63,123 nucleotides of DNA from an uncultured Pelagibacteraceae bacterium. GTDB lineage: Bacteria > Pseudomonadota > Alphaproteobacteria > Pelagibacterales > Pelagibacteraceae. The stretch spans positions 1-63,123 of the forward strand of contig CACHRI010000005.1 of the NCBI GenBank assembly GCA_902582155.1, written 5' to 3'. Below are positions 1 through 63,123 of this stretch, in pieces; the stretch's first letter is position 1, and each line of letters begins with the position of its first letter. The notes under the pieces are model-generated. The model had not been told where the DNA came from. It searched no databases and saw only the letters and a list, made by a program, of their open reading frames with translations. The position numbers were made by a program, and so were the translations under genes.

Positions 1-1
1 T

Positions 2-1330
2 GAAGCTGCTAAAGAGGAAGGCAGTTGGAAAGCTTCAAGTACATCAATTGAAAACACCATTGAAATACCTTCGATACCAAAAACAAAAAGAGGTTTAAAA
101 TTTCAAGCAGCTGCTGAGGAGCTTAATTTAATTAGTGACGAGTTCTTCGAGCTTCGTAATCATAATAATCAATATGCTTCGGCTTTGGAAAAACTAAAAA
201 AAGAGATTAAAGATTTCAGAACTAATCTTGGCTCTTCAGAGGAAATCGCTTCCTCTTTTGCAAAAGATATCTTAAAAATTGCAAGAAGAATTGAATACGC
301 AAGTATATTTCCGCCAAATACTTTGAAAGACATGCAGCTTTCAATAATTAATTTTGATAAAGCGCAAAAAAAAGAGCAAGGCACTTTAAGATGGATTGAT
401 ATACTTTTATTTCCGTCTGGTACTATTATTTCTAGTGGACCAAGTTGTTCAGAGCAAGGATCGGGTAGATGGTTACCCAAACCTTCAGATACAATTAATA
501 AATTTACATTAATGCTTAACCCTAATGTTGGTTACAAACAAATTCCATTAATTTGGTATGAAATGATGGATGTAAGTAAGATTATAGGTTTCTTAATTCC
601 TGATTGGTTTGCAGATGTTTTACCTGGTGAGTACCCAGTTCATAATGAACAGGGTGAAGTTAAACCCAACTTTAAAAGCAAAGTGTTAAGTTTTGTAACA
701 GGAGACTTCAATTTATTTAAAATTCCAATACCAACTGGTCATATATGGGACTCATTTTTAAGAGTGTTCCTTGGTCTTGTAGCAGGAATTATTGTAGGAG
801 TACCGTTAGGGCTTTTCATGGGATTAAATAGATTTGCAAAAGGATTTTTTGATCCCTTAATTGAACTTTACAGACCTGTACCACCATTAGCATGGGCACC
901 ATTAGTAATTTCAGTTCTTGGTATTGATAACCTTGGCAAAGTGTTCTTGTTATTTATGGTCTCGCTATCAATAATGATTATTTCGGCTAGGGCTGGTGCT
1001 TCAGGAACTCAATTATCCAAAATTCACGCCGCACATTCTCTTGGCGCATCTAATTGGCAAATATTAAGACATGTTATTTTCCCAAATTCTTTACCAGAAA
1101 TTCTTACTGGCATAAGAGTAGCAACAGGAATGTGTTGGGGAACTTTAGTAGCTGCAGAATTTTTAGCAGGAACGACTGGCGTTGGATTTGTAGAAAATGT
1201 CGCTAAAAAGTATTTCCAATATGAAGTAATATGGATAACTATATTTATTATGGGAATGTTAGGTTTGTTATTTGATATTACAATTAGAAAAATTATTGAT
1301 AAAACGATTCCTTGGCGAGGAAAAGGTTAG
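2..1330 (+). CDS. Taurine/sulfonate-type ABC transporter permease (5' end cut by window)
   Basis: The reading frame is open from base 2, so the gene starts upstream of the window; the TTG at 185 is internal. The C-terminal part, from about base 725, is a binding-protein-dependent permease domain of the TauC/SsuC type with several membrane segments. It carries the cytoplasmic EAA loop near bases 1030-1110 (AAHSLGAS followed by HVIFPNSLPEILTG), which docks to the ATPase. The roughly 240 residues before it are mostly hydrophilic, longer than in a plain SsuC protein, which suggests a fused or extended N-terminal half. Substrate is inferred from the sulfonate genes nearby; nitrate, cyanate or thiamine precursors are imported by the same family. 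Family certain, substrate tentative. Confidence 0.8.
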   Translation, partial: EAAKEEGSWKASSTSIENTIEIPSIPKTKRGLKFQAAAEELNLISDEFFELRNHNNQYASALEKLKKEIKDFRTNLGSSEEIASSFAKDILKIARRIEYASIFPPNTLKDMQLSIINFDKAQKKEQGTLRWIDILLFPSGTIISSGPSCSEQGSGRWLPKPSDTINKFTLMLNPNVGYKQIPLIWYEMMDVSKIIGFLIPDWFADVLPGEYPVHNEQGEVKPNFKSKVLSFVTGDFNLFKIPIPTGHIWDSFLRVFLGLVAGIIVGVPLGLFMGLNRFAKGFFDPLIELYRPVPPLAWAPLVISVLGIDNLGKVFLLFMVSLSIMIISARAGASGTQLSKIHAAHSLGASNWQILRHVIFPNSLPEILTGIRVATGMCWGTLVAAEFLAGTTGVGFVENVAKKYFQYEVIWITIFIMGMLGLLFDITIRKIIDKTIPWRGKG

Positions 1331-1336
1331 TCATTA

Positions 1337-1774
1337 ATGAAAAGGCTTTTGATCATAGTATTTATTTTTCTTCTTCCAGCATCTCTCTTCGCTGACGAAA
1401 AAGTAAAAGAAAAAAAAGTAGCTAAATATATCATGGAAAACATTCAAAAAGATTATTTAGATTGTTACAGTTTCTATAAGGTTGCAGCAGAGAGCTTTAA
1501 AAAGGCTGGGAAAGATCAGGGAATTATAAAAAATTTAGAAAATAGTGCAGATGTTTCATTGAAGTATAACTATGATTTAGGGGAAATTATGGGGTTAAAT
1601 CCTGAAGTTATGGCTGAGATGACTAAGACAAAAATAGATACGTTTGTGAAAATGGCAAACAAAGATTTTTCATCTTTAGCTAAAAAATATGGTCTCATGT
1701 GTAAGAGTTTGGTCGAAAATCCAGAGCAAAGAACAAATTACTGGGAACAAAAAGGTTCTAAAATAATTAAGTGA
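1337..1774 (+). CDS. Small periplasmic protein of unknown function
   Basis: A 145-residue protein with a clear Sec signal peptide (charged MKR, hydrophobic stretch to about residue 18, cleavage near LFA-DE). The mature part is helical, lysine-rich and has two cysteines (C43 in YLDCYS and one in GLMCKS near residue 122) that could form a disulfide. It sits 6 bases after the ABC permease and overlaps the next gene by 4 bases, so it is translated in the same operon. I do not recognise a family. The position suggests a periplasmic role linked to uptake or processing of the sulfonate, but nothing in the sequence shows this. Confidence 0.75.
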   Translation: MKRLLIIVFIFLLPASLFADEKVKEKKVAKYIMENIQKDYLDCYSFYKVAAESFKKAGKDQGIIKNLENSADVSLKYNYDLGEIMGLNPEVMAEMTKTKIDTFVKMANKDFSSLAKKYGLMCKSLVENPEQRTNYWEQKGSKIIK

Positions 1775-2781
1775 AAAAAAAAGCAATACTTTCAAAACTT
1801 CAAAGAATTTTCAAAAAACATAATCTTCCAAACAATCACTCCAGGATTTGTGCTAATTATTTACTTAAAGCTGAATTAATAAATGCACAGTCCCATGGTT
1901 TAGCAAGATTAAAGATGTATTGTGATAGACTGAAAAAAGGTCTTATAAATTCAAAACCAAAAATAAAAACAAAAAAAATCAGTTCATCTATCTCGCACAT
2001 TAATGCGGACAACAGTATTGGTTTTGTTGCTGCTGATATAGGTATTAAGGTAGCTATTAAAAATGCAAAAAAAACTGGAATTGGTCTTGTGGCTATTAAA
2101 AAAAGTGGTCATTACGGATTATCTAGTTTTTATGCCGAGCAAGCTGTAAAGAAAAATTTAATAGTATTTTGTTTTACTAATGCTCCTCCTGCTTTAGCGC
2201 CGCATGGAGCAAAAAAATCTTTGTTCGGAACTAATCCTATTTGCTTTGGAGCGCCAACAGGTAATACTCCTTTTATATTCGACTCTTCAGCTTCAATGAT
2301 TAATCGAGGTAAAATACGAAGAGCAGAAAAGTTGGGTTTAAAAATTCCTTTCGGCGTTGCTCTTAATAAAAAAGGAAAAATAACGACAGATGCTAAACAA
2401 GCCTTGCAAGGCACGCAACTACCTATAGCAGGATTTAAAGGTTCAGGTTTAGCTTGGATGGTTGATATACTAAGTGGTGTTTTGACTGGAAGCAGCCATG
2501 GCGGTAAAACAAAAGATCCTTTTGATGACTTTTCAGGACCACAAAACGTAGGACATTTATTTATTACAATTAATCCTAATGTTTTTTCAGGAAATAGTTT
2601 TTTAAAAGAGATGAAAAAAAATATCAAATTAGTTAAAAAACTTCCTAAAGCAAAAGGATTTGGCTCAATAATGTATCCTGGAGAAAGAAAAAATAAGATA
2701 TATAAAAAAAATATAAATAAAGATATATCTATACCTTCAAAAATACTGAAAGAAATGGAAGACCTTGATGCTAACGAATAA
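1771..2781 (+). CDS. comC: Ldh2-family dehydrogenase, probable sulfolactate dehydrogenase (ComC-like)
   Basis: This 336-residue protein belongs to the malate/L-lactate dehydrogenase (Ldh2/ComC) family, which reduces 2-oxo acids with NAD(P)H. Family blocks are visible: HGLARL near residue 43, the catalytic-histidine segment KKSGHYGLSSFYAE near residue 115, PHGAKKSLFGTNPICFGAP, and GFKGSGLAWMVDILSGVLTGS. In bacteria ComC and SlcC together interconvert sulfolactate enantiomers through sulfopyruvate. With suyAB, xsc and hpsN in the same window, sulfolactate is the most likely substrate, but malate, lactate or ureidoglycolate cannot be excluded from sequence. The start is a GTG overlapping the upstream stop (GTGA), a typical coupled start. 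Confidence 0.65.
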   Translation: MKKKAILSKLQRIFKKHNLPNNHSRICANYLLKAELINAQSHGLARLKMYCDRLKKGLINSKPKIKTKKISSSISHINADNSIGFVAADIGIKVAIKNAKKTGIGLVAIKKSGHYGLSSFYAEQAVKKNLIVFCFTNAPPALAPHGAKKSLFGTNPICFGAPTGNTPFIFDSSASMINRGKIRRAEKLGLKIPFGVALNKKGKITTDAKQALQGTQLPIAGFKGSGLAWMVDILSGVLTGSSHGGKTKDPFDDFSGPQNVGHLFITINPNVFSGNSFLKEMKKNIKLVKKLPKAKGFGSIMYPGERKNKIYKKNINKDISIPSKILKEMEDLDANE

Positions 2782-3676
2782 AAAAATAGTTTGTCCTGAA
2801 AATCTTTTAAAAATTGCAAAAGGTAAAGGTCCTGTAAAAGCCGTAATAGTTAATGCCGTTAAAAAAGTTGCAATAGAGTCAGCTAAGCAGGCCGTTGAGG
2901 CAAATTTAATAACACCATTGTTTGTTGGAGATAAGTCAATAATCGAAAAAATTTCAAAAGAAATCAATTGGGATATTTCAAAATATGAAATTGTTCATGA
3001 ACCTGATGAAAATAGCACTGCTCCGATTGCTGCTAAATTAGCTAGCGAAGGAAAAGTGAAAATAATAGTTAAAGGTCATATTCACACAGATGTTTTAATG
3101 AAAGCTGTATTAAAAAGAGATTTAAATCTAATAGGTAAAAAAAGATTGAGTCATGTATGGCACATGACACTAGAAAAAAATGATAAGCCATTCATCATTA
3201 CTGATGGCGCGTTAAACGTGCTACCTAAATTAGAAACTAAAATGCATATTCTAAAAAACTCTGTAGATTTCGCAAATAGGATAGGTATTGAAAAACCGAA
3301 AGTTTCAATTTTATCTGCTACTGAAGAAGTTTTAGAAAGTGTTCCAAGTTCTGTTGAAGCTAAAGAATTAACAAAAAGAGCTAAAGAAGAAGGTATTAAA
3401 GCTGATGTCTTTGGTCCTATGGCATTCGATAATTCAGTTTCCGAAAAAGCTGCTCAAATAAAAGGAATAAAAAATGTTGTTGCAGGAAAAACAGATATTC
3501 TATTAGTGCCTAATGTAGAAGCGGGCAATGGGTTAGTTAAAATGATGATATTTTTTATGGGCGCTTGTGCTGCGGGAGTAGTTGTGGGCGGTAAAGTGCC
3601 AGTTGTTATTACAAGTAGAGCAGACGATACTCAAGCAAGACTTGCCTCGATGGCTGCTGCTGTCGTGGCACTCTAA
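2768..3676 (+). CDS. pta: Phosphate acetyltransferase (PTA/PTB family)
   Basis: A 302-residue protein of the phosphate acetyl/butyryltransferase fold, the short form without the regulatory N-terminus of long Pta proteins. Visible blocks include VKGHIHTDVLMKAVL, SHVWHMTL, TDGALNVLP, VFGPMAFDN and VPNVEAGNGLVKMMIFF. It would convert the acetyl phosphate made by Xsc from sulfoacetaldehyde into acetyl-CoA; no acetate kinase is seen nearby, which fits that role rather than acetate formation. ATG 2768 is preferred over the TTG just before it; it lies inside the 3' end of the ComC-like gene (14-base overlap). Phosphate butyryltransferase is the alternative. Confidence 0.85.
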   Translation: MLTNKKIVCPENLLKIAKGKGPVKAVIVNAVKKVAIESAKQAVEANLITPLFVGDKSIIEKISKEINWDISKYEIVHEPDENSTAPIAAKLASEGKVKIIVKGHIHTDVLMKAVLKRDLNLIGKKRLSHVWHMTLEKNDKPFIITDGALNVLPKLETKMHILKNSVDFANRIGIEKPKVSILSATEEVLESVPSSVEAKELTKRAKEEGIKADVFGPMAFDNSVSEKAAQIKGIKNVVAGKTDILLVPNVEAGNGLVKMMIFFMGACAAGVVVGGKVPVVITSRADDTQARLASMAAAVVAL

Positions 3677-4383
3677 TGAAGCCATTAAAAAACTGGGATA
3701 ATAGAACTTGGCTTTCATCGAAAAAATACATCGATCAATTTCATAAATTTATAAAAAGAAAAACTAAATTAAATAAGAATACGAGAATTTTAGATATAGG
3801 TTGTGGTAGAGCAAATATAATTAGCTTTCTTCAAAAAAAATATAAATTTAAAACAAAAGCTATTGGAATAGATATCTTAAAAAATAAAAACACTAAAAAA
3901 AATATATTATTTAAGAAATCAGATGCATTAAAATATCTTAAAAAGGGAAAAAAATTTGATGTTATAATCATTAAACAAACGATTCATTTTTTCTCTCAAA
4001 CAAAAATTGTTTTTTTATTAAATTTAGCCAAAAAAAATTTAAATGAAAGAGGAACGCTTTTAATTTTTTCTCTTAAAACAAAAAATAATAAAATACCTTG
4101 TTTTAAGATAATGAAAAAACAACTTAATAATAGTCTCAAAAAAGATGAAAAATTATTTAAAATAATCAGAAAAAATTTAAGAAGAATAAAAGAAACAAAC
4201 TTCAATTTTAATGTAAAAATTTCTAAGAGAAAGTATGTATCGATGGTTAAAAATAGATATATGTCTTGTCTTTTAAGTTTATCAAATAAAGAGATAGAAA
4301 AAGGTATCGATGAGATTAATTTAAATTTTAAAAATCAATTAAATTTCACCGATACCCTAAAGTGTATAAGTTTTAGAAAATAA
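3676..4383 (+). CDS. Class I SAM-dependent methyltransferase
   Basis: A 235-residue protein with a Rossmann-type methyltransferase core. Motif I is RILDIGCGRANI at about residue 37, followed by an acidic residue at the end of the second strand (IGIDIL) and a motif IV-like strand KFDVIIIKQTIHFF. The C-terminal third is very rich in lysine and asparagine and has no recognisable domain. Its start overlaps the pta stop by one base (TAATG), so it is the last gene of the plus-strand operon. The substrate cannot be told from sequence; a ubiquinone/tocopherol- or small-molecule-type methyltransferase is possible. Confidence 0.75.
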   Translation: MKPLKNWDNRTWLSSKKYIDQFHKFIKRKTKLNKNTRILDIGCGRANIISFLQKKYKFKTKAIGIDILKNKNTKKNILFKKSDALKYLKKGKKFDVIIIKQTIHFFSQTKIVFLLNLAKKNLNERGTLLIFSLKTKNNKIPCFKIMKKQLNNSLKKDEKLFKIIRKNLRRIKETNFNFNVKISKRKYVSMVKNRYMSCLLSLSNKEIEKGIDEINLNFKNQLNFTDTLKCISFRK

Positions 4384-4707
4384 TTACTTTCCAGGCTCTT
4401 TGTAAGTTGTGGCCATTTTTTTTGCAGTTTCTGCTATTCCATTAAGATCAATATCTTCTAGAATAGTAAAATCTGATACCGCGCCACTTGACACTGCTAC
4501 CATCGCAGCTGCAGCAGCTTGTTCAAAAGTACCTTCGATTTCTGCCATAAAGTCATACTTTCCTCTTAACCCGGCATAACGAGTTACTTTTGCACCACCG
4601 GCAGCAGCAAGTGCAGATGTTGCAGCTTTTCTGTCTGTAGATGGGTTATTGACAAAGCCGCCTAATCCTTTTGCGGTATAAACTCCTAGAGTTATAAATT
4701 TTGCCAT
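4384..4707 (-). CDS. GYD domain protein
   Basis: A 107-residue protein matching the GYD family (PF08734), small ferredoxin-like dimers of unknown function. Signs are the N-terminal FITLGVYT strand, DRKAATSAL helix, and the GKYDFMAEIEG segment that carries the family's characteristic Gly-x-Tyr-Asp. The start has a strong AGGAGG ribosome site about 6 bases upstream. It ends immediately after the convergent methyltransferase gene. Upstream on the same strand are a small membrane protein and a small periplasmic protein, then the hpsN/TRAP operon, so it may belong to the tail of that transcription unit. Confidence 0.85.
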   Translation of the reverse strand: MAKFITLGVYTAKGLGGFVNNPSTDRKAATSALAAAGGAKVTRYAGLRGKYDFMAEIEGTFEQAAAAAMVAVSSGAVSDFTILEDIDLNGIAETAKKMATTYKEPGK

Positions 4708-4725
4708 GTGTTCCTCCTTGTTAAA

Positions 4726-5142
4726 TTAAACGTATATTTTATCCGCTAGACCATAACAAAGTAAAGCGCTTATTATTACTAAGATTAATGGTGCATATAT
4801 CCCGTCGTTTTTTTTTTTTTTAGTTAAACCTGTCTTATCAATTTTTAAAGTATAAAAATTCGTAACTAATATTGAAACATTAATTATAAAAACTAAATTA
4901 AAGAATGCCCAAGTAGCTTCTAAACCACCAGATCTAATAAAAGCAACATAGATTGCCATTAAAACTATTGCGATCATAAATGAACCTGCAAATCTTGTAA
5001 TTAAAGTAGCAGTTTTATCTACTCCTCTACCTTTAAGAAATTTTTTTGTATCAAAAACTAACTGATAAGCGTAGCTACCAACTATAATAAAATGTGCTAA
5101 GTAAATTATTAAATAAAATGCGTTTCCAAACTTATCTATCAT
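4726..5142 (-). CDS. Four-helix membrane protein of unknown function
   Basis: A 138-residue protein with about four membrane segments (residues roughly 8-28, 45-65, 78-98 and 115-133) and a lysine cluster (TKKKKND) in the last loop. I do not recognise a family. It lies 18 bases upstream of the GYD gene and 18 bases downstream of a signal-peptide protein on the same strand, with short gaps typical of one operon. Confidence 0.7.
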   Translation of the reverse strand: MIDKFGNAFYLIIYLAHFIIVGSYAYQLVFDTKKFLKGRGVDKTATLITRFAGSFMIAIVLMAIYVAFIRSGGLEATWAFFNLVFIINVSILVTNFYTLKIDKTGLTKKKKNDGIYAPLILVIISALLCYGLADKIYV

Positions 5143-5160
5143 GTATTCTCCTTTGTTGCT

Positions 5161-5538
5161 TTAATAAATTCCTGATTTAACAAGCTTATCAATTTCTGCT
5201 TTTGACTCTGGTATTAATTTATAAATGTATTTATTACACTCACCCGTTTTTTTATCATCATATGGTTTGCCATAAAGTTCGTCGACCGCCTTATTTAATT
5301 CAATATTAACAAAATCCTCTTTCACTCCTTCTTTAATTAAATATGATGTTAAATATTTTTTGGCAGCAATTGAAAAAACAATTTTATCTAACTCTAAGGT
5401 GCCTTGAGGTATCATGCTGTTAGCGTAATAAAGACCTGTGCATTTTAATGTAGCTTTCTTGTCTTTATCGCTTAAATGTCCTGCAGCATTAGCTGAGGTA
5501 AATAAAATCAAATAAATGAATATAATAATTTTTTTCAT
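5161..5538 (-). CDS. Small secreted/periplasmic protein of unknown function
   Basis: A 125-residue protein with a signal peptide (MKKIIIFIYLILFTSANA, cleavage near residue 18-19). The mature protein has two cysteines (in LKCTGLYYA and TGECNKYIY) and a helical, lysine-rich make-up. No family recognised. It is the first gene of a three-gene minus-strand set with the four-helix membrane protein and the GYD protein; 86 bases separate it from the end of the dehydrogenase gene, enough for its own promoter. Confidence 0.7.
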   Translation of the reverse strand: MKKIIIFIYLILFTSANAAGHLSDKDKKATLKCTGLYYANSMIPQGTLELDKIVFSIAAKKYLTSYLIKEGVKEDFVNIELNKAVDELYGKPYDDKKTGECNKYIYKLIPESKAEIDKLVKSGIY

Positions 5539-5624
5539 AATTAAATCTTAGTAAATTTTTAATCAGATTAACTATGTTTTTATGTTGTTGCAGGTATGCA
5601 ATTTGTCTACAACTATAAGATGAA

Positions 5625-6629
5625 CTATGGAATAAGAATGATTTTTGGTGCTACGCAGGTCCCATTGTGTATTTCGTTGAATGCTTCAGAACCTTTTTTA
5701 AGATCTCTATATTCTATCCAGCTAAGATCACCAAGTTTTTGATTAGAGAGGATATCCAAAGTATTTTTAAAATCTTTATTGGTGTAGCAATAAGTACCAA
5801 CAAGAGTAACTTCTTGGATAGTTAATTTTTTAAAATTAAAGTCGCCGGTGGGTTGGGTTAAACCAATATGTATAATCGTTCCACCAGGAGCGATTGATTT
5901 GATTGCTTGTTGACGAGTAACCTCTAAACCAACAGACTCTAATATTAAATCAAAGTTATTTTCTTTTATAGATTTATCATCAGGGGAAACAAAGCTTGCT
6001 GAAAGATATTTTTTACACTCATTAAGTCTTTTTTTATTTGGGTCGGACATAATTATGTTTTTTGAATTTTTCTCTTTGTTGAGAATTAAGCCACAAAGAA
6101 GACCTATGGCCCCTGCTCCTTGAATTAAAATTTTACTTTCTGATAAAGGTTTTTTTAGATTTTGTTCAGCTAATAAAACAGCATGAAGAGCAACCGCTGT
6201 CGGTTCAGCTAAGGCAGCCTCTTTAATATTAAGTTTTTCTGAAATCTGAAAAATATTCTTTTCAGGAACAGAAACTAATTCAGCTAATCCACCTTCTCTT
6301 TTAGTTGGTGTGCTCATACCAATCATAGTTCTTTCCGGGCATAAATGCTCTCTATCGTTTTCACAATATTCACATTTATCACAACTAATAAGTGGATTAA
6401 CAACTACGTTTTTATCTTTGAATTTTCCATCTAAAGCTTTACCGCTTATTTCGTGACCTAGTATTAATGGCGGAACTCTTCTTTCGTCCTGTCCGTGGAA
6501 AGCATGCATATCAGAACCACATATGCCCGAAGCTTGAACTTTTATAATATTTTCACCAGGTTTTGGTGTTGGGTCTTTTTCTTCTCTGTAATCTATTTTT
6601 TGTGTTCCAGTGTAAACTAATGCATGCAT
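5625..6629 (-). CDS. Zinc-dependent medium-chain alcohol dehydrogenase, candidate DHPS 2-dehydrogenase (HpsP-like)
   Basis: A 334-residue MDR-family alcohol dehydrogenase. The catalytic zinc site is visible (GICGSD near residue 36 and GHEISG near residue 58), as are the structural zinc cysteines (CDKCEYC then HLC), and the NAD-binding fold (ILIQGAGAIGLLCG). It starts one base inside the hpsN stop, so the two are translationally coupled. In DHPS degraders, HpsO/HpsP oxidise (S)-DHPS at C2 to the ketone so that it can be re-reduced to the (R) form used by HpsN; this enzyme is placed to do that. Function inferred from operon; sorbitol/threonine dehydrogenases share the fold. Confidence 0.7.
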   Translation of the reverse strand: MHALVYTGTQKIDYREEKDPTPKPGENIIKVQASGICGSDMHAFHGQDERRVPPLILGHEISGKALDGKFKDKNVVVNPLISCDKCEYCENDREHLCPERTMIGMSTPTKREGGLAELVSVPEKNIFQISEKLNIKEAALAEPTAVALHAVLLAEQNLKKPLSESKILIQGAGAIGLLCGLILNKEKNSKNIIMSDPNKKRLNECKKYLSASFVSPDDKSIKENNFDLILESVGLEVTRQQAIKSIAPGGTIIHIGLTQPTGDFNFKKLTIQEVTLVGTYCYTNKDFKNTLDILSNQKLGDLSWIEYRDLKKGSEAFNEIHNGTCVAPKIILIP

Positions 6630-7915
6630 TAATTAGAGAAACCGTATTTCCTTAATCTAATATCCGCTGTTCGCGCGTGAGCTTCCATTCCTTCAGCTCT
6701 ACCAAGTCTTGCTGCTGTTGCTCCAACAACTTTTGTTGCATCTTTTGTCATTCTTTGGAAAGTTAATGTTTTAATAAATTTTCCAACGAATAGTCCGCCA
6801 GTATATCTTCCACCACCTTTTGTTGGTAATATATGATTTGTTCCTGAACATTTGTCTCCGTAAGCTACTGTAGTCTCTTCACCTAAAAATAACGAACCAT
6901 AGTTTCTTAATCTCTTTAACCACCAGTCTAATTTTTCTGCGTGAACTTCTAAGTGTTCAGAAGCATATTTATCACTCACTTCTGCCATTTCCTCATTAGT
7001 ATCGCAAAGAATTACTTCACCATAATCTTTCCAAGCAGCAGTAGCATTTACTTTTGCAAGTTCAGGTAATTCATTAATCAACTCTGGTACTCTTTTCATC
7101 GTAAAATCTGCTAACTCTTTATCTGTGGTGAATAACCATGCTGGGGAATTATATCCATGTTCCATCTGACCAACTAAATCAACGGCTACGATTTCTTTAT
7201 CAGCTGTCTTGTCTGCAATTATTGCAATTTCAGTAGGTCCAGCAAATTGATCAATGCCTACTTTTCCGTAAACAATCCTTTTAGCTTCAGCTACATATTG
7301 ATTTCCAGCTCCAACAAGAAAATCAACTGGAGGGTTTTTGAAACAACCATGTGTCATTGAACCTATTGCTGCAACTCCTCCCAAATTCATAATTACATCT
7401 GCACCACAATGATTAGCAGCAAAAATAATTCCTGGATTAGCTCCATCTTTATCTTTTGGCGGACTTGCACAAATTATAGTTTTAACACCAGCTACTTTAG
7501 CAGGTGTGATAGCCATCACAGCCGATGAAATATGAGCATATCTTCCACCTGGTATATAACAACCAGCTGTATCAACTGGAATTAATCTTTGTCCAGCGAA
7601 CAATCCTTTTGACAACTCAACTTCAAAATCATTATTCATGCTTTTCAATTGGTGCTCTGCAAATTTTCTAATTCTATCATGAGCAAATTTGACATCATCT
7701 TTAGTTTTTTGATCAACTTTTTTTATAGCTTCTTCAATTTTCTCTTTAGAGACAATAACTTCGCCCTCATACTTATCAAACTTTTTATTTAATTCTTTAA
7801 GAGCAACTTCTTTTCTTTTGGCAATATCATTTAAAATGTCTTGCACAGCTGCCTGTGTTTTATGATCATCCGTTTCCGGAGTTTTAGCTGCCTTTTTTAT
7901 ATATTTAACTGCCAT
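6629..7915 (-). CDS. hpsN: Sulfopropanediol 3-dehydrogenase (HpsN), histidinol dehydrogenase family
   Basis: A 428-residue protein of the histidinol dehydrogenase family. The zinc and catalytic residues are present: QMEH (Gln and His ligands), SEHLEVHAE, GDKCSGTNHILPT, and EAHARTADIR near the C-terminus. HpsN is the HisD-like enzyme that oxidises (R)-2,3-dihydroxypropane-1-sulfonate to (R)-sulfolactate with NAD. Here it sits in an operon with a TRAP transporter and an alcohol dehydrogenase, with no other his genes, so a histidine-synthesis role is unlikely. ATG 7915 is chosen because homology starts there; it overlaps the dctM end by 11 bases. Related HisD-like enzymes acting on other substrates remain possible. 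Confidence 0.8.
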   Translation of the reverse strand: MAVKYIKKAAKTPETDDHKTQAAVQDILNDIAKRKEVALKELNKKFDKYEGEVIVSKEKIEEAIKKVDQKTKDDVKFAHDRIRKFAEHQLKSMNNDFEVELSKGLFAGQRLIPVDTAGCYIPGGRYAHISSAVMAITPAKVAGVKTIICASPPKDKDGANPGIIFAANHCGADVIMNLGGVAAIGSMTHGCFKNPPVDFLVGAGNQYVAEAKRIVYGKVGIDQFAGPTEIAIIADKTADKEIVAVDLVGQMEHGYNSPAWLFTTDKELADFTMKRVPELINELPELAKVNATAAWKDYGEVILCDTNEEMAEVSDKYASEHLEVHAEKLDWWLKRLRNYGSLFLGEETTVAYGDKCSGTNHILPTKGGGRYTGGLFVGKFIKTLTFQRMTKDATKVVGATAARLGRAEGMEAHARTADIRLRKYGFSN

Positions 7916-9239
7916 AAAGTAATGTTGGTAACCACAAAGCAATTTGTGGAAATAGTACTATTAATACTAATCCAATAATTTGCAAGACCATAAATTGCAT
8001 CATTCCAAAATAAATATCTTTTAAATCCCATTCAGGCACAACTCCCTTTAAAAAATAGGCTGAAAGTGCCACTGGAGGAGACAACCAGGCGGTCTGCAGG
8101 TTGACAGCAACCAATATTGCAAACCATGTTAAATTGAAACCAAGCGCCTCTACTAAAGGTAAAATAATAGGGATAATAATCATTACTATTGGTACCCACT
8201 CTAAAGGCCAGCCTAATAAGAATATCATTACCATTATCATAGCTAAGATAAGATATTTATTCATTTCTAAACCCAATAAAAATTCAGTAAGTAAAGTTGG
8301 CGTTCCTAATCTAGCAAATACCGCTCCAAAAAAATTTGATGCAGCAACTAAGACCATTATAAGAGCTGTTATTTCTAAAGTTTTGACTAAAGCTTCTTGT
8401 AATTTTGGCAATGTTAATTTTTTGTATGCTATAGATAAAAGAAGTGCTCCCATTGCTCCACATCCAGCTGCTTCTGTTGGAGTAGCAAAACCAAACAAAA
8501 TACTTCCTAACGCTGCAAAAACTAAAGCTGCTGGTGGTACTAAGCCTAAAAAGAATTCAATCCAGACTTTCGTCATACTTGTTGCTCTCATATCTTCAGG
8601 TAACGGTGGACCTAATTTTGGATCCATCATGCATCTTATTGTTGTGTAAGCTGCGTATAATGTAGCAAGAAGAATTCCTGGAAAAATTGCTGCTGCAAAT
8701 AAATCTATAACAGGAATTTCCATAATTGGTCCCATAACAACAAGCATAATGCTTGGAGGAATTAATATACCTAATGTTCCTCCAGCAGTGATAGTTCCTG
8801 CTGCTAGTCTAACATTGTAACCTGACCTGTTCATTGACTTAGCAGCCATAATTCCTAAAATTGTAACTGAGGCACCCACTATTCCTGTTGCTGCTGCGAA
8901 TATAACTGAAACAAATAAAACTGCGTAATAAAGAGATCCTCTAACCTTTGCTAACATTAATTGAAATGCTGAAAATAATCTTTCCATTAATCCAGCTTGC
9001 TCCATCATAATTCCCATAAAGACAAAGAGCGGGACGGCGGCGAGGGTTTGTTCGGTCATCACCATGGAAAACTGTAGTGTCATTAAATAAAATACAAGTT
9101 TTCCAAATCCTAAATAACCAAATACAAAGCCTAAAAAAATTAAAGTAAATGAAATTGGAAAACCAACAAATATTGCAAAAAGCATTACTCCAACTAAAAT
9201 AAATCCTAATACTGCTGGATCAATTAATTCTGCAATCAT
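7905..9239 (-). CDS. dctM: TRAP transporter large permease DctM
   Basis: A 444-residue, very hydrophobic protein of the DctM family with 11-12 membrane segments, the ion-coupled channel subunit of a tripartite TRAP importer. Typical blocks are PLFVFMGIMMEQAGL, GTLGILIPPSIMLVVMG and the TPTEAAGCGAMGALLL segment. It overlaps dctQ by 4 bases (ATGA) and hpsN by 11, so uptake and first oxidation of the substrate are co-translated. Imports an organic anion; from context a sulfonate such as DHPS or isethionate. Confidence 0.93.
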   Translation of the reverse strand: MIAELIDPAVLGFILVGVMLFAIFVGFPISFTLIFLGFVFGYLGFGKLVFYLMTLQFSMVMTEQTLAAVPLFVFMGIMMEQAGLMERLFSAFQLMLAKVRGSLYYAVLFVSVIFAAATGIVGASVTILGIMAAKSMNRSGYNVRLAAGTITAGGTLGILIPPSIMLVVMGPIMEIPVIDLFAAAIFPGILLATLYAAYTTIRCMMDPKLGPPLPEDMRATSMTKVWIEFFLGLVPPAALVFAALGSILFGFATPTEAAGCGAMGALLLSIAYKKLTLPKLQEALVKTLEITALIMVLVAASNFFGAVFARLGTPTLLTEFLLGLEMNKYLILAMIMVMIFLLGWPLEWVPIVMIIIPIILPLVEALGFNLTWFAILVAVNLQTAWLSPPVALSAYFLKGVVPEWDLKDIYFGMMQFMVLQIIGLVLIVLFPQIALWLPTLLYGS

Positions 9240-9850
9240 TTACCTTCTCCTGGCCATTCACCCTTTTTAGAGGCCCAATAACTTTTCAATAATTCGGAAA
9301 CTCCTTGGATAAGAAGAAAAGCGATACCAATTAATAAACAAGTTTTTATTGGCCACATGTAAGGCATCCAAGTCGTATCCATACCTCGCTCTCCTCTTTT
9401 AATTGACTCGCCCACATAACCGACGGTCATGTAGAAAAATACAAATAAGCCTGGAAAGTAAAATAAAATGTATAACCAAAAATCAATTAGACCTTGATTT
9501 TTGACTTTAAAATTTCTGTATAAAAAATCTGCTCGAATGTGAACTCCTCTTGAGAGAGCATAAGCTGCTCCAAGCATAAATAGAGCTCCATATAAAAATC
9601 TACTAATATCATAAGCCCATATTGTAGGTGCTAAAAATAATTTTCTCATTATAACTTCATAAGTCATTGCAAAAATTAAAGGCATTAATATCCAACAAAC
9701 TATGTTTCCTACCCACTTACTAAACTTATCAATTGATGTAATAGTCTTGGCCATCCACGAAGGCATGTCTGCTGGCATTTTGCCAGAGCCTCCTCGTCTT
9801 TCGGCTATCATTTCATCTGAGATATCTAATTTTGATTGTTTATCACTCAT
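9236..9850 (-). CDS. dctQ: TRAP transporter small permease DctQ
   Basis: A 204-residue membrane protein with four segments, preceded by an acidic/basic cytoplasmic N-terminus of about 40 residues. It matches the small subunit of TRAP importers (VIMRKLF and LGAAYALSRGVHIRADFLY, a family block before the third helix). It pairs with DctM, with which it overlaps by 4 bases, and lies 65 bases downstream of dctP, across a stem-loop. Confidence 0.9.
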   Translation of the reverse strand: MSDKQSKLDISDEMIAERRGGSGKMPADMPSWMAKTITSIDKFSKWVGNIVCWILMPLIFAMTYEVIMRKLFLAPTIWAYDISRFLYGALFMLGAAYALSRGVHIRADFLYRNFKVKNQGLIDFWLYILFYFPGLFVFFYMTVGYVGESIKRGERGMDTTWMPYMWPIKTCLLIGIAFLLIQGVSELLKSYWASKKGEWPGEGK

Positions 9851-9867
9851 AGTTCACCTTAAATAAT

Positions 9868-9894
9868 TAGAGCGGACTTTAAAAGCCCGCTCTA
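9868..9894 (-). terminator. Stem-loop between dctP and dctQ
   Basis: The 27-base segment folds into a near-perfect hairpin on the minus-strand transcript: TAGAGCGGGCTTTT pairs with AAAGTCCGCTCTA, with one G-U wobble. It stands between the binding-protein gene and the permease genes. There is no run of U after it, so it is more likely an mRNA-stabilising or attenuating element that keeps DctP in excess over DctQM than a full terminator. Confidence 0.6.
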
Positions 9895-9914
9895 GTACTT
9901 CTTTAATTATTTTA

Positions 9915-11009
9915 TTACTTTAATGTCGCTGCGTGAGCCATTCCTAGCTTAGCATTTGACATTTGTGCACCACTCCAGAATGGAACAGCAACATCAGCAA
10001 ATTCTTTCATTGATTTGTAAACTTTAGCGAAAAATTTATTCTCCGCTGCGTTTTTGTTCAATGTTTTCTTCGCTGCTGCCATATATTCTTTAAAGTAGTC
10101 TGTTGGAGTGTCTTCTAAAATTACTCCGTGCTTAGTAGTTAATTCTCTTAAAGCTTTTCCATTTTCATAGATTCTGTAGCTTAAAGATTTAATTAATGAA
10201 GCATTTGCAGCTACTTCAAGAGATTTTTTCTCATGAGCAGTCATTTTTTTGTAAGTTTTTCCAGTAATATAAAAGTCAGCATTTACCACTACTTGGTGTA
10301 AACCTTGTAGATAGTAGTGTTTTAATACCTTTTGGAAACCAAATGTTAAATCTGGTTTAGGGCAACACCACTCTGCTGCATCGATAGTACCTGCTTGTAA
10401 TGCTGGTAGAATGTCTCCACCACCCATTGCTACAGATGCAATACCGATATCTTTATATGTTTGACCAGGAATTCCTGGAGGAGTTCTGAATTTATATTTT
10501 CTAAAGTCAGCCATATCTTTAATTGGTTTTGGAAACCAACCTAAAGCTTCTGGTCCAACTGGTTGAAGCATAAATCCTTTTATGTCTCTTCCCATTTCTT
10601 TCCATAATTGGTCATATAATTGTTTTCCACCACCGTACTGAAACCACGATAGAAATGCTAAATTGTCAATACCAACTCCACCACCTGCTACTGGCGAACC
10701 AAATAACATAGCTGCTGGATGGTCACCTGACCAATAGTGTGTCCAAGCGAAACCACAATCGATTAATCCTTTATCAACTGCGTCTAATGTTTCTTTTACT
10801 CCTACAACAGCACCTGCTGGTAAAATTTCAAATTTTAATGAACCATCAGTTAATTCTGTTACAGTGTCAGTAAAGTCCTTTAACATTTTTACTTCATCAG
10901 CTTTAGTGTTAAGAACGGTCTGACATTTTAATGTCTTAGCGTTTGCTGAAGTTATAGAAAAACCTATAAATACAGCTAAACCTAAAACAATTGATAATAG
11001 TCTTCTCAT
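9915..11009 (-). CDS. dctP: TRAP transporter substrate-binding protein DctP
   Basis: A 364-residue periplasmic protein with signal peptide (MRR, hydrophobic core, cleavage at SANA-KT near residue 24). Family marks are the TPPGIPGQTYKDIGIASV segment with the arginine in FRTPP that binds the substrate carboxylate or sulfonate, and AGTIDAAEWCCPKPDLTFGF. It is of the DctP type seen with hydroxy- and oxo-acid importers. First gene of the dctP-dctQ-dctM-hpsN-dehydrogenase operon, which indicates a hydroxylated sulfonate as ligand. The exact ligand cannot be read from sequence. Confidence 0.9.
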   Translation of the reverse strand: MRRLLSIVLGLAVFIGFSITSANAKTLKCQTVLNTKADEVKMLKDFTDTVTELTDGSLKFEILPAGAVVGVKETLDAVDKGLIDCGFAWTHYWSGDHPAAMLFGSPVAGGGVGIDNLAFLSWFQYGGGKQLYDQLWKEMGRDIKGFMLQPVGPEALGWFPKPIKDMADFRKYKFRTPPGIPGQTYKDIGIASVAMGGGDILPALQAGTIDAAEWCCPKPDLTFGFQKVLKHYYLQGLHQVVVNADFYITGKTYKKMTAHEKKSLEVAANASLIKSLSYRIYENGKALRELTTKHGVILEDTPTDYFKEYMAAAKKTLNKNAAENKFFAKVYKSMKEFADVAVPFWSGAQMSNAKLGMAHAATLK

Positions 11010-11077
11010 TTATCCCCCGTTAGGTTTGTTTATTTTTTCGGTAGTATGTTGGATTGAATTGATAGAGTCAAATACTA

Positions 11078-11104
11078 GTCTCTAAACCATAGGTTGTAGT
11101 AGAC
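11078..11104. promoter_or_regulatory. Imperfect dyad in the dctP/GMC divergent promoter region
   Basis: In the 137-base gap between two divergent operons, GTCT-CTAAACC and GGTTGTAG-TAGAC face each other around ATA. Pairing is complete apart from two single-base bulges. It could be a regulator site serving both operons or a hairpin in a leader. No regulator gene is adjacent, and I see no clear -35/-10 pair. Confidence 0.3.
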
Positions 11105-11146
11105 TTATTGGTAATATTAAAATATCTAATTTATAAGATAATTATC

Positions 11147-12766
11147 ATGGATGAATTTGATTACATCATTGTTGGAGCAGGTTCAGCGGGATGTGTTTTA
11201 GCAAACAGACTTACTAGTAAAGAAGAAAATAAAGTTTTGCTACTCGAGGCTGGAGGTAAAGATAATTATCCATGGATACACATTCCTGTTGGATATTATA
11301 AAACAATGCACAACCCTAAAGTTGACTGGTGTTTCCATACAGAGAAAGATGAAACCATGAATAATAGATCAATTAGATATCCAAGAGGTAAAACTTTAGG
11401 CGGTAGTTCTTCTATTAATGGTCTTTTATGGATAAGAGGTCAAAGTAATGACTATGATAATTGGAGACAAATGGGAAATAGCGGATGGGGATGGAATGAT
11501 GTTCTGCCTTATTTTTTAAAATCTGAAAATAACGAATTAGGTAAAAGTGAATTTCATAATGATAGCGGACCAATTATGGTTTCTAATAAAAAAATTAATC
11601 TAAAAATGTTAGATGAGTTTCAAAATGCAGCGGAAGAATGTGGAATTCCAAAAACCAATGATTTTAATACTGGAGACAATACTGGGATAGGTTTTTTTCA
11701 ATTTACAACAAATCATAACAAATCTCTACTAAAGTTAAGATGTAGTGCTGCAAAGGGATATTTAAATCCTGTAAAAAAAAGAAATAATTTAAAAATAATA
11801 ACTAATGCGCACGTTCAAAAAATAAACTTTGACGGAAAAAAAGCAGAAAGTGTAAGTTTTTATCAAGGTAATGAAGTTGTTACGATAAAAGCTCGAAGAG
11901 AAATTATTTTATCAGCAGGTTCGATAGGATCACCTCATATACTCCAGGTTTCTGGTGTCGGAGATTCAAATAAACTAAAAAAAAACGGTATACAAACTAT
12001 TCATGAATTAAAAGGTGTTGGTAAAAATCTGCAAGACCACTTAATGTTTAGACCAGTCTACAAGGTAAAAAATTTGAAATCGTTAAATGGTAAAATAAAT
12101 AGTTTGTTTGGTAATTTTTTAATTGGTTTAGAATATCTATTTAAACAAAGTGGACCCATGACAATGGGAGCAAGTCAAGTTTGTGGATTTGCTAAAAGCG
12201 ATCCATCAAAAGAAACTCCTAATTTACAATTTCATGTTCAACCGATTAGTACAGATATTTTAGGAGCATCAAAACTTCACGACTTTGACGGTATAACTCC
12301 GACTGTTGCAAATATAAGGCCTTCAAGCAGGGGGGAAATTTCAATAGTAAGTAATGACAGCAGAGTTAATCCCAAGATTAAAATGAATTACTTGTCTACA
12401 CAAGATGATCGAATAGTTGCGGCTCAAGGACTAAAACTTGTAAGAAAAATTATGTTAGAGACTGAAACTTTTAAAAAATATGAACCAGAAGAGTATAGAC
12501 CTGGTGTTCATATTACTGATGATGAAGAATTGGTAAAAGCTGGTAGCGAGTTTACCCAAACCATTTTTCACCCCGTTGGTACATGTAAAATGGGTAAAGA
12601 TGATAATGCAGTTGTTAATGATAAATTATATATGCATGGACTTAAGAATTTAAGAGTGATAGATGCTTCAATAATGCCAAATATTACTTCAGGGAATACA
12701 AATGCTCCAACAATAATGATTGCAGAAAAAGGTGCGGAATTTATTTTAAATAATCAAACTCAATGA
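11147..12766 (+). CDS. GMC-family FAD oxidoreductase (choline dehydrogenase-like; IseJ-like candidate)
   Basis: A 539-residue glucose-methanol-choline flavoprotein. The N-terminal FAD fold (DYIIVGAGSAGCVLANRL), the GMC signature around YPRGKTLGGSSSINGL, and the C-terminal HPVGTCKMG and GNTNAPTIMIAEKGAEFIL blocks are all present. ATG 11147 is chosen because the FAD motif follows at once. Usual annotation would be choline dehydrogenase, but no betaine genes are near. In Cupriavidus the GMC enzyme IseJ oxidises isethionate to sulfoacetaldehyde, the substrate of Xsc encoded 2 kb away, so a sulfonated alcohol is a reasonable guess. First gene of a four-gene plus-strand operon. Confidence 0.75.
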   Translation: MDEFDYIIVGAGSAGCVLANRLTSKEENKVLLLEAGGKDNYPWIHIPVGYYKTMHNPKVDWCFHTEKDETMNNRSIRYPRGKTLGGSSSINGLLWIRGQSNDYDNWRQMGNSGWGWNDVLPYFLKSENNELGKSEFHNDSGPIMVSNKKINLKMLDEFQNAAEECGIPKTNDFNTGDNTGIGFFQFTTNHNKSLLKLRCSAAKGYLNPVKKRNNLKIITNAHVQKINFDGKKAESVSFYQGNEVVTIKARREIILSAGSIGSPHILQVSGVGDSNKLKKNGIQTIHELKGVGKNLQDHLMFRPVYKVKNLKSLNGKINSLFGNFLIGLEYLFKQSGPMTMGASQVCGFAKSDPSKETPNLQFHVQPISTDILGASKLHDFDGITPTVANIRPSSRGEISIVSNDSRVNPKIKMNYLSTQDDRIVAAQGLKLVRKIMLETETFKKYEPEEYRPGVHITDDEELVKAGSEFTQTIFHPVGTCKMGKDDNAVVNDKLYMHGLKNLRVIDASIMPNITSGNTNAPTIMIAEKGAEFILNNQTQ

Positions 12767-13335
12767 CAGAAGAATTTATAATTTTAATACAGATAATATT
12801 TATCGATCTAGTCTTAGCTGGAGATAATGCAATTATTATTGGTATGGTTGCTTCAAAGTTTGATCCTGACAAAAGAAAAAAAATAATTTTTTGGGGAATT
12901 AGCGCTGCTGTTATCTTGAGAATATTATTCACATTAATTACAACTTATTTATTAATGATCACCGGCCTTAGATTAATTGGGGGTATTTTACTTCTTTATA
13001 TTTGTTACAAATTGTATGTCGACGTAATTAAAGGCCAAATTGAAAAGAAAGATATTAAAGTTGATAATAGCTCATATAGTAAAGCAATTTTTACAATTAT
13101 TATGGCTGACGTAACAATGAGCCTTGATAATGTATTAAGTGTTGCTGGAGCAGCTAAAGGTCATTTTATGTTATTGATATTTGGTTTAGCTTTATCTATT
13201 GCGTTAATGGCATTCGCAGCAAATCTCATAGCCAGATGGATTGAAAAATATAAATGGATTGGATGGTTGGGTTTATTAGCTATACTATTTGTAGCAATAG
13301 ATTTAATATATACTGATTTAAAATTGATTTTATAA
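12763..13335 (+). CDS. TerC family membrane protein (YjbE-like)
   Basis: A 190-residue integral membrane protein of the TerC/Alx superfamily. The two characteristic repeats are visible: DLVLAGDNAIIIGM in the first helix and MADVTMSLDNVLSVAGAA in the middle, each with the conserved Asp and Asn that form the presumed metal path. Relatives export manganese or calcium or feed metals to secreted enzymes. It overlaps the GMC gene by 4 bases (ATGA). A paralogue lies at 60667. Confidence 0.9.
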   Translation: MTEEFIILIQIIFIDLVLAGDNAIIIGMVASKFDPDKRKKIIFWGISAAVILRILFTLITTYLLMITGLRLIGGILLLYICYKLYVDVIKGQIEKKDIKVDNSSYSKAIFTIIMADVTMSLDNVLSVAGAAKGHFMLLIFGLALSIALMAFAANLIARWIEKYKWIGWLGLLAILFVAIDLIYTDLKLIL

Positions 13336-13337
13336 AT

Positions 13338-14105
13338 ATGTATCTAAAAAAATATAATTTAAAGGGAAAATATTCATTAGTAACTGGAGCAGGTAAAGGT
13401 CTAGGAAGAGCTTGCGCCATAGCTTTAGCTGAAGCGGGTTCAAATTTGATTTTAATTAGTAGAACACAAAAAGACTTGGACTCGGTATCTAAAATAGCCA
13501 AAAAATACAAAGTAAAAAGTAAAACCTACGTATGTGATTTAACAAATTATATGAAGCTTAAAAAAATAGTTGAAGAACAAAAAAAAATTGATGTTTTAAT
13601 AAATAATGCAGGGACAAATATTCCTGAACATTTTTTAAAAATTCGTAAACAAGATATGGAAAAGGTTGTTAAGATAAATACAATTGCAGCATTTAATGTT
13701 GCAAATTTAGTTGCATTGAAAATGGTGGAGACAAAAAACAGAAAAAAAATTGGAGGAGCAATAGTCAATATGTCATCTCAAATGGGTCATGTAGGAGGTC
13801 CTATAAGAAGTGTTTATAATATGACAAAATTTGGAATTGAAGGGTTAACAAAAGGGATGGCAATAGATTTGGCCAAATATAATATAAGAGTTAATAGTAT
13901 TGCACCCACATTTGTTGTTACTCCAATGACAAAAAAATTCTTTAAAAATAAAAATTTTAGAAAAGAAGTTTTGGGTAATATTCCTTTAGGAAGATATGCA
14001 GAATTATCTGAAATATCATCTGCGGCAGTTTTTTTAGCCTCAGATGCAGCTTCTATGGTAACTGGAACTTCATTATTGGTAGATGGTGGATGGACAGCAA
14101 GATAA
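13338..14105 (+). CDS. Short-chain dehydrogenase/reductase (possible HpsO)
   Basis: A 255-residue classical SDR with the cofactor motif TGAGKGLGRA, NNAG, the catalytic serine in MSSQMG, and the YNMTK catalytic Tyr-x-x-x-Lys. The C-terminus ends in LLVDGGWTAR as usual. It lies in the sulfonate-linked operon two bases after terC. HpsO, one of the two DHPS 2-dehydrogenases, is an SDR, so this is a candidate; 3-oxoacyl-ACP reductase or gluconate 5-dehydrogenase would look similar. Confidence 0.8.
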   Translation: MYLKKYNLKGKYSLVTGAGKGLGRACAIALAEAGSNLILISRTQKDLDSVSKIAKKYKVKSKTYVCDLTNYMKLKKIVEEQKKIDVLINNAGTNIPEHFLKIRKQDMEKVVKINTIAAFNVANLVALKMVETKNRKKIGGAIVNMSSQMGHVGGPIRSVYNMTKFGIEGLTKGMAIDLAKYNIRVNSIAPTFVVTPMTKKFFKNKNFRKEVLGNIPLGRYAELSEISSAAVFLASDAASMVTGTSLLVDGGWTAR

Positions 14106-14896
14106 TAAGATTACTAATCTTCTTTTTTTTATTACCTATAAATTCTTACGCAACTGAATTTCAAGGAAGTTTTAAACAAGGTTCGTTTATTCTAGGAAAA
14201 ACTAATCAAAATTCAGAAGTTTATATCGATAAAAAAAAAGTCAGAGTAACAAAGGATGGGTACTTTGCTTTTGGAATAGATAGAGACAGAAAAAATAATG
14301 TAATAATTAAAGTAATAAATAATGGAAAAACAGAGATTATAGAAAAAAAGATATTTAAAAAAAAATATATCATTCAAAGAATTGATGGTTTGCCTCCTAA
14401 ACAAGTTACACCCCCCAAAGAAGTTTATGATAGAATTAAAGCTGACAATGTTTTGATTGGTAAAGCTAGATCTATAAATAGTAATTTAACATTCTTCAAA
14501 AATAAGTTTAAAGCTCCACTAAAAAATTCAATTGTAACCGGGGTTTATGGAAGTCAAAGAATACTCAATGGCAAACCTAGAAGACCTCATTACGGATTGG
14601 ATTTTGCTTCACCAGAGGGTACCCCAATTAAAGCTATGTTAGACGGTATAGTTACTCTCGCAGAAGATGATCTGTATTTTACTGGAGGTACAATTATCTT
14701 TGATCATGGACATGGGGTTAGTACATTATATATGCACTTAAAAGATGTAGATGTAAAAATTGGGCAAAAAGTAAAACAAGGTGAAAAAATTGGAACAGTT
14801 GGAAAAACGGGAAGATCAACCGGGCCACATTTAGATATAAGATTAAATTGGTTTAATGTAAAATTAGATCCAGCTAGTGTTTTAAAATTAAATTAA
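14090..14896 (+). CDS. M23-family (LytM) metallopeptidase
   Basis: A 268-residue exported protein: the start overlaps the SDR gene by 16 bases and is followed by a signal peptide ending near NSYA. After a beta-rich stalk of about 130 residues comes the peptidase M23 domain, with zinc ligands in HYGLDFASPEGTP and in HLDIRLNW, and the third histidine segment YMHLKDV. Such proteins cut cell-wall peptide bridges or, if inactive, activate amidases; here the ligands look intact. It ends 4 bases inside the xsc 3' end. Its presence in this operon has no obvious metabolic meaning. Confidence 0.88.
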   Translation: MDSKIIRLLIFFFLLPINSYATEFQGSFKQGSFILGKTNQNSEVYIDKKKVRVTKDGYFAFGIDRDRKNNVIIKVINNGKTEIIEKKIFKKKYIIQRIDGLPPKQVTPPKEVYDRIKADNVLIGKARSINSNLTFFKNKFKAPLKNSIVTGVYGSQRILNGKPRRPHYGLDFASPEGTPIKAMLDGIVTLAEDDLYFTGGTIIFDHGHGVSTLYMHLKDVDVKIGQKVKQGEKIGTVGKTGRSTGPHLDIRLNWFNVKLDPASVLKLN

Positions 14897-16674
14897 TTAA
14901 GATTTTTTTGAGGTTTCATATCAGATTTTTTAATGCCAGCTACCTTTACAGGTTTTTTCATAGCATCTCTTCTGAACGGCTCACCTAATTCTTGGTTAAG
15001 TATAACTTCTATAAAAGTAGTTATCCCTTTTTTTTGATCCTCACACGATTGTTTAATTGCTTTAGTAGTTTCTTCCATTGACTTAACTGTTACACCTTTT
15101 AAACCACATGCATCAGCAACTTTAGCAAAGCTTAACTCTGGATCAAGCTCCGTGCCTATAAAGTTATTGTCAAACCATAATGTCGTATTTCTTTTTTCTG
15201 CTCCCCATTGGTAATTTCTAAAAATTACCATTGTTATTGCTGGCCACTCTTCTCGCGAACAAGAGCTCATTTCGTTCATGCTGATACCAAAAGCTCCGTC
15301 TCCAGCAAAACCAATTACTGGTACATCAGGACAACCAATTTTTGCTCCAAGTATAGATGGAAATCCATAGCCACAAGGACCAAACAAACCTGGGGCTAAA
15401 TATTTTCTACCTTTTTCAAAAGTTGGGTAAGCATTACCAATAGCACAATTGTTTCCAATATCACTTGATATAATTACATCTTCAGGCATTCCTGCTTGAA
15501 TTGCTCTCCAAGCTTGACGAGGTGACATTCTATCTTTATCTCTTGATCTAGCCTCTTTATTCCACACAGTTCCTGGATCGTCTTCTTCATGATCTAAGCT
15601 TGATAACTTTTGAAGCCAAGCAGACTTAGTTTGATGTATTAAATCTTTTCGTTTTTGTCTATCAGTATCACCTGCTTTTTTAGAAAGTTTATTTAATAAT
15701 TGTTGTGCCACTAATTTAGCATCACCACAAATACCGACTGTCACTTTTTTTGTTAAACCAATTCTATCTGAATTCATATCTACTTGAATGATTTTTGCAT
15801 TTTTTGGCCAGTAATCAATTCCATATCCAGGCAAAGTAGAAAATGGATTTAATCTTGTGCCTAAAGCTAAAACAACATCTGCCTTAGATATTAATTCCAT
15901 TGCAGCTTTCGATCCATTGTATCCTAAGGGTCCAACAGCTAAAGGATGGCTTCCTGGAAAACTATCATTATGTTGATAGCCTGAACAAACTGGAGAGTCT
16001 AATTTTTCAGCTAATTTTTTACAATCTTCTATAGCTCCACCTATTACGACTCCAGCTCCGGATAAAATTACTGGAAACTTAGCGTCAGATAATAATTTTG
16101 CAGCTTTATCTATAGCCTCTGCCCCGCCTGCCTGCTTCTCTAATCTAACGATTGGTGGTAATTCTATATCAATGACTTGAGTCCAATAATCTCTTGGAAC
16201 ATTAATTTGTGCGGGGGCAGATCCTCTTATCGCTTTTTCTATAACTCTATTTAAAACTTCAGCGATTCTTGAGGGATCTCTAACTTCTTCTTGATAACAA
16301 ACCATGTCTTTAAATAAATTCATCTGTTCTACTTCTTGGAAACCACCTTGTCCCATAGTTTTGTTAGCCGCTTGAGGTGTTACCAAAAGTAATGGTGTAT
16401 GATTCCAGTATGCAGTTTTGATCGGAGTTACTAATCCAGTAATTCCTGGTCCATTTTGAGCCACAACCATTGACATTTTTCCAGTAGCTCGAGTGTACCC
16501 ATCAGCTATTAGACCACCATTAGTTTCATGCGCAACATCCCAAAAAGTTATTCCAGCATCAGGAAAGATATGAGAAATAGGCATAAATGCTGAACCTATA
16601 ATTCCAAACGCGTGTTCAATACCGTGCATTTGTAAAACTTTTACAAAAGCTTCTTCTGTGGTCATTTTAGCCAT
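14893..16674 (-). CDS. xsc: Sulfoacetaldehyde acetyltransferase
   Basis: A 593-residue thiamine-diphosphate enzyme. It has the acetolactate-synthase fold with the activating glutamate in the first domain (VAHETNGGLIADGYTRATG), the TPP motif GFAGDGAFGISMNEMSS, and the Xsc-typical stretches FRNYQWGAEKRNTTLWFDNN and PRDYWTQVIDIELPP. Xsc converts sulfoacetaldehyde plus phosphate to acetyl phosphate and sulfite; Pta at 2768 then gives acetyl-CoA. Length and blocks fit Xsc rather than acetolactate synthase or oxalyl-CoA decarboxylase. It is divergent from suyA with a 74-base shared upstream gap. Confidence 0.93.
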   Translation of the reverse strand: MAKMTTEEAFVKVLQMHGIEHAFGIIGSAFMPISHIFPDAGITFWDVAHETNGGLIADGYTRATGKMSMVVAQNGPGITGLVTPIKTAYWNHTPLLLVTPQAANKTMGQGGFQEVEQMNLFKDMVCYQEEVRDPSRIAEVLNRVIEKAIRGSAPAQINVPRDYWTQVIDIELPPIVRLEKQAGGAEAIDKAAKLLSDAKFPVILSGAGVVIGGAIEDCKKLAEKLDSPVCSGYQHNDSFPGSHPLAVGPLGYNGSKAAMELISKADVVLALGTRLNPFSTLPGYGIDYWPKNAKIIQVDMNSDRIGLTKKVTVGICGDAKLVAQQLLNKLSKKAGDTDRQKRKDLIHQTKSAWLQKLSSLDHEEDDPGTVWNKEARSRDKDRMSPRQAWRAIQAGMPEDVIISSDIGNNCAIGNAYPTFEKGRKYLAPGLFGPCGYGFPSILGAKIGCPDVPVIGFAGDGAFGISMNEMSSCSREEWPAITMVIFRNYQWGAEKRNTTLWFDNNFIGTELDPELSFAKVADACGLKGVTVKSMEETTKAIKQSCEDQKKGITTFIEVILNQELGEPFRRDAMKKPVKVAGIKKSDMKPQKNLN

Positions 16675-16748
16675 AAAAATCCTTTTAAATATATAATTAA
16701 TCTATCTTCCAATATATCAAAATTTAGTCTATATCCATTAAATATTTT
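16675..16748. promoter_or_regulatory. Divergent xsc/suyA promoter region
   Basis: These 74 AT-rich bases are the only space between two desulfonation genes transcribed away from each other, so both promoters and any shared operator must lie here or just inside the genes. I see AT-rich -10-like stretches but no convincing operator dyad. Confidence 0.5.
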
Positions 16749-17036
16749 ATGTCACAGCCTGATTTAATTATACATGATGAAAAAGATAATGTTGGTGTAG
16801 TTGTAATTGAAACCACAAAAAAAGGCCAAGATTGTAGTGCCTGGATCATGGAAAATGACAAAACTGTTAAAGTTAGCTCAATGAATGAAGTTCCTTTAGG
16901 TCACAAAATTGCTCTACAGGATTTAAAAGAAGGCGATACCATACTTAAATATGGTCATGATATAGGCAAAGTAGTTAAGCCTATAAAAAAAGGTGAACAT
17001 GTTCATGTTCATAATGTAAAAACAAAAAAATGGTAA
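16749..17036 (+). CDS. suyA: (2R)-sulfolactate sulfo-lyase subunit alpha
   Basis: A 95-residue SAF-domain protein, the small half of an UxaA-type dehydratase split into two genes. Visible are the beta-rich N-terminal part, [22 protein letters not shown] and the end [12 protein letters not shown]. SuyA forms the sulfo-lyase with SuyB, which cleaves (R)-sulfolactate to pyruvate and sulfite. The split arrangement is the same in altronate dehydratase, but the sulfonate context and immediate neighbours (suyB 4 bases on, xsc opposite) favour SuyA. Confidence 0.88.
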
Positions 17037-17040
17037 TAAG

Positions 17041-18207
17041 ATGGAAATCCCAAAGAGTTTTTTAGGTTATAAAAGAGAGAACGGTAGAGCAGGTACAAGA
17101 AACCACGTAATTATTCTTCCAGTTGACGATATTTCGAACGCTTGCGCTGAAGCTGTGGCTAATAATATTAAAGGCACGATTGCTTTACCTCATTCATATG
17201 GAAGATTACAGTTTGGGGCAGATTTAGAATTACATTTTAGAACAATGATTGGGACTGGAAAAAATCCAAATGTTGCAGCAGTAATTGTTATTGGGATTGA
17301 ACCTAAGTGGACAAAGAGAATTGTAGATGAGATAGCAAAAACAGGAAAACCTGTTGAGGGATTTCATATAGAGAGAACCGGGGACATAGGTACAATAATG
17401 AAGGCTTCAAAAAAAGCACAAGAATTTTCTCAATGGGCTTCTGAAAAACAGAGAGAAGAATGTCCTTTAAGTGATTTATGGATTTCAGTTAAATGCGGAG
17501 AATCTGATACAACATCTGGCTTAGCATCAAACCCAACAGTAGGAAATTTAATGGAAAAATTAGAGCCATTTGGGGTTCATCTATGTTTTGGAGAAACTTC
17601 TGAATTGACAGGAGCTGAAAAAGTTTGTGCAGCTAGGGGAGCAACACCAGAGGCTAAAGATAAGTTTATGAAAACATGGAATGCTTATAATGATTTCATT
17701 TTAAAAGAAGCAACGGATGATCTATCTGAAAGTCAACCAACAGCTGGAAATATCGCTGGAGGTTTAACAACAATAGAAGAAAAGGCTTTCGGAAATTTTC
17801 AAAAAATAGGAAATTTAAAATTTATTGATGTTTTAGAACCTGCTGAGGAACCTAAAAAAGGGAAAGGTTTATATTTTATGGACACATCATCTGCCGCGGC
17901 TGAATGTGTAACTTTGCAAGCTGCTGGTGGTTTTAATATTCACTTATTTCCTACTGGACAAGGAAATATTATTGGAAATCCTATTGAACCAGTAGTTAAA
18001 CTAACTGCCAATCCCTTAACTGCAAAATTAATGAAGGAACATGTTGACTGCGATGTTTCAAAAATTCTGTCAAGAGAAATGAATTTATCTCAAGCTGGTG
18101 ATGAGTTAATTAAGACTATGTTGAGAGTAGCTAATGGTAGACTTACTTGTGCAGAAGCTTTAGGTCATAGAGAGTTTGTAATGACCAAGCTTTATAGAAG
18201 TGCTTAA
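17041..18207 (+). CDS. suyB: (2R)-sulfolactate sulfo-lyase subunit beta
   Basis: A 388-residue protein of the UxaA/GarD family large domain, which holds an iron centre. The start [26 protein letters not shown] is typical, as are [17 protein letters not shown] (substrate/iron region) and [23 protein letters not shown]. With SuyA it removes sulfite from sulfolactate, giving pyruvate. It overlaps the next gene by one base (TAATG). D-altronate or galactarate dehydratase is the alternative; no hexuronate genes are seen. Confidence 0.9.
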
Positions 18208-18605
18208 TGTCTAAAGCAGAAGACTCCTGTATTTTTTGTAATAAATCCAACTGTAAAATTATTGAAGAAAAAAATTTTTTTTTTATAATAAGAGATACAG
18301 CCTACCCCGTAACAAAACACCATACACTAATAATTTCTAATAGACACATTGACGATTATTTTAAACTTACCTCAGAAGAACTTAATGAACTTAATCAAAT
18401 ATTAAAAGAACAAAAAGAAAAACTAAAATTATTAGACTCAACAATTAGCGGTTATAATGTTGGAGTTAATATAGGAAAAGATGCAGGACAATCAATTATG
18501 CACTGTCATATACATTTAATACCTAGAAGAAAAGGCGATGTTGATGATCCTAAGGGTGGTGTTAGAGGAGTAATACCTTCTAAACAAAAATATGTTAGAA
18601 AATAA
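18207..18605 (+). CDS. HIT-family hydrolase
   Basis: A 132-residue histidine-triad protein with the catalytic motif H99-C-H101-I-H103 and four cysteines or histidines near the N-terminus (C8, C11, H38/H39) that may bind zinc, as in Hint-type proteins. HIT enzymes hydrolyse AMP linked to amines, lysine, or sulfate; Hint proteins have been shown to split adenosine 5'-phosphosulfate. Being coupled to suyB and near aprAB makes APS a candidate substrate here, but this is only inference. Convergent with tauE, one base apart. Confidence 0.88.
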   Translation: MSKAEDSCIFCNKSNCKIIEEKNFFFIIRDTAYPVTKHHTLIISNRHIDDYFKLTSEELNELNQILKEQKEKLKLLDSTISGYNVGVNIGKDAGQSIMHCHIHLIPRRKGDVDDPKGGVRGVIPSKQKYVRK

Positions 18606-18606
18606 A

Positions 18607-19737
18607 TTATTTTTCAGGAAATTTAACTTCTTCTCCTTTTTTTGGCTCTTTTTTTCTAAAGTCGCTTAACATTTTTCTAATAACAGGACTTAAAATTTTT
18701 CTCATAAACGCTATTAAAGCGCCAAATGCTACGGCTAATAAAATTGCAAGCGTTCCATATAAAAAAGGTACTTCACTAGCAAAATTTACTGTAAATTCAG
18801 CTAAAGGGTTTAAATCTGTTTTTATAACTTTTTCTCCATTAAAATTAGATTTATCTCTAAAGAAAGAGTCATAACCAATTGCAATAGCTACTGAAATGAG
18901 AAGCATTGCAAATAAAGATTTTAATTCAGTGCTATCTAAAAACTGACCAAGTTTTTGACCAAGTTGAACACCTACTATTGAACCAAGTATTAATGGTACA
19001 ACTAAAAATAGGTCAATCGATCCATAATTAAATGCGTGTAGGACAGTTACAATTGCACTTATAAAAATAGTAACAAATAATGAAGTTCCTGGTATTAATT
19101 TTATTGGCATTCCGACAATATAAATCATAGCTGGAACCATTAAGAACGCACCGCCAATTCCCATCATTGCCGCTACGAAGCCAACTATTAACCCTAACAA
19201 AATTGGAGTTAAAGCACTTTCATATAATTTTGATTTTGGAAATCTCATTCTGATTGGCAATCCTTGAAGCCAATTATGATCATGCAGTTTTTGTTTGATA
19301 GGAGCTTTTTTGCTTTGAAGCGTTTTTTCTTTATAAGTTTGGATTAACATCAAAGTTCCAACAATCGCGAGTAGATACATATATAATAGTGAAATAATTA
19401 TACTTATTTTTCCGATATCAGAAAAAAATGTAAATGTTGTTATTCCTAAAATTGTTCCTACTACGCCGCCTGAAACAATCATTAATCCCATCTTATAGTC
19501 AAGTGTATTTTTATACCAATGAGTTAGAGATCCAGAAACGGAAGTGGCTAAAATATTATTTACTTCATTTGGCACAGCATAAACAGGGGGTATTCCCATA
19601 AATATTAAAAATGGTGTCATCAAAAAACCTCCACCAACACCAAATAAACCTGATAAAACTCCAACAGCTAAACTTAAGAATAGTAATAAAAAGATGTCAA
19701 TATTGACTTGAGCAATTGGAAGATAAATTTCCAGCAT
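18607..19737 (-). CDS. tauE: TauE/SafE-family sulfite exporter
   Basis: A 376-residue membrane protein with two repeats of the TauE/SafE family, each beginning with a glycine-rich helix (LSGLFGVGGGFLMTPFLIFMGIPP and VAAMMGIGGAFLMVPAMIYIVG). About eight to ten segments, with a charged loop of about 40 residues in the middle and a long C-terminal extension ending in KKGEEVKFPEK. Members next to xsc export the sulfite released by desulfonation. That role fits here, between suyAB and aprAB. Confidence 0.87.
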   Translation of the reverse strand: MLEIYLPIAQVNIDIFLLLFLSLAVGVLSGLFGVGGGFLMTPFLIFMGIPPVYAVPNEVNNILATSVSGSLTHWYKNTLDYKMGLMIVSGGVVGTILGITTFTFFSDIGKISIIISLLYMYLLAIVGTLMLIQTYKEKTLQSKKAPIKQKLHDHNWLQGLPIRMRFPKSKLYESALTPILLGLIVGFVAAMMGIGGAFLMVPAMIYIVGMPIKLIPGTSLFVTIFISAIVTVLHAFNYGSIDLFLVVPLILGSIVGVQLGQKLGQFLDSTELKSLFAMLLISVAIAIGYDSFFRDKSNFNGEKVIKTDLNPLAEFTVNFASEVPFLYGTLAILLAVAFGALIAFMRKILSPVIRKMLSDFRKKEPKKGEEVKFPEK

Positions 19738-19773
19738 GCTTCTAAGTATGCTTGAAAACTGACCTTGTCAATA

Positions 19774-20124
19774 TTAATAAATTGTTGCTCCGAATACTTT
19801 TATTAAGTCCCCTTCAACGCCCAAAACTAATCTACCTAGAAATTCTCCTTTAACAGTATCGCTTTTTTGCTTATACAAAACAGTAATAAAATTATCTCTT
19901 CTTATGCAGCCTAAAACTTCTTGTTTCTCAGAAAGACTTGTTAGCAGTTTATTACTAGCCCATTGCTTTCCTAGTTCTACCTCATTTGCTCCATAAAGCA
20001 TCTGGGATGAGAAGTCCCTTGTAAACCCCCCGTAGTCTTTAATGTTAGAGGACTTAACTAAATTAGACCAAATAGGACCAGCGATCTTAATGATTTCATC
20101 ATCGCTTTTCTCTAACAAGTTCAT
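19774..20124 (-). CDS. Conserved-looking protein of unknown function downstream of aprA
   Basis: A 116-residue soluble protein from ATG 20124; a longer form from 20163 would overlap aprA by 29 bases and adds only a basic tail, so the inner start is preferred. It has an N-terminal helix (SDDEIIKIAGPIWSNLVKSSN), a segment DYGGFTRDFSSQML and a C-terminal beta-rich half, reminiscent of a small alpha+beta (NTF2-like) fold, but I do not recognise it. Last gene of the aprM-aprB-aprA operon, so probably linked to sulfite oxidation. Confidence 0.65.
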   Translation of the reverse strand: MNLLEKSDDEIIKIAGPIWSNLVKSSNIKDYGGFTRDFSSQMLYGANEVELGKQWASNKLLTSLSEKQEVLGCIRRDNFITVLYKQKSDTVKGEFLGRLVLGVEGDLIKVFGATIY

Positions 20125-20134
20125 TTTGATATGT

Positions 20135-21994
20135 TTAAGAGGCTTTCTTTTTCTTTTCGTCACCTACTATGTGATAAACTGGCATCTTCTCTAAAGTGAA
20201 CTTACCTGTTTTAGGATCTCTTCTAGAAACTGTTAAACAATGCCAATTTTCATCATCAAGTTTTAATTTATCGCCTCTGTAATAATATCCTGGCCAACGA
20301 GTTTCTTCTCTGAATAGTGTATGCTCAGTTACACATTGTGATGTCAATGTTCTGTGTTTTAATTCCCAAGCTCTCATTAATTGGTGGTAATCTTCTGCAC
20401 CAACATTTTCTAAATCTTCTTGTAACCAATCTAATAATTCTAAACCTTTTTTTAATAAATTATCATTAGTCATATAATTAGCAGTGATACCACCAACATA
20501 TTCATCCATTATTTTTTGAAGTCTTTGTAATCCCTGTATTGGTGAAATATAACTTGGGGAAACGGTTCCACCTGTTATTTCATTTCTTCCAACTGTGTAA
20601 TTATCTAGTGGTTTGTAAATAATTTCTTTTAAATTTTCACACTGTTTATCGCTTACATTTATTTCCTCTGCTTTTTTATCCTCTATATACTTGACTGCAG
20701 CTTTTGCGGCTAATCTTCCTTCAGTAAAAGAACCAGAAGAAAACTTATGCGCGCTTCCTCCTACTGTATCTCCAGCACCAAATAAACCTTCAACAGTAGT
20801 CATTCTATTATAGCCCCAAAAGTATTCTGGTGGCGCAATATCCTCAGGACCACTTACCCATGCGCCCGAACAAGTAGCATGAGATCCCATTACATACGGC
20901 TCTGATGTTGTGAGCTCAGGATTGGTATATTTTGGATCGATATTTTGTGAAGCCCACACAACAGCTTGACCTACTGTCATTCCTAAGAAATTTTCCCATC
21001 CAACTGTTTCTAAATGGGGATCTTGAAAAGCTTCTTTAGTTACCATGTGAATTGGGCCTCCACCGGCCATTACTTCTTGAATAAACGCATGATTTCTTAA
21101 ACAAGTCGGAGTTGGGTGATGATCTATGTATTCTCCTACTAACTCTTTTGTTTTATCATACCATTTCTTTTCGTAGTTTTCCCCATTAGCATTTTGTGTA
21201 TATGTTTTTAAATGTAAAAAATAAGCGCCGACTGGACCGTAACCATCTTTAAATCTACATAATACAATTCTATTCTCCATTTGTGTCATCTTAGCACCTG
21301 CTGCTATCGGTAAAGCATAAGCAGATCCATTGCTCCATGGAGCATACCAAGTTCTGCCCATACCTTCTCCAACTGCTCTAGGTTTAAAAATATGTGAGGC
21401 TCCACCAGCAGCTACTATTACTGTTTTTGCTTTAAATACGTGATAGTCTCCGGTTCTCATATTAAATCCTACTGCACCACCTACTCTATTTTGATTATTC
21501 TCATCCATTAATAAATGCGTAACCATTATTCTATTATAAATTTTATCAGCAGATTTTTTTGCAGCTTCAGCTACGATAGGTTTATAGCTTTCTCCATGAA
21601 TCATTATTTGCCATTTACCTTCTCTTTGGTATCTGCCAGTTTTTTTATCTTTCATCATTGGAAGACCCCATTCATCAAACATATGAACTGTGGAGTCCAC
21701 ATGACGGGCCATATCGTAACCAAGATCTTCTCTTACTAGTCCCATAAGATCGTTTCTTGCATACCTAACATGATCTTCAGGTTGATTTTCATTCCACCTC
21801 ATACCCATGTAGCAGTTAATAGCGTACAAGCCTTGGGCCACTGCACCACTTCTATCTATATTAGCTTTTTCTACACAGATGATTTTTAAATCTCTTCCCC
21901 AGTGTCTAGCTTCAAATGTAGCACCTGTTCCGGCCATACCTCCGCCTACTACAAGAACATCACAATCTTCGTGAACAGTTTTTCTTTTTGGCAT
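20135..21994 (-). CDS. aprA: Adenylylsulfate reductase subunit alpha
   Basis: A 619-residue flavoprotein of the succinate dehydrogenase/fumarate reductase superfamily. The FAD-binding motif DVLVVGGGMAGTGATFEARHW is at the N-terminus, and AprA-specific stretches include NCYMGMRWNENQPEDHVRYARND, WQIMIHGESYKPIVAEAA and FGAGDTVGGSAHKFSSGSFTEGRLAA. AprA with AprB interconverts APS and sulfite plus AMP; in non-sulfate-reducing aerobes it works in the oxidising direction. It overlaps aprB by one base. Confidence 0.95.
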   Translation of the reverse strand: MPKRKTVHEDCDVLVVGGGMAGTGATFEARHWGRDLKIICVEKANIDRSGAVAQGLYAINCYMGMRWNENQPEDHVRYARNDLMGLVREDLGYDMARHVDSTVHMFDEWGLPMMKDKKTGRYQREGKWQIMIHGESYKPIVAEAAKKSADKIYNRIMVTHLLMDENNQNRVGGAVGFNMRTGDYHVFKAKTVIVAAGGASHIFKPRAVGEGMGRTWYAPWSNGSAYALPIAAGAKMTQMENRIVLCRFKDGYGPVGAYFLHLKTYTQNANGENYEKKWYDKTKELVGEYIDHHPTPTCLRNHAFIQEVMAGGGPIHMVTKEAFQDPHLETVGWENFLGMTVGQAVVWASQNIDPKYTNPELTTSEPYVMGSHATCSGAWVSGPEDIAPPEYFWGYNRMTTVEGLFGAGDTVGGSAHKFSSGSFTEGRLAAKAAVKYIEDKKAEEINVSDKQCENLKEIIYKPLDNYTVGRNEITGGTVSPSYISPIQGLQRLQKIMDEYVGGITANYMTNDNLLKKGLELLDWLQEDLENVGAEDYHQLMRAWELKHRTLTSQCVTEHTLFREETRWPGYYYRGDKLKLDDENWHCLTVSRRDPKTGKFTLEKMPVYHIVGDEKKKKAS

Positions 21995-22464
21995 TAATAA
22001 TAAACTCCCTTTTTAAAAGAGTCTTTGCTAATTGTAGGTAAATCTTTCTTAGTATCTAATCCCTCAGGTTCAGAGTAAAGAACTTGAGAATTCATTTCAC
22101 CTTGACGAGGTTTATCTCCTTCTGCTAATTTTGGAATAAATTTTCCCCAGGGTTTTGTTGTAATAGGAGAGACAAAATCTTTTTCTGTTCCATTTCTAAA
22201 TTTAATTTTCCATGAAATAGTCCCTTTTTCCTCTTCTCTTCTCACTCTTACACTATGGCCCATAGGTGCAAAATCTGCATATCCTCTTACATCAATGGCA
22301 TGGTTTGGACATGCTTTTACACATGAATAGCATTCCCAACAAAAATTTGGTTCTATATTTTTAGCTCTTCTAATTGTTTCATCAATATGCATGATGTCTG
22401 AAGGACAAATATCTACACAGTGTCCGCATCCATCACATCTTGTCATATATACAAAAGTAGACAT
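21994..22464 (-). CDS. aprB: Adenylylsulfate reductase subunit beta
   Basis: A 156-residue iron-sulfur protein. Eight cysteines in two ferredoxin-like sets (C10, C13, C16, C20 and C42, C45, C48, C52) hold two [4Fe-4S] clusters that carry electrons from the FAD of AprA. The C-terminal 90 residues form the AprB-specific tail (SPITTKPWGKF) that wraps around AprA. Upstream of aprA and downstream of aprM in one minus-strand operon. Confidence 0.95.
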   Translation of the reverse strand: MSTFVYMTRCDGCGHCVDICPSDIMHIDETIRRAKNIEPNFCWECYSCVKACPNHAIDVRGYADFAPMGHSVRVRREEEKGTISWKIKFRNGTEKDFVSPITTKPWGKFIPKLAEGDKPRQGEMNSQVLYSEPEGLDTKKDLPTISKDSFKKGVYY

Positions 22465-22527
22465 AATTATTTCCTCTCAGTTTCTATATTAGCTTTAAAT
22501 AATTTACTAGTTTTATTAATCATGATG

Positions 22528-23319
22528 TTAATAATGTTTTGGTTGTTCTCTTTTAATACCAAGGCCAAATTGCTCTGGTGCATCCGCGGGAGGAGGCAAA
22601 TTGTCTCTAGACCCGTCTGCCTCTGCTAAATTTTTTTGTATAGCAGCGCCTGGTTTATAAAACATGTGTGCAAATTTAGACCAATAAACTCCACCAAATA
22701 AAGCTAAATTTGCAAGAATAAATAAAATTAAAAATAAATAACTTAATCCCATCATTCCTGAAGATTGAAAATAAGACCAAGCTAATCCAAAAGTAGCGCA
22801 AGCAAGTAAAGCTAAAACAAATAAATCTGCAGTTATAATTCTATACCAAGGATGTGCCTCTGCGGATACATCTACTCTTAAAAAAAACCAAAACCAATAC
22901 CCACCTAAACATGTCATTATTGCCCCTACATGCCAGATAATTGGAATATAAGATGGTGCTGTTACGCCATCGGAATATTTAAAAATTAAAACTACAGATG
23001 CGATCCAAAAAAGGATTGTTCCATACATTCCAAGCACATGAGCTAATCTTCTCTTTCCAAATCCAAGTTCCGATGTAGTCGCGATATCACTAGCAACTGT
23101 TTTTAAAATTACGGCTGTTTTTTTTCCAGCGCTTAATTCTGTTTTTGCGGATTTTTTTGCTTTTTGAGCATTTCTAAAAAAATAAACTACATTTTTTTTG
23201 TGTAGCATATCTAAGCCTGTTCCAATAATGATTAGTAATACCATCGCAATTACAAAAAATTGCAAGAAAGTTGCTGGCACTGTTTGTGAAAGTTCTGCAA
23301 ATGGATTAATTGATAACAT
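22528..23319 (-). CDS. aprM: AprM-like membrane anchor of adenylylsulfate reductase
   Basis: A 263-residue membrane protein with about six segments (near residues 18-36, 98-118, 128-146, 164-182, 190-212) and a hydrophilic C-terminal tail. It has histidines within or beside membrane segments (RLAHVLGMYG, IIWHVGAIM, FAHMFYKPG), as in the heme b/nitrate-reductase-gamma type proteins. In SAR11 and some other bacteria such a gene, aprM, precedes aprB-aprA and is thought to pass electrons to the quinone pool. Assigned mainly on position and topology. Confidence 0.8.
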   Translation of the reverse strand: MLSINPFAELSQTVPATFLQFFVIAMVLLIIIGTGLDMLHKKNVVYFFRNAQKAKKSAKTELSAGKKTAVILKTVASDIATTSELGFGKRRLAHVLGMYGTILFWIASVVLIFKYSDGVTAPSYIPIIWHVGAIMTCLGGYWFWFFLRVDVSAEAHPWYRIITADLFVLALLACATFGLAWSYFQSSGMMGLSYLFLILFILANLALFGGVYWSKFAHMFYKPGAAIQKNLAEADGSRDNLPPPADAPEQFGLGIKREQPKHY

Positions 23320-23370
23320 AAATAATTTTAGTAGTTTGATGTATACAGGTCAAGTGAGAACAATTCGCAA

Positions 23371-23763
23371 TTATTTTAGCTTTCCATCCTTTCTCATTTG
23401 CTCTCTAATTTTAGTCGCTGAAATTTGCTGCGTCTTTTCGTCAAGAACTATTTCTTCGATTTTATAACCAACACCTCTTCCATAACAAATGTTTGTTAGA
23501 TTTGGTACTAAAGTAACTTTTATTCTGCCTCGGTAATCTTTTAAAGCCTCTAAAATATTTTTTTTTACTGTTTCAAAATTAAAAGGATTGTCATCTACAC
23601 CTTGGACGTCACGTACCATAATATTAACTTGACCAGTTTTTTTTAGTATCTCTTCAAATAATTTCTGATGACCAGCATGCCAAGGTTGCCATCTTCCAAG
23701 CATTTGGGCAGTGGGTTTTTTGTTATCCCAGACATGACCATCGTTTTTCATTTGGCCTGTCAT
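23371..23763 (-). CDS. Small HxGH nucleotidyltransferase
   Basis: A 130-residue protein of the cytidylyltransferase-like superfamily. It has the nucleotide-binding H29-A-G-H32 preceded by GRWQPWHAG, and near the end ISATKIREQMRK, which resembles the ISxT-x-x-R signature of this superfamily, shared with ATP sulfurylase and NMN adenylyltransferase. It is much shorter than ATP sulfurylase (about 400 residues). Located between a CADD-like gene and aprM on the same strand. Its acceptor is unknown; coupling to APS metabolism is a guess from context. Confidence 0.8.
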   Translation of the reverse strand: MTGQMKNDGHVWDNKKPTAQMLGRWQPWHAGHQKLFEEILKKTGQVNIMVRDVQGVDDNPFNFETVKKNILEALKDYRGRIKVTLVPNLTNICYGRGVGYKIEEIVLDEKTQQISATKIREQMRKDGKLK

Positions 23764-23772
23764 AAAGATTAT

Positions 23773-24438
23773 TTAGGCAGCTGCTTGTATTTTGTGCTTT
23801 GTAGACATTCCGCTTAAGAAGTTCCAAAGATATCTAGCAGTCAACATAGAAGCTTTTTCTGCTTTAACTTTTTCTTCTTCTGTCAAAGCATCTAAAAGTT
23901 TTTCACACTCTTTTCTATGAATTACGTCAGCAGCTTTATGAGCTTCAAAAAACTCAAGACCCTCTTTAGATGTAACTCCATAAAAGTTTTTCAACCCTCT
24001 TATTTTCGTTTCAGCTATTTCAGGAATTTGTCTTTCGTAAGTATATAAAGATGCTAAACCTTCTGCATATGATTTTCTTGCTTGATGGAAAAAGTTTTCA
24101 ATCATATCGTTAGTAAACCACTCTCTTTTTACATCTTCGATTTTATCTTTGTCAGCACCCATTGCCAATGCAAAGTTTTTCCAAAGCTTAGGATGATCCG
24201 CGTTTGGATTTTCCTCGTCTTGAAGATTTTCTAAAAGAATTTTTCTTTTTTCAATGTCCTCACAAATAGAATGTGTAGCGCTGATATATCTTGGAAACGC
24301 TTTCACGTGTTGGTAATATTGTTCTGCGTAATCTTTAATTATTTCTCTTGTTAATTTTCCTTCATTCCATGACTTATAGAATGGGTGGTTTAATAAATGG
24401 TACTGGTCTAATTTTTTGTTTAGCTCTTGTGAAAACAT
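23773..24438 (-). CDS. CADD/PqqC-like (TENA superfamily) protein, possible PABA synthesis
   Basis: A 221-residue all-helical protein of the heme-oxygenase-like fold. Marks are HPFYKSWNEGKLTREIIKDYAEQYYQHVKAFPRYIS at residues 18-52 and EFFEAHKAADVIHRKEC near residue 180, with glutamate and histidine ligands for a di-metal site. Its closest known types are Chlamydia CADD and Nitrosomonas NE1434, oxygenases that make p-aminobenzoate from their own tyrosine. No pqq genes are present, so PqqC itself is unlikely. First gene of the run leading to aprMBA, with a gap of 9 bases to the nucleotidyltransferase. Confidence 0.8.
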   Translation of the reverse strand: MFSQELNKKLDQYHLLNHPFYKSWNEGKLTREIIKDYAEQYYQHVKAFPRYISATHSICEDIEKRKILLENLQDEENPNADHPKLWKNFALAMGADKDKIEDVKREWFTNDMIENFFHQARKSYAEGLASLYTYERQIPEIAETKIRGLKNFYGVTSKEGLEFFEAHKAADVIHRKECEKLLDALTEEEKVKAEKASMLTARYLWNFLSGMSTKHKIQAAA

Positions 24439-24583
24439 ACATCTCCTTGGTTAATTAACATTATTAAAACTATTTCAACTTAGGAAACAGAATAATGATT
24501 TATCCACATTAAGTATACAAAAAAAGGTGCGATGTTCTCGTTTTGATTCATCTTTGATTCTAATTTAGACTCAAAATACAACC
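24439..24583. other. Non-coding gap between the CADD-like gene and the MFS gene
   Basis: An AT-rich 145-base gap with no small reading frame worth calling and no strong hairpin. It must hold the promoter of the CADD-nucleotidyltransferase-apr unit and the 3' end of the MFS unit. Confidence 0.4.
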
Positions 24584-25810
24584 TTAAATTGTCACCTCAG
24601 ATCTCTGAATAGGTCTCTCGTTTATAGGATAATGAACAATTGTTGCAAATATTGATAAGGCAATAGCCATGTAGAAAGCATAATCGTAGGAACCAAATTG
24701 ATCATAAAAATAACCTCCCAGATACGCTCCTATGAAAGCTCCAACTTGGTGACTCAAAAATACAATACCAAAAAGTGAGCTTAAGTATTTAGTTCCAAAT
24801 ATTTGAGCTACTATTCCATTTGTTGGGGGAACAGTAGATAACCATAGTAATCCAAAAGAAATTCCAAAAACTATAGACATTATGTTTGATGGTGGTGAAA
24901 AAATAAAAATAGCTATCGATACAGCTCTCAAGGCATAGAGAATACAAAGTAAACTTTTCTTTCTATATTTAGTCCCTAAATAACCCATGCCTAAAGTTCC
25001 AATAATATTAAATAATCCTATAAGTGCTAAAATAATAGTTGCTGACCAACCTCCCATACCTCTTTCTTGCATGTATCCAGGTATATGCGTAGCGATCAAA
25101 GTTATTTGAAACCCACAAACAAAAAAGCCCGCATTAAGTAAAAGATATCCTTTATGAGAGAAAGCTTCTTTTAGTGCTTCAAAAAAAGTTTGATCTTTTA
25201 CGACTGATTGATTTTGATCGATTAATTTTTTGGGAGCAAATATAAATAATGAAACTATTGAGCCAAATAAAATAAAATAAAGAAAATATTTTAAAGTTTC
25301 TTCCCAGCCAAATTCTCCAAGGGAATATTTTGTAAACAGAGGTGCAATAAAATATCCAACTGATGCCGCAGCAGTAACTAGACCTGAGGCTATTGTTCTT
25401 TTCTCATTTGGAAAATGTTTGCTTACTTCAGAAACAGGCACACTAATTGCTGTAGCTCCTAAAGCGATACCGATTAAAACTCCAAGACTAATTTGAAAAT
25501 AAATACCTGTGTTGGGCCCAGAATAAAGCATAAATATACCTGCTCCAAAAATTAGAAAACCAATAAAAACTGCTTTATTTCCTCCAAACCTATCTGCAAC
25601 TAATCCAAACAAAGGAGAAAACATTCCCCAAAAAATCATTTGAATACCAATTGCGAGACCAAATTCTGTACGCGTACATCCTAATCCTTCTTCAAAAGCT
25701 TGAAAGAAAAGACCAAAGGTCTGTCTAAGACCCATAGAAATCATTATCACTGCACAAGCAGAGATTAGCACTATGAGTGTTAGCCTGTTATTTATAAACT
25801 TTTCTGACAT
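24584..25810 (-). CDS. MFS permease (oxalate/formate antiporter-like)
   Basis: A 408-residue major facilitator protein with 12 membrane segments. Typical start MRQTFGLFFQAFEEGLGCTRTEFGLA, then the loop 2-3 motif GLVADRFGGNKAVFIG, and a charged central loop near residue 195. It resembles the NarK/OxlT-like group that carries small carboxylates. Single base between it and metC upstream suggests one operon. Substrate unknown. Confidence 0.88.
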   Translation of the reverse strand: MSEKFINNRLTLIVLISACAVIMISMGLRQTFGLFFQAFEEGLGCTRTEFGLAIGIQMIFWGMFSPLFGLVADRFGGNKAVFIGFLIFGAGIFMLYSGPNTGIYFQISLGVLIGIALGATAISVPVSEVSKHFPNEKRTIASGLVTAAASVGYFIAPLFTKYSLGEFGWEETLKYFLYFILFGSIVSLFIFAPKKLIDQNQSVVKDQTFFEALKEAFSHKGYLLLNAGFFVCGFQITLIATHIPGYMQERGMGGWSATIILALIGLFNIIGTLGMGYLGTKYRKKSLLCILYALRAVSIAIFIFSPPSNIMSIVFGISFGLLWLSTVPPTNGIVAQIFGTKYLSSLFGIVFLSHQVGAFIGAYLGGYFYDQFGSYDYAFYMAIALSIFATIVHYPINERPIQRSEVTI

Positions 25811-25811
25811 G

Positions 25812-26987
25812 TTATTTAATATTCTTCATCGCATTTTTTAAATCAGCAATTAGATCTTTGGGATCTTCTAAACCTATGTGGAGTCTTACGATATGTTCAT
25901 TTTTTTTTAAATTTAAATAGTTTCTATGTCCCCTCTCAACAATTTCTTGATGTAGTGCCAAGCTTTCAAATCCGCCCCAGCTATATCCATATCCAAAGAG
26001 TTTAAGAGAATTTACAAATTTTTTAATAGAATTTTTATTTTTTGATTTAATTCTTAATGCCATAAGTCCTGAAGCACCTTTAAAATATTTTTTCCACATT
26101 CTAAAATTAAAAGAGTCTTTTTTATAAGGATAAAGTAATGTTATTTTTTTATTTTTAGAAAGAAATTCAGCAACCTTTTTTGCATTTGATTGATGTTTTT
26201 CTAATCGAATGTCTAAAGTTCTTAAGCCTCTAAGAATTAAGTATGCATCATCTGGGCTTAGTCTTAGACCTGTAATTTTATTAGTTTGTTCAACATATTT
26301 AAAAACTTTTTTGTTTACTGCTAAACTTCCACCCATTACATCTGAGTGACCTGAATAATATTTTGTAGCTGAAACAATTGACATATCAAATCCTAGTTTA
26401 ATTGGTTTAAAAAAATATGGGGTTGCCCAAGTGTTATCAATAGCAGTAAAAATTTTTTTTCTTTTAGCAATTTTCAATATTTTTGACAAATCTTGAAATT
26501 CAAAAGTATTACTACCTGGACATTCTACAAAAATAAGCTTTGTTTTGTTTGATATGTTTTGTGAAATTGTTTTTAAGTCATGAGGATTATAGAATTTAGT
26601 TTTTATTTTGAAATCTTTTAAAAATGTTTCCGTAAAAAGACGAGTTGGAAAATAGACAGGGTCAGCAACTAAAATTTCATCTCCTGGACGGACTACACTA
26701 AAAATTGCTAAAAAGACCGATCCAAAACCAGTTGGTGTTAAAAAAGTATGATAGCTTTCCTCTAGTTCTGATAAAATTTTTTGTAAAATATGTGTTGTTG
26801 AAGTTCCTTGTCTTCCATAATCGAAATGACCTCCTCTCGGGTCTTTTTTGTATTTTTTTTGCATCTTTCGAATATCTTGTAAAGATTTAAATATAATTGT
26901 AGACGCTCGAACCACTGGAGGATTAACTGACTGATTGTGAAAATCTTTAGCTGTATGTTTTAAAAATGTGTTTATAGACTTTTTCAT
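25812..26987 (-). CDS. metC: Cystathionine beta-lyase (Cys/Met metabolism PLP enzyme)
   Basis: A 391-residue PLP enzyme of the Cys/Met metabolism family. The cofactor lysine is in SIVSATKYYSGHSDVMGGS, with the aspartate in AIDNTWATPYFF upstream, and the GYSWGGFESLAL block near the C-terminus. It would split cystathionine to homocysteine, ammonia and pyruvate. The family also includes gamma-synthases and methionine gamma-lyase; the SWGGFESL block and RHPYGRQG-equivalent (FDYGRQGTSTTH) fit MetC best. Confidence 0.88.
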   Translation of the reverse strand: MKKSINTFLKHTAKDFHNQSVNPPVVRASTIIFKSLQDIRKMQKKYKKDPRGGHFDYGRQGTSTTHILQKILSELEESYHTFLTPTGFGSVFLAIFSVVRPGDEILVADPVYFPTRLFTETFLKDFKIKTKFYNPHDLKTISQNISNKTKLIFVECPGSNTFEFQDLSKILKIAKRKKIFTAIDNTWATPYFFKPIKLGFDMSIVSATKYYSGHSDVMGGSLAVNKKVFKYVEQTNKITGLRLSPDDAYLILRGLRTLDIRLEKHQSNAKKVAEFLSKNKKITLLYPYKKDSFNFRMWKKYFKGASGLMALRIKSKNKNSIKKFVNSLKLFGYGYSWGGFESLALHQEIVERGHRNYLNLKKNEHIVRLHIGLEDPKDLIADLKNAMKNIK

Positions 26988-27052
26988 AAAAAGAGTATAA
27001 GTGAAGTTTATATAAGTTTATTTAATTTAGATATAAAAAAGGAGGCAAAAGT

Positions 27053-27136
27053 ATGGGTTACCCAAAAAAACATAGAGGTAGACGTAAGATAGGATCCAAA
27101 AAAAGAAGAGCAAGAAAAAGAAATAAACGTAAATAA
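27053..27136 (+). CDS. 27-residue polybasic mini-protein
   Basis: A small open frame, too short for routine gene finding, starts at ATG 27053 behind a strong GGAGG ribosome site (27041-27045). Of 27 residues, 8 are lysine and 8 arginine, one is histidine and none is acidic; it begins MGYPKKHRGRRKIG. Such composition is that of tiny ribosomal proteins (bTHX, bS22/AURKAIP1-like, bL36-sized) rather than chance. It is followed 16 bases later by a membrane protein gene on the same strand. No family assignment possible by eye. Confidence 0.7.
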   Translation: MGYPKKHRGRRKIGSKKRRARKRNKRK

Positions 27137-27152
27137 ACCAAACAAAACTAAT

Positions 27153-27857
27153 ATGTCTGAAACCACTCAAATCCGTAAACTGAGTTTATGGATATTTTTT
27201 TTGCCATTAATTGCTATTAATACATGTCTATTTATTTCAGTTAATTATCATCTTTTTGAAAACACGATTTTTCAGGTTAATCAAATTGGTAGATCTGGTT
27301 TCACAATTCCTTATCTCGACGGCAGTGTCTCTATAAGTAGAGCGTCAAGAACTTTTCCACAATATTTGATTTTTAAACCTTCTATGATAATCACTGGACT
27401 CCTTTTATTTTATTATTGGAATTATAATAATAATTTAATTTGTAAATTAAGAAATACACAGAATTTTAAATATAAATTTCGTTTGTTTGGTATTTTATCA
27501 GCTATATTTTTAATTATTCATTCAATTTTTTTAGGTGTTAAATTTGATATCCAACTTTACAAATTATTTAGAAGAGTTGTTTTGCTATTATTTATTATAT
27601 TTGAATTAATAGCTCAAGGAATACTAGTTTATTACTTGTATAATATTAAGGGTAAAATTTCTGAAATAACAAATAAAAAAGTTTTGATAATTAAGATATG
27701 TTTAGTTTCAATTTTAATCATAGTAGCTTTGGCAAGTTTGCCAATACTAGTTACAAAAGGAAATACACATTTCAAGCATGCGCTTGAATGGAATTACTTT
27801 GTTGGTGTAATAACTTTTTATTTATTGACATTTTTTTTCTGGAGGAGAACCACATAA
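27153..27857 (+). CDS. Six-helix membrane protein, Frag1/DRAM/Sfk1-like
   Basis: A 234-residue membrane protein with about six segments (near residues 13-30, 74-90, 106-126, 136-160, 178-198, 215-232). The outward loop with PYLDGSVSISRASRTFPQ, followed by a helix starting IFKPSMIITG, and the last-loop HFKHALEWNYFVGVITFYLLT resemble the Frag1/DRAM/Sfk1 family, whose members are linked to lipid and GPI handling in eukaryotes. Assignment is by pattern and uncertain. Confidence 0.6.
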   Translation: MSETTQIRKLSLWIFFLPLIAINTCLFISVNYHLFENTIFQVNQIGRSGFTIPYLDGSVSISRASRTFPQYLIFKPSMIITGLLLFYYWNYNNNLICKLRNTQNFKYKFRLFGILSAIFLIIHSIFLGVKFDIQLYKLFRRVVLLLFIIFELIAQGILVYYLYNIKGKISEITNKKVLIIKICLVSILIIVALASLPILVTKGNTHFKHALEWNYFVGVITFYLLTFFFWRRTT

Positions 27858-28035
27858 ATTTCTAGGCTTTCGCCCAGAAATTTAGTAGTTTTGGTTCGTC
27901 GTTGTAGGCGCTACCGCCGAACCCGCCCGATCAACCATTTTAGCGCTACTCAGTTGACCTTTCTGCCCTTTAAGCTTGAACCTCTCGGTTTTTCCTTAAT
28001 TGGCCAGTTAAGAGTTGCCTCTTAATTAATTCTAT
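27856..28035 (-). ncRNA. Unidentified structured noncoding RNA (possibly 6S-like)
   Basis: A gene-free stretch between the 3' ends of convergent genes. Over 27891-28000 I count 55 of 110 bases as G or C, far above the surroundings. It contains GGTTCG/CGAACC (27893-27898 with 27918-27923), a TTAAGAG-TTGC-CTCTTAA hairpin near 28010-28027, and a long hairpin at 27856-27883. On the minus strand that last hairpin pairs fully, with one G-U, and has a GAAA loop; on the plus strand the same pair is A-C, so minus is favoured. The flank at 28036-28094 is AT-rich as a promoter would be. About 180 bases fits 6S RNA in size, but I cannot match its sequence, and tmRNA, RNase P RNA and SRP RNA motifs are absent. 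Confidence 0.5.
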
Positions 28036-28094
28036 TAAATCATATTTAATTAAATATTGTATCACTTAATAGTTGTCTTATATTTGCTTGTGGA

Positions 28095-29225
28095 TTAGGT
28101 GGATAAATTCTTGTTAAAGGTTCTGTCAATCCAACCGCCTCCTAAAACTTTATCCCCAGTATCATCATTTAAATAAAAAACACACGCTTGACCTGGTGAT
28201 ATACCGCTTTCACCATCTAAAATACTCACTTCAGCTTCATTAGAATTTATTTTAACTTTTGCTCTAAGTAGTTTTCCAGTGGACCTAACCTTAATTTTTA
28301 TTTCGTTTTTAAAATCATCCATTTTTCCTAAAATATTTAATTCCCTCAAAATTATTTTATTTATTTTTAATGCCTCTTTAGGACCAACAACTATAGTATT
28401 ATTATCGTTATTTATTTTTATTACGTATAGAGGGTCTTTATCAGCTATTTTAATACCTCTTCTTTGTCCTATAGTATAATTAATAATTCCATCGTGTTGG
28501 CCAATCACATTCCCTTTAATATCTATAATTTTTCCCGATTTAAAAGACTCGGGTCTAAATTTTTTAATAACTGAACTATAATCTCCATTTGGAACAAAAC
28601 AGATATCTTGACTATCAGGCTTTTCGGATACATTTAGATTAAGTTTTTTTGCAATGCTTCTGGTTTCTGTTTTTTCTATATCTCCTAAGGGAAACCTTAA
28701 AAAATCAAGTTGTTCTTGGGTTGTGCTGAATAAAAAATAACTTTGATCTCTGGAAAAATCTTTGGCCCTATACATGCTGCTTTTCCCATTTGTTTGAACT
28801 CTTTTAATATAATGCCCTGTAACTAAAACATCTGCATTAAGATCTTTTGAATATCTAAATAAATCTCTAAATTTAACAGTTTGGTTACATTGTACGCAAG
28901 GTATTGGTGTTTCTCCCAAAGAATAGCTTTCTATAAAATTATCTATAACTTCTTGCTTAAATTTTTTCTGGTAATATAAAATTTCGTGATTAATATTTAA
29001 TTGCTCTGAAACTCTTTTCGCATCTAAAATATCTTGTCCAGCACAGCATTGCCTTCCTTTCGTTGACGGCTTAGCATCGTCATATAGTTTTAAAGTAATT
29101 CCGGTAACGTCATATCCTTCCTGTTTCATTAAACCTGCAACTACAGAAGAGTCTACACCTCCAGACATAGCTACAACTACTTTTGTTTTTTGTGTTGGTT
29201 TATTTATTCCTAGAGAATTGATCAT
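28095..29225 (-). CDS. mnmA: tRNA-uridine 2-sulfurtransferase MnmA
   Basis: A 376-residue protein that thiolates U34 of tRNAs for Lys, Glu and Gln. The PP-loop motif [16 protein letters not shown] is at residues 17-32; the catalytic cysteines are in [12 protein letters not shown] and [11 protein letters not shown], and the family block [14 protein letters not shown] and [16 protein letters not shown] follow. All active residues are present, normal length. Convergent with the upstream membrane protein gene, across the putative RNA gene. Confidence 0.95.
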
Positions 29226-29262
29226 ATAAAGTATATATTATATATATTATTTATTTTCCATA

Positions 29263-29433
29263 ATGCAATTTGATCTTGAACCAGGCGATTTTGTTATTAA
29301 CCCCAAAAATAAAGAGTGGGGTATAGGACAAATACAATCTATCATAAAAAACAAAATAACTGTGAATTTTCAGAATAATGGCAAACAAGTTATGGATGTA
29401 AATCATATAATTTTAGAAAAGGTCAACAAATAA
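29263..29433 (+). CDS. DUF3553 family small protein
   Basis: A 56-residue protein with the DUF3553 pattern: LEPGDFVINPKNKEWGIGQIQSI, then KITVNFQNNGKQVM, a small beta-barrel like the SH3-type modules in UvrD/CarD-like proteins. ATG 29263 lies 37 bases from the divergent mnmA start. It stops directly against the cysQ start codon (TAA-ATG), so the two are co-transcribed. Function unknown; the family is common in alphaproteobacteria. Confidence 0.85.
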   Translation: MQFDLEPGDFVINPKNKEWGIGQIQSIIKNKITVNFQNNGKQVMDVNHIILEKVNK

Positions 29434-30210
29434 ATGGAAATTGATTTTAAAAAAATCACACAAGAGCTTATCCCAATTTTTTATACCGCAGGATTAGAAT
29501 CTATAAATTTATATAAAAAGGGATTAAAAATTGAAATAAAGGAAGATGGATCACCAGTTAGTAATGGAGATTTGATAGTTAATGAGCTAATTTGTAATAA
29601 GATAAAAGAACTTACACCTAAGATACCCATAATTTCAGAAGAAACTGTAAATTTAAAAGAAAAAAATAAAAATTCAATTTTTTGGTTAATTGATCCAATT
29701 GATGGCACGAAGGAATATATTTCTGGTAAAGATGAATACACCTTGAATGCGGCATTAATAATTAATAAAAAACCAATTATAGGTTTAGTTGGTGCGCCTA
29801 AGAAAAAACAATTATTTTACACTTACGGCGTGGGCAATAGTTTTGTTAATCAAAATGGTATTAATAAAAAAATAAGTTGTAAAAGAAAAGAAGGAAGAAA
29901 AGAAATTGTTGCCCTCTCAAGCACAAATAAACCTTCTGAAATAATATTAAAAAAATTAAAAGAGTATAAAGTTTCCTCAATTACGAAAGTTGCAAGTTCT
30001 TATAAATTTTGTCTTATAGCAGATGGAACTTGTGATATTTATGCGGCAAAAGAACGAGCCAATGAGTGGGATTATGCGGCTGGTCATGCTGTTGCAGAAA
30101 ACGCTGGTGCGATAATAACTACTTTAGATAAAAAACCTTTTTTTTATGGAAAAGAAGATTATAAAAATCCAAGTTTGCTAATTTTAAGATCGAGAAATTT
30201 ATATGATTAA
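29434..30210 (+). CDS. cysQ: 3'(2'),5'-bisphosphate nucleotidase CysQ
   Basis: A 258-residue inositol-monophosphatase-fold enzyme. The metal-binding motif is WLIDPIDGTKEYISGKDEYT, with the second aspartate in EWDYAAGHAVAENAGA and ISEE upstream. The FISGKDEYT continuation is the CysQ variant. It dephosphorylates PAP, the by-product of PAPS-dependent reactions, to AMP. A PAPS pathway is not visible in this window. It overlaps the next small gene by 8 bases. Confidence 0.9.
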   Translation: MEIDFKKITQELIPIFYTAGLESINLYKKGLKIEIKEDGSPVSNGDLIVNELICNKIKELTPKIPIISEETVNLKEKNKNSIFWLIDPIDGTKEYISGKDEYTLNAALIINKKPIIGLVGAPKKKQLFYTYGVGNSFVNQNGINKKISCKRKEGRKEIVALSSTNKPSEIILKKLKEYKVSSITKVASSYKFCLIADGTCDIYAAKERANEWDYAAGHAVAENAGAIITTLDKKPFFYGKEDYKNPSLLILRSRNLYD

Positions 30211-30340
30211 AACAATTTTGATAATAGTTATATCCGTTACTATTTTTGGTTTATTAATCTTTGTTTGGGTACGAAATGCCTTAAAAAGGAAAATTGATCA
30301 ATTAGTTGAAGAAGAAAAAAAATCAGATAATTTTGATTAA
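30203..30340 (+). CDS. 45-residue single-helix membrane protein
   Basis: A short frame starting inside the cysQ stop region (8-base overlap). It has one membrane helix (residues about 4-24, TILIIVISVTIFGLLIFVW) followed by a charged tail rich in lysine and glutamate. Tight coupling to cysQ and sensible topology argue that it is real. Its 3' end overlaps recX on the other strand by 18 bases. Function unknown. Confidence 0.6.
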   Translation: MIKTILIIVISVTIFGLLIFVWVRNALKRKIDQLVEEEKKSDNFD

Positions 30341-30883
30341 TTTTTTAAATTCATCTAATTCTAAATTTAAAACTCTTTTTGATAGATCATAATCAAATCC
30401 AGCCCTAGCAAGAACCCCCATATCTTTTTTGTAAAAAATTTCTCTATTAGCATTTGGCCTAATAGCTCCAATACGTCTTCTTTTACAGAGCTTCAAAGCT
30501 GAGACAAAATCAGGCTCTATCTCTTTATTTTTTATCTTATCTATACTTTGCTTGATTAGTTTTTGATCAATTCCTTTTATTCGTAATGATTGATTAATTT
30601 TATTTAATGAGTAACCTCTTCTCAATAACGTCCTAGATTTTGAATCTGAGTATAATTCGTCATTTAAGAACTTATTCTCCTCTAGATTAATAAGCACTTT
30701 ATCTATTAGATTTGATATTTCTTTTTTTGTTTTTGAAGTTTTGAATTTAAATAAAACTTTTTTCATTAAGTGCACTTTTAATTGTTGTTTTGATGGACTA
30801 TATTTTTCAATATATGAATAAGCTAAGTCTTTTAAAGCCGTGCTAAGGTCATTAAAATCTTTTTTATTAGATGTGGGATTCAT
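30323..30883 (-). CDS. recX: RecX-like regulatory protein
   Basis: A 186-residue, helical, highly charged protein with RecX repeats: LAYSYIEKYSPSKQQLKVHLMKK, then FLNDELYSDSKSRTLLRRGYSLNKINQSLRIKGI and a third repeat around GFDYDLSKRVLNL. RecX binds the RecA filament and limits its activity. recA is not in the window. Divergent from the ABA4-like gene (27-base gap). Confidence 0.85.
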   Translation of the reverse strand: MNPTSNKKDFNDLSTALKDLAYSYIEKYSPSKQQLKVHLMKKVLFKFKTSKTKKEISNLIDKVLINLEENKFLNDELYSDSKSRTLLRRGYSLNKINQSLRIKGIDQKLIKQSIDKIKNKEIEPDFVSALKLCKRRRIGAIRPNANREIFYKKDMGVLARAGFDYDLSKRVLNLELDEFKKLIKII

Positions 30884-30909
30884 TACGCTAATATACTATA
30901 TTATTTTAA

Positions 30910-31380
30910 ATGATAAATAACTTTCAAGAATATCTGACGTTAGAAAATATATTCCTTTTTTCAAACTGGGGTGTCATTCCTTTTTGGTTGTTATTGTTAT
31001 TTTCGCCTAATAGTGTAATTACTAGATTTTTGGTACATTCTATTGTAGCGCCGCTCATTCTAGGATGTGCATACATTTTTATAGTTTATCAAATTTATAT
31101 TAACGGTAATTTTTTTGATGGATTTGAACTTTATTTAGGAATTGAAAATCTTTATGCAATTTTTTCTGATGAAAATTTTCTTTTAATTTTTTGGTTACAT
31201 TTTCTTTCAATCAGTCTATTTGTTGGAGCTTGGATAGCGCGTGACTCTTTGAGATATTCTATTCCAAGGTCATTGACTGCGATATCTTTAATAACTACTT
31301 ATTTTACTGGTCCAATTGGAATATTAATACATTGGATTGTAAGAATTTTCTTCGCTAAAAAAATTTCATTAAATGAATAA
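30910..31380 (+). CDS. ABA4-like membrane protein (DUF4281)
   Basis: A 156-residue membrane protein with about four helices. The block FWLHFLSISLFVGAWIARDSLRYSIPRSLTAISLITTYFTGPIGILIHW (residues 97-146) fits the ABA4-like family (DUF4281), whose plant member is needed for neoxanthin formation. In bacteria the role is unknown; a link to carotenoids or membrane light-related chemistry is possible. It overlaps the next gene by 8 bases. Confidence 0.8.
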   Translation: MINNFQEYLTLENIFLFSNWGVIPFWLLLLFSPNSVITRFLVHSIVAPLILGCAYIFIVYQIYINGNFFDGFELYLGIENLYAIFSDENFLLIFWLHFLSISLFVGAWIARDSLRYSIPRSLTAISLITTYFTGPIGILIHWIVRIFFAKKISLNE

Positions 31381-31960
31381 AACTTTCGATTTTTATTTCG
31401 ATTTTATTAGCCCTTACGCTTTTATTGCACACAATAAGATCAAAAAAATTGAAAAGGAATATATGTTTAAAATTAATTATCAACCAATACTTTTAGGTGG
31501 TTTACATAATTTACATGAGATTAAGGCACCGGCATTTATACCCTCTAAAGCTAAATTTATGATACGTGATTGTAAAATGGTCGCAGAAAAAAATAAAATA
31601 AATTTTAAATTCAATACTTATTTTCCAATTAAAAGTTTGAATCTAATGCGAGGAGTATTAGTTGCTGCGGAAGATGGAATAGAGAAATTATATGTAGATA
31701 AAATTTTTGATGCAATTTGGAGTGATGGTTTGAATATGAATGATGACGTAGTCATAGAAAAAATTTTAAAAAATATTAATATCAATCCTAAAACTTTTAT
31801 ATTAAGAGCGCAAAGTCAAAACATTAAAGATCAGTTAAGGTCAAAGACAAATGAAGCTTATAAGAAAGGAATATTTGGAGCACCAACTTTTATAGTAAAG
31901 GATAAAATTTTCTGGGGTCAGGATAGACTTCAGTACGCTATTGCAGAAGCGGTTAAATAA
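31373..31960 (+). CDS. 2-hydroxychromene-2-carboxylate isomerase / DsbA-family oxidoreductase
   Basis: A 195-residue thioredoxin-fold protein of the DsbA/kappa-GST group. It starts with FDFYFDFISPYAFIAHNKI, where Ser replaces the first cysteine of a thiol redox motif, as in NahD-type isomerases, and ends with the cis-proline region GIFGAPTFIVKDKIFWGQDRLQY. Glutathione is the usual cofactor. No aromatic degradation genes are near, so the true substrate is open. Confidence 0.85.
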   Translation: MNKTFDFYFDFISPYAFIAHNKIKKIEKEYMFKINYQPILLGGLHNLHEIKAPAFIPSKAKFMIRDCKMVAEKNKINFKFNTYFPIKSLNLMRGVLVAAEDGIEKLYVDKIFDAIWSDGLNMNDDVVIEKILKNININPKTFILRAQSQNIKDQLRSKTNEAYKKGIFGAPTFIVKDKIFWGQDRLQYAIAEAVK

Positions 31961-32359
31961 TTATTTTTTCTCTTTTTTAATTACCGGAAGTCCTACATTC
32001 TTTAATGCATCAAAACCACCTGATGCATTGGCAACATTTTTAAAGCCCATCTCTTTTAATGCCTTAGTAGCAAGTGCCGATCGAAATCCTAAAGCACAAA
32101 ACAGAACTATATTTTTCATTTCACCTATTTTTTTTTCTTGAAAATAAGAACTCTGCGGATCCAACCAAAACTCTAGCATTCCTCGTGGAATATGAGTTGA
32201 GTTTTTAATTGTGCCCTCTTTCCATAATTCTCTAATATCCCTAATGTCAATTAATGTAACTTCTCCTTTTTCATAAGAAGATTTAACCTCTTCAGCGCTT
32301 AAAACTTTTATTTCTTTATTTGCTTCGTCAACAAGTTCTTTAGATGATTTTATATTCAT
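31961..32359 (-). CDS. Rhodanese-like sulfurtransferase domain protein
   Basis: A 132-residue single rhodanese domain. The opening LIDIRDIRELWKEGTI and the active loop VLFCALGFRSALATKAL (Cys plus five residues ending with Arg-Ser) are intact, so persulfide transfer is likely. It directly abuts the convergent isomerase gene. Relatives named YgaP/GlpE-like act with thiosulfate or as sulfide carriers. Confidence 0.88.
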   Translation of the reverse strand: MNIKSSKELVDEANKEIKVLSAEEVKSSYEKGEVTLIDIRDIRELWKEGTIKNSTHIPRGMLEFWLDPQSSYFQEKKIGEMKNIVLFCALGFRSALATKALKEMGFKNVANASGGFDALKNVGLPVIKKEKK

Positions 32360-32392
32360 GATAGTAAGATATTAGATTGAAATAAGATTGCA

Positions 32393-33415
32393 ATGAGACA
32401 AATAGAAAAAAGGTATAAAAAAGGTGTTTTTAGAAAACTCTTTATCAAACTATGTAGATTATTAGGTTACGAACTAATTGATCAGGCAGATATGTCTTTT
32501 GCTACGTCGTCAAGTCAGGAGAATGCTTCAATTTTAGGGAATAAATCTATAACTCTGCCTTTAGGGGAAATAAAAATAACACGAAAAATTAAAAGTTTAG
32601 ACATAATTATTAAAACTTGTACATCCGTTAATTTAGTCACACAAAGTAAAAATAGAATATTTGAAGAAAAAAAATCCGAATATACTTTTCGAACAATAAA
32701 TTCTTTAATCAAATCTTTATTATACGCTCAAAGAAAAATGAGCTCTATAAAATTTAATATTACTGTTATAGATTCTGGATCATTAAATGATGATATTAAA
32801 AAAATTGAGGAAATATTGAATAAATCTTCTTTTAGTTTTAAAATAATAAATCTTAATCTAAATGATTATGTTGACAGAATAAAAACTATTCAAAAAAATA
32901 ATAAACAAATTGAAGACAATATGAGATCAACTATGGCAAGTATAATTAAATCTTTTGAAATGTCTAAAAATTTAAACGATTTGGTTTACTTTGTAGAAGA
33001 TGATTATATTCATAAAGTAGACAGTATTTTGGAAATGTTGTCAGTTTATGAAAAATTTACAACAATTTTTAAAAATGAAATTTTTTTAGTACCAGTTGAT
33101 TATCCATATTTGTATCAAAAAAATTATTCATCTGACATTTTAATTGGACAACAATATCATTGGAGATCTGTAAATGAATCCTTGCTTACTTTTCTGACTA
33201 GCAAAGATATGATCAACAAATATTATAAAGATTTAATAAAAATGGGCGAAATCGAGCATAGTCCATATGAGACTATTCTGCATAGTATATATAATAAAGA
33301 AAAATGTTTTTCACCAATTCCATCGTTAGCTCTTCACTGTACAAATGTTAATTCAGTTTTTGGTTTATCACCTAATATAAATTTTAAAAAATTATGGGAA
33401 GAGAGTAAAATATAA
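32393..33415 (+). CDS. Putative glycosyltransferase-like protein
   Basis: A 340-residue protein. Residues about 68-190 look like a GT-A-type nucleotide-sugar domain (SLDIIIKTCTSVNL strand, then FRTINSLIKSLLYAQRKMSSIKFNITVIDSGS), and DLVYFVEDDYIHKVDSILEM near residue 205 gives an acidic EDD triad in the place of a DXD metal site. The first 60 residues are basic and may bind the membrane surface. I do not recognise the exact family. Ends just ahead of the terminator at 33417. Confidence 0.6.
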   Translation: MRQIEKRYKKGVFRKLFIKLCRLLGYELIDQADMSFATSSSQENASILGNKSITLPLGEIKITRKIKSLDIIIKTCTSVNLVTQSKNRIFEEKKSEYTFRTINSLIKSLLYAQRKMSSIKFNITVIDSGSLNDDIKKIEEILNKSSFSFKIINLNLNDYVDRIKTIQKNNKQIEDNMRSTMASIIKSFEMSKNLNDLVYFVEDDYIHKVDSILEMLSVYEKFTTIFKNEIFLVPVDYPYLYQKNYSSDILIGQQYHWRSVNESLLTFLTSKDMINKYYKDLIKMGEIEHSPYETILHSIYNKEKCFSPIPSLALHCTNVNSVFGLSPNINFKKLWEESKI

Positions 33416-33416
33416 A

Positions 33417-33438
33417 AGGGCCCGATTTCTCGGACCCT
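33417..33438 (-). terminator. Terminator downstream of the first amt gene
   Basis: On the minus-strand transcript AGGGTCCGA pairs with TCGGGCCCT (one G-U) around a GAAA loop, followed by TTTTATATTTTA. It stands 32 bases after the amt stop and immediately after the convergent glycosyltransferase-like gene. Confidence 0.85.
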
Positions 33439-33469
33439 CTATTAATTACTCTATCGAGGGATGTCGTAA

Positions 33470-34753
33470 TTAATCTCTTATTGAATAAGCGGACACGCCG
33501 ACTTCTGCTTTGTCAGTACCTAGTCTTTCAGCAGATTTACTTATTCTTAAGCCAATTGTTTCTTTAAGAATTCTAAAAACTGCATACGATAATACAAAAC
33601 TAAAAATACATACTGAGATTACACCAATAAACTGTGTTACAAAATTTGTATCGCTGTTGCTTAATGGTACAACTAGAGTTCCAAAAATACCTGCAAACAT
33701 GTGTACTGGAATAGCTCCAACAACATCGTCTAAGGCTTTACTTTCTAAAAATTTAGTTCCGAAATACATTATAACTGCACCCATTGCTCCAATGCACATA
33801 GCAAGTATTGGACCAGGTGTTAGTGGCTCAGCTGTTATAGCAACTAATCCAGCAAGAGCACCGTTTAACATCATAACAATATCAGTTTTGCCATTTAACA
33901 AACGAGTTAAGGCAGCACCAGCCACAGTCCCTGCCGCTCCAGCTAAGTGAGTGTTAACTGCAATTTTACTAATTGCATTAACATCATCAAAAGTTCCCAT
34001 AGCTAATTGACTGAAACCATTGAATCCAAACCATCCAAACCATAATAAGAATGTTCCTAAAGTTACTAGTGGAATACTAGAAGCAGCAAAAGGTTCCATA
34101 GATCTTTTTTGTCCTTTTGGACCAAATCTTCCCTCTCGAGCCCCTAATACAATTACTCCAGCTAAAGCCGCTGCACCGCCACATGCGTGAACCAGTGTAG
34201 AGCCAGCAAAATCAGAAAAGCCAGCTGTGCTTAACCAACCACCTCCCCATTGCCATCCCATTGAAATTGGATAAATTAAACCTGCCATAAAAGCAGCGAA
34301 TATGAAGAAAGGCCAAATCTTTATACGTTCTGCTACTGCACCTGAGACTATTGATGCTGTTGCACAAACAAACATGGTTTGAAAAAACCAATCTGAGTGT
34401 CCAGAATAACCAGTCCCCATCTCAGTTCCATCACTCCAAATTGAGAATGAACCAATATAACCACCTTCCGGAATTCCATATGCCAAATTGTAACCAACTA
34501 AGAAAAACACTATAGAACATATTGCAAATTTACCTATATTTTTCGCTGCTATTGTAGAAACACTTTTTGTTGTAACAAGTCCACTTTCTAACATACAAAA
34601 TCCAGCAGCCATAAAAGCAACCAAAACACCGCCAATATAAAATGCTAATGAATTGAAAATATATTGACCCTCTTCAGACATCGTAGTTTCAGCAAAACTT
34701 GATGTCGTTATAATTGATAAAAATATTAAAATTAAAATTAAACTTTTTTTCAT
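33470..34753 (-). CDS. amt: Ammonium transporter
   Basis: A 427-residue Amt/Rh channel with signal peptide (start ATG 34753 behind AGGGGGAA; the upstream ATG 34777 would put a charged segment ahead of the signal) and 11 membrane helices. Family blocks include AAGFCMLESGLV, YPISMGWQWGGGWLS, DFAGSTLVHACGGAAALAG with the pore histidine, and the second pore histidine in VHMFAGIFGTL. Paralogue of the gene directly upstream; about 70 percent alike by eye. No glnK gene is beside it. Confidence 0.95.
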   Translation of the reverse strand: MKKSLILILIFLSIITTSSFAETTMSEEGQYIFNSLAFYIGGVLVAFMAAGFCMLESGLVTTKSVSTIAAKNIGKFAICSIVFFLVGYNLAYGIPEGGYIGSFSIWSDGTEMGTGYSGHSDWFFQTMFVCATASIVSGAVAERIKIWPFFIFAAFMAGLIYPISMGWQWGGGWLSTAGFSDFAGSTLVHACGGAAALAGVIVLGAREGRFGPKGQKRSMEPFAASSIPLVTLGTFLLWFGWFGFNGFSQLAMGTFDDVNAISKIAVNTHLAGAAGTVAGAALTRLLNGKTDIVMMLNGALAGLVAITAEPLTPGPILAMCIGAMGAVIMYFGTKFLESKALDDVVGAIPVHMFAGIFGTLVVPLSNSDTNFVTQFIGVISVCIFSFVLSYAVFRILKETIGLRISKSAERLGTDKAEVGVSAYSIRD

Positions 34754-34841
34754 TATTCCCCCTTCGTTGTCATGCATATTTCATTTTTAAGTAAGTTGTA
34801 AAATAGTGACTATGGCATAACACGTATGTGAAATTTGCATT

Positions 34842-34870
34842 AAAAAAGGCCCAGCGGGGGGCTGGGCCTT
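34842..34870 (-). terminator. Terminator between the two amt genes
   Basis: AAGGCCCAGC (34846-34855) and GCTGGGCCTT (34861-34870) form a perfect ten-pair stem with a five-base loop; on the minus strand it is followed by a run of six T. A textbook intrinsic terminator 44 bases after the second amt stop, so the two amt genes are separate transcription units. Confidence 0.93.
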
Positions 34871-34914
34871 AGTTTTCTCCAACTAACGAGGGAGGAGATA
34901 ATTTAGAAACGTTA

Positions 34915-36207
34915 TTAGTCTCTTATACCGTAAGCTATTACACCAACTTCTGCTTTGTCAGTTCCTAGTCTTTCAGCTTCTTTACTAATTCTTAATCCAA
35001 TTGTGCTCTTAATAGCTTGGAAAACAATTAGAGAGACTACGAATACGAATACTACAACTGAAATTGTTCCAAGGAATTGGGCTCCAAAAGAAACATCTCC
35101 ATTTGTTAATGGTACTGCTAATGTACCCCATACTCCAGCCACTAAGTGAGCAGGTATGGCTCCAACAACATCATCAATTTTCATTTTGAATAATAGTTTT
35201 GTTGAGAAATACATTAGTATTCCTGCTATTGCTCCGATGAAAATTGCTGCTAATGGACTTGGTGTTAATGGTTCAGCAGTAATACCTACTAGTCCTGCGA
35301 TAGCTCCATTTAACATCATGACCACATCAGTTTTACCACCAATCAATCTTGACATTGTCGCAGCAGCTAATACTCCACCACCTGCAGCCAAATTCGTATT
35401 GATATAAATTGTTGCGACTGAAGACACATCTTCAAGTGTACCAGCGGCTAATTGCGATCCACCATTGAAACCAAACCAACCTAACCAAAGTATAAATACT
35501 CCTAAGGTTGCTAATGGAATTGATGATGCCGCAAACGGTGCCATCGGTTTAGCTTCGCCTTTTCCTGAGAATCTACCAGTTCTAGCACCTAATATGATTG
35601 CGCCTGCAAGAGCCGCGGCTCCTCCAGCAGCATGTACTAATGTTGAACCAGCAAAGTCTGAAAATCCAGCAACCGATAACCATCCGCCACCCCACTGCCA
35701 ACCCATTGAAATTGGATAAATAATTCCAGTTAAAATAGCTGCAAATAGAAAGAATGGCCAAATTTTAATTCTTTCTGCTAACGTACCTGAAACGATAGAC
35801 ATTGTAGTTGCACAGAACACCATTTGGAAGAACCAATCAGAACCATCAGAATATCCTGTATCTAATGATGAATTATCACTCCATGGTGTAAATGAACCTA
35901 TATATCCACCTTCTGGGATACCGTAAGCTAAATTATATCCAACTAACCAGAACATTACACCGGCTATTGAATAAAGACCTATATTTTTTGCACAAATTGC
36001 TGATACAGATTTTGATGTTACTAATCCTGACTCTAACATCGCGAAACCTGCGGCCATCCACATGACCAAGAAACCTGACATTAAAAATAATAGGGTATTA
36101 AAGATATATTGTACTTCTGCTGATACAGTTGTTTCTGCGTAACCTAATCCCGCAAAACCAAAGTATAGTGCTGCCCCAGCAAAAAAGTAACCTAAGTATT
36201 TTTTCAT
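34915..36207 (-). CDS. amt: Ammonium transporter (second copy)
   Basis: A 430-residue Amt/Rh protein with signal peptide (MKKYLGYFFAGAALYFGFAGLGYA) and 11 helices. Pore histidines lie in GSTLVHAAGGAAALAG and in PAHLVAGVWGTLAVP, and the C-terminal RISKEAERLGTDKAEVGVIAYGIRD tail, which contacts regulatory PII proteins, is nearly the same as in the neighbouring copy. Upstream is a 140-base gap that would hold its promoter. Confidence 0.95.
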   Translation of the reverse strand: MKKYLGYFFAGAALYFGFAGLGYAETTVSAEVQYIFNTLLFLMSGFLVMWMAAGFAMLESGLVTSKSVSAICAKNIGLYSIAGVMFWLVGYNLAYGIPEGGYIGSFTPWSDNSSLDTGYSDGSDWFFQMVFCATTMSIVSGTLAERIKIWPFFLFAAILTGIIYPISMGWQWGGGWLSVAGFSDFAGSTLVHAAGGAAALAGAIILGARTGRFSGKGEAKPMAPFAASSIPLATLGVFILWLGWFGFNGGSQLAAGTLEDVSSVATIYINTNLAAGGGVLAAATMSRLIGGKTDVVMMLNGAIAGLVGITAEPLTPSPLAAIFIGAIAGILMYFSTKLLFKMKIDDVVGAIPAHLVAGVWGTLAVPLTNGDVSFGAQFLGTISVVVFVFVVSLIVFQAIKSTIGLRISKEAERLGTDKAEVGVIAYGIRD

Positions 36208-36304
36208 AACACTCCCTTGTTTGATTAAAATGTGCTTATAAAATTTAAAAAATTAAATGAGGAGCGATTTGTCTAAAAATGAGCTATGCAGTTTTTGCAA
36301 GTAG

Positions 36305-36341
36305 TTTAGCCCTTATTTGATTTTTTCAAATAAGGGCTAAA
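36305..36341. terminator. Perfect stem-loop downstream of the HU gene
   Basis: TTTAGCCCTTATTTGA and TCAAATAAGGGCTAAA form a 16-pair perfect stem around five T, nine bases after the hup stop. It lacks a long U tract on the minus strand but the stem is strong enough to end or protect the hup mRNA. Confidence 0.7.
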
Positions 36342-36349
36342 AATAAGAT

Positions 36350-36625
36350 TTAACGATTAAACATTTCTTTTAAGCTTTTAGCTGGTAAAAACTTAACTTT
36401 TTGAGATGCAGCTATTTGAATAGACTCTCCTGTTCTTGGGTTTCTTCCTACTCTAGCTTTTCTTTTAGCCACTTTATAAGTACCAAAACCCGCGATTTTT
36501 ACAGTATCGTCGTTCTTAAGCGCATCCAAAATAATAGTCGTAATTGAGTCAAAAGTTCTTTCAGCATCAGCTTTACTTTGGCCCAATGTGGACGATATTT
36601 TTGCTACTAATTGTTTTTTATTCAT
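36350..36625 (-). CDS. hup: HU-family DNA-binding protein
   Basis: A 91-residue histone-like protein. The start MNKKQLVAKISSTLGQSKADAERTFDSI and the DNA-arm signature GFGTYKVAKRKARVGRNPRTGESIQI identify the HU/IHF family; absence of the IHF-specific residues and general shape favour HU. Compacts and bends DNA. Single gene unit with its own hairpin downstream. Confidence 0.93.
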   Translation of the reverse strand: MNKKQLVAKISSTLGQSKADAERTFDSITTIILDALKNDDTVKIAGFGTYKVAKRKARVGRNPRTGESIQIAASQKVKFLPAKSLKEMFNR

Positions 36626-36768
36626 TTATGCCCCTATGGTTAATTCTAATCTCAACAAAAACTAAGGAAAATCAACATTATTATTGGTGCATTATAAAAA
36701 TGTTAACACTAAATATAGTGTTTAAATAAGTGTTGAATTTACTAGCTTTTTTAATGATAAAAAATGGC

Positions 36769-37884
36769 TTAAAATAAGCCTAAATCTTTAAGGTCATTAA
36801 ATGTTGTAAAAAACATCAAAGAAAACAACAAAATTAACCCGATTCGGAAAAAACCCTCTTGGGTTTTTTGAGATAAAGGCTTTCCTAACATTTTTTCAAA
36901 CGCATAAAACATCAAATGTCCACCGTCTAAGAGCGGGATTGGAAATAAGTTTATTAGGCCTAAGCTAATTGAAATATAGGCCATAATACTGAGAAAAGCG
37001 ATCAATCCAAACTGGGCAACTTGGCCAGTTATTTTTGCAATTCTAATCGGTCCACCTAATTGTGAGCTATCACCTTTCCCTTTGAGCATTGATCCTACAA
37101 ATTTTAAAGTTGATTTAGTTACAAACCAAGTTTCATCCACTGCATAATAAATTGCTGTTGCGGGCCCTAGTTTTTGTTTATTAAACTCATTATTTAATGG
37201 CGATATTTTAATACCAATAATTTTTCTTTTTATGCTATTTCCTAGGTTATCTTCACCCAAAATCTCTTTAGGAGTAACTAAAAAAGTGAGTGTTTGCTGA
37301 TTTCTTAAAACCCCAACTTCAATAGTGTTTGTTGTTGATGTGTTTATATGCGTGGAAACTTCTAATACACTTCGTATTTTATTATTATTAATAGATGTAA
37401 TAACATCGTTAACTTTCAACCCCGATGAAAATGCCGGGCTATTTTCTTGCACTTCAGATATTTTTGCTGGGGTAAAATCTTTTCCAGAGAACATGTATAT
37501 AAAAGCAAAAATAAATATGGCTAGTATAAAATTAGCTAACGGACCTCCAAAGACAATAAGAGATCTTTGATAAAGAGGTTTAGTAACGAAAAGTTTTTTT
37601 CTATCACTTTCATTATATCTTTTTAAAAGCTCGTTTTGTTCAGCTTGACTAAAAACATTTCGATCTCCAAAAAATTTTACATAACCGCCTAGGGGAATTA
37701 AACAAAATTTCCATCTCGTTCCATTTTTATCTTTTATACCGAATATTTCTTTTCCAAAGCCTATTGAAAAATCAGTTACACCTACACCATATTTTCTAGC
37801 AAAATAATAATGTCCATACTCATGCACAAAAACTACAACTGTAAGTAAAATAGTAAAAGGTATTATAAAATTTAAAATTTCCAT
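36769..37884 (-). CDS. rseP: RseP-like site-2 zinc metalloprotease
   Basis: A 371-residue membrane protease. The zinc motif H21-E-Y-G-H25 lies in the first helix, the PDZ domain covers about residues 120-220 (ENSPAFSSGLKVNDVITSINN), and the third-ligand motif LDGGH is near residue 320 in NLFPIPLLDGGHLMFYAFE. It cleaves membrane-bound anti-sigma factors and signal peptide remnants. The usual neighbours dxr and bamA are missing here. It overlaps the LysR gene by 13 bases. Confidence 0.93.
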   Translation of the reverse strand: MEILNFIIPFTILLTVVVFVHEYGHYYFARKYGVGVTDFSIGFGKEIFGIKDKNGTRWKFCLIPLGGYVKFFGDRNVFSQAEQNELLKRYNESDRKKLFVTKPLYQRSLIVFGGPLANFILAIFIFAFIYMFSGKDFTPAKISEVQENSPAFSSGLKVNDVITSINNNKIRSVLEVSTHINTSTTNTIEVGVLRNQQTLTFLVTPKEILGEDNLGNSIKRKIIGIKISPLNNEFNKQKLGPATAIYYAVDETWFVTKSTLKFVGSMLKGKGDSSQLGGPIRIAKITGQVAQFGLIAFLSIMAYISISLGLINLFPIPLLDGGHLMFYAFEKMLGKPLSQKTQEGFFRIGLILLFSLMFFTTFNDLKDLGLF

Positions 37885-38762
37885 TCATTTACCTTACTAA
37901 AAAGAAAATTTCTAAAAGCAACTAATCTAGCGTTATTTTTTAATGACTCTGGATAAACAAAATGTGTTTCTGTAGGTTTTCCAGGCTCAGTTGGTAAAAC
38001 TTTTGCAATACCGTTTACATTATGTGCTATATAATCAGGCAAAGCTGCTAATCCCACACCGCTCTGAACCGCTAATAATAACCCATAAACACTATTAACT
38101 TTCAATAATGATTTTCTTTTTTTTCCATCTTTAGTTCCTATTTTTAAAACCCAATCTGGGTTATAGACAGGTGATGGTGCGCCTTTACCATAAGTAATAA
38201 ATTTATGCTTATCTAAATCTTTTAAAGTTTTTGGATAACCATTTTTTTCTAAATACTCATTTGATCCATAAATATGATAGTTGAAATCTACAAATTTCTT
38301 TTGAATTAAATTTAATTGTTTTGGTCTTCTCATTCTAATAGCCACATCAGCTTGTCGAGTGGCTAAATCAAGCTCTTTATCATCAAATATTAACTCTATT
38401 TCAATACCAGGATTAAGATCCATGAACTCTTTTATTCGTGGCGTCAACCAAGTAGTTCCAAAGCTCACGACAGTTGTGACAACAAGTTTGCCGCTTAGTT
38501 TATCTTTTTCTTCACTTAAGTTTGTTTCAACATCTTTAAGTTTTGAAATTACTTCATGAGCAGTCTTAAAAAGGTACTTCCCATTATCAGTGAGCACTAA
38601 TCCCCTGGCATGTCTTTCAAAAAGCTTTATTTTAAGGTCACTTTCTAAAGATTGAATTTGTCTACTAATTGCAGACTGGCTTAAATTTAAAATTGTTGAT
38701 GCTTTGGTAAAACTACTAGCCTCAGCGACTGTGTGAAAAATTTTTAATTTATCCCAATCCAT
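37872..38762 (-). CDS. LysR-family transcriptional regulator
   Basis: A 296-residue LTTR with the winged helix at the N-terminus (FHTVAEASSFTKASTILNLSQSAISRQIQSLE) and a periplasmic-binding-like effector domain from about residue 90. It lies 15 bases downstream of acuI and overlaps rseP, all on the same strand, so it may be transcribed with both. Target genes and effector are unknown; the nearby acuI is a possible target. Confidence 0.9.
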   Translation of the reverse strand: MDWDKLKIFHTVAEASSFTKASTILNLSQSAISRQIQSLESDLKIKLFERHARGLVLTDNGKYLFKTAHEVISKLKDVETNLSEEKDKLSGKLVVTTVVSFGTTWLTPRIKEFMDLNPGIEIELIFDDKELDLATRQADVAIRMRRPKQLNLIQKKFVDFNYHIYGSNEYLEKNGYPKTLKDLDKHKFITYGKGAPSPVYNPDWVLKIGTKDGKKRKSLLKVNSVYGLLLAVQSGVGLAALPDYIAHNVNGIAKVLPTEPGKPTETHFVYPESLKNNARLVAFRNFLFSKVNEWKF

Positions 38763-38777
38763 ATTTTTGAGTATAAA

Positions 38778-39779
38778 TTATTTGTTAGGATTTACTATAG
38801 CTCTTCCAAAGAACTTGCCTTCTAAAAGCTTTGGATAAGTGTCTAAAAGTTCAGAAAATGATAGGGATTTTGTAAAAGATTTTAATTTATTAAAATCTAT
38901 TAGTTTGACAGCTTCATTCCATAAAAATTCTCTTCTTCTAATTGAGGCGCCAGAAGAGTCGATTCCCCATAGTTTTACTCCTCTGATTATAAACGGCATA
39001 ACAGTTGTGTTTATTTTTATTCCACCGGCGTTCCCACAAGATGCAACAATCCCATTTGGCTTAACTTGAGCTAATATTTTTGTAAGAGATGGTCCACCTA
39101 CAGTATCCACTACTCCATCCCATATTCCTTTTTCTAGCAATTTGCTTTCACCTTCAAATTCTTTTCTATCGATAATATTTTTTGCTCCTAAATCCTTAAG
39201 GTAATCATTTTTATCTTTTTTTCCTGTCACAGCATGAACATTGTAACCCATTTTTGATAAAATCATTACCGCTATGCTTCCTACTCCACCAGTGGCACCG
39301 GTTACAAGAACATCGTTTACTTTTTCACCTAAAAGAAGTTCTTCCCTTGCTTTTATCGCAAATGAACATTGCAGAGCTGTAAAACCTGCAGTACCTAACA
39401 TCATAGATTTTTCACTATCAATGTCTTTTGGATTTTTAATTAAGAAATTTGAGTCTACTTTTGCGTATTGTGAAAATCCTCCATAATACATTTCTCCAAC
39501 TCTAAATCCTGTACAAATTATATTTTCATTTTTTTTAAATTTATCATCGCTACTTTCAACAACTTTTCCAGAAAAATCTATACCAGGTACAAATGGAAAT
39601 TTTCTAACTATTTTTCCACCGTCTTTAAGAATTAAAGCATCTTTATAGTTTAAACTTGAGTAATCAATTTTAATTAAAACATTTCCATCTTTTAAATGAC
39701 TGCTGTCGATTTCTTTGATGTCTCTTGTAAATTTTTCGTTTTGGTTATCTATGACTACTGCTTTAAATTTTACAGTCAT
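38778..39779 (-). CDS. acuI: Acrylyl-CoA reductase AcuI-type (YhdH family)
   Basis: A 333-residue MDR-family protein without zinc ligands. Blocks typical of YhdH/AcuI: SSLNYKDALILKDGGKIVRKFPFVPGIDFSG, GEMYYGGFSQYAKVD, MLGTAGFTALQC, the NADPH site VTGATGGVGSIAVMILSKMGY, and ELLDTYPKLLEGKFFGRAIV. AcuI reduces acryloyl-CoA to propionyl-CoA, which detoxifies acrylate made from DMSP, a main SAR11 substrate. It shares one base with folE. Confidence 0.88.
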   Translation of the reverse strand: MTVKFKAVVIDNQNEKFTRDIKEIDSSHLKDGNVLIKIDYSSLNYKDALILKDGGKIVRKFPFVPGIDFSGKVVESSDDKFKKNENIICTGFRVGEMYYGGFSQYAKVDSNFLIKNPKDIDSEKSMMLGTAGFTALQCSFAIKAREELLLGEKVNDVLVTGATGGVGSIAVMILSKMGYNVHAVTGKKDKNDYLKDLGAKNIIDRKEFEGESKLLEKGIWDGVVDTVGGPSLTKILAQVKPNGIVASCGNAGGIKINTTVMPFIIRGVKLWGIDSSGASIRRREFLWNEAVKLIDFNKLKSFTKSLSFSELLDTYPKLLEGKFFGRAIVNPNK

Positions 39780-40387
39780 TATTTTCCGATATGTTTTAAA
39801 TATCTATTTTGAAGTGAAAGATCTTCTTTAAATGTTCCTAAAAAATAATTTGTAAGAGTCATCGCTTTTTCTTTTTTTATTCCTCTCATAGTCATACATT
39901 GGTGAGATGCATCTATTGTAACAGCCACACCTTTAGCCTCTAATCCACTCATCAATGTTTTTGCTATTTGCATGTTTAATCTTTCTTGAGTTTGTAATCT
40001 CTTAGCATAAACTTCTACAGTTCTAGCTAATTTACTTAAACCAACAACTTTTTTGTTTGGAATATATGCGATATGGATCACTCCAATAATTGGTGCCATA
40101 TGGTGTTCGCAGTGACTTTCAAAAGAGATGTTTTTTTCTAGAACCATGTCATCATAACCATCAACATCTCCAAAAGTTTTATTAAGTACTTTGCTGGCGT
40201 CTTTATGATAACCACTAAAATATTCTTTAAATGCTTTTACTACTCTTTTGGGTGTTTCTTTAAGACCTTCTCTATCTGGATTTTCCCCTATCCATTTTAG
40301 AATAGTCTTAAAAGCGTCTTCTGCCTCTTTATCAGTGACTTCGCTCTGATTTATCGATGTTTTCTCTAAATCTTTGACTAATTTCAT
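39779..40387 (-). CDS. folE: GTP cyclohydrolase I
   Basis: A 202-residue protein of the FolE family, first step of folate synthesis. The zinc and active-site residues are in SFESHCEHHMAPIIGVIHIAYIP and KLARTVEVYAKRLQTQERLNMQIA, and the C-terminal SHQCMTMRGIKKEKAMTLT holds the last zinc cysteine. Divergent from hisI. Confidence 0.95.
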   Translation of the reverse strand: MKLVKDLEKTSINQSEVTDKEAEDAFKTILKWIGENPDREGLKETPKRVVKAFKEYFSGYHKDASKVLNKTFGDVDGYDDMVLEKNISFESHCEHHMAPIIGVIHIAYIPNKKVVGLSKLARTVEVYAKRLQTQERLNMQIAKTLMSGLEAKGVAVTIDASHQCMTMRGIKKEKAMTLTNYFLGTFKEDLSLQNRYLKHIGK

Positions 40388-40465
40388 AAATTTTTAAACA
40401 TTATTATAGGACATACGTTGTTAATGCAAATTGCTATTTTGTCTTTTTTTCACTATTTTAGCAAC

Positions 40466-40933
40466 ATGTTTAAAAAAAGGGATAGTGTTTTTGAAGTAGA
40501 AGAAGGAAAATTTTTATCTCCTAAATTTGATAGTCAAGGCTTAATTCCAGTAATCACTACAGACAGTAAAACTGGAGAAGTTTTAATGCATGGATATATG
40601 AATTCTGAGGCTTTGAAAAAAACTATAGAAACAAAAGAAGCTCATTATTGGAGTAGATCAAGAAAGTCTATTTGGCACAAAGGAAAAACTAGTGGTTTCA
40701 CACAAAAAGTGATTCAAATTAGAATAGACGACGATCAAGATTCTGTTTGGTTAAGTGTCGACATTGGAAATGGCGCTAGTTGCCATGTAGGTTACAAATC
40801 ATGTTTTTATAGATCAATACCATTAGGTAAAATAGATCATTCTGAAAAAGTTGAAATGAAATTTGAGGAAAAAGAGAAAAAATTTGATCCGGAAAAAGTT
40901 TATAAAGGACAACCTAATCCGACAAAACTTTAA
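40466..40933 (+). CDS. hisI: Phosphoribosyl-AMP cyclohydrolase
   Basis: A 155-residue HisI, third step of histidine synthesis. The zinc cysteines are in GNGASCHVGYKSCFYRSIPLG and the magnesium aspartates in IRIDDDQDSVWL; WSRSRKSIWHKGKTSG is another family block. ATG 40466 is chosen over 40418, since the first 16 residues of the longer form are unlike the family. Stands alone, as histidine genes are scattered in streamlined genomes. Confidence 0.93.
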   Translation: MFKKRDSVFEVEEGKFLSPKFDSQGLIPVITTDSKTGEVLMHGYMNSEALKKTIETKEAHYWSRSRKSIWHKGKTSGFTQKVIQIRIDDDQDSVWLSVDIGNGASCHVGYKSCFYRSIPLGKIDHSEKVEMKFEEKEKKFDPEKVYKGQPNPTKL

Positions 40934-40935
40934 AG

Positions 40936-41313
40936 ATGTCAAAAGAAACTCAAAAAAATGTTTTTGGTGAACCACTTGAACCTTGTTCAAATGAACCTTT
41001 AACAGGTTGGTTTAGGGATGGATGTTGTAATACCGACAAAAATGATCGTGGAGTTCATACCGTGTGCGCAAAAGTTAGTAATGAATTTTTAGAGTGGTCA
41101 AAAAAAGTAGGAAATGATTTAATCACACCACATCCTGAGTTTGGTTTTCCTGGGCTGAAAGACGGGGATTGTTGGTGTGTTTGTGCTACTTGGTATGCAA
41201 AGTCTATAGAGGAGAATAAAGCCTGTGCTATTTTTTTGAAAAAAACGAATATAAAAACTCTTGAATTAATACCTTTTGAAAAATTAAAAAAATTTGCTGC
41301 TGATTTGTCTTAG
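40936..41313 (+). CDS. DUF2237 family protein
   Basis: A 125-residue protein rich in cysteine and tryptophan. The DUF2237 pattern is clear: NVFGEPLEPCSNEPLTGWFRDGCC, GVHTVCAKVSNEFLEWSKKVGNDLITPHPEFGFPGLKDGDCWCVCATWY. The invariant cysteines suggest a metal site. It starts two bases after hisI. Function unknown. Confidence 0.9.
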   Translation: MSKETQKNVFGEPLEPCSNEPLTGWFRDGCCNTDKNDRGVHTVCAKVSNEFLEWSKKVGNDLITPHPEFGFPGLKDGDCWCVCATWYAKSIEENKACAIFLKKTNIKTLELIPFEKLKKFAADLS

Positions 41314-41798
41314 TAAATCTTTGATCCTCGAGTTTTTATTATTAACTCAAGTTCTTGAAATTCTTTACAGTTACAGTCTTTAAGAATTGCTAGTCTTTCT
41401 TTCGCTTTTTCTATTCTATCTGTTTGAACATAAAGTTCACCCAAATATTCGTTTATTCCGTTATGCTTTGGATCTAGACTTAAACCTTTTAGATAAAATT
41501 TTTCTGCTTCATCAAAGTTTCCAGACTTTCTAGATGTGTAGCCCATATAATTTAATATATCTGGATTATTTTTATCTTTTTTATTCGCTTTCTCGAGTTT
41601 ATTAAAAGCTTGTTTATAAAGTTTTACAGCTTTATCAGTGTTATCATTTTTTTCTTGCTTTCCTGCTCTTTTAATTAGTTTTACAGCTTCATCATACATT
41701 GAAGCTTTTGTCGAGCTGCTGCCACTATCTCCACCGGCAGCAAAAGTTATACTATTTATTAAAATAAACGCAGAAACTAAAATTATTATTTTTTTCAT
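41310..41798 (-). CDS. Exported tetratricopeptide-repeat protein
   Basis: A 162-residue protein from ATG 41798 with signal peptide (MKKIIILVSAFILINSITFA). After a glycine/serine linker come TPR helices at about residues 30-130 (AVKLYKQAFNKLEKA, ILNYMGYTSRKSGNFDEAEKFYLKGLSLDPKHNGINEYLGELYVQTDRIEKAKE), and a C-terminal CNCKEF pair of cysteines. Likely a periplasmic scaffold. The 41858 start would add a non-secretory tail and is rejected. Confidence 0.82.
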   Translation of the reverse strand: MKKIIILVSAFILINSITFAAGGDSGSSSTKASMYDEAVKLIKRAGKQEKNDNTDKAVKLYKQAFNKLEKANKKDKNNPDILNYMGYTSRKSGNFDEAEKFYLKGLSLDPKHNGINEYLGELYVQTDRIEKAKERLAILKDCNCKEFQELELIIKTRGSKIY

Positions 41799-41829
41799 AT
41801 TTTTATAATAACTATTTTTTTTAAGTTTA

Positions 41830-42540
41830 TCATGCGACAGATGATCTTCCTCCATCAACTCCTATAATCTGTCCTGTTATCCAAGAACTATCTTTACTTA
41901 ATAAAAAATTCACTAAAGAAGAAAAGTCATCACCCTCACCAATTCTCTTTAATGCATGCATTTTTGCAATACTTTCAGCCATCTTTTCATTTTTTAACAT
42001 TGGTCCAGCCATCTTTGATTTAGAGAGACTTGGTGCTATACAATTTACTCTTACATTCGGCGCAAACTCAGCAGCCAATGCAACTGTTAAACCTTCGACA
42101 GCTGCTTTAGCAGAACTTATGATACTATGATTTAAAAATCCCTTTCTGGCAGCAACAGTTGAAAATAAAACTATAGATCCTTTATTTTTTTTTAATTTAT
42201 CATAACTTGCTCTTATAATTTCTGTTGCAGATATGAGGTTTAAATTAAAGCACTGCATATAATCACTTTTTTTTGTAAGTTTTAAAGGCTTCAAATCTAT
42301 TGATCCAACACAAAAAGCTAAACCATCAATTTCTTCGTTTTCTAAATCGCTTAAAATTTTGTCACTAAAATTTTCGTTTAATACATCGGCCACAGTGAAG
42401 GATGAACCAAGTTCATTTGCTAGATTTGAAACATCTTTCTCATTCCTGCCCACTAAATGAGTTTTTCCACCATTTTTTTGGATGTTTCTTGAAACTGCTG
42501 AACCTATAGAACCGGTAGCCCCTATAATTAATTTTTTCAT
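41830..42540 (-). CDS. Short-chain dehydrogenase/reductase
   Basis: A 236-residue SDR from ATG 42540. The NAD(P) motif GATGSIGSAVSR at the N-terminus, STVAARKGF with the catalytic serine, and C-terminal GQIIGVDGGRSSV are present. The catalytic Tyr-x-x-x-Lys is replaced: the segment reads HSIISSAKAAVEGLT, so lysine is kept but tyrosine is not, which would alter or abolish usual SDR chemistry. Divergent from the cryptochrome gene, with 85 bases between the starts. Confidence 0.8.
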   Translation of the reverse strand: MKKLIIGATGSIGSAVSRNIQKNGGKTHLVGRNEKDVSNLANELGSSFTVADVLNENFSDKILSDLENEEIDGLAFCVGSIDLKPLKLTKKSDYMQCFNLNLISATEIIRASYDKLKKNKGSIVLFSTVAARKGFLNHSIISSAKAAVEGLTVALAAEFAPNVRVNCIAPSLSKSKMAGPMLKNEKMAESIAKMHALKRIGEGDDFSSLVNFLLSKDSSWITGQIIGVDGGRSSVA

Positions 42541-42625
42541 AAGGTTAAATACCATGATCTGAGAAATTGGACAGCCTAATAATGACGCGTGTATTTTGTA
42601 ATAAAAACAATATAAATTGATAGTT

Positions 42626-44107
42626 ATGAAATTATTCATCATTCTAGGAAATCAGCTGTTTCATCCAAAGTATTTAAGCCCATATAAAGATCACTTATTT
42701 TTTATGGCTGAAGATTATAACCTTTGTACCTTTGAAAAACATCACAAGCTTAAAATACTGCTTTTTTTATCATCCATGAGATCTTTTAAAGATGAATTGA
42801 AATCTAAAAATTTTAACGTTTTTTATAGAGATGGAAGTAAAGATTTTAAACTTTCTTATGAAAAAAAACTTGAAAAAGTAATTAAAGAAAAAAAAATAAA
42901 AGAAATATCTTTTTTTGAAATAGAAGATAAATTTTTTGAGAAAAGAATATTGTCACTAATCAAAAAAAATTCTTTAAAAGTAAATCAAATTAAAACACCT
43001 ATGTTTTTAATAAATAGAGATGAATTTAAAAGCTATCTAACTAAAAATAGGAGGCCTTTTATGGCTAATTTTTATAAGTTAGTTAGAACTAAAATGAATT
43101 TGCTAATGAATAAGAATGGTACACCAAAAGGAAACAAATGGAGTTTTGATGAAGACAATAGAAAAAAATTACCAAAATCAATAAAAATTCCTAAAATTTC
43201 AAAAGCTAAAGAAACTAAGGAAACTACAATTCTTAAAAAATTTATAAACTCTAATTTTAAAAATCATCCCGGAGATCTCGAACAATTTTGGTTTCCAACT
43301 ACTAGGAAGGACGCAAACAAATGGCTTGATGAATTTTTAAAGGATAGAATAAAATTATTTGGTGATTACGAGGATGCGGTCACTGATAGGTCTAATACTG
43401 TATTTCATAGTGCTTTAAGTCCATTAATTAATCTTGGATTAATAACTCCAGATGAAATTTTAGAGAAATTAAAAAAGATTGAGAATAAAGTTCCAATAAA
43501 CTCTTTAGAGGGTTACATAAGGCAAATTATTGGTTGGAGAGAGTTCATGCGAGGAATTTACCAAAATTTTGACCAAAGGTTGGATAAAACAAATTTTTTT
43601 AATCATAAAAGAAAGATGAAAAGTTCTTGGTATAATGGAAACACTGGATTAGATCCTCTTGATCACGCAATTAATAATGCAAAAAACTTTGGATGGTCAC
43701 ATCATATAGAGAGATTAATGATATTGGCTAATATCATGAATCTTTGTGAAATTCATCCTAAACAAGTTTATAAATGGTTTATGGAAATGTTTGTAGACTC
43801 TTCTGATTGGGTAATGTCCCCAAACGTTTATGGTATGGGTTTATTTAGTGACGGAGGTATATTTGCTACAAAACCATATATTTGTGGATCAAGTTATTTT
43901 TTAAAGATGATGCATTTTAAAAAAGGTCCTTGGTGTGATGTGATGGATGGATTGTATTGGAAATTTATTGATAGGCACAAAACATTTTTTTTAAAAAACC
44001 CTCGCCTTGCGATGATGGTAAGAATTTCAGAAAAAATGAATAAAGATAGAAAAACAAGAATATTTAAAGCGGCAAATAATTTCATAAAAGAAAATACAAA
44101 TGGTTAA
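42626..44107 (+). CDS. Cryptochrome/photolyase-related protein (PhrB/FeS-BCP type)
   Basis: A 493-residue flavoprotein of the prokaryotic (6-4) photolyase/CryPro group. The N-terminal domain begins FIILGNQLFHPKYL, where the family has an LGxQL start. FAD-domain blocks are EGYIRQIIGWREFMRGIY, NNAKNFGWSHHIERLMILANIMNLCEIHP, and MSPNVYGMGLFSDGGIFATKPYICGSSYFLKMM. In PhrB four cysteines hold a [4Fe-4S] cluster; here the NLCEIHP and PWCDVMDGLYW cysteines are present, but the CxxC pair between them is missing. ATG 42626 chosen on homology. It would repair (6-4) photoproducts or sense blue light. Confidence 0.88.
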   Translation: MKLFIILGNQLFHPKYLSPYKDHLFFMAEDYNLCTFEKHHKLKILLFLSSMRSFKDELKSKNFNVFYRDGSKDFKLSYEKKLEKVIKEKKIKEISFFEIEDKFFEKRILSLIKKNSLKVNQIKTPMFLINRDEFKSYLTKNRRPFMANFYKLVRTKMNLLMNKNGTPKGNKWSFDEDNRKKLPKSIKIPKISKAKETKETTILKKFINSNFKNHPGDLEQFWFPTTRKDANKWLDEFLKDRIKLFGDYEDAVTDRSNTVFHSALSPLINLGLITPDEILEKLKKIENKVPINSLEGYIRQIIGWREFMRGIYQNFDQRLDKTNFFNHKRKMKSSWYNGNTGLDPLDHAINNAKNFGWSHHIERLMILANIMNLCEIHPKQVYKWFMEMFVDSSDWVMSPNVYGMGLFSDGGIFATKPYICGSSYFLKMMHFKKGPWCDVMDGLYWKFIDRHKTFFLKNPRLAMMVRISEKMNKDRKTRIFKAANNFIKENTNG

Positions 44108-44450
44108 AGTTTTTTTTAATAATTCTTGTAATATATGCAGAACAGAAATTAATCATTATAAAAAACATAGCAATGATAATATCAGCTGGATTGATGTTAC
44201 AGACAATAAGGAAGCACAAAATATTACCTCAAAATCTTATAGAGAACTCTTAAGAAGAATGCATGTTATACAAGACGGTAAAGTTATCGATGGTGCTGAG
44301 TCATTTTTAATTATATGGAAGAATATTCCAAAATATAATTTTTTATATAAAATTTTTAAAATTAAACCCATATTTTTTTTTCTAAATATTTTTTATGAAA
44401 TTGCTGCTTATTTTTTATTTCTTAAAAATAAACACCTTTTAAAAAAATGA
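44100..44450 (+). CDS. DCC-family (DUF393) thiol-disulfide protein
   Basis: A 116-residue protein of the DUF393/DCC family with C10-N-I-C13 near the N-terminus ([20 protein letters not shown]), then SWIDVTD and the [26 protein letters not shown] stretch typical of the family, and a hydrophobic C-terminal segment. It overlaps the cryptochrome gene by 8 bases and DUF2256 by 4. This family is often linked to photolyase operons; a thiol-redox role is suggested by CxxC. Confidence 0.87.
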
Positions 44451-44581
44451 AAAAGAGCCAGCTTCCAAAGAAGGTTTGTCCCGTATGTAATAAATCTTTT
44501 AATTGGCGTAAAAAATGGAGACTTAATTGGGAAAAAGTAAAATATTGTTCTAAGAAATGCTCTAAATCTAGTTCAATTTAA
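44447..44581 (+). CDS. DUF2256 zinc-ribbon mini-protein
   Basis: A 44-residue protein, begun at the ATGA overlap with the DCC gene. Cysteines C11, C14, C34 and C38 form a probable zinc ribbon, and the core [18 protein letters not shown] is the DUF2256 signature. DUF2256 is commonly encoded next to photolyases, as here. The role is unknown; zinc-dependent nucleic acid or protein contact is a guess. Its last 14 bases overlap the convergent photolyase-like gene. Confidence 0.88.
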
Positions 44582-45707
44582 AAGTAGATAATATTATTGG
44601 TATATTTGATTTAAAATTAAAATAACCTTTATTAGAGAATTTCCAACAAAATTCATCTTCTTTTCGGGTAATAAAATTTATAGCTACGTCGTTATTCTTT
44701 ATCAATCTTTTCAAAAATGAGAAGTTTTCTCCAATAGCAGGGTATACAACATCAAATTTTTTAGAGTTTTTAATTAAATTTATTAAACCACTTTCATCTA
44801 ATAATTCAGCCTTAAATTGAAATTCATTAAATTGTGATTTAATAACAGCTTTTTTAAAGTCCATTACTTTTGAAGACAGTTTTAAAGATCTATTTTTGTT
44901 ATCCAATAAAATAAAGTAAATTTTTTTGTATTTTTTTAGATCAAAAAAATCAATGTGCATCTCATTTTCGAATACAATTAATTGTTCGTTTATCTCTTCA
45001 CTTTTATTAATTTGAATAGGTGAAATTTTATATTCTCTTTTATCTATAATTGGTAAGGCAGTCTCATTCAGCTTAACATTTTTATATTTATTATCTGTAA
45101 ATTTGCTTATATTCCATGATTGAGCTAAATAATTTTTTCCTTTTGTTTGTATACCAGCAACCCATCGCCAACTTAAAGTATTGGAAGCTGCATCACCATC
45201 AAATAAGTGTTTCATGAAAAACTCTGCGCCCTTTTGCCAAGGTAATCCTAATGTAAATATCCAAATGCTAGCAAACAACATACGCGTGTGATTATGAAGA
45301 TAATTAAAATTTTTTAATTCATTTACCCAATCATTAAAACATTCAATTTCAGTTTCTCCTTTTACGGCTTTTAGATATTTTTCGTCCTCTTTTATCATCT
45401 TAAGATCTTCTACGAAATCAGTCCAAACTTTTGGTCTTAGTTCGAGCCATCCTTTCCAGTATACTCTCCAAAATATTTCTTGAATAAATTTATCTACTTT
45501 TTGGAAAGGATATTTCTTCAGTACAAGTTTTGCAGTTTCATATTCGTTAATTAATCTATGAGTTATATATGGAGATAAACAAGAAACATTACTCCTGTTA
45601 TTTACACCAAAATCAAAATTTCTTTTTGAATTATAATTTGAAATATCGTTTTCAATATATTTGCTAAGCTTATCCAAAGCTTCTGATCTAGAGGTTGCAA
45701 ATTGCAT
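44568..45707 (-). CDS. Photolyase FAD-binding-domain protein with relocated alpha/beta domain
   Basis: A 379-residue protein. Residues 1-205 match the FAD-binding domain of photolyases: [83 protein letters not shown]. The usual N-terminal antenna domain is missing. Instead, residues 240-379 look like an alpha/beta fold (strands [29 protein letters not shown]), so the order of domains may be permuted. Divergent orientation to the DUF2256/DCC/cryptochrome operon. Possibly repair or sensory; confidence on fold is good for the first half only. Confidence 0.78.
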
Positions 45708-45907
45708 TAATCTTCGTCATCCCTCCAGTCATCTATGTACAATTTCCAACAAGCAAATGTTACGCAAACTATTCCAACAGAAAATCCTAGAAGCACTCCA
45801 TTTTCTTTACCTAAATATATAGAACCATAGTGAGCACTTAAAATTGGCGGTCCTACCAGAATCATTCCAACTATAATATATCTATAAATGAAAGGAGGAC
45901 GTTTCAA
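45707..45907 (-). CDS. Small two-helix membrane protein
   Basis: A 66-residue protein with two membrane segments (about residues 9-29 and 37-55) and an acidic C-terminus (DDWRDDED). It starts with PPFIYRYIIVGMILVGPPILSAHYGS. It overlaps the photolyase-like gene by one base and the DUF4864 gene by four, so it is part of that minus-strand unit. No family recognised. Confidence 0.7.
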   Translation of the reverse strand: MKRPPFIYRYIIVGMILVGPPILSAHYGSIYLGKENGVLLGFSVGIVCVTFACWKLYIDDWRDDED

Positions 45908-46359
45908 ATGGTGTTCCCTTGATCAAATGGTTGTGAAACGGCAGAAGTAAACCAACAATTGCTACAATCTTTATCGCTACCTTTTTGTACATGCCACTCA
46001 TAAAAAAATAATTTCTTATCATCGTCTAATATTTCAACACCGTAAATAAAAGTATTAGGGCTATTACTAATTAAATTTATTTTATGTGACGAATGGTTTA
46101 AAAGAATTTTATACTGCTGGCCAAGCAACATAACCTCAAATCTTTTGTATGGGCCAGTAAATTTTTTATTATCTGGGTGAGCAAAAAGCCAAGTTTGTTT
46201 TATTCCATCATTTAACTTGTTATTTTTTTTTAATGCTTCTAGTTGAATTTTAACTACGTCGAAAGCAGATAAATCTTTTGAAGGTTTAATCATTTCTGCA
46301 TTTAGAGTATTAAATGTAAGTACAAATACTAAAATTATAAATATTTTTTTCAATTCCAT
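45904..46359 (-). CDS. DUF4864 exported protein
   Basis: A 151-residue protein with a signal peptide (cleavage near TLNA) and a DUF4864 domain: DVVKIQLEALKKNNKLNDGIKQTWLFAHPDNKKFTGPYKRFEVMLLGQQYKILLNH, an NTF2-like fold. CSNCWFTSAVSQPF near the C-terminus carries two cysteines. It overlaps msrA by 10 bases. Function unknown, plausible periplasmic stress role. Confidence 0.82.
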   Translation of the reverse strand: MELKKIFIILVFVLTFNTLNAEMIKPSKDLSAFDVVKIQLEALKKNNKLNDGIKQTWLFAHPDNKKFTGPYKRFEVMLLGQQYKILLNHSSHKINLISNSPNTFIYGVEILDDDKKLFFYEWHVQKGSDKDCSNCWFTSAVSQPFDQGNTI

Positions 46360-46922
46360 ATCTTTTTTAATGTTTCTTCTCTTTTACAAGCGTTTTTGTA
46401 CATTAGATAACGAATAAAATTTTTTTCATAATAATCTTGGTGATAATTTTCAGCGGGGTAAAAAATGTCAAATTTCCAAACTAAAGTAACGATTTTTTTA
46501 TCAAATTTTTTCTCTATTTCTTTAAATGATTTATCAATAAGTTCTTTTTGATTATTATTTTCAAAAAAAATCACAGATCTATAACTTTTGCCTTTATCAC
46601 AAAATTGACCTGAGGCATCGAAGGGGTCAATATTTTTCCAGTAAACATTTAATAAATCTTTATAGCTCACCACTGAAGGGTTATATGTAACCTCTATTAC
46701 TTCTACATGACCAGTATCTTTGTAAATAACATCCTCATATTTTGGATTCTTAAGATGTCCTCCCGAGTATCCAGAAATTGATGATAAAACTCCATCTACT
46801 TGATCATAAGACTCTTCCATACACCAAAAGCAACCTCCTGCAAAATATGCTTTTTTAGTTTCTGTTGCAAATACGCTTAGGTTTATAAAATAAATAAATA
46901 AAATTAGAATAACTTTTTTCAT
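46350..46922 (-). CDS. msrA: Peptide methionine sulfoxide reductase A, exported
   Basis: A 190-residue MsrA with an N-terminal signal peptide (about residues 1-19). The catalytic cysteine is C31 in AGGCFWCMEESYDQVDGV; FDASGQFCDKGKSYRSVIF and ENYHQDYYEKN are further family blocks. It repairs oxidised methionine in proteins outside the cytoplasm. Head of a minus-strand run with DUF4864, a small membrane protein and the photolyase-like gene, which supports an oxidative/light stress theme. Confidence 0.94.
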   Translation of the reverse strand: MKKVILILFIYFINLSVFATETKKAYFAGGCFWCMEESYDQVDGVLSSISGYSGGHLKNPKYEDVIYKDTGHVEVIEVTYNPSVVSYKDLLNVYWKNIDPFDASGQFCDKGKSYRSVIFFENNNQKELIDKSFKEIEKKFDKKIVTLVWKFDIFYPAENYHQDYYEKNFIRYLMYKNACKREETLKKIWN

Positions 46923-46946
46923 TTAAAAGATGATATATTAATTATT

Positions 46947-47111
46947 ATGAAAAACGATGATCATATTGTCATAGATGAAAATAGTGATTTAAATAATGTT
47001 ATCTGTGAGGAATGTAAAAAAGAAGACGAAAGTGTCAAACAAAATTTAATTATGCATGGTTTTAAGTTTTGTAATAGCTGCAAACTATCAAAATTAATTT
47101 TTCCGATCTAA
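46947..47111 (+). CDS. 54-residue zinc-ribbon protein
   Basis: A short frame with two CxxC pairs (C20/C23 and C42/C45), a probable zinc ribbon, and an acidic first 18 residues. ATG 46947 is 24 bases from the divergent msrA start. Its stop overlaps the convergent Yip1-domain gene by 4 bases. No family recognised, but evenly spaced cysteines and compact fit between genes make it likely real. Confidence 0.65.
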   Translation: MKNDDHIVIDENSDLNNVICEECKKEDESVKQNLIMHGFKFCNSCKLSKLIFPI

Positions 47112-47629
47112 AAATTTCTAAATAAAATTAAAATTGCAAATAATAAAATCGCTTGAAATAACCAGGCTACAATTACAACGCCTAAAGCTCTCCACAAAGA
47201 TTTATAGTCTAAAGCAGCTCTCACTCCAACTACCATACAAGCTAACATCCAAAAAGCTGATCCAATAAAAGTAACTGCCATTAGATCTGGTGTTACACCA
47301 AATACCCTTAATAAACCTGGAGCACTAGAAAATCCTATAGTTCTTAATAACTCGCCATGATTACTCTTAGTATTTTTTTCAGGAAATAATTTTACGCCAA
47401 CAAAATAAATAATATACGCCCACACGTACCAACTTATTAGAGAAAAAATTGGAGCTAATAAAAAATTAGATGCCCCTAGTTGTAAAGCACCCACACCTGC
47501 AGCCATACTTGAAAGTACAACGACTAGGCCAGCTTGGATCGTTGCTGACTTATCTCGCTCCACCTCTTCATAGAGCTCAACATCAATTTTGATGGCTCTA
47601 AATATTCTATTAAATAAATTGTTAAACAT
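47108..47629 (-). CDS. Yip1-domain membrane protein
   Basis: A 173-residue membrane protein with about four to five segments. It shows the Yip1/DUF1282-like plan: a cytoplasmic N-terminus with VELYEEVERDKSATIQAG, then AYIIYFVGVKLFPE, ELLRTIGFSSAPGLLRVFGV, and VVGVRAALDYKSLWRALGVVIVAWL. Function in bacteria unknown. Confidence 0.83.
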   Translation of the reverse strand: MFNNLFNRIFRAIKIDVELYEEVERDKSATIQAGLVVVLSSMAAGVGALQLGASNFLLAPIFSLISWYVWAYIIYFVGVKLFPEKNTKSNHGELLRTIGFSSAPGLLRVFGVTPDLMAVTFIGSAFWMLACMVVGVRAALDYKSLWRALGVVIVAWLFQAILLFAILILFRNF

Positions 47630-47636
47630 TCAAAAG

Positions 47637-48419
47637 TTAACTCTTTAATATATTTAATAATTTATAATGCAATTTTTTATTTGAAGTTGCCAAGATATTT
47701 CCTGCATTTTCAGCATTTTTATTATTCCATGTGGTAATAAAACCACCAGCATTTTCCACAATTGGAATAATTGCGGCAACATCATATATTTTTAGATTAG
47801 ATTCTATTACTGCATCTAATTTACCTTCTGCAAGTAAACAATAGCTGAATGCATCAAGAGTAATCCTGCTTATATTCTTATTCAATTTATCTAACCTTTT
47901 TAAGAATTTTAAGTTTTTATTTTGATTATGAAAATTACATAGAATTTTTGTTTTTTTGATATTAATTACCGAATTTGTTTCCAATTTTTTTTTTTTATTT
48001 TTATCTAAAATATATGAAGTGTTATTATAGCTAATATAGGTTTTTTTTAATTCTGGAAAATTAGCCATTCCTATTATTGATTTCTTTTTGTAAATCATGC
48101 CAACTAAATTAGACCAAGTAGGAAGGCCTGAAACAAACGCCTTCGTTCCATCTATTGGGTCAATTATCCAGTAGTTTTTATTTTTGGTTTTTTTCTCTTT
48201 AAACTCTTCTCCAATAATCCCGTCATCGGGAAATGTTTTTACAATATAAGCTCTTATCATCTTTTCAAAACTTTTATCGAAATTAGTTACTGGATTGAAT
48301 ATTTTTTTTCTTTTTGATTTATTTTTTATAATCAATTTTTTTTTGGAATTTGATTTATAAAATTTATTTAGTTTAAAGGATAAATTGTATAAAAATTTAA
48401 TAGCTTTATTCTGGTCCAT
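47637..48419 (-). CDS. Inositol-monophosphatase-family phosphatase (possible histidinol-phosphatase)
   Basis: A 260-residue protein from ATG 48419. Metal motif WIIDPIDGTKAFVSGLPTWSNLVG, GEEFKEK upstream, and KIYDVAAIIPIVENAGGFITTW downstream. The FVSGLPTW sequence after the motif is typical of HisN-type histidinol-phosphatases and of the wider IMPase group. The longer frame to 48512 adds a hydrophobic stretch unlike the family. Rich in AAA codons, like its neighbours. Confidence 0.83.
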   Translation of the reverse strand: MDQNKAIKFLYNLSFKLNKFYKSNSKKKLIIKNKSKRKKIFNPVTNFDKSFEKMIRAYIVKTFPDDGIIGEEFKEKKTKNKNYWIIDPIDGTKAFVSGLPTWSNLVGMIYKKKSIIGMANFPELKKTYISYNNTSYILDKNKKKKLETNSVINIKKTKILCNFHNQNKNLKFLKRLDKLNKNISRITLDAFSYCLLAEGKLDAVIESNLKIYDVAAIIPIVENAGGFITTWNNKNAENAGNILATSNKKLHYKLLNILKS

Positions 48420-48453
48420 ATAAGTATATAACTTAATTAAAAAGTTTTTAAAT

Positions 48454-48924
48454 ATGAAAATAAATGAAAAGATAATCCCAATAATTTTAGGCTTATCAGC
48501 AGCACTTATCATAGGGTTGTTGGCTTTTTTGAGTTTTGAAACTCCTTATGGATATTGGTTAGTATTTTCATTTGGCGCTACAACTTTTAGTGTTTTAGTA
48601 TTTTATCAAGCCGATATGGCCCAACCCAAAAATGTTTTTTTTGGTCATCTAGTGTCTATAACAGTAGGAATTTTATTTAATGAAATTTTTGGAATGTCAT
48701 TTATTACTTTAGGATTAGCAGTTGGATTTGCTTTAGCCCTCATGATGTATTTTAAAGTGGAGCATCCTCCAGCAGCAGCAAATCCTTTGATAGCTCTTTT
48801 ATCGGACGTATCATTTGAATTTATCTTCTTGCCTGTCGCAGCTGGAACAATAATTATAATTATCTTATCAATTTTAATAAACAAATATTTATTAAAAAGA
48901 AATTATCCAACAAAATTTTTCTAA
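48454..48924 (+). CDS. HPP-family membrane protein
   Basis: A 156-residue protein with about five helices and the defining EHPPAAANPLIALLSD segment near residue 108, plus FGATTFSVLVFYQADMAQPKNVFFGHLVS. HPP proteins of this kind have been tied to nitrite transport in chloroplasts and cyanobacteria, but the bacterial role is mostly unknown. Overlaps tspO by 4 bases at the 3' end. Confidence 0.87.
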   Translation: MKINEKIIPIILGLSAALIIGLLAFLSFETPYGYWLVFSFGATTFSVLVFYQADMAQPKNVFFGHLVSITVGILFNEIFGMSFITLGLAVGFALALMMYFKVEHPPAAANPLIALLSDVSFEFIFLPVAAGTIIIIILSILINKYLLKRNYPTKFF

Positions 48925-49382
48925 TTATAAATAAAAATATAGCTATTTAAAATTAATGCGTATGTGCTCCATAAAAAATAAGGGATCATTAAATAATAAC
49001 TGATCTTGTCTATTTTAAAGTATTCTTTCAATAGAAATGCGATGAAGGCTAATATAATAATTAAATTTATCAATGCTAAACCTATTTGATGAAATCCAAA
49101 AAAGGCAACGCTCCATGTACTATTAAAAAAAAGATGAATAAGGTAAATCTTGAGAATATATTTATTTTTTGTGTTGAACCAAATTTTCCATATAGCCACT
49201 GACATAAAAATATATAACGTTGTCCAAACAGGTCCGAAAACCCATGCCGGAGGATTAAATGGTGCTAGTGTTAATTGTGAGTACCAAGGTTCTTTAAAAG
49301 CTGAAGTAGTAAAACCACCAATTGCTGAGGCTAAAAAAGTAATGGTTAATATGATAAATAATGATAAATATTTATTATACAT
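48921..49382 (-). CDS. tspO: TspO/MBR tryptophan-rich sensory protein
   Basis: A 153-residue protein of five helices with the TspO pattern: PWYSQLTLAPFNPPAWVFGPVWTTLYIFMSVAIWKIW, FNSTWSVAFFGFHQIGLALIN and YFLWSTYALILNSYI. It binds tetrapyrroles; in Rhodobacter it tunes the light/oxygen response. Its place among photolyase and photo-oxidation genes fits. Divergent from the SDR gene, 20 bases apart. Confidence 0.93.
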   Translation of the reverse strand: MYNKYLSLFIILTITFLASAIGGFTTSAFKEPWYSQLTLAPFNPPAWVFGPVWTTLYIFMSVAIWKIWFNTKNKYILKIYLIHLFFNSTWSVAFFGFHQIGLALINLIIILAFIAFLLKEYFKIDKISYYLMIPYFLWSTYALILNSYIFIYN

Positions 49383-49402
49383 AATTAAAATATAAACTTT
49401 AT

Positions 49403-50155
49403 ATGTCAGAAAAACAAAAAAAAATTTGGATAACTGGTGCTAGTAGCGGCATTGGAAAAGCAGTAGCTGAAAAATTTGCTAATGAGGGATGGAAAGTTGC
49501 AGTATCAGCTAGAAGAAAAGAACTTCTTGATGAATTAGCTAAACATCCTAATATAAAATCTTTTCCTCTCGATGTTACAAATCGAAGTCGAATTAATGAA
49601 GTTTTTAAAAATATTTTAGTAAATTTTGGCGACTTAGATATATCTTTATTTTCTAGCGGTACATATGAGCCAAAAGACGAGCAAAACATTGATCCTGACA
49701 AAATAAAAAATGTAATAAATGTAAATTTTTTAGGTGTAATCGATTGTGTAAAGTCTGTTGAGAGATATTTTAAAGATAAGAAATCTGGACATATATCAAT
49801 AGTTTCATCTATTGCGAGTTATAGAGGGTTACCAAACTCAAGTGGTTATGGACCATCTAAAGCTGCATTAACTAATTTTAGTGAGAGCATTTATTTTGAT
49901 TTTAAAAAATTTGGAGTGAGAGTTTCAGTTGTATCACCTGGGTTTATAAAAACTCCATTAACTGATAAAAATGAATTTCCTATGCCATTTTTAAAAACTC
50001 CTGAGTATGCAGCAGAAAAAATTTTTAATGGCTTAGTAAAAAGTAGTGCTTTTGAAATTCATTTTCCAAAAGGATTAACATTGACCTTAAAATTTTTAAG
50101 GATTTTGCCATATAGGCTATATTTATTTTTAGTAGATAAATTAGTAAAACGCTAA
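49403..50155 (+). CDS. Short-chain dehydrogenase, part of the lipid/photo-oxidation cluster
   Basis: A 250-residue SDR with cofactor motif TGASSGIGKAVAEKFA, catalytic serine in VSSIASYRG and YGPSKAALTNFSE. The C-terminal 60 residues are hydrophobic and basic (LKFLRILPYRLYLFLVDKL), hinting at membrane contact. It is convergent with DUF3833 (4-base overlap). Together with DUF3833, Cfa, DUF1365 and amine oxidase it forms a gene set repeatedly seen together in proteobacteria. Confidence 0.88.
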   Translation: MSEKQKKIWITGASSGIGKAVAEKFANEGWKVAVSARRKELLDELAKHPNIKSFPLDVTNRSRINEVFKNILVNFGDLDISLFSSGTYEPKDEQNIDPDKIKNVINVNFLGVIDCVKSVERYFKDKKSGHISIVSSIASYRGLPNSSGYGPSKAALTNFSESIYFDFKKFGVRVSVVSPGFIKTPLTDKNEFPMPFLKTPEYAAEKIFNGLVKSSAFEIHFPKGLTLTLKFLRILPYRLYLFLVDKLVKR

Positions 50156-50676
50156 TCTTTTACAAACATTACAGTCAATTCTGCAACTTTAATTCCGAAC
50201 TTAGTCATTGTAGCTCTGTTAATTGCAACACGCTCATCTTGCATAAATATCCAATCATCAAAAGTAATTTTAATGTTTTTCCCTTTTACCGGTACAAGTA
50301 AAACATATTCAAATTTAAATGCAGGACCATATGAAAAGCCTTTTGCAGTCCCAACTACATCTGAAGCGGTTCCCTCATAATTATGCTCATCTATTTTATT
50401 AATTGTCCATTGACGGGTTTGTTTTTCTCCATCGTTCCAATTAAACACCTCATCTAAAATTAATTTCGAACCGTCCCACTTTCCATTTAAATCTGCTTTA
50501 AATTGCCTTGTAACCTTTCCAGATCTGTTTTGTAATACTCCCCAGGCTTTAACATTGCCTGATAAATAATTTTCTATAACCAATCTAGGTTTTTGATCTT
50601 TAAAATCAGTTGGTTTCATTTTATTTGCACATCCTGTTATTAGTATTATTAAAAAAAGTCCTATAATTTTTTTCAT
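50152..50676 (-). CDS. DUF3833 lipoprotein
   Basis: A 174-residue protein with a lipoprotein signal (LIILITGCANK, lipobox cysteine near residue 16). The DUF3833 core is seen in VIENYLSGNVKAWGVLQNRSGKVTRQFKADLNGKWDG, an early beta-rich sheet with GVxQxRxGxxxRxF, and the later DDWIFMQDERVAINRATMTKFGI. It overlaps the cfa start by 4 bases. Likely acts at the outer membrane in lipid modification, by association. Confidence 0.9.
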   Translation of the reverse strand: MKKIIGLFLIILITGCANKMKPTDFKDQKPRLVIENYLSGNVKAWGVLQNRSGKVTRQFKADLNGKWDGSKLILDEVFNWNDGEKQTRQWTINKIDEHNYEGTASDVVGTAKGFSYGPAFKFEYVLLVPVKGKNIKITFDDWIFMQDERVAINRATMTKFGIKVAELTVMFVKD

Positions 50677-51863
50677 GACGAATATCTATTCGACATAGAG
50701 AATTGAATCAAGTTAATGTTTCTAGACTTAAAACCACCCTCACAATAAGCTAGATAAAATTCCCACATACGTTTAAAATAATCGTCAAAACCAAGTGGGC
50801 TTATTTTGTCCCACGCACTTAAAAAATTTTCTCTCCAAGTAGCCAGTGTTTTTGCATAATCGTCGGAATAAGTTTTTATTTTTTCGAGCTTAAGATCGTT
50901 TTTTTTCATTAAATTTTCCATAAAATTAATTGATGGTAAAAATCCCCCTGGAAAGATATATTTCTGAATAAAATCCTCATTTGATCTATATCTATCAAAC
51001 AATTCATTATTTATCACTATGCCTTGAATAGCAGCAGTTCCATTTTTATTTAAAACTTTTTTGATAGTTTCAAAATATTTATCCATATAGTTTTCACCTA
51101 CAGCCTCTATCATTTCTATTGAGACAACATGATCATATTTATCTTTTAAGTCTCTATAATCTAAAAATTTAACGTTAACTTTATTATTTAGGCCGGACTT
51201 AAATATTCTCTTTTTTGTAAAATCATACTGATTTTTTGAAATCGTTATACAATCAATACTTACATCATATTTTTTCGCTAAAAATTCTGCAAAGCCGCCC
51301 CAGCCACATCCAATTTCTAAAATCTTATTTCCTTCTTTGATATTTAGTAAATTAATGAGTTCTTGAAATTTATTTTTTTGAGCTTTTTCTAGATCATCTT
51401 TTTCATCTTTATAAACCGCACTTGAATAAGTAAGAGTTTTATCTAACCATAATGAAAAAAATTCGTTACCTAAATCATAATGCTTTGAAATATATTTTAT
51501 ACTTTTAGATTTGGTATTGGACGCAAATATTTTTTTTAAAAAATTCTTTATTTTTTGTAATTTTAAACTTCCTGAAAAAGAATAAATAGTATTAATATTT
51601 CTTGCAGTAAGTTCGATTAAGTTAGTTAAATTTGATGTAAAAAAATCTCTTTTTATATGTGCTTCGCCTAAAGCCGAGCTTCCACCTAGTATAACATTTA
51701 AGTAAAAACTTGGGTTATTAATTTTGATATCTGTCGATAGTTTACTTTCTAGATCCCCAAAATGAAAAACTTTTCCATCATAATTGATTAATTTTAAATT
51801 TCCTTGTGAAATATTTTTTAATTTATTTAAAACAAATTTTTCAGAAATTTTAGTTAAGCTCAT
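50673..51863 (-). CDS. cfa: Cyclopropane-fatty-acyl-phospholipid synthase-like methyltransferase
   Basis: A 396-residue protein of the CFA synthase family. SAM site KILEIGCGWGGFAEFLAKKY, upstream SKHYDLGNEFFSLWLDKTLTYSSAVY, DHVVSIEMIEAVGENYMDKYFET, and YIFPGGFLPS are all intact. It modifies unsaturated lipid chains; homologues in this gene context can methylate fatty acids on the way to furan or branched lipids. It overlaps DUF1365 by one base. Confidence 0.92.
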   Translation of the reverse strand: MSLTKISEKFVLNKLKNISQGNLKLINYDGKVFHFGDLESKLSTDIKINNPSFYLNVILGGSSALGEAHIKRDFFTSNLTNLIELTARNINTIYSFSGSLKLQKIKNFLKKIFASNTKSKSIKYISKHYDLGNEFFSLWLDKTLTYSSAVYKDEKDDLEKAQKNKFQELINLLNIKEGNKILEIGCGWGGFAEFLAKKYDVSIDCITISKNQYDFTKKRIFKSGLNNKVNVKFLDYRDLKDKYDHVVSIEMIEAVGENYMDKYFETIKKVLNKNGTAAIQGIVINNELFDRYRSNEDFIQKYIFPGGFLPSINFMENLMKKNDLKLEKIKTYSDDYAKTLATWRENFLSAWDKISPLGFDDYFKRMWEFYLAYCEGGFKSRNINLIQFSMSNRYSS

Positions 51864-52621
51864 TAGTTTTCCTCAAAACTCAAATTATTTTTTAATTTAA
51901 CTTCTCTTTTCCGATATATTGCTCCTTTTTTCCATAATAGTAATGCTTCATAATGTATCGAACTAATAATTTTTATTGTCATTAATGGATATTTTATAAA
52001 ATTAATTGCAAGCTGTTTAAAACTAAATTCTTTCTTATCTCCCGTTTGAGTTGCGGTTAAAATTGTTCCATTGTCATCTGTTTGTTTTATAAAAACCGAT
52101 AGCTTATTGTTTGGATTTAATAATTTAAAGTTGTAAAAAGTTTCCATATCCATAAACGGAGATACATAAAACTTCTTTCTACATTTTTGAATTATTTCCT
52201 CATTGTTTTTAATTTTAAAAATATACGTATGCTGTTCATTGAAAGTATTTTTTACCTCATAAAAAATTGCTACTAATTTATCTTTTTCATAGCAATAAAA
52301 AATGCTCAAAGGATTAAAAACGTATCCAAGTATTCTAGGATAACAAAGCACTTTAATGTTTGTTATATTTTCTTTTATCTGGAATTTTTTTAGATTTGAA
52401 ATTACCCAATCCTTTAAATTACCTCCATCTCGATCTCCATGATCTTTGTCATAAAAACTAAAAATATTAAATTTATTATGTGAAAAAATACCTATGGATT
52501 TGTCCAAAAGATTAATCTCATCTAAATCGATTAAAAGTGAAAAAGTTTTATATTTTAAAAAATGCCTAACAGGCTTAAATCTTGTGTGAGTTACTTCGCC
52601 ATTATATATGCAAGAGTTCAT
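51863..52621 (-). CDS. DUF1365 family protein
   Basis: A 252-residue protein with DUF1365 marks: CIYNGEVTHTRFKPVRHFLKYKTFSLLIDLDEI at the start, ITNIKVLCYPRILGYVFNPLSIFYCY in the middle, and KKFYVSPFMDMETFYNFKL. Always found with the amine oxidase-like protein and Cfa; biochemical role not defined. Joined to both neighbours by one-base overlaps. Confidence 0.93.
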   Translation of the reverse strand: MNSCIYNGEVTHTRFKPVRHFLKYKTFSLLIDLDEINLLDKSIGIFSHNKFNIFSFYDKDHGDRDGGNLKDWVISNLKKFQIKENITNIKVLCYPRILGYVFNPLSIFYCYEKDKLVAIFYEVKNTFNEQHTYIFKIKNNEEIIQKCRKKFYVSPFMDMETFYNFKLLNPNNKLSVFIKQTDDNGTILTATQTGDKKEFSFKQLAINFIKYPLMTIKIISSIHYEALLLWKKGAIYRKREVKLKNNLSFEEN

Positions 52622-53847
52622 TAAATTTTAAAATTATTTATTAATTCAATTGATGATTTTAATCCATCTTCATGAAAACCGTAACCGAAATAACTACCAC
52701 AAAACCAGGTCCTTTTTTTACCTTGAATCTTATGTAAATCTTTTTGAAGTAGCGTATTCTCAGTGTTTAAGTATGGATGAGTAAAATTTATTTTTTTAAT
52801 TATTAGGTTATCTTGAACATTGTGAATAGGATTTAAAGTTAAAAAATAGTTTCTAGGTGTTTTCAAATTTTGAAGTTTGTTTAACCAATAAGTTATACAT
52901 GTTCTTTTTCCATCTGAAATAGAGTTCCAGCTAGACCAAGCTCTTTTTTTTTGAGGCATTAGACTTTCATCAGTATGTAAAATAGCTTCATTTTCAACAT
53001 AATTAAATTTTCCTAAAATATTTTTTTCTTGTGTAGTCGGTTTTTCTAGCATATTCAAACTTTCATCAGCATGTGAAGCTAAAACTACTTGATCATAATC
53101 TATATACTCATTTCCAATTATAATTCTAATGTTATCATCACTTCTAACTATTTTGCTCACTTTATAATTTTTAAATATTTCACCACTAATTTTATCAGTA
53201 ACTTTTTTAACATAAGTTCTGCTTCTATTAGAAACCGTATACCACTGTGGTCTATTTTTTAATTTAAATAAACCGTGGTTTATAAAAAAATTTAAAAAAA
53301 ATTTTATTGGCATTTTTTTTGCTTTATCAAAAGGCATTGACCATATAGCTGCAACCATAGGAATTATGTGATACTCTATAAAATATTCTGAAAGTTTTTT
53401 TTTATTTAAAAAATCTCCTAAAGTTTGCTCTGTTATTTTATTCTTAAGTATTTTTGGTGCAGTTTTGTAAAACGATATTATCTCTTTAATCATTATTAAA
53501 AATTTAAAATTTAATAAATTAATTCTATTTGCAAAAATTCCGCTAAGACCACTTCCGCTATATTCTATGTTAGTATTTTTTATTGAAACAGAGAAAGACA
53601 TATCGCTTTTTTCATATGGAACATTTAGATCTTTAAAAAATTTAACTAGATTTGGGTAAGTTACTTCATTAAAGACAATAAAACCTAGATCAACTGGTAC
53701 AATTTTATCACCCTCTTTGATATCATAGGTAAAAGAGTGTCCGCCAAAGTGATCGGCTTTCTCATATAAATCAACTTTAAATTTTTTTGACAAAAAATAT
53801 GCAGAGGATAGTCCGGATATCCCAGAGCCAATTACTGCTATTTTCAT
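52621..53847 (-). CDS. FAD-dependent amine oxidase-like protein
   Basis: A 408-residue flavoprotein. N-terminal FAD motif IAVIGSGISGLSSAYFLSKKFKVDLYEKADHFGGHS; the substrate domain has AAIWSMPFDKAKKMPIKFFLNFF; and the end FCGSYFGYGFHEDGLKSSIELI is typical of the group that accompanies DUF1365 and Cfa. Probably oxidises or desaturates a lipid intermediate. First gene of the four-gene minus-strand set; gap of 3 bases to gcvP's end. Confidence 0.9.
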   Translation of the reverse strand: MKIAVIGSGISGLSSAYFLSKKFKVDLYEKADHFGGHSFTYDIKEGDKIVPVDLGFIVFNEVTYPNLVKFFKDLNVPYEKSDMSFSVSIKNTNIEYSGSGLSGIFANRINLLNFKFLIMIKEIISFYKTAPKILKNKITEQTLGDFLNKKKLSEYFIEYHIIPMVAAIWSMPFDKAKKMPIKFFLNFFINHGLFKLKNRPQWYTVSNRSRTYVKKVTDKISGEIFKNYKVSKIVRSDDNIRIIIGNEYIDYDQVVLASHADESLNMLEKPTTQEKNILGKFNYVENEAILHTDESLMPQKKRAWSSWNSISDGKRTCITYWLNKLQNLKTPRNYFLTLNPIHNVQDNLIIKKINFTHPYLNTENTLLQKDLHKIQGKKRTWFCGSYFGYGFHEDGLKSSIELINNFKI

Positions 53848-53850
53848 TTA

Positions 53851-56718
53851 TTAAGCAGCTTCATCTTTATATTCATCCATAGATGGGCAAGAACATACAA
53901 GATTTCTATCTCCATAAACATTGTCAACTCTTGCAACCGGAGGCCAATATTTATTATTTTTTACAAACTCGGTTGGAAAAGCCGCCTCTTCTCGGGTATA
54001 TTTATGGCTCCAGTCATTTGAGGCTAATTCAATGTAAGTGTGAGGAGCATTTTTTAATGGATTGTCAATTTTATCAAATTTTGATGACTCCACTAAATCT
54101 ATTTCTTTTTTTATTTTAATCAATGCATTACAAAACTTATCTATTTCCTCTAAATTTTCACTTTCTGTAGGCTCTATCATTATTGTTCCTGCAACCGGCC
54201 ATGACATAGTTGGGGCATGATAACCAAAATCGATTAATCTTTTAGCTAAATCCTCTTCTGAAATTCCTGAACTAGCTTTAATTGGTCTAATATCTATTAT
54301 GCACTCATGGGCTACATTTCCATTTTTACCAGTATATAAAACTTTGTAGTCTTTCGATAATTTCTTTGAAATATAATTTGCGTTTAAAATTGAAATTTGT
54401 GAAGCTTTTTTTAAACCCTCAGCCCCCATCATCTTTATATACATCCAAGATATAGGTAAAATGCTTGAACTTCCCCACGGTGCAGCCGAAACAGCCCCCA
54501 TTCCGTTTTTTGGTCCTGCATCTTTTATTATTTCATGAGTTGGAAGAAAATCAGCTAAATGTTTTGCGCACGCAATGGGTCCCATTCCTGGTCCTCCACC
54601 GCCATGTGGTATGCAAAATGTTTTGTGCAAATTAATATGACAGACATCTGGGCCAAATTTACCTGGTTTTGCAATACCAACTAGAGCATTTAAATTTGCT
54701 CCATCCATATATACCTGGCCGCCATGTTTGTGAATTACATCGCAAATTTCAATAATTTTTTCTTCAAATACTCCATGAGTAGAAGGGTAAGTAACCATTA
54801 AAGCAGCTAAATTTTTTGAATATTTCTCTGCTTTGTTTTTCAAATCGTCCAGATCCACGTTACCGTCTTCATCACAGTTTACAACAACTACTTTCATCCC
54901 ACTCATTTGAGCACTTGCTGGATTTGTTCCGTGCGCTGAGTTTGGAATTAAACAAACATCTCGGGTACCTTGTCCGTTACTTTCGTGAAATTTTCTTATT
55001 GTCATTAACCCAGCGTATTCACCCTGAGCACCAGAATTTGGTTGTAAAGAAACTGCGTCATATCCAGTGATTTCTTTTAAATCATTTATTAGGTCATTAA
55101 ATAAAATTTTATACCCTTGCATTTGATCTGTTGGCACAAATGGGTGGGGCAAAGAAAATTCCTTCCAAGTAATAGGCATTAACTCTGCTGTTGCATTAAG
55201 TTTCATAGTGCAAGAACCTAGGGCAATCATAGATCGATTAAGTGCTATATCACAGTCTTCAAGTTTTTTTAAATACCTTAGCATCTCAGTTTCTGAATGA
55301 TATTTATTAAAAACAGGATGAGTTAGATACTTTGACGTTCTTAAAAGATTTTTAGGAAGATTATTAAGCTCAACTTCAACGTCCTGATTTATTATTTTAG
55401 AAACCCCGAATATTTTTAACAATATGTTTACATCATTAAGTTTTTTTGCTTCATCAAATGCTACAGATATGTATTTATCATCAACCTTTCTTAAATTTAT
55501 ATTTTCATTTAAGGCCTTTTGATAAACAGAGTTAGTCTTATCGTTTGTTTTGATTGTTACTGTGTCAAAGAAATGGTCTGATAAAATTTGGAAACCACCT
55601 TTTTTAATTTCATCAGCAAATAATTTTGCTAATTTAGAAGTTCTATTAGCTATTTTAAGTATCCCATCGGGCCCATGATATATAGCAAAGGCTGCAGATA
55701 TTATTGCTAACAATGCTTGAGCCGTGCATATGTTACTAGTTGCTTTATCTCGTCTGATATGTTGTTCCCTTGTTTGCAAAGAAAGTCTGTATGCTTTTTT
55801 TCCATGTCTGTCTTTCGATACACCTATAATTCTACCTGGCATTGATCTTTTAAATTCTTCTTTAGTTGCAAAAAATGCTGCATGTGGCCCGCCATAGCCC
55901 ATAGGTATACCAAACCTTTGGGCACTACCTACTGCTATATCAGCGCCAAGTTCTGCTGGAGTTTTTAATCTAGCTAAAGATAATAAATCGCATATTAAAA
56001 TTGCTTTTCCATTTTTTTTATGAATTTGACTTATGCTTTCACTTGGATCTATTATCTCACCCAGTGTTCCAGGATAAGCTAAAACCCCACAAATTATATC
56101 TTGATTAATTTTTGATAACTCTTTTTTTTCATCACCAATAATAAGTTCTAATCCAAAAGGCTTTGTACGCGTTTTAATAAGATCAATTGTCTGTGGGTTG
56201 CAATTACTTGAAATAAATATTGTTTTTGCGTTTGTTTTATCTAATCTCTGAGATAAGCCGACTGCTTCTGCTGTAGCAGTTGCTTCATCAAGTAAAGAAG
56301 CGTTAGCAATATCCATTCCTGTAAGATCAATTATTGTTTGTTGAAAATTTAAAAGCATTTCAAGGCGACCTTGAGCTACTTCAGGTTGGTAAGGTGTATA
56401 AGAAGTATACCAGCCAGGGTTTTCTAAGATATTTCTCAAGATTACATTTGGAGTAATAGAATTATAGTATCCCATGCCAATAAAGTTTTTAAAAATTTTA
56501 TTTTTTTTAGATATAGATTTTAATTTTTTTAAAGCATCATTTTCAGACAATGGCTCATCTATATTAAGATCATCTTTTAATAAAATTTTTTCTGGAACAG
56601 TATTTTTCATTAAATCTTCAAGCGAACTATATCCTATGTGTTGAAGCATTTTTGACTGCTCATCAGTTGAAGGTCCGATGTGCCTTTTTATGAATTCTTT
56701 TGAATTATCATCAATCAT
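53851..56718 (-). CDS. gcvP: Glycine dehydrogenase (decarboxylating), P-protein
   Basis: A 955-residue fused P-protein, full length. N-half begins with RHIGPSTDEQSKML; the PLP lysine lies in HINLHKTFCIPHGGGGPGMGPIA of the second half, and YQPEVAQGRLEMLLNFQTTI-like FQQTIIDLTG in the first. It decarboxylates glycine and passes the aminomethyl group to lipoyl GcvH. Last gene of gcvT-gcvH-gcvP, under the glycine riboswitch. Confidence 0.96.
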   Translation of the reverse strand: MIDDNSKEFIKRHIGPSTDEQSKMLQHIGYSSLEDLMKNTVPEKILLKDDLNIDEPLSENDALKKLKSISKKNKIFKNFIGMGYYNSITPNVILRNILENPGWYTSYTPYQPEVAQGRLEMLLNFQQTIIDLTGMDIANASLLDEATATAEAVGLSQRLDKTNAKTIFISSNCNPQTIDLIKTRTKPFGLELIIGDEKKELSKINQDIICGVLAYPGTLGEIIDPSESISQIHKKNGKAILICDLLSLARLKTPAELGADIAVGSAQRFGIPMGYGGPHAAFFATKEEFKRSMPGRIIGVSKDRHGKKAYRLSLQTREQHIRRDKATSNICTAQALLAIISAAFAIYHGPDGILKIANRTSKLAKLFADEIKKGGFQILSDHFFDTVTIKTNDKTNSVYQKALNENINLRKVDDKYISVAFDEAKKLNDVNILLKIFGVSKIINQDVEVELNNLPKNLLRTSKYLTHPVFNKYHSETEMLRYLKKLEDCDIALNRSMIALGSCTMKLNATAELMPITWKEFSLPHPFVPTDQMQGYKILFNDLINDLKEITGYDAVSLQPNSGAQGEYAGLMTIRKFHESNGQGTRDVCLIPNSAHGTNPASAQMSGMKVVVVNCDEDGNVDLDDLKNKAEKYSKNLAALMVTYPSTHGVFEEKIIEICDVIHKHGGQVYMDGANLNALVGIAKPGKFGPDVCHINLHKTFCIPHGGGGPGMGPIACAKHLADFLPTHEIIKDAGPKNGMGAVSAAPWGSSSILPISWMYIKMMGAEGLKKASQISILNANYISKKLSKDYKVLYTGKNGNVAHECIIDIRPIKASSGISEEDLAKRLIDFGYHAPTMSWPVAGTIMIEPTESENLEEIDKFCNALIKIKKEIDLVESSKFDKIDNPLKNAPHTYIELASNDWSHKYTREEAAFPTEFVKNNKYWPPVARVDNVYGDRNLVCSCPSMDEYKDEAA

Positions 56719-57099
56719 TTAATTTGGATTCTCCTTACAAAATTTATCGTATTCATCTTTCGACATTAGTGAGTCGAGCTCACCTTTATCTTTAATCTTT
56801 AATTTAAAAAACCAACTCACTCCCTCTGGATCTCCGTTAACACTTCCTGGGTCATCAACTATAGCTTTATTTCCTTCTGTAACTTCTCCTGAAATTGGTG
56901 AATAAACATCACTAGCTGCCTTAGTCGACTCTACAACAGCGGCCTGCCCCTCTTTCTCTATAGGTTTTCCCGCGTCAGGCACTTCAACAAAAACTATATC
57001 TCCAAGCATTTCAGTTGCATGTTTAGTTATACCAACTGTTGCTATATCACCCTCTAAAGAAACCCATTCATGTTTTTTTGAAAATTTTTTTTCACTCAT
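56719..57099 (-). CDS. gcvH: Glycine cleavage system H protein
   Basis: A 126-residue lipoyl carrier. The lipoylated lysine is in [19 protein letters not shown], and the start [34 protein letters not shown] is typical. Direct contact with gcvP (stop then start with no gap) and 14 bases from gcvT. Confidence 0.97.
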
Positions 57100-57113
57100 T
57101 TTTACCTCTCTTA

Positions 57114-58208
57114 CTATTTAACATAACTTTTTTTATAAAATGGCAGCTCTGAAACTTTACCTACATATTTTTTCCCTCTGACTTCAAGCTGTATTGGAGT
57201 TCCAATTTCTGAAAACTCTGATTTAATATAGCCCATTGCTACTGGCCTGTTTACACTTGGGCCAAAAGTTCCACTTGTTACTAAACCTATTTCTTCACCA
57301 TTAGAAGAGTAAATTTTTGTATTTTCTCGAGCTATAACTTTTCCTTCAGGTTTAATGCCAACTCTTATTTTTTCACTTCCCTTTGTTAACAAATTTTTTA
57401 TTTTACTCCATCCATTAAAGCCACCAGTCTCTTTCCTTTTTTTTGCAATAGCCCATTTAAGATTGGCTTCTACAGGATTAATTTTTTCGTTTAAATCATG
57501 ACCGTATAAACAAAGTCCGGCTTCTAATCTTAATGTATCTCTAGCGCCTAAACCTATGGGCTTAACTCCATTTTTTATTAAAAAATCAATTAAGTTTTTT
57601 ACTTTTTTATTAGAAATTGAAATTTCAAAACCGTCCTCACCAGTATATCCAGATCTTGTTATGTAAAGACTTTCACTATCATAACTAAAATTATTTCCTG
57701 TCATAAATTTTAATTCGGAAACACCTGGTATGAGTTTCTCTAAAATTTCTACTGACTTAGGTCCTTGTAATGCGATTAAGGATAAATCATTGTTCAAAAA
57801 ATAATTATGATTTTTACCTAAAAATTTTGATATATGTTTGATATCATTTTCCTTACAAGCAGCATTTAAAATTATACAGAAACCTTTATTTGTTTTTGTG
57901 ACGATTAAATCATCAATAATTCCACCGTTATCATTTAGTAAAAAAGAATATTTCGAGTGATTGAGTTTTAATGACTTTAAATCTGAAGGAATAATTTTTT
58001 CTAAGGCTTCTTCTAAGGTTTCATCTCCCTCTAAAAAAAATTGCCCCATGTGTGATACATCAAAAAAACCTGCGTGTGTCCTTGTCGAAATATGTTCTTT
58101 AACAATACCATCCCTATATTGGATAGGCATTTCATAACCTGCAAATGGAACAAATTTAGCTCCTAAACTTTTGTGCAAATCGTATAAAGCTGTTTTTTGT
58201 ACACCCAT
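57114..58208 (-). CDS. gcvT: Glycine cleavage system aminomethyltransferase, T protein
   Basis: A 364-residue T protein that moves the aminomethyl carbon to tetrahydrofolate. Blocks: [36 protein letters not shown] with the folate-site residues, and [19 protein letters not shown] 58208 is used; the ATG at 58229 would add seven residues reading into the riboswitch 3' side. First gene of the operon. Confidence 0.95.
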
Positions 58209-58236
58209 AATAACTCTTTTGTACCCCATCTGTTTT

Positions 58237-58366
58237 GAAACCTGAGAGATTTACTCCTTCGGTGAGGCAAAGCCTGCTTTCCAGAGTTATTACGGCAACG
58301 GTCCTTTTGCCTGAGAGTTTCCGGGGTGGTTGCTCCTTCGGCGCTATATTAAATAGACTCTCCCGT
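58237..58366 (-). promoter_or_regulatory. Tandem glycine riboswitch upstream of gcvT
   Basis: On the minus-strand transcript two consecutive glycine aptamers are seen. The first (about 58303-58366) starts GGGAGAG and contains GCGCCGAAGGAGCAA and AACTCTCAGGC. The second (about 58237-58290) has ACTCTGGAAAGC, CACCGAAGGAGTAAA and ATCTCTCAGG. Both show the conserved CCGAAGGAG core and CTCTCAGG closing strand. They lie within 30 bases of the gcvT start, consistent with control of translation start or transcription by glycine. Confidence 0.95.
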
Positions 58367-58409
58367 TACTAGTGAACTTTCGTTCATTAAGACGAAAAAG
58401 TCAATTATT

Positions 58410-59276
58410 TTAGTCGCTTATTTTTAGCGATTTATCGAAACTTTTTAAAATAACAGCAGATATTATTATCGCGCCACCCATAAATACACTTATTGGTGGA
58501 ACTTCATTTAAGAAAATCCAAACCCAAATAGGCGCGAAAATTGTTTCTAATAACATTAACAGACCAACAGTTACAGCCTTAGTAGTTTTTGTTCCTATTG
58601 TTACGCAAATAAATCCAAAGGCAAGTTGTGGAACACCTAATAAAAAACCCATTAGAATATCATGTGATGAAAAAGTTAGGTTGCTTGCTAAAACTAAACC
58701 ATATATTCCACTAAAAATACCAGAATAAAAAATAGCAGGTACCATATCGAGATCAGGAAACTTTCTTATTATCATTACAAGTATTGTAAAATTAATTGGA
58801 ATAGCAAAAGCAACTATATTTCCGAATAAAGTTCCTTGATAGATAGAGTCTCCAACCATTACTAACATGCCTGCAAAAGCCAAGGTTATAGCTATTAATC
58901 CTTTCAAAGTAATTTTTTCTTTTAGAAATAAAAAGCCGAATAATGCTAAAAAAATTGTTTGTGTACTGATTATAAAAACAACATTAGCAACTGTTGTTTT
59001 AGACATCGCAACAACATAAGCTACAAAACTGAGTGATAAAAATAAGCCTGCAATGATAGCAGGAATTCCTGAATTTTTTACTACTTTAATTGTATTTTTT
59101 TTGTAGGTTAGAAATAAAAAAGCTGTTAAAGCAATTATAAAAAATAGAGACCTTATTAAAAGTATTTGCCAAATATCATTTGTTTCAAACAACCGTATTA
59201 TTAAACCTCCCCAACTTAAAAAAAAGCCTCCTAGCAAACAAAGTATATATCCTGGAATTTTATAAATTGAATTCAT
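58410..59276 (-). CDS. EamA/DMT-family permease
   Basis: A 288-residue membrane protein with ten helices in two EamA repeats; ATG 59276 begins at the first helix (IPGYILCLLGGFFLSWGGLIIRLFE), whereas the longer frame adds a tail from the neighbour's region. Typical drug/metabolite transporter stretches are FIISTQTIFLALFGFLFLKEKITLKGLIAI and LLETIFAPIWVWIFLNEVPPISVFMGGAIII. Substrate unknown. Overlaps the MATE gene by 4 bases. Confidence 0.9.
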   Translation of the reverse strand: MNSIYKIPGYILCLLGGFFLSWGGLIIRLFETNDIWQILLIRSLFFIIALTAFLFLTYKKNTIKVVKNSGIPAIIAGLFLSLSFVAYVVAMSKTTVANVVFIISTQTIFLALFGFLFLKEKITLKGLIAITLAFAGMLVMVGDSIYQGTLFGNIVAFAIPINFTILVMIIRKFPDLDMVPAIFYSGIFSGIYGLVLASNLTFSSHDILMGFLLGVPQLAFGFICVTIGTKTTKAVTVGLLMLLETIFAPIWVWIFLNEVPPISVFMGGAIIISAVILKSFDKSLKISD

Positions 59277-60607
59277 CTTAATTTTTTTAAAATTTTTGGA
59301 AAATAAAAGTGCAAGGTTGATGCTCTCAAAATCATAAATATTATTAAAGCAAACCAAATTCCATAATTGTGAATTTCGTTAACTAAAAATATAGATAAAG
59401 TTATATAAACAACTACAGACAAGATCATACTATTTCTCATTTCTGCAGTTTGAGTAGCGCCTATAAATATTCCATCTAGCTGATAACAAAAGGAAGCAAT
59501 AGGAGGTATTACAATTACCCAAAAAGCATACTTATATGATAAATATCTAAGGAATTCTATATCAGTTATTAAATCTATGATTTCTTTTACCGATAAAAGA
59601 AATATAAAACTTATCACTAAACCGGTAATGAAACTTAGTATAATTGAATTTTTCACACAAGATAAAAACATTTTTTCTGATTTTTTCCCTATTGAAAAAC
59701 CGATTATACCTTCTGTAGAAAAAGCATATGCATCAAGAAAAAAAGATGAGATGATTACTAGATGAATTAAAATCGAATTTACGGCAACGAATTCTTCTCC
59801 TAAAGTTGAGCTTAAATAAGTAATCCAAAAAAATGAAAAAGTTAAAAGAATTGTTCTTATGAATATATTGAAATTGATGTATAAAAGTTTAAATATTTTT
59901 TTATAATTTAATAGAGCTTTAATTTTAAACCTTGGTATTACTTTGAACTTTACAATTATAAAATAATAAGTGTAAATTAAAAAGGAGATGACGGTCAAAT
60001 ATCCAGCTATTAATGTACCTAAAGCGACACCTCTAACATCAAGGCTAAGTTCTCTTACAAAATAAATACTAAAAATAATATTTAATAAACTTAAAACTAT
60101 TATTAATAAACTTGAAATAGACGTTCTTTGTATTCCTAAGTAAAAACCAACGAGGACATAAATCACTAATTCAGCAGGAGCAGAAAATATTCTTATAGAA
60201 ATATAATTATCTATAAATTGTTTAGTTTCTGCAGACGTATTAAATATTTGTGTTAAAATATTCATCAATATTGGTTTAAAAATTATTATTAAGGTAGCAA
60301 TTAAAATCGCAATCAAAATGTTTCTCAATATGATATTAACTAGCTCTCTATAATCTGATTTACCAAGTGCCTGTGAGACAAGGCCAACAGTTCCCATTCT
60401 TAAAAATCCAAAACTCCAAAAAATCATTGTTAAAAATGTAGCTGATATACTTGTTGCAATTAAATATTTTTCATTTTCTAAATGTCCCATTAGCCCGGTA
60501 TCCACAATTCCAACTAGGGGAATAGCTAAATTTGAAAAGAAAATGGGTATTGAAAGTCTAAATATCTGCCATTTTGTTATATTAACAGTTAACCTCATAG
60601 CGGCCAT
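59273..60607 (-). CDS. MATE-family efflux transporter (DinF-like)
   Basis: A 444-residue membrane protein with 12 helices in two halves. The opening LSIPIFFSNLAIPLVGIVDTGLMGHL with the helix-1 aspartate, and FWSFGFLRMGTVGLVSQALGK are typical of DinF-type MATE. It would export a cationic or organic compound using a Na+ or H+ gradient. An alternative start three codons later (60598) is possible. Confidence 0.92.
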   Translation of the reverse strand: MAAMRLTVNITKWQIFRLSIPIFFSNLAIPLVGIVDTGLMGHLENEKYLIATSISATFLTMIFWSFGFLRMGTVGLVSQALGKSDYRELVNIILRNILIAILIATLIIIFKPILMNILTQIFNTSAETKQFIDNYISIRIFSAPAELVIYVLVGFYLGIQRTSISSLLIIVLSLLNIIFSIYFVRELSLDVRGVALGTLIAGYLTVISFLIYTYYFIIVKFKVIPRFKIKALLNYKKIFKLLYINFNIFIRTILLTFSFFWITYLSSTLGEEFVAVNSILIHLVIISSFFLDAYAFSTEGIIGFSIGKKSEKMFLSCVKNSIILSFITGLVISFIFLLSVKEIIDLITDIEFLRYLSYKYAFWVIVIPPIASFCYQLDGIFIGATQTAEMRNSMILSVVVYITLSIFLVNEIHNYGIWFALIIFMILRASTLHFYFPKILKKLR

Positions 60608-60666
60608 ATGAATGGATAAATTATTCTTTATTATGAAACAATTAAATTATATAAGAAATCAATAAA

Positions 60667-61287
60667 ATGTTAGAACCATTTGTAATTACTATACAAATCA
60701 TACTAATTGACATTGTAATGGCCGCAGATAACGCGATCATTATAGGCTTAATAGCTGCAAATTTTGCGCCACAAAATAAAAAGAAAATAATAGCTTGGGG
60801 AGTTGCTGGGGCTTTTATATTTAGAATATTTTTTGCTTTTGGAACTGATTACATGCTTGAATATGCATGGATCAAAATTGTAGGTGGTCTATTGTTGCTG
60901 TGGATAGTTTACAACATTAGACAAGATTTATTTGGTAAAAATAAAATTAGATCGCCTGAAATCAAATCAAAAGAGCCCGTTTCCTTTAAAACCGGAGTTT
61001 ATAGAATTTTAATAGCAGATATTACCTTAAGTTTTGATAATGTTTTAGGAGTAGTTGGTGCAGCTAAAGATTATTATTATTTAATGGTAACAGGCCTTTT
61101 ATTATCTGTATTTTTGGTTGCGACACTAGCTACTTATTTTGCAAATTACATTAAAGATCACAAGTGGTTGGGATATGTTGGTATATTTGTAATTATAATT
61201 GTGGCACTGCAACTGATCATTGGTGGCTTAGTAAATCTAGATGTTTTAACAATTAACGAAAAATACGAATTCTTGTTTAGCGTATGA
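60667..61287 (+). CDS. TerC family membrane protein (second copy)
   Basis: A 206-residue TerC protein with the two family motifs DIVMAADNAIIIGL and IADITLSFDNVLGVVGAA, and about seven helices. Very like the copy at 12763. It overlaps the flavoprotein gene by 4 bases. Probable metal (Mn2+) exporter or metal supplier. Confidence 0.9.
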   Translation: MLEPFVITIQIILIDIVMAADNAIIIGLIAANFAPQNKKKIIAWGVAGAFIFRIFFAFGTDYMLEYAWIKIVGGLLLLWIVYNIRQDLFGKNKIRSPEIKSKEPVSFKTGVYRILIADITLSFDNVLGVVGAAKDYYYLMVTGLLLSVFLVATLATYFANYIKDHKWLGYVGIFVIIIVALQLIIGGLVNLDVLTINEKYEFLFSV

Positions 61288-62261
61288 TAGATTTTTGTGT
61301 ATTGGGTTCTGGTTTAGCAGGATCAACAATAGCAAATCTTCTTAAAGCTAATTACTCAATACAAATTATAGATAAAGCAAAAGGCATTGGTGGTAGGGCT
61401 TCAACTAAAAAACTCAATAAATTAATTAAGTTTGATCATGGTTTACAGTACTTTTCTCCGAAAAGTAGGATCTTTAAAAAGTTTTTAAAAAAAATGTTAA
61501 AAAAAAAAATTCTTAAGATATGGGAGGGTAAACACCTGGATTTTTCTTTAAAAAACAAATTAGAGTCAGAAAAAATTATAGGTATTAAAGGTAATAATGA
61601 TCTAAATAAATACCTATTAAAAAAGATCGATGTTATAAATAATCAAGAAATTATTAAAATAATTCGCAAAAAAAACTTTTGGGAATTACATAGTAAAAAT
61701 AATTTATATTACGCTAGAAATTTGATAATTACATTTCCTTATGTGCAAAGTAAAAATTTAGCAAAAAAATATCTGCCAAATAAATTACTAAAGTTGAACG
61801 TAAAAATGTCGCCAAATATAACTTTATTATTAAAAGAAAAGCGTAGTACTTTAGCACCATTTAGCAGCATAAAACTAAATGATGATATCATTTCTTGGAT
61901 ATCTTATGAAAATAGTAAAAATCGATTTAGAAGTAATGAAAATTACTGGACGTTGCAAACTTCATTAAAATATTCAATGAAAGTTATTAATAAGTATAAA
62001 AAGAAAAAAAGTTACTACTCAAATCAAATTAAAAGAAAATTTTCTAATATGTTCGGCTTGAATAATTTGAATCTTAAAATATTTAAATTACATGGTTGGA
62101 AATATTCATTCAGTGAAAACAAAACAGACTTGGATTGTTATTGGAGTTCAAAAATTGGATTAGGTATCTGTGGAGATTGGTTTTTGGGAGCTAATGCTGA
62201 GTCAGCTTGGTTAAGTGCTAATAAATTATATTCTAAAATAAAAAACCCGCCTAAAGTTTAG
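61284..62261 (+). CDS. Renalase-like NAD(P)/FAD-dependent oxidoreductase
   Basis: A 325-residue flavoprotein: FCVLGSGLAGSTIANLL is the FAD motif, followed by DKAKGIGGRASTKKL and FDHGLQYFSP, as in the renalase/amine-oxidase-like group often encoded near photolyases. The C-terminal IGLGICGDWFLGANAESAWLSANKL closes the FAD site. Very lysine-rich. The stop lies inside the terminator stem. Confidence 0.85.
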   Translation: MIDFCVLGSGLAGSTIANLLKANYSIQIIDKAKGIGGRASTKKLNKLIKFDHGLQYFSPKSRIFKKFLKKMLKKKILKIWEGKHLDFSLKNKLESEKIIGIKGNNDLNKYLLKKIDVINNQEIIKIIRKKNFWELHSKNNLYYARNLIITFPYVQSKNLAKKYLPNKLLKLNVKMSPNITLLLKEKRSTLAPFSSIKLNDDIISWISYENSKNRFRSNENYWTLQTSLKYSMKVINKYKKKKSYYSNQIKRKFSNMFGLNNLNLKIFKLHGWKYSFSENKTDLDCYWSSKIGLGICGDWFLGANAESAWLSANKLYSKIKNPPKV

Positions 62262-62268
62262 GCGGGTT
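62244..62268. terminator. Bidirectional terminator between the flavoprotein and porin genes
   Basis: AACCCGCCTAAA and TTTAGGCGGGTT make a perfect stem around one central base, with A run upstream and T-rich sequence downstream, so it can work on both strands. It begins within the last codons of the flavoprotein gene and ends 31 bases from the stop of the convergent outer-membrane gene. Confidence 0.9.
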
Positions 62269-62298
62269 CAATTTTATTATTTTAATTTGTATTATAAA

Positions 62299-62988
62299 TT
62301 AAAATTTATAGCCAAATGAAGCTTTCAACTGAGTAACATCTAAATCGGCTTCGATTTTGTTATTAGTTGTAACTCCTGATCTAGCAACGGATGATGTAAG
62401 AGAGACATCTTCGTAGTCAGTGTAAGATGCTTCTAATCTAGCAAATGAATTGCTACCTACATCAGATTGTATACCAACTCCAATTATGTATCCATTAAGT
62501 GTTTCATTTCCGTATTTAGATCCTGTGTCTAAGCTTTCAGTTGTATCTAAATCAACCTGGACTACTCCAGCCTTTACATATAACCCATCTGCAATATCGT
62601 ACGCAGCATAAAGTGTAATGTGTTGACTTAATTCAGCTTGAGCTTTCTGAGTTCTTGCTGTTGTAGTTTCTGTTGTAGTACTAGTTACAGATGTCTCTGT
62701 ATCTTTTCTCTGTTTTACAGAGCTACTTACATCAGCTGAAAAAGGAATATAGTCTAAACCAACTGTAATTCCAGTTCCCATAACATCACTCGCTTCAGCG
62801 AATATTGACGCTATTGGCGTAGTGTTAGTTACATCTGCAGATGTTTTCTCACCACCTTCAGTCTCAGTACCAGACGCTTCTATTTTAGCTATTGCTCCGC
62901 TAACACCCATGACATAATCAGCAAGCGCTAAGCTTGTACCAAATAATGTCACTAGCATTGCTAGAGTTAAAGCTTTTATATTTCTCAT
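62299..62988 (-). CDS. Outer-membrane beta-barrel protein
   Basis: A 229-residue protein from ATG 62988 with signal peptide (MRNIKALTLAMLVTLFGTSLALA). The mature part has alternating hydrophobic strands, is rich in Thr, Ser and Ala, has a variable central loop (VSSSVKQRKDTETSVTSTTT), and ends in phenylalanine (KASFGYKF), the usual signal for barrel insertion. Opa/OmpA-like small porin; ligand unknown. The 63012 start would put a short tail before the signal. Confidence 0.85.
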   Translation of the reverse strand: MRNIKALTLAMLVTLFGTSLALADYVMGVSGAIAKIEASGTETEGGEKTSADVTNTTPIASIFAEASDVMGTGITVGLDYIPFSADVSSSVKQRKDTETSVTSTTTETTTARTQKAQAELSQHITLYAAYDIADGLYVKAGVVQVDLDTTESLDTGSKYGNETLNGYIIGVGIQSDVGSNSFARLEASYTDYEDVSLTSSVARSGVTTNNKIEADLDVTQLKASFGYKF

Positions 62989-63123
62989 TTTTACTCCTAG
63001 TAAATTGTACAATTAACTAGTTATTCTTTATAAAATTAGTGCAAGGCTGTCTAGCCAAAACGTAATTTGAATTGATTAACTATTAAGAAAAAGTGTTTAA
63101 TTTATTGGGTTTTTGTGTTGTAA
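62989..63123. other. Gene-free end of window
   Basis: The 135 bases before the outer-membrane gene are AT-rich and hold no reading frame worth calling; they would contain its promoter. No repeat or RNA motif was seen. Confidence 0.4.

Follow-up and report, generated by a model that had tools for sequence, protein, structure and literature searches.

We propose that a block of genes on a SAR11 contig serves the catabolism of DHPS, sulfolactate and probably taurine, that a compact nucleotidyltransferase (NTase) acts there as an ATP sulfurylase outside the Sat family, and that a HIT protein takes this step elsewhere; we put the probability of this reading at roughly 0.6. The window is the whole stretch of 63,123 nucleotides analysed here (contig CACHRI010000005.1 of assembly GCA_902582155.1, from an uncultured Pelagibacteraceae bacterium), and the block lies at positions 2-24438. 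Most of this block is already in print; the 130-aa NTase within its aprMBA-tauE operon is new. The open reading frames and their translations agree with the gene positions given in an earlier note on this DNA, as follows:

2..1330, plus strand: TauC-type ABC permease, 5′ end truncated by the contig edge (NCBIfam TauC 175.6 bits, under the cut-off of 342)
1771..2781, plus strand: LDH2-family dehydrogenase, ComC-like (NF040650 243.8 bits, cut-off 500)
2765..3676, plus strand: phosphate acetyl/butyryltransferase, Pta/Ptb fold (PF01515 112.5 bits, cut-off 24; NF006045 307 bits, above its cut-off of 282)
5625..6629, minus strand: Zn alcohol dehydrogenase, HpsP-like (PDB chain 8wwd 244 bits, next chain 102)
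6629..7942, minus strand: HpsN, DHPS 3-dehydrogenase (8v35 518 bits, top HisD 248); the real start may be at about 7906
7905..9239, minus strand: TRAP large permease (TIGR00786 269.1 bits, cut-off 268.45)
9236..9850, minus strand: TRAP small permease (PF04290 77.5 bits, cut-off 28.3)
9915..11009, minus strand: TRAP substrate-binding protein (PDB 2hzk 112 bits; NF037995 49.2, cut-off 50)
13338..14105, plus strand: SDR oxidoreductase (top models all below their cut-offs among the 25 matches listed)
14893..16674, minus strand: Xsc, sulfoacetaldehyde acetyltransferase (TIGR03457 969.6 bits, cut-off 676.4)
16749..17036, plus strand: likely SuyA (SAF domain 22.2 bits)
17041..18207, plus strand: likely SuyB, sulfolactate sulfo-lyase large subunit (PF20629 282 bits)
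18207..18605, plus strand: HIT protein, candidate APS hydrolase/phosphorylase (PF01230 64.1 bits, cut-off 21.5)
18607..19737, minus strand: TauE/SafE exporter (PF01925 160.7 bits, cut-off 32.6)
19774..20163, minus strand: small conserved protein g23, directly behind aprA (kept position; no Pfam family matched)
20135..21994, minus strand: AprA (TIGR02061 1000.2 bits, cut-off 641.75)
21994..22464, minus strand: AprB (TIGR02060 187.7 bits, cut-off 135.65)
22528..23319, minus strand: AprM, putative membrane anchor, between the NTase and aprB
23371..23763, minus strand: compact NTase, candidate ATP sulfurylase (CTP_transf_like 21.2 bits, cut-off 21)

In the proposed route, DHPS would enter by the TRAP transporter, whose substrate we infer, and HpsN would oxidise (R)-DHPS to (R)-sulfolactate, which SuyAB would cleave into pyruvate and sulfite. 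Sulfoacetaldehyde derived from taurine would be converted to acetyl-CoA and sulfite by Xsc and, alongside it, by the phosphate acetyl/butyryltransferase in a putative Pta role. AprBA, with AprM, would combine sulfite and AMP into APS and release two electrons, and the NTase would transfer the adenylyl moiety from APS onto pyrophosphate, presumably in this direction, to give ATP and sulfate. Elsewhere in SAR11, a HIT protein beside aprM may turn APS into AMP or, with phosphate, into ADP, without a gain of ATP.

The earlier note had described a dense set of genes for C2 and C3 sulfonates and for sulfite disposal. Indeed, uptake genes (the TauC-type permease and TRAP), Xsc, likely SuyAB, Pta, TauE and AprMBA all lie within 24 kb, and genes for C3 compounds (HpsN, the HpsP-like enzyme and likely SuyAB), C2 compounds (Xsc, Pta) and sulfite (TauE, AprBA) are clustered. 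As for the C3 oxidation genes, HpsN and an HpsP-like zinc alcohol dehydrogenase were recovered, but the ComC and SDR assignments are weak. NF040650 is the best of five LDH2 models for the ComC-like protein (the ureidoglycolate dehydrogenase model reaches 224.6 bits), its identity does not exceed 41.6% among the plasmid matches listed, and its score below the cut-off led us to reject it as a proven sulfolactate dehydrogenase, although this role is possible. The SDR was rejected as HpsO, with 29% identity and no PDB chain at 1e-48.

NCBIfam places HpsN in the HisD family only. Among solved structures, its best match, 8v35, is a sulfopropanediol 3-dehydrogenase; since its nearest solved relatives are named DHPS dehydrogenases, the worry that its closest homologues might use other substrates was not borne out. 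It is also 56% identical to HpsN of Cupriavidus pinatubonensis. The chain 8wwd, top match of the zinc enzyme, is titled “zinc-containing alcohol dehydrogenase”, and the enzyme is 37% identical to a C. pinatubonensis dehydrogenase, which we take to be HpsP, encoded behind hpsN-hpsO between an MFS gene and a SuyA-like gene. SuyA and SuyB are 52% and 65% identical to the pair of this same cluster; for a Paracoccus versutus pair the values are 46% and 69%. In both the Cupriavidus and Paracoccus records the homologues are annotated “UxaA family hydrolase”; we presume the name SuyAB for this UxaA-type pair from its neighbours, one of the two homologous pairs lying beside hpsN-hpsO. By Pfam it pairs a small SAF with a large GD_AH subunit, and it is distinct from galactarate dehydratase (155 bits with that model, cut-off 730.85). 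The C. pinatubonensis cluster (hpsN-hpsO-MFS-dehydrogenase-UxaA pair, L276) thus holds homologues of HpsN, the zinc enzyme, SuyA and SuyB, but the block has TRAP genes in place of MFS, no HpsO-like neighbour, and AprBA for sulfite. In one study, an HpsN homologue of SAR11 HTCC1002 oxidises (R)-DHPS, and HpsO, HpsP and HpsN of SAR11 (HTCC1002, HIMB5) were assayed on DHPS (PMC11131964). These are the same enzyme families, there reported as not clustered in one operon, whereas in the window hpsN, the HpsP-like gene and the three TRAP genes form an unbroken row.

A taurine route in the block is likely, since two relatives with the same block (L272, L273) carry tauA-like and tauB-like ORFs, an aminotransferase and an alanine dehydrogenase just past what is the left edge of the window; the tau-like ORFs fall below model cut-offs, the models having been run on L273.

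The earlier idea that all these genes work as one route is not supported by their layout: the block consists of six alternating strand runs, which makes six the minimum number of transcription units, and unrelated genes (MTase, GYD, GMC, TerC, M23) lie in between. Nonetheless, the block is not a chance assembly, since its gene order recurs in related genomes. The suggestion that it defines a sulfonate-specialised SAR11 lineage is partly supported. The hps-TRAP cluster does vary: in a search of this genus and family f2, HpsN was found at 72% identity or more in 15/37 same-genus genomes; strong AprA is present in 12/19. The suggestion is weakened because another genus has the same xsc-suyAB-tauE-apr order (5/5 loci, L039-L043) and because a published survey places aprAB in the core of Pelagibacteraceae, and xsc and suyAB in or near that core (PMC12636525). 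We consider it very improbable that this is an ordinary dense sulfonate block marking such a lineage, with nothing new or missing. Its pathway genes are found and only part of the genus has the block, as that account would have it, but it has to face the core genes just mentioned and offers no enzyme for the APS step.

This step is where a gap appears. The genome of the window, which is 88% complete, has no match to PF01747 (Sat) or PF01583; of the 159 genomes with AprA in the order sample, just 8 match PF01747. According to PMC10356861, ATP sulfurylase is missing from most SAR11; the same source describes sulfate excretion from taurine as not demonstrated in cultured SAR11. Seven genomes carry PF01747 together with the NTase, and 15 AprA genomes have neither. 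CysN was found in two of the 16 NTase genomes searched for it, and cysN is given for SAR11 HTCC7211 and HIMB59 in a published table (PMC5069961). We rejected CysNC as a general alternative, with a CysNC-type ORF in just 10/198 genomes; the NTase is absent from all ten (one of them partial). Our literature searches on alternative ATP sulfurylases, which covered work other than preprints, returned no account of the NTase protein. As in Apr-Sat sulfite oxidation, AprA and AprB exceed their cut-offs and the final step would likewise yield ATP and sulfate, but Sat was not found, and at the locus its place is taken by an NTase of 130 aa or by a HIT protein.

The operon reads CADD-NTase-aprM-aprB-aprA-g23-tauE, with 51 bp between the NTase and aprM. 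Neither the NTase nor the HIT protein figured in the earlier list of genes. We presume the ORF at 22528..23319 to be AprM from its position; it shows a weak QmoC match (24.4 bits, cut-off 300) and none to Pfam at E 0.01. A g23 homologue lies behind AprA in all 18 apr loci compared (L033-L047, L057, L068, L069).

The NTase scores over the cut-off of the nucleotidyltransferase superfamily PF01467, at 21.2 bits against 21, and an f2 relative falls below it (16.7 bits). An alignment of 57 sequences (49 non-redundant of 166 stretches, the window and seven others) revealed invariant motifs GR.QP.H.GH, GR.VGY and IS.T..R, including H29, G31 and H32. Membership of the Sat family was rejected (PF01747 14.1 bits, E 0.031, cut-off 24.3); against eight Sat proteins of the SAR11 order, hhalign gave a probability of 12%. 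Could it be an ordinary adenylyltransferase, for NMN or another substrate, unrelated to APS, with AprBA detoxifying sulfite and APS hydrolysed unspecifically? The nearest solved relatives are indeed NMN adenylyltransferases (1f9a, E 1.1e-10), and Pfam offers no label beyond CTP_transf_like. Nonetheless, the protein scores 27.7 bits with the curated NMNAT/NadD model, whose cut-off is 127, and a separate NadD match lies elsewhere in 9/9 NTase genomes, over the cut-off in six, so that we rejected it as sole NAD adenylyltransferase. Moreover, the partners of the family (APS kinase-like proteins, CysH/CysI, sulfotransferases and Apr) share APS and PAPS as metabolites, and we regard this account as quite improbable.

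These partners were found in relatives from several sources. Beside the NTase, a short protein, CysC′, belongs to the APS-kinase family: five ORFs reach 22.8-45.4 bits with PF01583 (cut-off 21.1), over about the first 90 of its 152 positions, and both ORFs tested fall below the NCBIfam apsK cut-off. NTase candidates occur in at least 592 viral stretches. Among the best 80 of this longer list, less two without a readable NTase ORF (L201, L221), the NTase and an APS-kinase-like protein are fused in 20 loci and adjacent in 55, together 75/78, and 30 of the 78 have sulfotransferase-cluster neighbours; sulfotransferase ORFs lie at L053, at L173 and near L176. In an alphaproteobacterium (G250), a single run consists of CbiX, a tetrapyrrole methylase, CysI (a NIR_SIR reductase), CysH (PAPS_reduct), an 88-aa ORF, CysC′ and, at its end, the NTase, a set for assimilatory sulfate reduction; neither PF01747 nor CysN exceeds its cut-off in that genome. 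The family matched five of 50,697 phage records and, in the phylum sample (n = 397), only the genome of the window and one other (G336). The phage “kinase” phrog_10255 is the same CysC′-NTase fusion (P0001, 296.7 bits); its annotation includes no role with sulfate. The window NTase matches its second half at 91.3 bits and thus corresponds to the NTase half alone. As in Sat-CysC and CysN-CysC, which synthesise PAPS, relatives of the NTase stand next to an APS-kinase-family protein or are fused with one, in the vicinity of CysH/CysI or of sulfotransferases. In contrast, their adenylyltransferase is a small protein of the CTP_transf_like/NMN-adenylyltransferase type and their kinase a short, divergent form; no kinase accompanies the NTase of the window.

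Across 198 genomes, NTase and AprA occur together in 143, AprA alone in 16, the NTase alone in 11 and neither in 28, with 11 weak AprA matches (best E 1.4e-4 to 6.3e-4) scored as absent. The 16 + 11 discordant genomes led us to reject a strict NTase-AprA rule. Gene positions cover 150/159 strong AprA, 150/154 NTase and 119/120 HIT genomes, so that counts of nearby genes are lower bounds. The NTase lies within 6 kb of aprA at 11/11 listed loci of this genus and at least 21/23 of another family, but in 0/116 listed genomes of the family's other genera, where it sits with CysC′ away from apr. The linkage thus occurs in two SAR11 lineages, in two different arrangements. A single clade of the five apr-linked NTase rows was rejected (p 2.5e-5, tree bootstrap not settled), in a test run after the first FastTree with groups of two and three rows set by apr linkage. 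At three loci, G079 among them, the NTase is beside tauE and apr is missing.

The NTase and HIT alternate at the apr locus, and one or the other lies within 6 kb at no fewer than 140 of 150 listed apr loci. This would be expected if HIT does the APS step in other SAR11. A HIT homologue is near aprA in at least 108/116 listed genomes of the family's other genera, directly upstream of aprM in one other genus, and is carried by 12 of the 16 AprA genomes without the NTase. Two HIT proteins reportedly cleave APS, by an account attributed to Guranowski (2010; cited in PMC8704414), and the SAR11 candidate shares its HIT domain (PF01230) with Hint4/DcpS, which act on APS. These data, together with the NTase-CysC′ pairs away from apr, could mean that it is really HIT that consumes APS in SAR11, with the NTase either supplying APS for PAPS (sulfation) or riding along as a passenger at the apr locus. 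We consider this unlikely. In f2, no genome yielded a HIT match at E 1e-25; among the 11 apr loci listed for this genus, HIT is near aprA at six and missing from five, all 11 having the NTase beside apr. Moreover, PF01583 is unmatched in 10/12 AprA genomes of this genus, so that APS made by the NTase would lack an evident consumer except Apr.

Altogether, we lean, with somewhat better than even confidence, towards the window NTase being the type of a third class of ATP sulfurylase, a compact one that is neither Sat nor CysDN. In marine bacteria and many viruses this class, together with a short APS kinase, would serve PAPS formation and assimilation; in SAR11 it would have been recruited to a place beside AprBA, most simply twice, and run in reverse to draw ATP from sulfonate-derived sulfite, with HIT in its place elsewhere. 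If the NTase does fill the APS step, sulfonate use would yield substrate-level ATP and sulfate, and SAR11 would close the loop from algal sulfonates to sulfate. The NTase family, carried by at least 78 viral contigs, would gain a function as well, as would the stray cysC genes recorded in SAR11.

All genes that an earlier note had claimed for an organosulfonate catabolic block at positions 2-24438 were confirmed to be present in that stretch of the window, which is the entire contig G000:C5 (63123 bases) of a 977-kb parent genome that is 88% complete. In model searches of the window, Xsc, AprA, AprB, TauE, the TRAP permeases and the Pta/Ptb fold exceeded curated cut-offs. HpsN (6629-7942, minus strand) scored 518 bits against solved sulfopropanediol dehydrogenases versus 248 bits against HisD, which rules out a histidinol dehydrogenase. 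The roles of the ComC and SDR proteins are putative. The zinc enzyme adjoining HpsN is HpsP-like. Two genes of the hpsN-hpsO cluster in Cupriavidus pinatubonensis, annotated only as 'UxaA family hydrolase', encode counterparts of the likely SuyA and SuyB, at 52% and 65% identity.

The interpretation of the block given in the note is supported in part and is mostly in print already. Excerpts from published work describe aprAB as core, and suyAB and xsc as core or near-core, in Pelagibacteraceae, with sulfite removal by aprAB (PMC12636525), possible sulfite detoxification by AprBA (PMC5069961), and DHPS activity of SAR11 HpsO, HpsP and HpsN homologues, whose genes are not within a single operon (PMC11131964). 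The block is therefore not novel in itself. The contiguity of the HpsP-like gene, hpsN and three TRAP genes, found in the window and in 10/10 long same-genus loci (L058-L067), is a new detail.

HpsN at 72% identity or more was found in 15 of 37 same-genus genomes. In two relatives with HpsN (L272, L273), four ORFs lie immediately left of the position of the window's first gene. Models run on L273 placed the class-III aminotransferase best with the omega-aminotransferase AptA (581 bits, cut-off 500) and identified an alanine dehydrogenase (457 bits, cut-off 392); the SsuA/TauA-type binding protein and the TauB-type ATPase were both below cut-offs. These flanking genes are compatible with taurine use via Xsc. 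The same-genus search gave 8 genomes, that of the window included, whose HpsN is at least 95% identical; none of these showed a second HisD-family match, and a HisD-like match at 30-36% occurs in 22/37 same-genus genomes. In the 8 genomes, histidine synthesis may have been lost, HpsN may double as HisD, or the genomes may be incomplete. In a sister genome (L054, G079), hps-TRAP, GMC, SDR, xsc, suyAB, HIT and apr genes were not found, much of the block being lost; TerC, M23, tauE, NTase and CADD genes are still side by side.

Other features of the window are the following, the riboswitch lying, by eye, upstream of glycine-cleavage-like genes:
27891-28032, minus strand, IMES-2 RNA motif (154.5 bits)
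58289-58375, minus strand, glycine riboswitch aptamer (70.6 bits)
29434-30210, CysQ-like 3'(2'),5'-bisphosphate nucleotidase (209.9 bits, cut-off 228.8); the parent genome gave no APS kinase match

The apr genes form a minus-strand operon in the order CADD, NTase, aprM, aprB, aprA, g23, tauE, with gaps of 9, 51, 63, -1, -29 and 36 bases. Three small genes lie in or beside this operon:
23371-23763, minus strand, nucleotidyltransferase (NTase) of 130 aa
19774-20163, minus strand, g23
18207-18605, plus strand, HIT protein (PF01230)

The g23 protein (116-129 aa, no Pfam family) is encoded directly behind aprA in 18/18 loci compared from two families, and is probably a component of the Apr system. 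The NTase matches CTP_transf_like at 21.2 bits (cut-off 21), and its residues invariant among 57 sequences include G23 R24 Q26 P27 H29 G31 H32, G95 R96 V98 G99 Y100 and I114 S115 T117 R120. Against the ATP-sulfurylase Pfam model it gave only E 0.031 (residues 72-128), and a profile of 57 relatives did not match Sat (hhalign, 12%), so that membership of that family was rejected. Of the best 80 relatives listed from a titled collection, all but one MAG titled Euryarchaeota (L132) carry Pelagibacter, Pelagibacteraceae or Pelagibacterales in their titles (79 records), in agreement with the SAR11 assignment made in the note.

Outside the order, a class-wide sample of 386 genomes contained seven with a strong NTase match (E below 1e-38). 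In one alphaproteobacterium (G250), the NTase is the last gene of a run with gaps of -20 to 66 bases: CbiX, TP_methylase, NIR_SIR (read as CysI), PAPS_reduct (read as CysH), an 88-aa ORF, an APS-kinase-family ORF (22.8 bits, cut-off 21.1) and the NTase. This run is an assimilatory sulfate reduction operon, with the NTase at the position expected for a sulfurylase; neither a match to PF01747 nor a CysN above its cut-off was found in the genome (89% complete). Among 16 NTase genomes tested, PF01747 was found in none and CysN in two (G402, G600).

The NTase also occurs in viruses. Among the best 80 viral loci listed, 78 had a readable NTase. An APS-kinase-like partner is fused to it in 20 of these and adjacent to it in 55; in three, no partner was seen. 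In 30/78, a neighbour belongs to one 30-ORF cluster, of which the member examined is a sulfotransferase (PF13469, 35.2 bits). When two more viral neighbours were tested, one fell short of the sulfotransferase cut-offs and the other matched nothing. Sulfotransferase-family ORFs adjoin the kinase-NTase pair in L053 and L173 and lie 2.7 kb off in L176; none was seen by eye in L174, L175 and L178. Two phage genes, from a Casjensviridae phage (L070) and Stenotrophomonas phage DLP_6 (L071), are fusions of the short APS-kinase-like protein with the NTase, annotated 'kinase' or hypothetical; a gene named cysteine dioxygenase lies nearby in L070.

APS and PAPS are the metabolites common to APS kinase, CysH, sulfotransferase systems and AprBA. 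Since the NTase recurs in all these settings, and most of the genomes concerned lack Sat and CysN, it is best read as a candidate sulfate adenylyltransferase. Several observations speak against this reading. Among solved structures, its nearest relatives are NMN adenylyltransferases (57-relative profile against PDB; 1f9a, E 1.1e-10), the kinase-like partner is short and falls under the apsK cut-off of NCBIfam, AprA and the NTase each occur without the other in some genomes, the NTase is apart from apr in sister genera, and it lies beside tauE without apr in three loci (L054, L088, L089). Moreover, a table excerpted from PMC5069961 gives cysN for two SAR11 strains, HTCC7211 and HIMB59.

Across 198 genomes of the order, strong matches to AprA and NTase were found together in 143, AprA alone in 16, NTase alone in 11 and neither in 28, the genomes being related so that a Fisher value is no fair probability. 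In a second family (f2), both occur in 24 genomes, AprA alone in 1, NTase alone in 0, and neither in 16. A long ORF of CysNC type (partial in one case) is present in ten genomes, none of which has AprA or NTase. PF01747 was found in 10/198, eight of these with AprA; 15 AprA genomes lack both PF01747 and the NTase, single absences carrying little weight as several genomes are incomplete. The Sat genes of the order (L264-L271) are rare and divergent, adjoining, by eye, an APS-kinase-like ORF in 3/8 loci (L265, L269, L271) and a pyruvate-kinase-like ORF in 3/8 (L269-L271).

Among 150 AprA loci listed, the NTase lies within 6 kb of aprA in 11/11 of this genus, upstream of aprM, and in 21/23 of f2, where it is downstream and convergent (L044-L047) and preceded by a kinase-like ORF (L044-L046). 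No APS kinase match was found in 10/12 AprA genomes of this genus. In a tree of 57 NTases, the window protein groups near fused kinase-NTase proteins, and a single clade of the five apr-linked rows was rejected (AU p 2.5e-5). Together with the differing arrangements, this indicates, as the simplest explanation, at least two separate origins of the link with apr. In other genera of the family, the NTase is near aprA in 0/116 listed loci and HIT in 108/116, directly upstream of aprM in the five loci read (L039-L043); in this genus HIT is near in 6/11. At least one of the two lies within 6 kb in 140/150.

Excerpts from earlier work report that sat and cysDNCHIJ are missing from Ca. Pelagibacter ubique (PMC5069961, whose table nevertheless gives cysC for the same five strains as aprA), that ATP sulfurylase is missing from most SAR11, and that sulfate excretion from taurine has not been demonstrated for SAR11 cultures (PMC10356861). 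In the literature searched (preprints outside its scope), neither the NTase nor HIT was found as a candidate for the missing APS step. Hydrolase and phosphorylase activity of HIT proteins towards APS has reportedly been published (Guranowski 2010, cited in PMC8704414), and by this analogy HIT is a plausible, putative stand-in for the APS step. Next to AprBA, the NTase would work in the direction of ATP and sulfate.
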